IMG/VR virus record: IMGVR_UViG_3300031623_000043
Span: 1-25,277 of that record
From: a virus
Strand: one strand, 5' to 3'
Length of the DNA: 25,277 bases
Of the stretch, positions 1 to 25,277 are shown in pieces. The position numbers were made by a program, and so were the translations under genes. The first letter of the stretch is position 1; every line of letters begins with the position of its first letter. The notes under the pieces were generated by a model, which did no database searches, was not told the DNA's origin, and worked only from the letters and a program-made list of their open reading frames with translations.

Positions 1-2
1 AA

Positions 3-1169
3 TTAATTGATAAAAATTATCTATCAGATCTTACGTGGCCTGCAAATCATCCTTGTGCTGGACAACCAATTGTACTACGTGACTACCAAGTTGAAACAAT
101 TAATAAATTTTTAGAGACACCACAAAGCCTACAAGAAATTGCCACTGGCGCAGGTAAAACAATTATTACTGCCGCACTGTGTCGATTAGTCGAACCTTAT
201 GGGCGTACATTAACAATAGTACCTAATAAAAGTTTAGTAACACAAACAGAAGAAGATTTTCTTGCGTGTAATTTAGATACAGGAGTTTATTTTGGCGACA
301 GAAAAGAAGTAGGCAGATATAATACAATCGCAACTTGGCAATCAATTAATGTTCTTGAGAAAAAAGATAAAGTAGAATTTAAAGAAGTAATGCAAAATAT
401 TCAAACAGTAATTGTTGATGAAGTACATATGGCAAAAGCAGATGTACTAAAAAGATTATTAACAGGAGCATTTGCAAACGCAGGTATACGTTGGGGATTA
501 ACAGGAACAATACCTAAAGAAGAATATGAATTTATGGGAATAAAATGTTCTCTAGGTGACGTTACACACAGAATCCCTGCAAAGGAATTACAAGACAAAG
601 GTGTATTAGCAAAATGTCATGTTAATGTTTTACAAACACAAGACCATCCGATATTTAAAAGCTATCCAGAAGAACTAAAATGGCTTACAACTGACGACAC
701 TAGAACAACATGGATTGCAAAAACAATTAGCGATATTGCAACATCAGGCAATACACTTATACTTGTTGATAGAATTTCAGCAGGTGAGAAACTTAATAAA
801 AAAATAAAAGATTCAGTGTTTATATCTGGAGCAACTAAAAACATAGAAAGAAAAGAACACTATGACGAGGTGTCTACAGCAGAAACCAAAATTATTATTG
901 CCACATATGGGGTGGCTAGTATTGGTATTAATATTCCTAGGATATTTAATCTTGTTCTTATTGAATCTGGTAAATCCTTTGTTCGTGTAATACAAAGCAT
1001 AGGAAGAGGAATAAGAAAAGCAAAAGACAAAGATCATGTACAAATTTGGGATATAACTAGTAGTTGTAAGTATGCAAAAAGACATTTAACACAAAGAAAA
1101 AAATTTTACAAAGAGGCTAATTATCCATTTAAAATTGAAAAAATAGATTATAAAAACGATTTTAATTAG
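3..1169 (+). CDS. uvsW: UvsW-like DNA/RNA helicase, 5' partial
   Basis: The open frame runs in from the left edge, so the N-terminus and true start lie outside the window. It reads as a superfamily 2 helicase: a LRDYQ-type Q region (nt ~80), Walker A with GAGKT (nt ~147-161), a DEVH box (nt 417-428), GLTGT motif III (nt ~496-510) and a motif VI QSIGRGIRK near nt 990. In T4, UvsW unwinds branched recombination intermediates and R-loops and helps switch origin-dependent to recombination-dependent replication. The protein seen here ends in a basic tail, YPFKIEKIDYKNDFN. It heads a run of + strand genes that includes gp62-, gp61- and gp41-type genes, which fits a T4-like replication block. Family assignment is strong; the symbol rests on motifs plus context. 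Confidence 0.88.
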   Translation, partial: LIDKNYLSDLTWPANHPCAGQPIVLRDYQVETINKFLETPQSLQEIATGAGKTIITAALCRLVEPYGRTLTIVPNKSLVTQTEEDFLACNLDTGVYFGDRKEVGRYNTIATWQSINVLEKKDKVEFKEVMQNIQTVIVDEVHMAKADVLKRLLTGAFANAGIRWGLTGTIPKEEYEFMGIKCSLGDVTHRIPAKELQDKGVLAKCHVNVLQTQDHPIFKSYPEELKWLTTDDTRTTWIAKTISDIATSGNTLILVDRISAGEKLNKKIKDSVFISGATKNIERKEHYDEVSTAETKIIIATYGVASIGINIPRIFNLVLIESGKSFVRVIQSIGRGIRKAKDKDHVQIWDITSSCKYAKRHLTQRKKFYKEANYPFKIEKIDYKNDFN

Positions 1170-1213
1170 TGGTTGTAGTTATGGCTTAATTTTTATATAA
1201 TAAAGAATAGCAT

Positions 1214-1717
1214 ATGAAAATACTTACTTTAGAAAATAGAACATATACATTAGAAAAAATACCAGAATATGTTGATGAACAATTACGATTTGCAGTATTA
1301 GATAATGCAAATCCTGAAGAACCAGATTTCTTTTACATACCTTTAATTTTTTTAGAAAGTTTCAATGCTCCGGCGGCAGTACTACAAATAGGCAAATGGA
1401 AATTAAATATGCCACTAGATTGGAAAATGTTAATAGGAGAAGCAGGACAACAAGAAATGCACGTACTACCAATTACAAGTTTAAATGATCGAGGATTTGA
1501 TGCATTTACTTTTAATCCGCTATCTAGTAGTAAACCGGATTTTTATCCAATTGATGTTGTGGATATCTATACAGAAGTTAAATGGTATTTTCCAAAAATA
1601 AAATCTGGACAGTTACTTGCTGTTCCTTTATCTAACGGACCTAAACCTACGTGTGCTTATTTTGTAAAAGATATATCTAGACAATGTGAACAATTAGATT
1701 ATGGATCAGTATGGTAA
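1214..1717 (+). CDS. conserved marine T4-like phage protein, unknown function
   Basis: A 167-residue soluble-looking protein with no signal peptide, membrane span or catalytic motif that I recognise. It has an even acidic/aromatic composition, with stretches such as IPLIFLESFNAPA and DVYTEVKWYFPK-type segments, and ends CEQLDYGSVW. From memory it resembles a hypothetical protein kept near uvsW in marine T4-like phages, but I could not check this. It begins 44 nt after the helicase stop with no clear Shine-Dalgarno; a TATAAT-like string lies at about 1194. It overlaps the next gene by 7 nt, suggesting translational coupling. A role in replication or recombination is suggested by location only. 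Confidence 0.75.
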   Translation: MKILTLENRTYTLEKIPEYVDEQLRFAVLDNANPEEPDFFYIPLIFLESFNAPAAVLQIGKWKLNMPLDWKMLIGEAGQQEMHVLPITSLNDRGFDAFTFNPLSSSKPDFYPIDVVDIYTEVKWYFPKIKSGQLLAVPLSNGPKPTCAYFVKDISRQCEQLDYGSVW

Positions 1718-1980
1718 GAAAAAAAGGTACTAAAGTAAAAATAAAAGCACCGTTTATGGATATGCCTGTTGGCAACAATAAGAAACTTATGCCTATACTA
1801 ATGGACAGACATTTTATGGATAATCTTATGGAGTACATACAAAAGAAAGAGTTAAAAATGATTCATTGTGCTGTTGTAAAACATCATGTAGTATTAGAGT
1901 TTGTAGATAAATTTGAAGCAACAAAGTTTGCATTAGGATACACAGAAATATATGCCAAAGCAGAACCGAAAATTTTTTGA
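1711..1980 (+). CDS. hypothetical protein in the replication block
   Basis: An 89-residue protein starting inside the end of the previous gene and overlapping the clamp-loader gene by 29 nt at its 3' end. The N-terminus is strongly basic (MVRKKGTKVKIKAP), followed by a mixed helix/strand pattern. No known motif, signal or membrane segment is visible. The tight overlaps on both sides and uniform strand support it as a real gene in the replication operon; the basic N-terminus would fit nucleic-acid contact, which is inference. Confidence 0.65.
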   Translation: MVRKKGTKVKIKAPFMDMPVGNNKKLMPILMDRHFMDNLMEYIQKKELKMIHCAVVKHHVVLEFVDKFEATKFALGYTEIYAKAEPKIF

Positions 1981-2407
1981 ATTAAGGAACGGACTTAAAG
2001 CCGTAGACTTTCGTAATAAAGACTATTATGACAGAATAGACGATCACGAAAAATCATTATACTCACCATATATGTTGATGAGATATGCTTCGAGCATTTC
2101 ATCTAAAGATCAATTTTATGTTGAACACTATGTAGAAATGGTTAATGAATGCGTTAACAAACATTGTTTTACACTTGGTACAAAACACAAAAAACTATTA
2201 TGGATCCTAACTGCTATGTGTGGAGCATTAAAACAACAATTCCACCCATGGATTAAACCAATGAAACGTATACCAAATAAATCTTTAAAACAACTTTTAA
2301 AATTGTTTCCAAATACTAAAGAAGATGATTTAGAAGTATTAGATAAAATTATTACAGATAGAGAACTTGAAGAGTTATTAGAGGCACATGGATTCGAATC
2401 TAAATAA
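1952..2407 (+). CDS. 62: clamp-loader small subunit, gp62-like
   Basis: A 151-residue, mostly helical protein. The pattern is like that of the phage clamp-loader A (gp62) family: a segment beginning YSPYMLMRYASSI, then a basic/aromatic helix ending FHPWIKP, and a C-terminal LLKLFPNTKEDDLEVLDKI repeat-like helix. In T4, gp62 joins the gp44 ATPase to load the gp45 sliding clamp. T4 gp62 is about 187 residues; marine versions are shorter, consistent with this length. No gp44 or gp45 gene lies in the window, so the partners must be elsewhere. It overlaps the gene on each side (29 nt and 20 nt). Identity is by eye without alignment; an unrelated helical protein remains possible. Confidence 0.65.
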   Translation: MPKQNRKFFELRNGLKAVDFRNKDYYDRIDDHEKSLYSPYMLMRYASSISSKDQFYVEHYVEMVNECVNKHCFTLGTKHKKLLWILTAMCGALKQQFHPWIKPMKRIPNKSLKQLLKLFPNTKEDDLEVLDKIITDRELEELLEAHGFESK

Positions 2408-3074
2408 GTGTACCTATTGCGATAAAACGTTTGCTAGAGAAAGAACGTTGCAAGTACATCTTTGTGAACCTAAACGTAGACATTTACAAAAAAATGAGAA
2501 GTGGGTGCAGAATGCTTTTATGGTATTCCAAAGATTTTATGAAATACATCAGCATAATGTTAAACCAAAAACATATAACGAATTTTGTAGTTCGGCTTAT
2601 TATAATGCATTTGTAAAATTTGGTAGATTTATAATGCATATAAATCCCTTATATCCAGAAAAATATATTGACTATGTTATCTTGTCAAAAATTAAACTTG
2701 ACCACTGGGCAAGGGACGACTTATACGAAACATACCTAATAGATGCTCTTAAAAACGAGCAAGTTGAAACAGCCTTACAAAGAAGTATTGCAACAATGAT
2801 GGACTGGGCAGGAGAACAACACGCACAATGGTCAGACTACTTTAGATTAGTTAATACAAATAGAGCAGTACAACATATCCAACAAGGAAAAATGTCTCCA
2901 TGGTTGCTGTTAGGTTGCACTGCAGGTAAAAAGATGTTAAAATTATTTACAGACGAACAATTACAAATGACACACAGATATATTAATCCAGAATTTTGGT
3001 CAAACAAATTTAAAAGTTATCCTGCAGATCATTTATTTGTAGGAGAAACAGCCAAGGAGGCACACATTGAGTAG
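2388..3074 (+). CDS. C2H2-like zinc-finger protein conserved in marine T4-like phages
   Basis: A 228-residue protein with a single N-terminal metal-binding knuckle: C8-x2-C11, the hydrophobic/aromatic F15 and L21 of a C2H2 finger, then H24 and C26 or H32 as possible remaining ligands. The spacing after H24 is atypical. The remaining ~190 residues are helical and rich in W and Y, with a DWAGEQHAQWSDYFRL stretch. From memory, marine cyanomyophages carry a similar finger protein near their replication genes. A DNA- or RNA-binding role is likely from the finger alone. It overlaps the gp62-like gene by 20 nt and the next gene by 8 nt. Confidence 0.75.
   Translation: MDSNLNKCTYCDKTFARERTLQVHLCEPKRRHLQKNEKWVQNAFMVFQRFYEIHQHNVKPKTYNEFCSSAYYNAFVKFGRFIMHINPLYPEKYIDYVILSKIKLDHWARDDLYETYLIDALKNEQVETALQRSIATMMDWAGEQHAQWSDYFRLVNTNRAVQHIQQGKMSPWLLLGCTAGKKMLKLFTDEQLQMTHRYINPEFWSNKFKSYPADHLFVGETAKEAHIE
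3054..3060 (+). promoter_or_regulatory. strong Shine-Dalgarno for a TTG start
   Basis: AAGGAGG lies 6 nt before the TTG at 3067. It sits inside the end of the upstream coding region and fixes the non-ATG start of the next gene, since no ATG in frame fits as well. Confidence 0.8.
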
Positions 3075-3291
3075 AATAGATTTAGAAATAACTGACGAAC
3101 TAGACTTTGAAGTTGGCGATTGTGTAATTGTTATTAAAGAGGACGGAAGAATAGGAAAAATTGTTATGCCAGAAATGAATGTTAGAAGCACTAAAACAGC
3201 CGGATATACAAAATTATTAGAAGTAATTGATATGATAAAACCCGGTGCAAGAAAACAATTTTATAAACATAATAAAAGGAAATTGCATTAA
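3067..3291 (+). CDS. small conserved protein, TTG start
   Basis: A 74-residue protein beginning with TTG behind a perfect AAGGAGG. It is acidic in the first half (LEITDELDFEVGDCVIVI) and basic at the C-terminus (RKQFYKHNKRKLH). The VGDCVIVIKEDGRIGKIVMP stretch suggests a small beta-barrel, SH3-like fold, but this is only a pattern impression. It sits between the zinc-finger protein and the DnaE-like protein, overlapping both neighbours (8 nt and 1 nt). Similar short proteins occur in marine T4-like phages as far as I recall. Function unknown. Confidence 0.75.
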   Translation: MSRIDLEITDELDFEVGDCVIVIKEDGRIGKIVMPEMNVRSTKTAGYTKLLEVIDMIKPGARKQFYKHNKRKLH

Positions 3292-3881
3292 TGCCTGATG
3301 TAGATATTGACTTTTTTGATAGGGATGGCGTATTAAAATTATTTAAACATATTCCGGCATCTATTATTAAAGATAATAAAAATGAAAAACACAAAACCGG
3401 AGTATACTTTCATGCTACTCCGTTAGATCCAATAAACGGATACTCGACATTAGATTATAAAAAAGCAGAGGATAGGGGATATTTTAAAATAGACTGTCTT
3501 AATGTAAACATCTACAAAGATATTAAATCTGAGCAAGAGCTAGTTGAACTAATGATCGAAGAGCCTGATTGGGATATGCTAAAAGATTCACAAGTAGTTG
3601 AAACCCTTTTCCATTTAAATGGCCATTTTAATATAGTAGCTAAACTAGAACCAAAAAATATAGAACAACTTGCGGCTGTACTTGCAATTATACGTCCAGC
3701 TAAAAGAGGACTGATGTATAAGAACTGGGTAGACATACTAAAAGACGTTTGGGTAAAACCAACTGATGGTTCATACTTTTTCAAAAAGTCACACGCAGTT
3801 GCTTATGCTCATGCAATCGTTGTACAAATGAATTTGTTAAAACGTGCTAAATATAACTTTAGTGCACCACAGCAAACGTAA
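3291..3881 (+). CDS. compact DnaE-like (Pol III alpha-related) protein
   Basis: A 196-residue protein that reads like a shortened core of the bacterial replicative polymerase alpha subunit. It opens MPDVDIDF, matching the PDxDxDF catalytic motif of DnaE (D3, D5; D7 also present). YFKIDCL, with D68, matches the region of the third catalytic aspartate (KFDFLGL in E. coli). DMLKDSQVVETLFHLNG...LAAVLAIIRP matches the DML...VFQLES...ALFRP stretch, and KKSHAVAYA (from ~165) matches the KSHAAAYA motif. Full-length DnaE exceeds 1,100 residues, so PHP, most of the palm, the fingers and the clamp-binding regions are absent. Such short versions may be conserved in marine T4-like phages. A polymerase activity is doubtful; a regulatory or decoy role is equally possible. 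Confidence 0.7.
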   Translation: MPDVDIDFFDRDGVLKLFKHIPASIIKDNKNEKHKTGVYFHATPLDPINGYSTLDYKKAEDRGYFKIDCLNVNIYKDIKSEQELVELMIEEPDWDMLKDSQVVETLFHLNGHFNIVAKLEPKNIEQLAAVLAIIRPAKRGLMYKNWVDILKDVWVKPTDGSYFFKKSHAVAYAHAIVVQMNLLKRAKYNFSAPQQT

Positions 3882-4011
3882 ACTCACTAAAAAACGCAAG
3901 AAAAAAATCTCCACTCATCGCTCAGAAAATTTCGGTTATCAAAAGAATAATCCGTTGACAAAATACTATGCAAAATATATTGGGAAATGGGAAAAAAGCG
4001 GAATTAAATAG
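3862..4011 (+). CDS. small very basic protein, GTG start (candidate)
   Basis: A 49-codon frame from GTG at 3862 to TAG at 4009-4011 fills the only gap between two larger genes. The product is extremely basic at the N-terminus (HHSKRKLTKKRKKK) and ends in a Tyr/Trp-rich KYYAKYIGKWEKSG. It overlaps the previous gene by 20 nt and the convergent minus-strand gene by 8 nt. An alternative GTG in frame lies at 3844. No SD is visible; a TAAATA ends 8 nt upstream. Nucleic-acid binding is possible from charge. It is supported by gap filling and overlap pattern only. Confidence 0.5.
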   Translation: MHHSKRKLTKKRKKKISTHRSENFGYQKNNPLTKYYAKYIGKWEKSGIK

Positions 4012-4378
4012 GACGTCTTACTAATTGAATTGTTCTTCTTTTTACTCGTTTTTTTGAAATTTCAGAAAGTCGTACCGTTGGTCCATGTACAATTTCGATG
4101 TCTTTAGCATTTAACGTAACTAGTGTTGATCGAAAATACCTAAACTCACCTTTAAGAAATATGTTAATTGGTATTTTTCTATTAGACTCATGCCACCAAA
4201 CTTCACCACTTTTAAGATATCTCATTTTATCTTGTGGATTCATAATTCTACCATAATCGTAAAAGCTCAGTACATTTATATCTTGATTTTGCACTATACC
4301 AACAAACTCCATATCGCCCTTACGAATAAGGCTCAAGAATGGGAATTTATCTTTTAGTGTGTTAAAAAGTTCGTTCAT
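4004..4378 (-). CDS. conserved hypothetical protein, minus strand
   Basis: A 124-residue protein on the opposite strand within an otherwise + block. Readable segments are FPFLSLIRKGDMEFVGIVQNQD, GEVWWHESNRKIPINIFLKGEF and a highly basic tail KKRVKRRTIQLVRRP. No signal or membrane segment. From memory, marine T4-like phages carry a related protein with the same WWxESNRxIPINIFLK and KRxxRRxIQLVR features; function is unknown. It converges with the small basic gene and diverges from the virion-type gene at 4411 across a 32-nt promoter region. Confidence 0.75.
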   Translation of the reverse strand: MNELFNTLKDKFPFLSLIRKGDMEFVGIVQNQDINVLSFYDYGRIMNPQDKMRYLKSGEVWWHESNRKIPINIFLKGEFRYFRSTLVTLNAKDIEIVHGPTVRLSEISKKRVKRRTIQLVRRPI

Positions 4379-4396
4379 AGTCTTTCAATAAATACT

Positions 4397-4404
4397 GTTA
4401 AATA
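4397..4404 (+). promoter_or_regulatory. candidate T4-type late promoter box
   Basis: GTTAAATA ends 6 nt before the ATG at 4411; a second AATAAATA lies at 4387-4394. The T4 late box is TATAAATA with transcription beginning about 6 nt downstream. A promoter is required here because the upstream gene runs the other way. With T4 spacing the proximal box would give a leaderless message. Confidence 0.45.
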
Positions 4405-4410
4405 TGTATT

Positions 4411-5214
4411 ATGCAAACAGTAACAAGGTATTTACTATCAAATCTGGTAATTGGTTATATAAGTGGTTATCATGGAAGGAATTCGAAAGTGTACGATAGA
4501 CGTATAACACTTCATAGAGGCGTATCAAACCCTGTATCATTCTCATTTAAAAATGAGGATCAGAAAGCACAGGATATTACGGCTAAAACATACGAGTTTA
4601 ATATAATTGATGCTGAAACAAAACGTTCTGCATTAACACGAAATTTAACCATATTAGATGATGGTTCAACAGTATCCGCAAAAGGCACAGCATCAGTAAC
4701 AATTACTGACGGCGATTTATTAAAATTAGAGGCTAAATTTTATAACTTCTCAGTTAGGGAAGTTAAATCTGATAATTCAAGAGAAGTCACATATGCTGAT
4801 ACTGGGTACAATGCCGCAGGTACTCTAGAAGTGATCGATGGAGCATATCCAGATGCGATCAACAGCACATCAGTAACATCGTTTACTGTGACCACCGGGC
4901 CATTGCAATACACATCAGGAGCCATTGATGCGAAGCCAGGCACTAATAATAATAAAGCATTACACACGATTGCAGTGTATACTAAAAGTTTCACAGGAAC
5001 AGTTAGGGTGCAAGGTACAATGTCGGCTAGTCCGGCAGATGCTGATTATTTTAATATTACCATGGACGGTAAAGCAAATCCAACAAATGCATTCTCTAGT
5101 TCTACAGGTGTTACCAACTATAATTTTTATGGAGTTTACCACTCGGTAAGATTTAGTTGGGATAATGACACTGATAATACTGGAATCGTTGACAAAATCC
5201 TATATAGACAGTAA
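4411..5214 (+). CDS. putative virion structural protein (beta-rich)
   Basis: A 267-residue protein with the Ser/Thr/Asn/Gly-rich, beta-strand-alternating composition of phage tail, baseplate or head-decoration proteins. The N-terminal part (VYDRRITLHRGVSNPVSFSFKNEDQKAQDIT...YEFNIID) looks like the N-terminal domain of baseplate upper-protein (BppU)-like proteins. It is followed by repeated short strands and a C-terminal YNFYGVYHSVRFSWDNDTDNTGIVDKILYRQ. Similar proteins are annotated as structural in marine T4-like phages, as I recall. It has its own late-type promoter box and stands between replication genes. Codon use looks less A/T-biased in its middle, which is common for late structural genes. 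The exact position in the virion cannot be told. Confidence 0.65.
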   Translation: MQTVTRYLLSNLVIGYISGYHGRNSKVYDRRITLHRGVSNPVSFSFKNEDQKAQDITAKTYEFNIIDAETKRSALTRNLTILDDGSTVSAKGTASVTITDGDLLKLEAKFYNFSVREVKSDNSREVTYADTGYNAAGTLEVIDGAYPDAINSTSVTSFTVTTGPLQYTSGAIDAKPGTNNNKALHTIAVYTKSFTGTVRVQGTMSASPADADYFNITMDGKANPTNAFSSSTGVTNYNFYGVYHSVRFSWDNDTDNTGIVDKILYRQ

Positions 5215-5226
5215 AATAGTACTTGT

Positions 5227-6240
5227 ATGAACCTGATCCAGAATACAGTTCTGACTTCGTTACCTGGTGGCAAAAAGAAAACTCCTAGTGGGTGGCTTTC
5301 TTTTAATGCACCTTGTTGTATACACAACGGCGAATCAGCAGATAAAAAGAAACGTGGCGGCATAATGACATCGGCCGATGGAACATTATCTTATCATTGT
5401 TTTAATTGTGGATTTAAAACCTCTTACGTTATAGGAAGAAAATTATCTCATAAAATGAAACAGTTTATGGGTTGGCTTGGTATAGCAGATAATACAATTA
5501 AAAAACTTGCCATAGAAGCTATGCGTCATGAAGAAGGCGATACAAAAGAAGTAAGGAAAAAGTTTGTAACATTTAAAAAGAAAACACTACCTAAAAATAC
5601 ACACGAGTTATCTTTTTGGTTAGAAAAATATGTTAGCAAGGATTTAACACAACCACAATGGGAAAAAATAGATGCTATATTAAATTATTTAAGAAATAGA
5701 GGTATTGGAGCAGAGTGGTATGACTTTATGTATTCTCCTCTTAACATTTGGGATATAGATAGAAGATTATTAATTCCTTTTTATTGGAAGGGTGATATAG
5801 TCGGTTATACTGGTAGAATATTTGATCAGTCAGACAAAGTAAAGTATTATACTGATGTACAACCTGGTTATGTTTTTAACATGGATATCCAGGACTGGAC
5901 AAGAAAATTTGTTATTGTAACTGAAGGACCGTTTGATGCCATCACCATTTCTGGTGTTAGCATACTGGGGTCAGAGATAAATGATATACAGCGAGAGTTG
6001 ATTAGTGGCCTTAATAGGCAAGTAATAGTTGTTCCAGACAGAGATGCACCAGGAGAAAAATTAATCAATCAAGCAATGGAATTTGGTTGGAGCGTAGCAT
6101 TTCCGGAGTGGGATGAAGACATTACAGATGTTGCTGATGCTGTTAAAAAATATGGAAGACTATTTGTTATGCAAACTATTTTACAATCAACTGAATCTAG
6201 TAAACTTAAAATAGATTTAAAAAGGAAAATGTATGGTTAA
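5227..6240 (+). CDS. 61: DNA primase, gp61-like
   Basis: A 337-residue primase. The N-terminal zinc site is visible as C30/C31, H33, C58 and C61 (PCCIH...CFNCG). The TOPRIM acid motif appears as IVTEGPFDAITI (around residue 230), followed by VVPDRDAPG (around 268), the DxD that binds catalytic metal. In T4, gp61 binds the gp41 helicase and makes pentaribonucleotide primers for lagging-strand synthesis. Length matches T4 gp61 (about 342). It starts 12 nt after the structural gene with no evident SD, and its last 8 nt (ATGGTTAA) contain the start of the next gene, so translation is probably coupled. Assignment is secure from motifs and the nearby gp41 gene. Confidence 0.9.
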   Translation: MNLIQNTVLTSLPGGKKKTPSGWLSFNAPCCIHNGESADKKKRGGIMTSADGTLSYHCFNCGFKTSYVIGRKLSHKMKQFMGWLGIADNTIKKLAIEAMRHEEGDTKEVRKKFVTFKKKTLPKNTHELSFWLEKYVSKDLTQPQWEKIDAILNYLRNRGIGAEWYDFMYSPLNIWDIDRRLLIPFYWKGDIVGYTGRIFDQSDKVKYYTDVQPGYVFNMDIQDWTRKFVIVTEGPFDAITISGVSILGSEINDIQRELISGLNRQVIVVPDRDAPGEKLINQAMEFGWSVAFPEWDEDITDVADAVKKYGRLFVMQTILQSTESSKLKIDLKRKMYG

Positions 6241-7141
6241 TTTTCACATTGAACCAACTAGTAAATGTACTTTAGAATGTCCACTATGTGACAGAACATG
6301 GTTCTATGAAACATTTAAAAAAAGGAATTTACACGAAATTAATGTTAATAATATTGTAAAATTTGTAGGACCAAATGCAGAAATTACTTTCTGTGGCAAT
6401 AATGGCGACCCAATATACCATTCTAAATTTTTAGAACTATGTCAAAAAGTTAAAGATAATAATTGCAAACTACATATACACACAAACGGTTCTGCTAAAA
6501 CTATAACCTGGTGGAATAAACTAAAAAATATTTTGCAAAAAGATGATTGCATTACGTTTGCAATAGATGGCTTAGAAGATACAAATCATTTATATAGAAA
6601 AAATGCTAAATGGGATTCAATAATGAAAGCTATTGAAGTTTTAAAACATAGAGAATTTAAAACTATTTGGAAGTTTATTGTGTTTAAGCATAACCAACAC
6701 CAGATTTACGAAGCAGGAAAATTAAGTAAAGAATTAACGTTTGACGAATTTAAACTAGAACAAAGTGATAGATGGCTAGGGAAAAAAGAATTAATGCCTG
6801 ATAGAGAATATGTTGACAATTATTACAAACACCAAGAAAAAGTTCTTGTAAACAAAGAGTACACTGCAAATATGAGTCCTCAATGTTTAAAGAACAATTT
6901 ACCAAGCCATAATTTATACATAGATGCTGAAGGAGATTTTTATCCGTGTTGTTGGATAGGGACTTATAGATACAAATATAAAAGTTTATTTTCACCTAAA
7001 AAAGCAAAAATGAATATTGCTACACACTCATTAAACGAAATTTTAGAAAACAAAAAGGTAATTGATTTTTTTAATTCAACAAAAGACTTTAAATCTGCTC
7101 ACGAATGTTGTAAAATACAATGTGGAGTAAACAATGGCTGA
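6233..7141 (+). CDS. radical SAM protein with C-terminal cysteine-rich (SPASM-like) region
   Basis: A 302-residue radical SAM enzyme. The [4Fe-4S]/SAM motif C12-x3-C16-x2-C19 is intact, followed by a GNNGDP stretch in the SAM-contact position. The C-terminus has extra cysteines (PQCLKNN, YPCCWIG, HECCKIQCGV) typical of an auxiliary-cluster SPASM or half-SPASM domain, which in known enzymes serves modification of peptides or proteins. It lies between primase and replicative helicase, overlapping both by 8 nt with near-identical ATGG[TC]T[AG]A junctions, so it would be co-translated with the replisome. Substrate unknown. A role in DNA or replisome-protein modification is only inferred from location; it may equally be an accessory insertion. 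Confidence 0.88.
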   Translation: MVNFHIEPTSKCTLECPLCDRTWFYETFKKRNLHEINVNNIVKFVGPNAEITFCGNNGDPIYHSKFLELCQKVKDNNCKLHIHTNGSAKTITWWNKLKNILQKDDCITFAIDGLEDTNHLYRKNAKWDSIMKAIEVLKHREFKTIWKFIVFKHNQHQIYEAGKLSKELTFDEFKLEQSDRWLGKKELMPDREYVDNYYKHQEKVLVNKEYTANMSPQCLKNNLPSHNLYIDAEGDFYPCCWIGTYRYKYKSLFSPKKAKMNIATHSLNEILENKKVIDFFNSTKDFKSAHECCKIQCGVNNG

Positions 7142-8561
7142 ATATACATTTGACGTACAAAAACTTTATTTAGAAATGTTCTTAGCAGATGCTGAATCAT
7201 TTGCAAGAGCAAGTAATATCTTTGCACCAAAAAGTTTTGATAGGAAATTACAACCTATTGCAAAATTTATTAAAGACTACGTAGAAGAATACAAAGTCAT
7301 GCCTGAAGTTGATCAGGTTAATGCTAAACACGATATTAAATTAAAAGGTGCAAAAGATTTAGACCCATCTCACTTCTCATGGTTGTTAGATGAATTTGAA
7401 ACATTTTCCAGACACAAGGCACTTGAAGGTGCAATACTCCAATCGGCAGACTTACTCGAAAAGGGCGACTATGCTCCAGTAGAGGATATGATTAAAGAAG
7501 CAGTAAACGTTGGACTGACTCGTGATCTAGGTACAGACTACTTTGACGATCCAAAAGGTAGACTAGAGTTTTTAAAGAACTCAAACGGACAAGTCAGCAC
7601 AGGGTGGCCAGCAATTGATAAGAAATTGTTTGGTGGATTTAACCGAGGTGAACTAAACATTTTTGCAGGCGGATCAGGCGCTGGAAAAAGTTTGTTCTTA
7701 CAAAATCTTGCAGTTAACTGGGCACTGGTTGGCTTGAACGTAGTGTACATATCTTTTGAATTATCTGAATCATTAGCGGCAATGAGAATAGATGCTATGA
7801 TGACTAATATTCCAACAAGGTCTGTTATGAAACAAATGTCTGACGTTGAGATGAAAGTTAAAATGCTAAAGAAAAAAGCAGGTAACTTACAATTAAAGTA
7901 TATGCCTAGTGGTTATACAATAATGGATATTAAAACTTATATAAAAGAATTAGAACTTAAAAACAATAAGAAAATAGATTGTATACTAATTGATTACTTA
8001 GACTTAATGATGCCAAAAAGTAAAAAAGTATCTCCAAGTGACTTGTTTATAAAAGACAAATATGTATCAGAGGAATTAAGAAATTTTGCAGTTGAGAAAC
8101 AATGCTTATTAGCAACAGCATCTCAATTAAACAGAGCTAGTGTTGAAGAAATTGAATTCGATCATTCTCATATAGCAGGTGGACTATCTAAAGTACAAAC
8201 AGCAGATAACGTGATCGGTATCTTTACTAGTAGAGCTATGAGGGAGCGTGGAAGATATCAAATACAATTTATGAAAACTAGATCAAGTTCTGGTGTTGGA
8301 CACAAGATTGATTTAGAATTTGATATCGACACCCTAAGAATAAGAAATCTTGAGGAAGAAGAAGGTAAAGAACAATTTAGTTATAAGTCTTCTGCTGTAT
8401 ATGATACCCTTAAACAAAAATCCAAAATATCACCATCAGATCCAACACCTAATCTAGATCCTACTAAAGGCGAAGCTATGGGTGTTAAACAAAAAGCCAA
8501 TGTTGAGGGTGGCAAGTTAAGACAGCTATTAAACGAACTGCATTCAGACGAAGAACAATAA
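7134..8561 (+). CDS. 41: replicative DNA helicase, gp41/DnaB-like
   Basis: A 475-residue RecA-fold helicase. Walker A is GGSGAGKS (around residue 180) and the Walker B-like strand is IDCILIDYLDLM (around 281), followed by the ATASQLNRAS sensor segment of DnaB-type enzymes. The N-terminal ~150 residues are helical, as in the gp41 N-domain. In T4, gp41 forms the hexamer that unwinds the fork on the lagging strand and recruits gp61. Length matches T4 gp41 (475). It overlaps the radical SAM gene by 8 nt. A 97-nt non-coding gap follows. Confidence 0.92.
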   Translation: MAEYTFDVQKLYLEMFLADAESFARASNIFAPKSFDRKLQPIAKFIKDYVEEYKVMPEVDQVNAKHDIKLKGAKDLDPSHFSWLLDEFETFSRHKALEGAILQSADLLEKGDYAPVEDMIKEAVNVGLTRDLGTDYFDDPKGRLEFLKNSNGQVSTGWPAIDKKLFGGFNRGELNIFAGGSGAGKSLFLQNLAVNWALVGLNVVYISFELSESLAAMRIDAMMTNIPTRSVMKQMSDVEMKVKMLKKKAGNLQLKYMPSGYTIMDIKTYIKELELKNNKKIDCILIDYLDLMMPKSKKVSPSDLFIKDKYVSEELRNFAVEKQCLLATASQLNRASVEEIEFDHSHIAGGLSKVQTADNVIGIFTSRAMRERGRYQIQFMKTRSSSGVGHKIDLEFDIDTLRIRNLEEEEGKEQFSYKSSAVYDTLKQKSKISPSDPTPNLDPTKGEAMGVKQKANVEGGKLRQLLNELHSDEEQ

Positions 8562-8573
8562 TTCATTATATAC

Positions 8574-8588
8574 GCATATAATATATGC
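8574..8588. other. small inverted repeat after the helicase gene
   Basis: GCATAT and ATATGC flank a 3-nt loop, 12 nt past the helicase stop. There is no T-run, so it is not a standard terminator; it could stabilise the 3' end of the replication message. A/T-rich, so chance is quite possible. Confidence 0.3.
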
Positions 8589-8626
8589 ATATTATCTTAC
8601 AAATTGTTAGCACCTATGGTAATATT

Positions 8627-8634
8627 GGTAAATA
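8627..8634 (+). promoter_or_regulatory. candidate late promoter box
   Basis: GGTAAATA lies 24 nt before the ATG at 8659, with the SD between. Transcription starting about 6 nt downstream would give a short leader containing the SD. Strength is uncertain because the first two bases differ from the T4 box. Confidence 0.35.
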
Positions 8635-8646
8635 AACATATTGCAT

Positions 8647-8653
8647 AAGGAGA
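8647..8653 (+). promoter_or_regulatory. Shine-Dalgarno deciding the ATG at 8659
   Basis: AAGGAGA ends 5 nt before ATG 8659. It lies downstream of the in-frame TTG at 8641, ruling out that earlier start. Confidence 0.8.
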
Positions 8654-8658
8654 AACAT

Positions 8659-9558
8659 ATGAAAACATTAAAATGGTTAGTATTATCAACAAATAAGCAA
8701 GGGTTTGGACCTTGTCCAAAAGAGGTCGTAATGAGACCTGCAAAAACATTTAAAGAATTATTAGAAAAACGAACAAACGGAAATTTACAAGTTGAGCTTA
8801 TCGAAGACTTTGGTGCATATAAAGACAAATATAATAAAGAAGTAACTTATGCAAATTTATTTGATGCACTACGTGACGATGATGTTTCAATAGCACAAGT
8901 TGAAGTTGCTGATCTAGGTGGAGACCATAGGGCGTTTGACCTACCTTGGACGTTTAAATCACACGAACACGCTTCTAAAGTATTAGAAGGACATATTGGT
9001 ACATACATCAACAAAGGTTTAGAAAAACGAGGTATGAAAGGTTTAGCATACACGTATTCAGGCGGATACAGAGCGTTTGGATCTTTTGACACAATTCCAA
9101 CAGTAGAAGATTTTAAAGGTAAAAAAGTTTTAATAAACAAAAATCCAATTACTGCTGACTATATGAAAGCACTAGGGTTAGAAGCTACTAGAGAAAGTAA
9201 AGATGTTGATTTTAGAGATACAACTTATATTAGATTCAAAGAAGCTAAATCTTTCTTAAAATCAAGTCACTCTCTATTCTTAACTGACATTGTAGTAAGT
9301 AAGAAATTTTATGACAGTTGCACAAAAGACGAACAAGATGCATTAAACACAGTAGCAAAAGAAGTAGCAAACCTTGAAAGAGGTTGGACTACACAAGATG
9401 CTAAAGAGTTTGAAGCACTTGCAGGATGTGAAATAGTTGAATTGTCAGATGCAGACAGAACTATTATGCAAGAAAAAGCGAAAGAATTATACCAAACTTG
9501 GGAAGACAAGTATTTTCCAGGCAAAGGGTTTGTAAAACAAATCGCTAAATTGCAATAA
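8659..9558 (+). CDS. TRAP-transporter solute-binding protein-like (DctP family), no signal peptide
   Basis: A 299-residue protein with the DctP fold pattern: AKTFKELLEKRTNGNLQVELI after the first strand, a central FDLPWTFKSHEHASKVL, GYRAFGSFDTIPTVEDFKGKKV in the hinge region, and FLTDIVVSKKFYDSCTKDEQDAL near the C-terminus. In bacteria DctP captures organic acids in the periplasm for a DctQM permease. Here the N-terminus (MKTLKWLVLSTNKQG) goes almost directly into the first fold strand. An in-frame stop at 8629 excludes a longer start, so no export signal is encoded. No permease genes are present. It may be an intracellular ligand binder or an auxiliary metabolic gene. It has its own promoter-like box, a strong SD and a terminator, so it is a single-gene unit. 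Confidence 0.8.
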   Translation: MKTLKWLVLSTNKQGFGPCPKEVVMRPAKTFKELLEKRTNGNLQVELIEDFGAYKDKYNKEVTYANLFDALRDDDVSIAQVEVADLGGDHRAFDLPWTFKSHEHASKVLEGHIGTYINKGLEKRGMKGLAYTYSGGYRAFGSFDTIPTVEDFKGKKVLINKNPITADYMKALGLEATRESKDVDFRDTTYIRFKEAKSFLKSSHSLFLTDIVVSKKFYDSCTKDEQDALNTVAKEVANLERGWTTQDAKEFEALAGCEIVELSDADRTIMQEKAKELYQTWEDKYFPGKGFVKQIAKLQ

Positions 9559-9580
9559 ACATTTAAAAATATTTAAAAAG

Positions 9581-9605
9581 AGGCGGCTTTATGTCGCCTT
9601 TTTTT
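9581..9605 (+). terminator. Rho-independent terminator
   Basis: AGGCGGC (9581-9587) pairs with GTCGCCT (9593-9599) around a TTTAT loop with one G-T pair, followed by seven T (9599-9605). It lies 22 nt after the DctP-like stop and is the clearest terminator in the window. Confidence 0.92.
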
Positions 9606-9624
9606 GTGGCGGTGGCTAACTGCA

Positions 9625-9632
9625 TTTAAATA
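9625..9632 (+). promoter_or_regulatory. candidate late promoter box, leaderless spacing
   Basis: TTTAAATA, within a 12-nt sequence AACTGCATTTAA that recurs at 12458, ends 5 nt before the ATG at 9638. It follows a terminator, so transcription must restart here. Confidence 0.5.
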
Positions 9633-9637
9633 CCCAT

Positions 9638-10276
9638 ATGCAATTACAACGTTTATGGTCAGGATTTACAAACGAACAATACAATTATATTACCAATATT
9701 ATTAAAAACAGTGACGCTAAAAGTGTATGCGAACTTGGCACGTTTGTTGGAACCACGGCAAAAAATATTTGGGAACATATAAAAGATTCTGATAAAAAAT
9801 TATACCTTGTAGACAATTATTTGTTTTTACAAGAAGATAAAAGACAAAAATTTTTTGATAGTGTAAAACATTCAATAGATAAAAATACTCAAAATATAAT
9901 TCCTATACTAAAAAGCAGTCATGAATATAGATGGACTCAACACGATTTTATTATATTTGGACACCACGATGACAATCATATGTTACCGGATCTAAACGCA
10001 TTAATGAATAGCGATGTAAACTATGCAATAATAGGTGACGGTACTCCGGAATGTTTCCAAAGAACAAAAGCAGTATATGAACTAATAGCAAATCTTACTG
10101 GCAAAGGATTACGTCCACAGTATTATCTTAACGGATTAATTGTATTAGGAAGGAAACAGCTAGAATGCACACTGCCAACTAAACAAGATTTTTTATTTGG
10201 ACATAACATAAAATATATGCCTAAACCAAAAGGCAATTACTTAAAGGCAATAGATGAACTTAAAAGAATATATTAG
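9638..10276 (+). CDS. class I SAM-dependent methyltransferase-like protein
   Basis: A 212-residue Rossmann-type protein. Motif I is SVCELGTFVGTT (E32, G34, G38), and the acidic end of the second strand is KLYLVDNY (D59), the usual SAM ribose contact. The N-terminal LWSGFTNEQYNYI helix and overall length resemble Methyltransf_24-type enzymes that act on small molecules or sugars. No target-recognition domain for DNA is seen, and no DPPY/NPPY motif, so a DNA adenine methyltransferase is unlikely. It heads an apparent operon with an oxygenase-like and a ligase-like gene, overlapping the next gene by 23 nt. Substrate unknown. Confidence 0.65.
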   Translation: MQLQRLWSGFTNEQYNYITNIIKNSDAKSVCELGTFVGTTAKNIWEHIKDSDKKLYLVDNYLFLQEDKRQKFFDSVKHSIDKNTQNIIPILKSSHEYRWTQHDFIIFGHHDDNHMLPDLNALMNSDVNYAIIGDGTPECFQRTKAVYELIANLTGKGLRPQYYLNGLIVLGRKQLECTLPTKQDFLFGHNIKYMPKPKGNYLKAIDELKRIY

Positions 10277-10805
10277 TTGGACTAAAACTATTAACGAGTA
10301 TAAAACTGCACCAACTGTTGCAAATGCCGATGCATGGGGTTTTAAAAAATTAAAAAAAGTAAATGTTCCAGAAATAAAAATAGAAAATGCTACTGAAGGC
10401 GATGAAGGATATTGGAGTGTACGTAATAACGAATTAAACAATTGGGCAAAAGAAATATGGTCTGATTTAGTATTTCTTGATACAAAAATACAAATACAAA
10501 AACCCGGACAAGTATGTAAACCACATTTAGATTTTTTAGGATATTATTTAGAAGATATATGTATGGCGCATCCGGGTTTATTAAAGTTAAAACACTCGTT
10601 AGAAACACCAGCAATAGATATATGGCGTATGTTTATTGCCGTAGAGGACCGGGTTTGGGGACAACGATTTGTAATTAATGACTGGGATTGGATATGGAAA
10701 GCAGGAGACTGTATTAGATTAAACAACTGGCGGGCATTACATTGGACAGAAAATACTAGCAAGAAGGATAGAATTATAATTAAAGTAACAGGAGTTAAAT
10801 TTTGA
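10254..10805 (+). CDS. 2-oxoglutarate/Fe(II) oxygenase-like protein
   Basis: A 183-residue protein with the metal facial triad arrangement of 2OG/Fe(II) dioxygenases: H91-x-D93 in CKPHLDFLG, distal H163 in RALHWTEN, and R173 in KKDRIIIKVTG as the likely 2OG-carboxylate contact. W-AGDCIRLNN upstream of H163 forms the expected strand. This is the double-stranded beta-helix layout of aspartyl/asparaginyl hydroxylase-like enzymes. It lies between methyltransferase and asparagine-synthetase-like genes, with a 23-nt overlap upstream and a 4-nt overlap downstream. Peptide, amino-acid or small-molecule hydroxylation is a reasonable guess; the substrate is not evident. Confidence 0.65.
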   Translation: MNLKEYISWTKTINEYKTAPTVANADAWGFKKLKKVNVPEIKIENATEGDEGYWSVRNNELNNWAKEIWSDLVFLDTKIQIQKPGQVCKPHLDFLGYYLEDICMAHPGLLKLKHSLETPAIDIWRMFIAVEDRVWGQRFVINDWDWIWKAGDCIRLNNWRALHWTENTSKKDRIIIKVTGVKF

Positions 10806-12382
10806 AATTTTTTATATCTAATAAAGAAAAATTAACTAACAAATACGGACAGTGGTATTGGTGGGCAGATAAAAAGTGTAATGTAACACAAAACAAAGAA
10901 CACCTTGTAATTTACTCTGGATATGTTATTGAAGAACCTATAGATGAAATTGTTTTTCGAGATCCCCATTTATTAGAAAATTCAAACGGTACATTTTGGG
11001 CAGTAATTTTAACAAAAACATCAGTAAAAGTTATAGTTGATTACTTCTGTCAATCTAAAATTTTTTATCGACAAACAGACAGAATTGAAATTACAAATGC
11101 AATATATTTGTTTCCGTTTAATTCAAAAGATATTGATATGCCGGAAGTAATGAATAGGCTTAATATACCAGAAAAAGAACGAAATTATAAAGTATTAACA
11201 ACGTTTGAACGTTGGGAAACATTTATTCTAGACTGGGCCGCATATACTGACTCGGGTCCTAATTTAGGAATGAGGCAATATTCTCCGTCCAAATGTAAAA
11301 CCATTTTTAAAAATACTTTTATATTAGAACCCGATCATTGTTTAGAAGTTGTTGATAACATACTTAATATTAAAAGAATTCATAACACACACAAGTCAAT
11401 CCTTGATGCATTAAGTCCAACAACACCAGCATTTAATACAAGTGCAGAAATTGAAGAATATATTCATTTTTGTATGGACAGTCATGCGTCAGTTATTAAA
11501 CAAAATTATAAAAATATTACAAGCAGTTTAAGTGAAGGCATTGATTCTGTTTTACAAGATCAATATTTTCCTGAATCTAAAAAAATTATGTATCACTTTG
11601 CTCCTTCAAATGGACCATTTGATTACAAGCAAAAAGCTAACAATAAAACAAAAAATAAAAATGTACAAGTTGACCATTTTCCTTTAGACAAAGATAGCAT
11701 AAGCAAAATTGCTGGTGAAGTTATGAACGACCCTAGTTGTTTTTATTGGGATACTCTTCCCTCACAATGGCAACTTGCAAACATGAAAAGTAAACCCGAT
11801 GTTTTATTATTTGGGCAAAACGGAGACAATATGTTTATGCACAAACCGTTTTTCTATTACGAATATATGTTTGCTAAACAGATTCCAAAAAAAATATCTA
11901 TACAACAAAAATTAGAAGAATTTAACAAAACACTTGACGATTTTAAGGATTGTTATTCATCTCGAGATAATTTGTGGAGCCAACCTGTAAAAACTTGGCA
12001 AGAAGCATTCCACGACATGACTAAAGAAGAATTAATAAAAGAATTAGAAACTGACCGCGAAGATGCATGGAAAGACGATTTTGCAAGAAAAAATGCACCG
12101 GGTTTATATAATAGAGAAATTTCACACGCAGGAGATACACTAGTTACGTCTTTATATTGTGATAAAAGAATATTTTATAAAGTAATGAGTATGCCCGAAA
12201 ACATTATGCTTGAAAGTATTAAAGAAGCACAAATACAAAAAAATATTTTAAAATCTAAATTTAACTACACATTTGAAACACCATATAAAGATCAAGCAGA
12301 ATTTAATGCAGTACATATAATTAAACCAATGTATATGAGCGGCATGAAACATTGTTTAAAAAATCATTTACCCGATGCGTAA
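10802..12382 (+). CDS. asparagine-synthetase-like ATP-dependent ligase (divergent)
   Basis: A 526-residue protein laid out like AsnB. The first ~110 residues resemble the glutaminase-fold N-domain (LLENSNGTFWAVIL..., DYFCQSKIFYRQ, EITNAIYLFP), but residue 2 is Lys, so the catalytic Cys2 of glutamine-using enzymes is absent. The synthetase half shows a PP-loop-like SLSEGIDS (around residue 240; SGGxDS in the family, one Gly replaced by Glu), GQNGDNMF (around 337) in place of the GEGADE-type motif, and a C-terminal LYCDKRIFYKVMSMPE like the PFLD-region helix. AsnB relatives lacking Cys2 include beta-lactam synthetases and lasso-peptide cyclases. Amide-bond formation on an unknown substrate is inferred. 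It overlaps the oxygenase gene by 4 nt. The altered PP-loop leaves activity uncertain. Confidence 0.6.
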   Translation: MKFFISNKEKLTNKYGQWYWWADKKCNVTQNKEHLVIYSGYVIEEPIDEIVFRDPHLLENSNGTFWAVILTKTSVKVIVDYFCQSKIFYRQTDRIEITNAIYLFPFNSKDIDMPEVMNRLNIPEKERNYKVLTTFERWETFILDWAAYTDSGPNLGMRQYSPSKCKTIFKNTFILEPDHCLEVVDNILNIKRIHNTHKSILDALSPTTPAFNTSAEIEEYIHFCMDSHASVIKQNYKNITSSLSEGIDSVLQDQYFPESKKIMYHFAPSNGPFDYKQKANNKTKNKNVQVDHFPLDKDSISKIAGEVMNDPSCFYWDTLPSQWQLANMKSKPDVLLFGQNGDNMFMHKPFFYYEYMFAKQIPKKISIQQKLEEFNKTLDDFKDCYSSRDNLWSQPVKTWQEAFHDMTKEELIKELETDREDAWKDDFARKNAPGLYNREISHAGDTLVTSLYCDKRIFYKVMSMPENIMLESIKEAQIQKNILKSKFNYTFETPYKDQAEFNAVHIIKPMYMSGMKHCLKNHLPDA

Positions 12383-12435
12383 ATTTTTATAATGCGTTTT
12401 TTATTTTTATACGCGAATGCGTAAATTTGCGTAAA
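12375..12435. repeat. short direct repeats and hairpin after the ligase gene
   Basis: ATGCGTAAATTT occurs at 12375-12386 (running out of the ligase stop) and again at 12417-12428, with a partial ATGCGT at 12392 and GCGTAAA at 12429. TACGC-GAAT-GCGTA (12410-12423) can form a hairpin. No proper T-run follows. The rest of the gap to 12540 has no gene; it contains a second copy of AACTGCATTTAA at 12458-12469. Confidence 0.5.
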
Positions 12436-12540
12436 ACAGAGTGCCCTGACCTTTTGAAACTGCATTTAAGTTAACATAACAAAAATCTAACATTACTGGT
12501 CATGAACAGATAATTAAAAGTAAATTATGGAGCAAAATGT

Positions 12541-12753
12541 ATGGGCATACATCACACATATAAAGCACAAGCCGGCGAAAGAGCCAACAAAAAACAAAAT
12601 AAACAGTACGAGAAAGAAAGACGTTCTCGCAATCGCAAGATCCTACGACAACAGCAAGAGCAAGGTAAGTTAAAAGACTCGTATGTTGTTCCAGACGGTG
12701 TTACACTAACACTGGATATGATAACAGATCCTAAGAGAAATGGCAAGATTTAG
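12541..12753 (+). CDS. small basic helical protein
   Basis: A 70-residue protein beginning MGIHHTYKAQAGERANKK, with a continuous charged helix (KKQNKQYEKERRSRNRKILRQQQEQGK) and a short C-terminal VPDGVTLTLDM segment. A GGAG lies 8-11 nt before the ATG. It overlaps the DUF1289 gene by 14 nt. No membrane span. It could be a nucleic-acid-binding or scaffold protein, or, being the small product nearest several tailoring genes, a substrate; neither is supported by a motif. Confidence 0.6.
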   Translation: MGIHHTYKAQAGERANKKQNKQYEKERRSRNRKILRQQQEQGKLKDSYVVPDGVTLTLDMITDPKRNGKI

Positions 12754-12928
12754 TATCAGCTCACATGAAATATATAGACTTCCATGTATTGGTGTATGTA
12801 GTATTGATGAAAACAGTGGCTTTTGTGTTGGATGTAGTCGAACAGAAGAAGAAGTATATAAGTGGGAAGATCCAAACACTACGGACGAATGGAAAAAGAA
12901 AAACGAAGAAGAATTAAAAACTAGATGA
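12740..12928 (+). CDS. DUF1289-family small cysteine-rich protein
   Basis: A 62-residue protein with PCIGVCSIDENSGFCVGCSRTEEEVYKW, matching the DUF1289 signature PCxxxC...GxCxGCxRTxxE. Four cysteines (C16, C20, C29, C32) suggest metal or Fe-S binding. The family is widespread in proteobacteria and its role is poorly defined. In this operon it lies directly before a radical SAM gene (4-nt overlap), so handling of iron-sulfur clusters is an attractive but unproved idea. A host-derived gene is likely. Confidence 0.8.
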   Translation: MARFSISSHEIYRLPCIGVCSIDENSGFCVGCSRTEEEVYKWEDPNTTDEWKKKNEEELKTR

Positions 12929-13962
12929 TTAATCAAAGATTATTTGAACATTATAACATCGACACAAAGAAAAATTTACAAATTAAAAATATATGTCCGC
13001 GACCATACGATACTGTTCTCATAGATAAAAATGGATCTTGTTATGCTTGTGAGTGTACATCATGGCTACCACAAAGCATAGGCAACTTACAATTAAAAAC
13101 ATTAGACGAAATTATTAATTCTAAAATGCAACAATACTTACAAAGTTCTGTTGCTGATGGAACGTATCGTTATTGTAATGAACATCAATGTTCTTACATA
13201 AAGTCTGATTCTGTATCGCATGGCCAGCCAGAACGCATACAGCATTTAAGACTTGCTATAGATGACAGTTGCAATTTGAGGTGCCCGAGCTGTCGTAAAG
13301 ATTTAATATTTCACAAAGAAGGTTCTGCATTTAAGTTAGGAATTAAACTTGCAGATAAAATAAATGATTGGTTGTACACATATACGCATCCAATCCAAGT
13401 GCATATAGGATCTGATGGAGATCCTTTTGCTTCACACGTATATAGACACTTCATGGAACAAACTCCGGAGCGAAATAATATCAAGTATTCCATATTAACT
13501 AATGGACTTATGTTTAAAGAGTTTCATACCAAAGTACCATACATTATAAACAACTTGCGAGACCTAGGCGTAAGCATTGATGGTGCAAGTAAAGAAACGT
13601 ATGAGAAATTAAGACTAGGTGGTAATTGGGATAAAATTAGAAAGAACTTAGACTGCATAGCCGAATTAAAAGAGAAACATAATTTTAGATTTATAATACA
13701 CTTTGTTGTGCAAAAAGACAACTATCACGAAATGGAAAACATTATTGACCTAGGTGAGCAATATGGTGCTGATAGGGTTTGGCTAAACAAAATAGAAGAC
13801 TGGGGTACCATGGACGATTTTAAAACACAAAACATATTTGAAACACCAGATTACAAACATCAACTAGACAATGTTGTACAACGTATACAAAAACGCAATG
13901 ATAGATTTATTGAGTGCCCTACCCTAATAAGTGAAGCGGTTCGTTATAAAAACAAAAGCTAA
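12925..13962 (+). CDS. radical SAM protein with N-terminal SPASM/twitch-like region
   Basis: A 345-residue protein in which the cysteine-rich auxiliary region comes first: C24, C39, C42, C44, then C84 and C89, embedded in TVLIDKNGSCYAC...SIGNL...LDEIINSKMQQYLQ, which is the usual SPASM wording. The radical SAM motif follows as C116-x3-C120-x2-C123 (CNLRCPSC), with GSDGDP and a SIDGASKETYEKLR strand. In common SPASM enzymes the order is core then SPASM, so this is reversed. Peptide or protein modification is the usual role of SPASM enzymes. It overlaps the DUF1289 gene by 4 nt and converges with the next gene over 44 nt. Confidence 0.85.
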   Translation: MINQRLFEHYNIDTKKNLQIKNICPRPYDTVLIDKNGSCYACECTSWLPQSIGNLQLKTLDEIINSKMQQYLQSSVADGTYRYCNEHQCSYIKSDSVSHGQPERIQHLRLAIDDSCNLRCPSCRKDLIFHKEGSAFKLGIKLADKINDWLYTYTHPIQVHIGSDGDPFASHVYRHFMEQTPERNNIKYSILTNGLMFKEFHTKVPYIINNLRDLGVSIDGASKETYEKLRLGGNWDKIRKNLDCIAELKEKHNFRFIIHFVVQKDNYHEMENIIDLGEQYGADRVWLNKIEDWGTMDDFKTQNIFETPDYKHQLDNVVQRIQKRNDRFIECPTLISEAVRYKNKS

Positions 13963-14398
13963 ACTGAATTCTAGGATATGTAGCATTAGGTCCCATTTCA
14001 ACTGTATGTGGTATATTTGAACGTAACACAATAGGTCTTGTAGATTCGGTTCTATCGATTTCTTTTTTATTCTTATCAAACCAAATGTTATATGTGTCTT
14101 GTGTGTTTAACACAGGAAAATTAATCTTTGCAATAACCGGTGGCTCGTCTGTATGCATACTGGTTTTATTTTGTTTTGAATAGATTGTCCAACTTATATC
14201 ACGTACTCTTAAATTCATTGATGAGAACCATTCCATAAGATCTGGATTGGTATTAATTACTTTTATTACATCTTGTCTGGTTAATGCATTCCAAAAGGAA
14301 TTAGCTGTTTCTATTAAATCGTTTGCCTCTAAAAAATTATACAAACCTTCTGCAATTTTTTCTTGGTTTTCACAAGTCAGAATAAAATATGATTTCAT
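13919..14398 (-). CDS. compact 2OG/Fe(II) oxygenase-like protein, minus strand
   Basis: A 159-residue protein with H82-x-D84 (MHTDEPP), a following strand IAKINFPVLNTQDTYNIWF, distal H131 (SNIPHTVEM) and R143 (YPRIQFSFCF), the spacing expected of a small double-stranded beta-helix dioxygenase. It is not closely similar by eye to the + strand oxygenase at 10254. Its 3' end overlaps the radical SAM gene by 44 nt on the other strand, and its start sits 6 nt from a palindromic promoter box shared with the dehydrogenase gene. Substrate unknown. Confidence 0.6.
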   Translation of the reverse strand: MKSYFILTCENQEKIAEGLYNFLEANDLIETANSFWNALTRQDVIKVINTNPDLMEWFSSMNLRVRDISWTIYSKQNKTSMHTDEPPVIAKINFPVLNTQDTYNIWFDKNKKEIDRTESTRPIVLRSNIPHTVEMGPNATYPRIQFSFCFYNEPLHLLG

Positions 14399-14403
14399 AT
14401 ACT

Positions 14404-14415
14404 GTATTTAAATAC
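14404..14415. promoter_or_regulatory. palindromic, possibly bidirectional late promoter
   Basis: GTATTTAAATAC is a perfect 12-nt palindrome in the 34-nt gap between divergent genes. It presents TTTAAATA on both strands. On the minus strand the box ends 6 nt before the ATG at 14398; on the + strand it ends 18 nt before the ATG at 14433. Both flanking genes need a promoter here. Confidence 0.5.
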
Positions 14416-14432
14416 GTTTGAAACAGAGCAAA

Positions 14433-14945
14433 ATGAAAATAGCTATAACAGGTCATAAACACGGAATTGGTAAAGCATTCGCGGAGCAATTATCTGCACG
14501 TGGACACGAGATAATTGGTATTTCTAGAAGTGACGGAGAAAACATTCGTAGGACAGTTCACACAGCATCCATAATTGAACCTTGTGAGCTTTTTATCAAT
14601 AATGCAATAAGTTTTTATGCTCAGACCGAGTTATTATTTGAAGTTTGGCACCGATGGAAACTTTACAAAGATGTTCACTATATCTGGAATATATCAACAA
14701 AACTGTGTACTAACTCATACGATATAGAAATTAATGGACTTACTATGCGTGAGTCAATGCAGTATCGCAATCAAAAAATGAGTTTGGAACTATCTCATGA
14801 ACAACTAAATGCACAGGCTAGTAATATCAAAATGTCTTTGATCCGTCCTGGCAGTGTTAACACACAATCGTTTAGTGATCCTAAGAGTATTTCTGCTGAG
14901 GCATACGTCAAGCAAGTATTGGAAACTCAAGGAACACCATTATAA
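14433..14945 (+). CDS. short-chain dehydrogenase/reductase-like protein
   Basis: A 170-residue protein from the ATG at 14433; a TTG five codons earlier lies too close to the promoter box. The NAD(P)-binding motif is ITGHKHGIGKAFAEQL, like TGxxxGIG of SDR enzymes, followed by GHEIIGISRS. The catalytic pair appears as YRNQK (Y-x3-K), with ISTKLC supplying the serine region and a LIRPGSVNT loop. It is shorter than typical SDRs (about 250), lacking part of the central region. Its stop overlaps the next start (TAATG), so it is coupled to the sulfotransferase. Possibly sugar or peptide redox tailoring. Confidence 0.7.
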   Translation: MKIAITGHKHGIGKAFAEQLSARGHEIIGISRSDGENIRRTVHTASIIEPCELFINNAISFYAQTELLFEVWHRWKLYKDVHYIWNISTKLCTNSYDIEINGLTMRESMQYRNQKMSLELSHEQLNAQASNIKMSLIRPGSVNTQSFSDPKSISAEAYVKQVLETQGTPL

Positions 14946-15481
14946 TGTTATCAAATTGGAATACTTTACTAAACAGAGATTGTAAAGTTATAAAGATTAA
15001 AGGCTTATACGTTTATCCAATATTTAAAAATGGCTCATCTAAACTAATGAAACAAAAAGACAAGTTGATTATTAATAACGACATTAAAAAATTAAAAAAT
15101 ATTGTTGTTATTTTAAGAGATCCAACTGAACGATTTATATCAGGCGTAAACAAAGTAGCTTATATGATGAAAATAACTGTTAATGAAGCAATGGATTATA
15201 TCAGTACTAACAAATTAATTGATTTGCATTTTGCTCCGCAATTTATTTGGCTACTACATTTAAAAAAATATTTTGATGGTGACATACAATTAACACCAAT
15301 GTACACTTTAGACAATTTATTATCTAAAAGCAAAGAAGGGAAAGAGTATGATGACATTACTGTTGATCCTATAAAAAAATTTACTGAGATTGATGAGCAA
15401 TTAATAAAAAAATATATGCACAAGAGACCAACGTTAGAAACTGTTATAAAGGATTTAATAAATGTTTTGCCCAAGAATTAA
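14945..15481 (+). CDS. sulfotransferase-like protein
   Basis: A 178-residue protein with the two PAPS-contact motifs of sulfotransferase family 2: YPIFKNGSSKL (residues 24-34; like PKxGST) for the 5'-phosphosulfate loop, and VVILRDPTERFISG (54-67; RDPxxRxxSG) for the 3'-phosphate site. A DLHFAPQ stretch matches the H-x-x-PQ often seen in these enzymes. It would transfer sulfate from PAPS to a carbohydrate or peptide/protein acceptor. It is coupled to the dehydrogenase gene upstream and overlaps the radical SAM gene by 20 nt. No membrane anchor, so cytoplasmic. Confidence 0.72.
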   Translation: MLSNWNTLLNRDCKVIKIKGLYVYPIFKNGSSKLMKQKDKLIINNDIKKLKNIVVILRDPTERFISGVNKVAYMMKITVNEAMDYISTNKLIDLHFAPQFIWLLHLKKYFDGDIQLTPMYTLDNLLSKSKEGKEYDDITVDPIKKFTEIDEQLIKKYMHKRPTLETVIKDLINVLPKN

Positions 15482-16544
15482 TCACTTTGCTAGAATAAAT
15501 CAAAACGGTACTATTGGTAAGTGTGGGCATATGAATACTACTGTTGGGTTTAAAACATTTTATGAATTAGAAAAAAGCGATTGGCTACGTAACATTCAAC
15601 GCACAATGGACAAAGACAAGTGGCCAGAAGAGTGTGTGCGTTGTCAACGTACTGAAAAAGTTACTGGAGAAAGCATACGAACTAAAAGTATTGCGAGACA
15701 CAAGATGCTACACCCAGTAAAAGAAAACTATCTTATTATCGGTGGAGTATTAGACAACGTATGTAATAGTGCTTGTCAAACTTGTTATGATGGATTGAGT
15801 ACAAAAATTGGTAGCCTTGCAAGTAAAAAATACATCCGTGTAAACAACTATAAACAGTTTTGGAAATTTCCGCAGGACAGAATAATTGAGGTAGATGTAA
15901 ATGGTGGTGAGCCAACTGCAAGTAAAAACTATAAAAGGATATTAAACAATCTCCCGGTGAATACTAAAATAGTTAGAATGAATACTAATGGTTCAAGAAT
16001 GATTAATGAAATAATAACACTACTCAAAAAGAAAATTATGGTTATTGTTACAATAAGTTTTGATGGTGTCGGTACCGTTCATGATTATGTACGTTGGCCA
16101 ATTAAATGGGAAAAATTTACAAAAACTGTACAAGAATATAAAAAACTACAAAAGCAATATAAACTTCTTAAACTAAATTTTTGGACTACTGTTAGTTGCT
16201 TAAACATAGAAGACTTTCCAAATATTATAAAATATGCATCTGATAATAATATTGATCACGATTGGGCATTTTTAAATATGCCCGACGTATTAAATGTAAA
16301 ATATAAAAATCCTTTTACTGTTAATGCAAAAATAGAATTTTTATCAAGTAATAATAAAATACTACACACTATGGCTTCTCAAATAGCAACCGATTCGGAT
16401 AATACTGATGGTGGAACTATTGCAAACAATCCTAATTTATCGTTGTTTATTAAAAAACAAGACTATCTTAGAAAAATTAATATTAACGATTATTTTAGTT
16501 TTGATGAGAACTTGTTCAGTAATAGTTCTGCAAAACCTAAATGA
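15462..16544 (+). CDS. radical SAM protein with N-terminal twitch-like region
   Basis: A 360-residue protein. The N-terminus (MFCPRINHFARINQNGTIGKC) carries C3 and C21, then ECVRCQRTE adds a CxxC near residue 60, forming a truncated SPASM (twitch) layout ahead of the core. The radical SAM motif is C101-x3-C105-x2-C108 (CNSACQTC), followed by VNGGEP, TNGS and ISFDGVGTVHDYVRWP. The FDG..YVRWP segment also occurs in the two paralogues at 21301 and 22541. It closes the SDR-sulfotransferase operon and converges with the SGNH gene over 55 nt. Substrate unknown; peptide or protein modification is the usual role for such domains. Confidence 0.83.
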   Translation: MFCPRINHFARINQNGTIGKCGHMNTTVGFKTFYELEKSDWLRNIQRTMDKDKWPEECVRCQRTEKVTGESIRTKSIARHKMLHPVKENYLIIGGVLDNVCNSACQTCYDGLSTKIGSLASKKYIRVNNYKQFWKFPQDRIIEVDVNGGEPTASKNYKRILNNLPVNTKIVRMNTNGSRMINEIITLLKKKIMVIVTISFDGVGTVHDYVRWPIKWEKFTKTVQEYKKLQKQYKLLKLNFWTTVSCLNIEDFPNIIKYASDNNIDHDWAFLNMPDVLNVKYKNPFTVNAKIEFLSSNNKILHTMASQIATDSDNTDGGTIANNPNLSLFIKKQDYLRKININDYFSFDENLFSNSSAKPK

Positions 16545-17203
16545 TGTTTATCTCCATAATGTTTTCCGTCTTGTGCTACATTTGGATTAGTTATTCTTTC
16601 TCTACGTGATTCTTTTCCAAGGTATTGATCCCATGGTGGCCAACAACTGTTAAGTGTAGCATAATCCATTACATTTATATTTGCTGGTAACGTTGATATT
16701 TCTTCTGCAAAACAATGAAACACTTTTGCTTGATTGTATTCGGCAAGTTTTTGTACTAAAAAAACATTCTTTAAAAAGTTTTGCTGATCGGTATCTTCTG
16801 TTTCAAATCTATTATATTTGTCTCGTCCAAATAAATCTATAGGAATTTTATCTAAACGTTCTCTTCTACTGCTACTTGGCCAACAACAAATAATAAATTT
16901 AGGAAATAAAACTTTTTCTGCACCATATAAAATACGTACCATTCTATCTCCAGAACACCCAGGCACAGCAAGATTCCAATACCTTAATTGTTTTGTATTG
17001 TGTTTTGATAAATGAGCAACCCAGTGTGTATCTTCTGTATGCCCAACACCAAATGTGTGTGAACATCCTAATACAATAACATTCTTTTTTCCTTCTGGTA
17101 AAGGACTAAACTCTGGACAACGATATCCTAACGAATTTACTTTGATACCTTCGGCATTATTGTTTACAGGAATTCCTTTATCTGAGAAGTGTCCTAGTTC
17201 CAT
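16490..17203 (-). CDS. SGNH/GDSL hydrolase-like protein
   Basis: A 237-residue protein with block I VIVLGCSHTFGVG (nucleophile S48), block II NLAVPGCSGDRMVRIL (Gly of the oxyanion hole), and a C-terminal GDKHHLGFAELL in which D218 and H221 form the DxxH of block V. SGNH enzymes are esterases or acetyl-esterases/transferases acting on sugars and lipids; phage examples trim host surface glycans. No signal peptide is visible, so it is either intracellular or virion-borne. Its start shares one base with the end of the upstream minus-strand gene. Convergent overlap of 55 nt with the radical SAM gene. Confidence 0.7.
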   Translation of the reverse strand: MELGHFSDKGIPVNNNAEGIKVNSLGYRCPEFSPLPEGKKNVIVLGCSHTFGVGHTEDTHWVAHLSKHNTKQLRYWNLAVPGCSGDRMVRILYGAEKVLFPKFIICCWPSSSRRERLDKIPIDLFGRDKYNRFETEDTDQQNFLKNVFLVQKLAEYNQAKVFHCFAEEISTLPANINVMDYATLNSCWPPWDQYLGKESRRERITNPNVAQDGKHYGDKHHLGFAELLLNKFSSKLK

Positions 17204-17505
17204 TACATACTACCTTTTGATAATTCCATTGATCTTTGTAACTGATGAGAAATATACAATTCCATAAACCCCATTCTTCCTTTGCGTCCAAACATATCTG
17301 GATATTTTAATTTTCCAAACATTAGATATTTTTCTTTTGCATATACGTCTAGTGTGTTAGTGCTTTTTCTATATACCCATTTCATTGCACGATACTCAAG
17401 CAGATATTTTATCAATTTTGATTCTTTTACTAATAACATCTTTGCTACGTATACAGGAATATTTTCTTTATGCTCTTTTAATTTAATTGAATAAAATCGT
17501 TTCAC
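17203..17505 (-). CDS. small basic hypothetical protein (GTG start proposed)
   Basis: The open frame extends to 17619 but its first part translates the tRNA-Asp gene, so that start is artificial. The first credible in-frame start downstream of the tRNA is GTG at 17505, giving 100 residues (VKRFYSIKLKEHKENIPVYVAKMLL...). The product is basic, with YLLEYRAMKWVYRKS and a C-terminal GRKGRMGFMELYISHQLQRSMEL. No SD is obvious and an ATG start at 17388 (from KMLLVKES) is an alternative. It leads into the SGNH gene with a 1-nt overlap. Function unknown. Confidence 0.5.
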   Translation of the reverse strand: MKRFYSIKLKEHKENIPVYVAKMLLVKESKLIKYLLEYRAMKWVYRKSTNTLDVYAKEKYLMFGKLKYPDMFGRKGRMGFMELYISHQLQRSMELSKGSM

Positions 17506-17557
17506 ACAATTAATTATTGTACGTTGTGGAGAGTACCTGGGGGAATCGAACTCGTTT

Positions 17558-17634
17558 TGGCGGGAGTGAAGGGACTCGAACCCTCGGCCTACCGCGTGAC
17601 AGGCGGTCGCTCTAACCAACTGAGCTACACCCCC
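17558..17634 (-). tRNA. tRNA-Asp (GTC)
   Basis: A full cloverleaf on the minus strand: acceptor GGGGGTG/CACTCCC with one G-T pair, D-arm AGCTCAGTTGGTTAGAGC, anticodon stem ACCGC/GCGGT with loop CTGTCAC (anticodon GTC), T-loop GTTCGAGTC, discriminator G and encoded CCA (17558-17560). It is the last of three tRNAs on this strand. It probably supplements host Asp decoding for phage codons. Confidence 0.95.
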
Positions 17635-17646
17635 AGATTTTATAAT

Positions 17647-18051
17647 TTATTGTGCCTGTGTGTTAACACAAACATCTAATAATGTTTTAGTATCGCTTAA
17701 CTCTTGTTGCACATCAGCAAGTGTTGAATCCGCATCAGCAAGTTGTGATTCTAATTCTCCTCTTAAAGAATCAGAGTCGTTCAGCTTAATGTTAACCGAT
17801 TCCCATCCTGCTATTGCATCTTTGGCTGACACAGTTAATCCTGCTATCGCATCATCGCGAACTGCTATCTCGTTTGACATCGCTTCTAACGTACTGTCGG
17901 TTGTTGAGATTTCAGCATTAGCAACTACTAGGTCGGCTTCTAAGTCATTGATTGTGCTTGAGTTATTTGATACTATGATCAATAAAGCAACAACAAGAAT
18001 AAAATACATCCATGCCGCTGGTTTATCAATAAGTTTTTTGATTGTTTCCAT
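17647..18051 (-). CDS. membrane-anchored coiled-coil protein
   Basis: The frame is open to 18141, but that part translates tRNA-Ala; the ATG at 18051 (METIKKLIDKPAAW) is the credible start, giving 134 residues. A single membrane span (about residues 14-31, MYFILVVALLIIVS) is followed by a long acidic coiled coil (SSTINDLEADLVVANAEIS...LADVQQELSDTKTLL) to the end, with N-in topology likely. This form resembles inner-membrane spanin or Rz-like lysis proteins, but T4-like marine phages also carry other such anchors. It sits between tRNA-Ala and tRNA-Asp, and an inverted repeat lies just upstream of its start. Confidence 0.65.
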   Translation of the reverse strand: METIKKLIDKPAAWMYFILVVALLIIVSNNSSTINDLEADLVVANAEISTTDSTLEAMSNEIAVRDDAIAGLTVSAKDAIAGWESVNIKLNDSDSLRGELESQLADADSTLADVQQELSDTKTLLDVCVNTQAQ

Positions 18052-18052
18052 A

Positions 18053-18078
18053 ATACTATTATAGTACAACAATAGTAT
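18053..18078. promoter_or_regulatory. inverted repeat at the start of the coiled-coil gene
   Basis: ATACTATT (18053-18060) and AATAGTAT (18071-18078) are perfect inverted arms around a 10-nt spacer, ending 1 nt from the start codon of the minus-strand gene. As RNA it would form a leader hairpin; as DNA it could be an operator. A TATAAT string lies within it on the minus strand. Confidence 0.4.
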
Positions 18079-18097
18079 ATCAATGTCAATCCAATAT

Positions 18098-18173
18098 TGG
18101 TGGAGGATACAGGGATCGAACCTGCTACCTCCTGAATGCAAATCAGGCGCTCTCCCAGATGAGCTAATCCCCC
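18098..18173 (-). tRNA. tRNA-Ala (TGC)
   Basis: A minus-strand cloverleaf: acceptor GGGGGAT/ATCCTCC, D-arm AGCTCATCTGGGAGAGC, anticodon stem CCTGA/TCAGG with loop TTTGCAT (anticodon TGC), T-loop GTTCGATCC, discriminator A and encoded CCA (18098-18100). Confidence 0.95.
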
Positions 18174-18204
18174 AACCTTATTAAGTATTACCAAACATAC
18201 CAAA

Positions 18205-18251
18205 AACACCAAAAGAACCATGTTTCTTCTTCTAGAAGCATGGTTGGTGTT
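18205..18251. other. long imperfect hairpin between tRNA-Thr and tRNA-Ala
   Basis: Nested arms: AACACC/GGTGTT (18205-18210, 18246-18251), ACCATG/CATGGT (18217-18222, 18239-18244) and CTTCT/AGAAG (18226-18230, 18234-18238) around a 3-nt loop. It lies wholly between two tRNA genes transcribed leftward, so it may be a processing signal or a small structured RNA. No T-run of terminator type on either strand. Confidence 0.5.
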
Positions 18252-18260
18252 TAACGGTTT

Positions 18261-18336
18261 TGGTGCCCTCACCCCGACTCGAACAGGGAACCTACTGATT
18301 ACAAATCAGTTGCTCTACCAATTGAGCTATGAGGGC
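18261..18336 (-). tRNA. tRNA-Thr (TGT)
   Basis: A minus-strand cloverleaf: acceptor GCCCTCA/TGAGGGC, D-arm AGCTCAATTGGTAGAGC, anticodon stem ACTGA/TCAGT with loop TTTGTAA (anticodon TGT), T-loop GTTCGAGTC, discriminator A and encoded CCA (18261-18263). It is the first of the leftward tRNA set. The 170 nt before it (18337-18506) hold no gene I can support. Confidence 0.95.
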
Positions 18337-18506
18337 CTTAACTTACAAATAGTACACGATAAACTGCCTTATGTCTACCGTTTAAACGTGCATAGAGCGG
18401 CGTACACGCATGGTAAAGGGCGTGAAGGAGCAACTGTATATAGACATATATTACCATGTAAAAGTTGCATATCTGACCTGCTTAATTCACATAAGTAAAC
18501 TTACCC

Positions 18507-18692
18507 ATGAGAGATAAAAAACATTTAGTTAACTATTCAGAAAAGCTGAAGGAACAAAAATGGAAAACTATGCTGTTTAGATCACACCGTAGACCCGTTG
18601 AAGCAGGAGCAAATGGAACCTTATCTTACACAATCAAAAGTGGTATAAACAAAGACAAAATAGCAGATACCAAAATCATTAAAAGCAAATAA
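18507..18692 (+). CDS. small basic hypothetical protein
   Basis: A 61-residue product, MRDKKHLVNYSEKLKEQKWKT..., very basic, with HRRPVEAGANGTLSYTIKSG in the middle and a lysine-rich end. No membrane span, cysteine or known motif. No clear SD. It is supported by a full-length open frame of plausible composition in an otherwise unassigned stretch that leads into two small membrane-protein genes. Confidence 0.5.
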   Translation: MRDKKHLVNYSEKLKEQKWKTMLFRSHRRPVEAGANGTLSYTIKSGINKDKIADTKIIKSK

Positions 18693-18710
18693 AAGTCCTA
18701 CACCGTTAGT

Positions 18711-18718
18711 TGTAAATA
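18711..18718 (+). promoter_or_regulatory. candidate late promoter box, leaderless spacing
   Basis: TGTAAATA ends 7 nt before the ATG at 18726, which has no SD. Matches the spacing seen at several other unit starts. Confidence 0.4.
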
Positions 18719-18725
18719 ATACACT

Positions 18726-18896
18726 ATGAAAAAGATTATAAAAAAATTCATGAAAAATATTTGGGATTGGAAGATTGCATTAATTAGAAAATATCCAGTG
18801 TGGTGTGCATATGCGGCATGGCTAGAAGGAATTATAGTTGGCATCTTAATATATCATTACTTTATGATGGATGTATTGAGTTGTTGTAATGGATAA
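18726..18896 (+). CDS. small single-span membrane protein
   Basis: A 56-residue product starting MKKIIKKFMKNIWDWK, a basic amphipathic N-terminus, followed by a hydrophobic segment AYAAWLEGIIVGILIYHYFMM and a short tail ending SCCNG. Topology is probably N-in. Its stop overlaps the start of the lipoprotein gene by 8 nt. A small membrane protein coupled to a lipoprotein is the usual layout of two-component lysis genes, but this one has no coiled coil, so it does not look like a standard inner spanin. Function unknown. Confidence 0.65.
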   Translation: MKKIIKKFMKNIWDWKIALIRKYPVWCAYAAWLEGIIVGILIYHYFMMDVLSCCNG

Positions 18897-19116
18897 AAAA
18901 TTCGAAAGAAATATAATATGGACTCTCGCCATAATACTAATTCTACTTGGTTTGTTTGGTTGTGCCAAACCTAAAATTGATTCTGGTAAAAAAGAAACGG
19001 TTACTGTACTTGATAGTGTTGGCAATATGGAATCAATTGCTGAGGCACTTGGTTGTATATTTGGTGCAACAGACGACGTCTGTAAAAAACAACCAACTGA
19101 ATTACATACAAAATAA
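18889..19116 (+). CDS. small lipoprotein
   Basis: A 75-residue product with a type II signal peptide: charged start MDKKFERN, hydrophobic core IIWTLAIILILLGL and lipobox LFGC (Cys26). The mature part is about 50 residues with two more cysteines (GCIFGATDDVCKK), possibly a disulfide. It overlaps the membrane-protein gene before it by 8 nt. An outer-membrane spanin-like or superinfection-related role is possible; no family is recognised. Confidence 0.7.
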   Translation: MDKKFERNIIWTLAIILILLGLFGCAKPKIDSGKKETVTVLDSVGNMESIAEALGCIFGATDDVCKKQPTELHTK

Positions 19117-19117
19117 T

Positions 19118-19438
19118 TTAAATTACTTTTTGAAATCTCTCGTTTGAAAAATTTAAACCTTCAAGTTCTTCGGGTTTGCCTAATGGATATGTTGGTTCTA
19201 TTCTAAACTCTTCTTTTGTTTCGTCGTTCTTACAACCGGCAACAAGCCAATCCCATTTAAAGTTTCCGTCTACAACAAATTCCCATAATACATCATAGGT
19301 ACCGTTGTCTCTTGTTTGTAGTAGTAATTCTTTTTTACACCCTTCCATTGTGTCAAATGTTTGTTGCATTTGAAATGTTCTTTGTGTTTCTATTGGGCTT
19401 TGGGTTATTAGGTATGCTAGTATTAACAGTTTATACAT
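19118..19438 (-). CDS. small exported hypothetical protein
   Basis: A 106-residue product with a short hydrophobic N-terminus (MYKLLILAYLITQSPIE) that may be a signal peptide. The remainder has C34 and C69, with GTYDVLWEFVVDGNFKWDWLVAGCKND. It converges with the lipoprotein gene with a 1-nt gap and lies just downstream of a second lipoprotein gene on its own strand. No known domain. Confidence 0.6.
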   Translation of the reverse strand: MYKLLILAYLITQSPIETQRTFQMQQTFDTMEGCKKELLLQTRDNGTYDVLWEFVVDGNFKWDWLVAGCKNDETKEEFRIEPTYPLGKPEELEGLNFSNERFQKVI

Positions 19439-19454
19439 AAATTACTTTAATTTA

Positions 19455-19949
19455 TTACTGGACAACCATGTAGTAACTACGTTTTATACTTGCTTGGTGT
19501 TGGTTAATCTGTACTGTTGGTATTGGTGTATTGAAAGTTTTTTCTGGATGTCTTAGTTTAACTCTAAAATTTGGTGCATACTTGTCTAACAAAGTATAAT
19601 TTGCTGTTGATACCGATGAATTAATCCCGTGCCAGGTATTCTTTAAAGATTTATTTGCAATTTCAAAATTAGTAACTGATAATTCTTTATTTTTAAAGTG
19701 TTTTTCAAGACGTTTTTTTGTATATTTGTTTTCAACTGCCGCGTACAAATGTTGACTTACTGTTTTGCCAGTTGATTTATGTGACGCTAGATTAACTAAA
19801 GCATTCACCGCCTGGGTTTCGTATTTTCCTGTCGCGGCTCCTATTGCTCCATTAATTGAAAGACTGCCTTCAAGGGTACTTACTAATGGAAGACCTGCAC
19901 ATCCATTTAAAACCGTTAATAGTAATATTGCACCTAATAATCGTTTCAT
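19455..19949 (-). CDS. lipoprotein, minus strand
   Basis: From the ATG at 19949 the product is 164 residues: MKRLLGAILLLTVLNGCAG gives a type II signal peptide with lipobox VLNGC (Cys17). The mature protein starts with a Gly/Ala-rich stretch (SLSINGAIGAATGKYETQAVNALVNLA) that could insert into a membrane. It continues with a basic helical region (ENKYTKKRLEKHFKNKE). A TTG two codons earlier (19955) lies 8 nt from an AGGAG at 19965-19969 and is the alternative start; however a TTTAAATA box lies between that SD and the ATG. Function unknown; likely acts at the outer membrane. Confidence 0.7.
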   Translation of the reverse strand: MKRLLGAILLLTVLNGCAGLPLVSTLEGSLSINGAIGAATGKYETQAVNALVNLASHKSTGKTVSQHLYAAVENKYTKKRLEKHFKNKELSVTNFEIANKSLKNTWHGINSSVSTANYTLLDKYAPNFRVKLRHPEKTFNTPIPTVQINQHQASIKRSYYMVVQ

Positions 19950-19956
19950 TATCAAT

Positions 19957-19964
19957 TATTTAAA
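19957..19964 (-). promoter_or_regulatory. candidate late promoter box, leaderless spacing
   Basis: On the minus strand TTTAAATA ends 7 nt before the ATG at 19949. If used as a T4-type late promoter, the upstream AGGAG would fall outside the message and the ATG would be leaderless. Confidence 0.4.
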
Positions 19965-19992
19965 CTCCTGTTGTAGTACTTATAGTAGTCTA

Positions 19993-20187
19993 TTACTCTG
20001 CTATTTGAGAGCACTGTTCTTTTGTTGCTTTTAATCCTGATTCAGAATCAAATAACCAAACATAAGAATAAACTACTTGTTCGTCTTCAACCATACATTT
20101 CTTGCCATAAGCAAGTGATGGGTTCTTTACAGAACAAGCCGATGTTAAAAATACTATTGCAAATAGTGTTGCTATCAGTTTTTTCAT
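19993..20187 (-). CDS. small lipoprotein, minus strand
   Basis: From the ATG at 20187 the product is 64 residues: MKKLIATLFAIVFLTSACS is a clean type II signal with lipobox LTSAC (Cys18). The mature part is about 47 residues with two further cysteines (KKCMVEDEQ, KEQCSQIAE). The frame is open to 20223, but starts at 20193 and 20202 would only add residues before the charged MKK. A GATAAATA box ends 5 nt before the ATG. Role unknown; phage lipoproteins of this size are often superinfection-exclusion or lysis factors. Confidence 0.7.
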   Translation of the reverse strand: MKKLIATLFAIVFLTSACSVKNPSLAYGKKCMVEDEQVVYSYVWLFDSESGLKATKEQCSQIAE

Positions 20188-20192
20188 ATTCA

Positions 20193-20200
20193 TATTTATC
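20193..20200 (-). promoter_or_regulatory. candidate late promoter box, leaderless spacing
   Basis: On the minus strand GATAAATA, one base from the T4 late box, ends 5 nt before the ATG at 20187. Confidence 0.4.
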
Positions 20201-20270
20201 ATAATATATGTATATAATAACATATATCACAATATAGTCAACCAATGAGCTGGCTCCAATAATTAACAAT

Positions 20271-21317
20271 ATGAAGCCTATAGAGCATTCTCCTTACTGG
20301 AAAACCTTACAACCTATCATTGAGAGTGGAGCAATTCAAGCCGCTATTGATGGTGTTTACAAATATCCTTATAGAATAAACTTATATCCTGGCACTAGTT
20401 GTATGTTCAAATGCTTGTATTGTGGACGAAACTATGATGCTGTTATAAAGAAAAGTAAAAATGTATACAAACAAATTATAGAACAAGACGATGGCAAAGA
20501 TAAAAATAGATTTGGTATTACTGGAGGATTGGAACCTCTTACTAGTCCTTACATCAATGATATATGTAAAGATTTAATTGATAAAGGATATAAATCAAGA
20601 ATGGTTACTAATGGATTTTTATTAAATGATAAAATAATATCAAAAAATCCTTACATAAATTCCTTAGATCATTTAAGAATATCTTTGTATGGATTAGATA
20701 ATGAAGAATATGTAGCAACAACTAGACATAACCTAGGATGGCAAGTTGTAAAAGAAAATTTAACCAATTACAATAAACGAGATGATAAGACTAAATTATT
20801 TTTAAACTATGTTTTATTACCAAAACATTTTGAAAATTTACATAGCATCATAAATTATATACAAGATATAGGTGGTGCAAGTAACTTATCGTTAAGAGAG
20901 GACTATACGTTCCAATATAAGATTAACGAACGAAACAAAGTTCAAGACACACTGTTAGCATTTGACGAACGTATTAAAAAAATGAACATGACTATTGATT
21001 ATGGTTACGCACTGCAAGACGCCATGCATGGTGAAGACACACATCTAATGCGAGTAACTTATAACGAATTGCGTCCAAAACAATCTCCACAAGTAAAAAT
21101 TTGTGTAGTTCCTAACGGTAACATTTATTCATATATGTCGGCTGGGTTTGTTGAAAGACCGGGAGCATTACGTCATGCATTAGGTAATGTTAATAATAGT
21201 TCTATTGAACAAGAATTGAAGAAGCAAGTTGAGGTTGTACCTAGAGAAGACGATATGCAATATTTAGATGCATACAATCATTTAATTTTAAAATATATTC
21301 ATGAAAAAAATTCCTAA
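20271..21317 (+). CDS. radical SAM protein without N-terminal auxiliary region
   Basis: A 348-residue protein with C44-x3-C48-x2-C51 in LYPGTSCMFKCLYCGRNYDAV, then ITGGLEPLTSP in the SAM-contact position and MVTNGFLL. The NLYPGT..CMF.C.(Y/F)CGRNY wording differs from the other five radical SAM proteins here. To my reading it is nearer sugar-modifying radical SAM enzymes such as the DesII type, an impression only. A C-terminal VKICVVPNGNIYSYMSAG resembles part of a SPASM strand but carries a single Cys. It heads a three-gene operon, overlapping the next gene by 17 nt. Role unknown. Confidence 0.82.
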   Translation: MKPIEHSPYWKTLQPIIESGAIQAAIDGVYKYPYRINLYPGTSCMFKCLYCGRNYDAVIKKSKNVYKQIIEQDDGKDKNRFGITGGLEPLTSPYINDICKDLIDKGYKSRMVTNGFLLNDKIISKNPYINSLDHLRISLYGLDNEEYVATTRHNLGWQVVKENLTNYNKRDDKTKLFLNYVLLPKHFENLHSIINYIQDIGGASNLSLREDYTFQYKINERNKVQDTLLAFDERIKKMNMTIDYGYALQDAMHGEDTHLMRVTYNELRPKQSPQVKICVVPNGNIYSYMSAGFVERPGALRHALGNVNNSSIEQELKKQVEVVPREDDMQYLDAYNHLILKYIHEKNS

Positions 21318-22539
21318 AACATATTGTCGATATCCTTTTAAACAAGCCATTGTAGATAAATCTGGCTTAATGAAATTTTGTTATTATAATTTTTTTCCAT
21401 ATGGAACTAACGCAAAACACGACTATACGTTTCCCGACGATAAAAAACATATTAACGATGTTGACGACATTAATGATTGGTTTCATGGTTCATATATGAA
21501 CCAAGTGCGTAAATCAATGCTAGAAGGTAAACCTTTAAAGGAATGCATTGGTTGTTACCAATGCGAGGAACGTGGTAAACAATCATTTAGACAAGAAGCT
21601 AATTACAATTATTTTAAAAAAAATAAAAACAAACCACTAGACCATATTAACTTCGAAGCTGTACACCTAAAATTTGGCAACAAATGTAATTTAAAATGTA
21701 AAATGTGTCACCCATGTACTAGTAGTGAATTACAAAAGGAATACCAAGAACTGGGTTGGAAAAACAACGATCCGATAGTAAAAAGTTCAACTAAAGATAA
21801 AGTTGACTATAACTGGCCAACGAAGGAAAAGAATATTGAAAAATTAAAAGCCATGGCCAAACATCACAAACGTTTTCACTTCTCCGGGGGCGAACCACTA
21901 TTACATAAAGGTTTGTTTAATTGGATGAAACATTGTGTTGACAACAACTATGCAAGAAATATTGATTTTGATATTGTAACAAACGGAACAGTTATACCTC
22001 CTCAATTTATTGACCTGGCTGATCAGTTTAACTCTGTTTCGGTATCACTAGGTATCGATGGCTTGAACGATACATTTAACTATATTAGGTATCCCGGAAA
22101 CTTTAATATTATCGAACAGAACACAAATTTTTATCATAACTGGTTAAAGAATAAACCTAACTCTAGATTTACTATTATTTTTTGTTTACAAGTTTTTAAT
22201 TTGCACCACCTTAGTAATTTTATAGAAAAATATACTCCTCTTTGTATTAATTCCGAACCCGGGATAATTTATTTAGAAGATCCATCTTTTATGTCTTATA
22301 ACTTGTTAGATACTAAAGATATTGTACAACAAATAAAGAAATTAATAATGCTTAAACAATCATCAAACAACGAAACAATGAATGCTGTTATACAAGATTG
22401 TTTAATTAACCTTAAGAACTATAATACAAAACAAAATAAAAATGAGTGGAAAGAATTAAAACAATTTGTTGCAACACAAGACAACCACCGAAATATTAAT
22501 ATTGCAAATTATATTCCTGAACTAGCTCATTATTTTTAA
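21301..22539 (+). CDS. twitch-type radical SAM protein, tandem copy 1
   Basis: A 412-residue protein with the cysteine-rich region first: C9 (KTYCRYPF), C27, then C82, C85 and C88 (ECIGCYQC). The core motif follows as C129-x3-C133-x2-C136 (CNLKCKMC), then FSGGEPLLH, VTNGT and LGIDGLNDTFNYIRYP. It is clearly paralogous to the next gene, sharing YCRxPF, VRKSMLEGK-L-EC, FGNKCNLKCKMC and SSEL-KE---LGW; the core motif is identical over 30 nt in both. Only 1 nt separates the two genes. Such proteins are usually linked to peptide or protein modification; no partner peptide is evident. Confidence 0.87.
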   Translation: MKKIPKTYCRYPFKQAIVDKSGLMKFCYYNFFPYGTNAKHDYTFPDDKKHINDVDDINDWFHGSYMNQVRKSMLEGKPLKECIGCYQCEERGKQSFRQEANYNYFKKNKNKPLDHINFEAVHLKFGNKCNLKCKMCHPCTSSELQKEYQELGWKNNDPIVKSSTKDKVDYNWPTKEKNIEKLKAMAKHHKRFHFSGGEPLLHKGLFNWMKHCVDNNYARNIDFDIVTNGTVIPPQFIDLADQFNSVSVSLGIDGLNDTFNYIRYPGNFNIIEQNTNFYHNWLKNKPNSRFTIIFCLQVFNLHHLSNFIEKYTPLCINSEPGIIYLEDPSFMSYNLLDTKDIVQQIKKLIMLKQSSNNETMNAVIQDCLINLKNYNTKQNKNEWKELKQFVATQDNHRNINIANYIPELAHYF

Positions 22540-22540
22540 T

Positions 22541-23785
22541 ATGAAAGAAGTTTCAAAATCTTATTGTAGAGTACCATTTGATAGTATTACTGTTACGCCA
22601 ACTGGACGTATGCAAATGTGTTGTGAAGCACAATGGACTGCTTTACTTTCTACAGAAAAAACTTCTATTAAAGATATAGATAGTATCGACAACTGGTTTA
22701 ACAGTGATTATCTTAACAACGTAAGAAAATCTATGTTAGAAGGTAAGCTATTACCTGAATGTGTAACCTGTTATAAAAATGAAAAGCTATATGATCGTTC
22801 TGTTCGAACCGTTATTAATGAAGAATATTTTGCTAAGAATAATAATACAACAGAATACAGCATTAAAAAAGTAGATTTTAAACTTGGAAACAAATGTAAT
22901 TTAAAATGTAAAATGTGTTTTCCTTATGCATCTAGTGAACTTTGGAAAGAATGGAAAGCACTTGGATGGAACAGTAAAGAAAAAGATCCAAACAAAGATA
23001 CATCATGGAAATATTATGATGGATATTTTAAAGAAGACTATGCATGGCCAAAGAATAAAACCAACATGGACAAAATAAAAGAGGTAGCAGTAAAGAGTAA
23101 ACTTATTCACGTTACCGGAGGTGAGCCAACATTAAATCCAGAGTTCTTTGATTTATTACGACATTGTATTGATACCGGCGTTGCAAAAAATATTATACTC
23201 GACGTCACTACTAATGCAACAAAAATTCATCCAAAATTTTTTGACATGGTACGACAATTCAAAAAACTTGATCTTATTATTAGTATGGATGGTATTGATA
23301 AAACTTATGAGTATGTAAGATATCCAGCAGTATATAATACTGTCTACAAAAATATTTTAAAGTACAATGCGTTTGTAAAAACATTAAACAAAAATTCAAC
23401 ATTAAGATTTAATTTTGTATTACAAATGTGGAACATACACTCAACTATCGATGTTATAAAAACACTTACTCCGTTAGCTGTAAATGAAACACAAGTACCT
23501 GTAATGATCGAAGTTCTAAACGATCCACGTTTTATGCATTGGGACATTCTTCCAGAATGGTATATTAAAAAAATTGTAGCAAATATTCACAAAGAGAAAC
23601 AAGCAAACCATCCAGAATTAATTAGATATGGAATATTTGCTTTTGCTGAAAAACTTAAAGCATATAAAGAAAGAGACATAACAGGACTTAAAAAACAACT
23701 ATTAGAGTTCACTACTATACAAGATACTCATAGAGGTATAAAATTAAAGGATTATATACCAGATCTGGTGGAGTTTTTTGGATAA
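22541..23785 (+). CDS. twitch-type radical SAM protein, tandem copy 2
   Basis: A 414-residue paralogue of the preceding gene. N-terminal cysteines are C9, C27 and C28 (QMCCEAQ), plus ECVTCYKNE; compared with copy 1 the third Cys of that cluster is missing. The core is C119-x3-C123-x2-C126, then VTGGEPTLN, TTNAT and SMDGIDKTYEYVRYP. The end, TIQDTHRGIKLKDYIPDLVEFFG, matches the TQDNHRNINIANYIPELAHYF end of copy 1, so the whole length is duplicated. The altered cysteine sets imply the two may carry different clusters or act on different sites. Last gene of the operon. Confidence 0.87.
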   Translation: MKEVSKSYCRVPFDSITVTPTGRMQMCCEAQWTALLSTEKTSIKDIDSIDNWFNSDYLNNVRKSMLEGKLLPECVTCYKNEKLYDRSVRTVINEEYFAKNNNTTEYSIKKVDFKLGNKCNLKCKMCFPYASSELWKEWKALGWNSKEKDPNKDTSWKYYDGYFKEDYAWPKNKTNMDKIKEVAVKSKLIHVTGGEPTLNPEFFDLLRHCIDTGVAKNIILDVTTNATKIHPKFFDMVRQFKKLDLIISMDGIDKTYEYVRYPAVYNTVYKNILKYNAFVKTLNKNSTLRFNFVLQMWNIHSTIDVIKTLTPLAVNETQVPVMIEVLNDPRFMHWDILPEWYIKKIVANIHKEKQANHPELIRYGIFAFAEKLKAYKERDITGLKKQLLEFTTIQDTHRGIKLKDYIPDLVEFFG

Positions 23786-23788
23786 ATA
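23781..23788 (+). promoter_or_regulatory. late promoter candidate for the small-gene run
   Basis: GATAAATA, one base from the T4 late box, lies across the end of the radical SAM gene. Transcription about 6 nt downstream would give a ~26-nt leader carrying the AGGAGG of the next gene. Confidence 0.5.
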
Positions 23789-23806
23789 TGCACATATAAT
23801 TGCAAC

Positions 23807-23812
23807 AGGAGG
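23807..23812 (+). promoter_or_regulatory. Shine-Dalgarno fixing the ATG at 23820
   Basis: AGGAGG with a 7-nt spacer to ATG 23820. It rules out the in-frame TTG at 23778, which lies upstream of it. Confidence 0.8.
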
Positions 23813-23819
23813 ATACGTT

Positions 23820-23996
23820 ATGAATCCAATTAAGTGGGTAAAAGATAGAGTAGACGAAAGAACATCATGGGATGGTACTGTATTAATAGCAGTAGGCGTT
23901 GTGATATTAATTGCAGGACCATTAGCCAAACTAGCGGCTTGGGGAGCAATTGGTTATGGTGCGTGGACTCTATATAAAAGAGAAAAGAAATCATAA
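23820..23996 (+). CDS. small membrane protein conserved in marine T4-like phages
   Basis: A 58-residue protein, MNPIKWVKDRVDERTSWDG then a long hydrophobic stretch TVLIAVGVVILIAGPLAKLAAWGAIGYGAWTLY that could make one or two spans, and a basic end KREKKS. I recall near-identical small proteins in marine cyanomyophages; function unknown. It leads a run of SD-driven small genes and has a late-type promoter box, so it is probably made late. Membrane role in assembly or lysis is open. Confidence 0.75.
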   Translation: MNPIKWVKDRVDERTSWDGTVLIAVGVVILIAGPLAKLAAWGAIGYGAWTLYKREKKS

Positions 23997-24005
23997 GGAG
24001 AAGAA

Positions 24006-24149
24006 ATGTTACAAGAATTAAAAAGATGGTGTATTGAAGTTTCAAAAGAACTTTGTGGCGAAACGGTTAGTACAGCAGGAACAATATGTGATGAAACAAA
24101 AAAAGCAAATGCAGATTTTGTTAAAGCCATCATGGAGAGCTTAAGATAA
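24006..24149 (+). CDS. small acidic/helical protein
   Basis: A 47-residue product, MLQELKRWCIEVSKELCGETVSTAGTICDETKKANADFVKAIMESLR, with an AAGGAG (23995-24000) 5 nt before the ATG. Three cysteines (C9, C16, C27) and a helical pattern. No known family. Reality is supported by the SD, the tight spacing in the small-gene run and the absence of another use for this stretch. Confidence 0.65.
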   Translation: MLQELKRWCIEVSKELCGETVSTAGTICDETKKANADFVKAIMESLR

Positions 24150-24153
24150 GATT

Positions 24154-24309
24154 ATGTTTAAACTGCCAAAAATAAAAATACCAAAGGTTAAAATACCCGA
24201 CGTAGTTGGTAAAGCAAAAGACCTAGCAAGTAAAGTTGGGTCCGGCGTTAAGTCAACAACTAAAAGTGCAACTAACGGTATTAAAAACTTAAATCCATTT
24301 AAAAAATAA
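24154..24309 (+). CDS. small lysine-rich repetitive protein
   Basis: A 51-residue product: MFKLPKIKIPKVKIPDVVGKAKDLASKVGSGVKSTTKSATNGIKNLNPFKK. The first 17 residues repeat a K-(I/V)-P unit; the remainder is an amphipathic Lys/Val/Ala/Ser helix. It starts 4 nt after the previous stop with no strong SD, suggesting reinitiation. It resembles membrane-active or nucleic-acid-binding small proteins by composition only. Confidence 0.65.
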   Translation: MFKLPKIKIPKVKIPDVVGKAKDLASKVGSGVKSTTKSATNGIKNLNPFKK

Positions 24310-24311
24310 AG

Positions 24312-24317
24312 AAGGAG
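24312..24317 (+). promoter_or_regulatory. Shine-Dalgarno for the gene at 24325
   Basis: AAGGAG with a 7-nt spacer to the ATG at 24325. Confidence 0.75.
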
Positions 24318-24324
24318 TACTACT

Positions 24325-24558
24325 ATGTGGACATGGCTAGAAAGAGTAATCGGCACATACGACAAACCTTTAGTTTTAACTAAAGCAATGGAAGTTAAAC
24401 GTGCAAGAACTAAACGTGGACGTTATAAAGGTGATGACAAATCTACTGCAGATATTAACGAGGCTTGGGTTGGTGGTAAAGCACCTAAGAAAAAAAGAGT
24501 ATACAAAATTAAAGGCAAAAAATATACATTAAAGAAAAAAATTAATAAGAAAAAATAA
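24325..24558 (+). CDS. small strongly basic protein
   Basis: A 77-residue protein: N-terminal MWTWLERVIGTYDKPLVLTKAMEVKR, then TKRGRYKGDDKSTADINEAWVGGKAPKKKR and a lysine-rich tail ending KKKINKKK. The composition suggests nucleic-acid or capsid contact. No known fold. It overlaps the next start by 1 nt and has a good SD. Similar basic small proteins are usual in late regions of marine T4-like phages. Confidence 0.75.
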   Translation: MWTWLERVIGTYDKPLVLTKAMEVKRARTKRGRYKGDDKSTADINEAWVGGKAPKKKRVYKIKGKKYTLKKKINKKK

Positions 24559-24998
24559 TGAAAATTAGCGATAGCACATCAATATCAATGCCTATGAGGA
24601 ATTTAATTTCCATCATGGGTGCAGTTGCTATTGGTGTATGGGCATACTTCGGAGTTGCTGAAAGAATTACTATGTTGGAAACTAAATCCCAACTAGCCGA
24701 AAAAGATGTTAATCAAGCAGTTCAGAGACTAGAAGGTGAACAATCAAAGAATTCAGAGTTTAGAATTAAATGGCCACGTGGTGAATTAGGTTCACCACCA
24801 GCAGACTCAGAACAATTCATGCTTATTGAACACATAGCAGGCCAAGTAGAGAAGATACAGAATCGTCTAGAAGACATGATGAACAACGGTGTTAACATCA
24901 CAAGACTACAACAAGATGTTAAAGACCTAAGTGACGATGTTGAGAAGCTAAAAGATGGTCAACGTAGTTTAAAAGCCAATAACGGCGACTCTCACTAA
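24558..24998 (+). CDS. membrane-anchored coiled-coil protein
   Basis: A 146-residue protein: cytoplasmic start MKISDSTSISMPMRN, one span (about residues 16-33, LISIMGAVAIGVWAYFGV), then a coiled coil (ITMLETKSQLAEKDVNQAVQRLEGEQ), a Pro-containing break (WPRGELGSPPADSEQ) and a second coiled coil to the end (VEKIQNRLEDMM...LQQDVKDLSDDVEKLKDG). This layout is that of inner-membrane spanins or related anchors. From memory marine cyanomyophages have a similar MKISDSTxIxMPMRNLI protein. It follows the basic protein with a 1-nt overlap. Confidence 0.75.
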   Translation: MKISDSTSISMPMRNLISIMGAVAIGVWAYFGVAERITMLETKSQLAEKDVNQAVQRLEGEQSKNSEFRIKWPRGELGSPPADSEQFMLIEHIAGQVEKIQNRLEDMMNNGVNITRLQQDVKDLSDDVEKLKDGQRSLKANNGDSH

Positions 24999-25018
24999 TC
25001 GTTTAAACTACTAATCAT

Positions 25019-25026
25019 AATAAATA
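25019..25026 (+). promoter_or_regulatory. candidate late promoter box, leaderless spacing
   Basis: AATAAATA, one base from the T4 late box, ends 6 nt before the ATG at 25033, which has no SD. Confidence 0.5.
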
Positions 25027-25032
25027 GTGTTA

Positions 25033-25277
25033 ATGAAAAAGTGTTTATTAATAATTCTATCCATACTATTCCTATCTACGCAAACAATGGCGTTAGATTA
25101 TAAGCCAGGTAAAGCACATCTAAACAAAGAAGGTGTTATTGGTTTATTATTAATTCTTAATGGCAAAATGATAGAACACGTTTTCAAACCAAACCTATCT
25201 GCTTGTATGAAATCTAAAAGAATAGCACAAAGAGAAATGGATGCTAATAGTAAGAACGGCAGAGTTCAATTTGTTTG
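25033..25277 (+). CDS. secreted or periplasmic hypothetical protein, 3' partial
   Basis: The first 81 codons of a gene cut by the right edge. MKKCLLIILSILFLSTQTMALDYK is a typical Sec signal peptide with likely cleavage after TMA. The mature part contains GKAHLNKEGVIGLLLILNGKMIEHVFKPNLSACMKSKRIAQREMDANSKNGRVQF. The spaced ACMKSKRIA wording resembles small periplasmic phage or host proteins of unknown role. No further assignment is possible from the fragment. Confidence 0.7.
   Translation, partial: MKKCLLIILSILFLSTQTMALDYKPGKAHLNKEGVIGLLLILNGKMIEHVFKPNLSACMKSKRIAQREMDANSKNGRVQFV

Follow-up and report, generated by a model that had tools for sequence, protein, structure and literature searches.

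The radical SAM island of the window (the whole 25,277-nucleotide stretch of viral DNA analysed here) is probably a piece of a phage-borne sugar-tailoring system, whose most likely role is to alter sugars of the infected cell or of the virus, and not to produce a peptide. This reading is favoured because one gene of the island, 20271 (genes are named by their lowest coordinate), is of the DesII type, because other phages carry DesII homologues beside sugar aminotransferases, and because a family of N-terminal-twitch (N-twitch) radical SAM proteins is shared between them. The support is at the level of sequence and consists of homology, intact catalytic motifs, a tight gene row and purifying selection, together with the DesII homologues, aminotransferases and N-twitch arrays of other phages. 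The original prediction had proposed a peptide, a protein or a surface sugar as the target of the pathway, and the choice is now narrowed towards sugar.

Radical SAM genes and their variable partners

The window is a 25 kb IMG/VR fragment of a large aquatic phage of the T4 type with a UvsW-like helicase, a primase and a gp41-type helicase, the last having its nearest relatives in Pseudomonas phage PA5oct and Agrobacterium phage Atu_ph07 (47-50% identity). As predicted, it contains six intact radical SAM genes, five of them in the island, which are open reading frames at the expected starts and each carry a CX3CX2C motif: CTLECPLC in 6233, CNLRCPSC in 12925, CNSACQTC in 15462, CMFKCLYC in 20271, and CNLKCKMC in both 21301 and 22541. 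When the genome was searched, all six passed the Radical_SAM cut-off of Pfam, with 15462 being borderline in a separate profile search (29.4 vs a cut-off of 29.5 bits), and six such matches within 25 kb are more than chance. The catalytic sites are kept, GSDGDP replaces GGEP in 12925, and pairwise dN/dS values of 0.10-0.25 in all six genes indicate purifying selection and hence that the genes are maintained. Genes 20271, 21301 and 22541 form a tight row, with a 17 bp overlap followed by a 1 bp gap, that is kept across species and appears to be one transcription unit.

Table 1 Features of the island and its flanks, with the evidence for each assignment.
Position	Strand	Feature	Evidence and context
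6233..7141	+	Radical SAM with C-terminal SPASM	PF04055 and PF13186 over cut-off; flanked by gp61 primase and gp41 helicase
8641..9558	+	DctP-family solute-binding protein	PF03480 115 bits; no evident signal peptide
9638..10276	+	Possible class I methyltransferase	Motif ELGTFVGT only; 60% in sister phage
10254..10805	+	Possible 2OG-Fe(II) oxygenase	Sub-cut-off TauD match; HLD and H...R motif
10802..12382	+	526-aa protein, AsnB resemblance not confirmed	95% in sister phage
12740..12928	+	DUF1289 Cys-rich small protein	PF06945 51 bits; 4 bp overlap with radical SAM 12925
12925..13962	+	Radical SAM with N-terminal SPASM-like domain	PF04055 and PF13186 (residues 24-89) over cut-off
13919..14398	-	Possible oxygenase	G001 protein at this site 26% identical
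14418..14945	+	Short SDR-like Rossmann protein	adh_short 22.8 bits, below cut-off; 88% in sister phage
14945..15481	+	Possible sulfotransferase	Sulfotransfer_2 15.5 bits, below cut-off
15462..16544	+	Radical SAM with four N-terminal Cys, divergent N-twitch type	NF033640 139 bits (cut-off 170)
16490..17203	-	Possible SGNH/GDSL hydrolase	GCSHT...DxxH motif; weak GDSL/TesA matches
17558-18336		tRNA genes, three	Inside island; absent from the original prediction
20271..21317	+	DesII-superfamily radical SAM, 348 aa, without DesII N-terminal domain	PDB 8HZV/8HZY DesII E 8e-50; TIGR04426 222 bits
21301..22539	+	N-terminal-twitch radical SAM (N_Twi_rSAM)	NF033640 260 bits, cut-off 170; 17 bp overlap with 20271
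22541..23785	+	N-terminal-twitch radical SAM, second copy	NF033640 277 bits; 1 bp after 21301 gene

The whole island is found in the same gene order in a sister phage species, in contigs G001 (121.8 kb), G002 and G003, typically at 60-95% protein identity, and these three are near-identical among themselves in the compared genes; the window lineage, G001, G002 and the other G and L contigs are fragments and not complete genomes. The more distant G005 retains counterparts of 6233 (which is also kept in G001-G003), 12925 (at 49%) and 22541, while the cargo between them differs and the candidate genes for a methyltransferase, AsnB, an SDR and a sulfotransferase are missing. In G004, a relative of 22541 (65%) comes after a DegT aminotransferase and one further gene. 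The persistent part of the island is therefore its radical SAM genes and the variable part is the partner genes. The idea of a tailoring activity built around the radical SAM proteins is upheld by the intact catalytic sites, the purifying selection and the gene order in sister phages, and by the co-occurrence of the radical SAM genes in related genomes, but the variation of most of the partners does not favour a single pathway comprising all of the interleaved genes.

The loss of most partners from G005 while radical SAM genes stay could also indicate that there is no pathway at all, and that the island is a hypervariable stretch of unrelated accessory genes, each individually useful. Synonymous divergence between the window and the sister phage is 0.12 in 10802 and 0.14 in 22541, whereas most neighbouring genes have values of 0.4-0.6, a difference suggestive of recent exchange of individual genes. 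At 26% and 40% identity, respectively, the oxygenase 13919 and the DctP gene 8641 are strongly divergent in the sister phages, and the tRNA cluster likewise lies within the island. The conservation of the 20271-21301-22541 row across species nevertheless speaks against a mere gathering of unrelated genes, which we consider unlikely.

The partner genes themselves are less certain than initially thought. The DUF1289 protein 12740 is confirmed by its Pfam match, whereas the methyltransferase-like 9638 has no profile support, the proposed sulfotransferase 14945 stays below the Sulfotransfer_2 cut-off of 22 bits and has no PDB relative, and 10802, suggested to be an AsnB-like ligase, is unmatched in Pfam, NCBIfam, PHROG and the PDB. 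AsnB was rejected as an identity for the latter, as it has neither an Asn_synthase/GATase profile match nor profile similarity to a real phage AsnB; its AlphaFold model, based on two near-identical sequences, has a pLDDT of 31 and is unusable. For the putative methyltransferase, oxygenase and sulfotransferase, profiles built from two sequences found nothing credible in the PDB. The two putative oxygenases, 10254 and 13919, do contain the HxD...H...R motifs, but a profile match, to TauD and below cut-off, is seen for 10254 alone. The SDR 14418 is matched at its Rossmann start although below cut-off, and the SGNH hydrolase 16490 has the expected motifs but no Pfam match, with GDSL/TesA esterases making up three of the four top matches of its family profile in the PDB (E 0.3-0.6); both assignments are weak. 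A DctP-family gene, 8641, was missing from the original prediction.

The DesII-superfamily protein and its counterparts in other phages

By sequence, 20271 belongs to the DesII superfamily. It matches the DesII crystal-structure sequence (PDB 8HZV) with an E-value of 8e-50 over residues 8-340, at approximately 33% identity in the aligned core, and the two proteins have in common the radical SAM core, Arg238, Ser240, Tyr242, Asp323, the GGLEP motif, Asp456 and the C-terminal hairpin domain. DesII contacts SAM via C141/145/148, G187-E190, R238/S240/Y242 and D323/Y324 (PMC11434129), and the CX3CX2C motif and the SAM-contact residues are all present in 20271. Of the DesII variants, D456A is inactive and E408A is still active (PMC11434129); D456 is retained in 20271, while the E408 base position is occupied by Ser in the window and by Ala in the sister phage. 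The window protein further differs from DesII in the absence of the N-terminal six-helix domain, as only seven residues precede the core compared to 77-109 in most other phage homologues, and 65 of the 129 near-invariant columns of actinomycete DesII are kept. The cut-off of the DesII equivalog model TIGR04426, 450 bits, is reached neither by 20271 (222 bits) nor by its homologue in contig G006 (328 bits), and 20271 is therefore not filed as DesII, the TDP-4-amino-4,6-dideoxy-D-glucose ammonia-lyase of the desosamine pathway. Another difference from DesII lies in the aminotransferase partner: none was found among the profile matches of the window, where no dehydratase or glycosyltransferase was identified either, and none of the DegT or PF16363 type on the 121 kb sister contig, both sequences being fragments. 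The window lineage could take its sugar from the host, have the corresponding genes located elsewhere, or have changed the reaction.

The distant DesII genes of phages all escaped the narrow or single-sequence viral scans made with 20271 and surfaced via a blastp match among the N-twitch loci, which led to a better alignment and a profile scan. In two contigs among the N-twitch viral loci, a pair of DegT/DnrJ/EryC1/StrS aminotransferases flanks a full-length homologue of DesII (457 aa, 34%). The profile scan yielded 19 loci, of which 14 represent new contigs in addition to those of the window lineage, G006 and G007; counting the latter two, 16 viral contigs that do not belong to the window lineage carry a DesII homologue. 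The 111 kb contig G006 encodes a T4-type major head protein, portal, baseplate and DNA polymerase and is a bona fide T4-like phage contig. Its SDR, DegT, DesII and DegT genes are packed in this order on one strand, and five radical SAM genes, N-twitch members among them, lie a few kilobases from the cassette; the SDR is heptose-epimerase/GalE/RmlB-like and remains under all specific cut-offs. The desosamine route proceeds through DesI, DesII and DesV, and by analogy the gene order in G006 would follow the logic of this route from the 4-keto sugar onward. Judging from its gene content, the G006-type cassette represents a complete-looking aminosugar pathway in other phages.

The same association recurs throughout the set. 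A DegT gene is present on all 15 scanned DesII contigs outside the window lineage, adjoining DesII or within about 4 kb of it, and an SDR is often present as well, while an NTP_transferase of the RmlA type was found on none of the six contigs searched. N-twitch proteins occur on 14 of the 14 scanned DesII contigs (12 of these exceed the cut-off, each with 5 to 12 matches), which speaks against unrelated accessory genes, although it represents joint presence and not a tested enrichment over the background of large phages. A T4-type major head protein is encoded on four of the DesII contigs, the rest being shorter fragments or without a match. All phage DesII homologues examined keep D456 and, apart from slight variation at L189 or Y324, the SAM motifs, and E408 is kept in all except the window lineage and one L193 copy; most of the homologues, unlike 20271, retain both E408 and the aminotransferase partners. 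In the tree, the phage proteins fall outside the actinomycete clade and the window lineage is the most separate, although the branches are long and the order is tentative. Among cellular genomes (84,980 species, two search patterns), DesII was found in actinomycetes only, at 30 of 30 loci.

Twitch domains and competing substrates

The products of 21301 and 22541 are members of the N_Twi_rSAM subfamily, in which a four-Cys twitch domain precedes the radical SAM core, whereas the NF033640 cut-off of 170 bits is failed by 15462 (139) and 12925 (49.5). The residues C9, C27, C74 and C77, the radical SAM cysteines C119, C123 and C126, and the GGE motif are invariant in 71 aligned viral N-twitch sequences, and at least three N-terminal Cys are present in all 170 non-redundant homologues. 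Used alone, the N-domain of the family had a single match in the whole PDB, the BtrN twitch domain, in an alignment (E 1e-3) that pairs the four Cys. The auxiliary cluster of BtrN has four Cys ligands and is thought to accept the second electron in aminocyclitol dehydrogenation (PMC9012708, PMC6231123). BtrN, a 2-deoxy-scyllo-inosamine dehydrogenase, therefore has in common with the N-twitch proteins a four-Cys twitch domain for a fully ligated auxiliary cluster, but in BtrN the domain is C-terminal and not N-terminal, and the sequence match is just E 1e-3. The likeness suggests oxidation chemistry for the N-twitch proteins; the link is weak and would indicate fold, not substrate.

The radical SAM proteins could instead be peptide or protein maturases in the style of the SPASM/twitch enzymes of RiPP pathways, in which case a small phage peptide would be cross-linked or epimerised, or a protein of the virion or the host modified. 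The SPASM domains in 6233 and 12925, the small ORFs 12541 and 12740 adjoining the latter gene, weak NCBIfam matches to peptide maturases and fold matches to SkfB, SuiB and CteB would all fit such a role. The AlphaFold model of 22541 has a pLDDT of 91, and the fold search with the N-twitch model returned SkfB and SuiB as much as BlsE or DesII; the search fails as a discriminator between peptides and sugars, as it matches mostly the radical SAM core, and BtrN was not among the matches listed. No conserved unannotated small ORF is, however, found between the radical SAM genes of the island, as those that are conserved sit either downstream of 22541 or in the region with the tRNA and lipoprotein genes. 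The genomic context likewise points elsewhere. The other 76 N-twitch viral loci typically contain 3-6 radical SAM genes per 20 kb, and although most neighbours are without a Pfam match, those identified include further radical SAM proteins, DegT, carbamoyltransferase, NeuB, and CMP-sugar and UDP-sugar enzymes; among 148 viral ORFs scanned, none of the top 25 families is RiPP-specific. Together with the DesII type of 20271, this leaves peptide modification disfavoured and, in our estimate, rather unlikely.

Two further functions are conceivable. With 6233 embedded between the primase and helicase genes, and DNA glycosylation being frequent in T4-like phages, the phage DNA bases might be hypermodified with an unusual sugar or aminated group as a protection against restriction, but the window yielded neither a base hydroxymethylase nor a DNA glucosyltransferase, and such a function is very unlikely. 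Even less probable is that some of the proteins are viperin-like nucleotide enzymes acting in phage competition or counter-defence: viperin tops the VIA fold-match list for 22541, yet the prokaryotic viperin model NF038283 gives 30-46 bits against a cut-off of 180, and the matches are restricted to the common radical SAM core.

A sugar-tailoring model and its implications

For the favoured sugar-tailoring system, we infer the substrate, the reaction in the window lineage, the acceptor and the benefit. The 5′-deoxyadenosyl radical generated by 20271 would take the C3′ hydrogen from a nucleotide-linked 4-amino (or 4-hydroxy) 6-deoxyhexose, after which either ammonia would be eliminated or the carbon oxidised to yield a 3-keto sugar. 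The N-twitch enzymes presumably use the same kind of substrate, and 21301 and 22541 may take the same or linked sugars through additional radical steps of oxidation or rearrangement, with the four-Cys auxiliary cluster serving as the second-electron acceptor, as proposed for BtrN. Glycosyltransferases encoded elsewhere in the genome would then place the product onto a host surface polysaccharide or a virion protein, and the altered surface glycan might change binding by other phages. Upstream of uvsW, the sister phage carries GT61 and Sulfotransfer_2 genes over cut-off, a GT8-like gene, FkbM methyltransferases and a true AsnB gene, a set compatible with a surface glycan; the GT61/Sulfotransfer_2/GT8-like/FkbM stretch stops about 2 kb before uvsW. 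More speculatively, large T4-like aquatic phages may possess a mobile deoxyaminosugar system of a kind so far known from the antibiotics of actinomycetes, in which a DesII-type deaminase and arrays of permuted-twitch radical SAM proteins recoat the host or the virion, with the window lineage having a stripped DesII, a changed chemistry and a host-supplied nucleotide sugar.

Radical SAM arrays are already known from marine phages, as are phage surface-glycan genes. The marine T4-like phage genome TARA_ERS488813_N000010 has 12 radical SAM genes (PMC5332604), and pelagimyophages carry radical SAM cassettes in the host-recognition region, for which O-chain modification against co-infection has been proposed (PMC7029224). 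In common with the window, these phages have multiple radical SAM genes in accessory regions, with LPS genes in the same phage groups, but in the available portions of both papers sugar chemistry is not assigned to the radical SAM proteins and DesII is not described (PMC5332604, PMC7029224). The 255 kb Vibrio phage K566/K567 (OZ196521, OZ196593) similarly has three annotated radical SAM genes close together and PagP nearby, but these are 23% identical to the window proteins and include no DesII match. In bacteria, and in line with a role in sugar chemistry, the O-antigen region of the Brachyspira hyodysenteriae plasmid pBHWA1 holds seven radical SAM genes among rfb, epimerase and glycosyltransferase genes; most of the proteins have C-terminal SPASM-type cysteines and resemble those of the window at the radical SAM core level only, and the candidate DesII relative among them was rejected on the same grounds. 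Phage DesII cassettes were found described nowhere: a search of the open-access literature turned up no paper that brings phage, desosamine and DegT or radical SAM together in this sense.

The radical SAM arrays of marine phages have so far been counted without a function being assigned. The DesII homologue links such an array to one testable class of chemistry, the radical deamination or oxidation of nucleotide sugars, and the N-twitch subfamily gains a strong context from its association with DesII. The natural variants of the phage proteins, in E408 and in the N-terminal domain, would be useful for enzymology, and a step of antibiotic-sugar biosynthesis that in this survey is otherwise confined to actinomycetes is now seen in phages.

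DctP-family and transporter-like genes

In the window phage and its sisters, the helicase gene gp41 is followed by a gene of the DctP (TRAP transporter) solute-binding family. The protein of the window phage is apparently devoid of a signal peptide, no transporter partner was seen, and the relatives are strongly divergent (40% identity between sister phages). Two adjoining genes on a related viral contig, TctC-like and TctA-like, resemble by eye a tripartite tricarboxylate transporter pair.

Radical SAM genes and their neighbors in other phages

A single contig (L193) carries two DesII homologues, at 1326 and 4549, of which one retains the base residue E408 and the other has Gly at the corresponding position. 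In Vibrio phage K566, a possible laboratory model, a PagP gene lies near three closely grouped radical SAM genes. The sister phage has an additional radical SAM gene of the B12-binding type, and a gene of similar kind may be present at 82888 in the T4-like phage contig G006. Amidinotransferase-like genes repeatedly adjoin N-twitch or DesII genes in phages, and a carbamoyltransferase is found ~2 kb away from a phage DesII-DegT (sugar-type aminotransferase) pair.

Coordinates of the features (L, fetched loci; G, viral contigs)
Feature	Location	Positions	Remark
DctP-family protein	window	8641-9558	
DctP-family relative	L047 (G005)	9636-10613	
TctC-like and TctA-like genes	G004 (L045/L046)	17536-20033	by eye
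Three radical SAM genes	Vibrio phage K566 (L199)	161548-165950	
B12-binding-type radical SAM	L037, sister phage	14932-16449	
Amidinotransferase-like	L045 (G004)	7549-8550	by eye
Amidinotransferase-like	G004	11733-12755	by eye
Amidinotransferase-like	L184	16356-17414	by eye; no Pfam match
Carbamoyltransferase	L182	12357-13850	both Pfam domains above cut-off
tRNA genes Asp, Ala, Thr	window	17558-18336	minus strand

Island layout and gene exchange

The island is divided in two by the three tRNA genes. Synonymous divergence between the window and the sister-phage contig G001 is 0.12-0.14 in the genes 10802-12382 and 22541-23785 as against 0.4-0.6 in most flanking genes, and this low divergence suggests that the two genes were exchanged recently among phage lineages.
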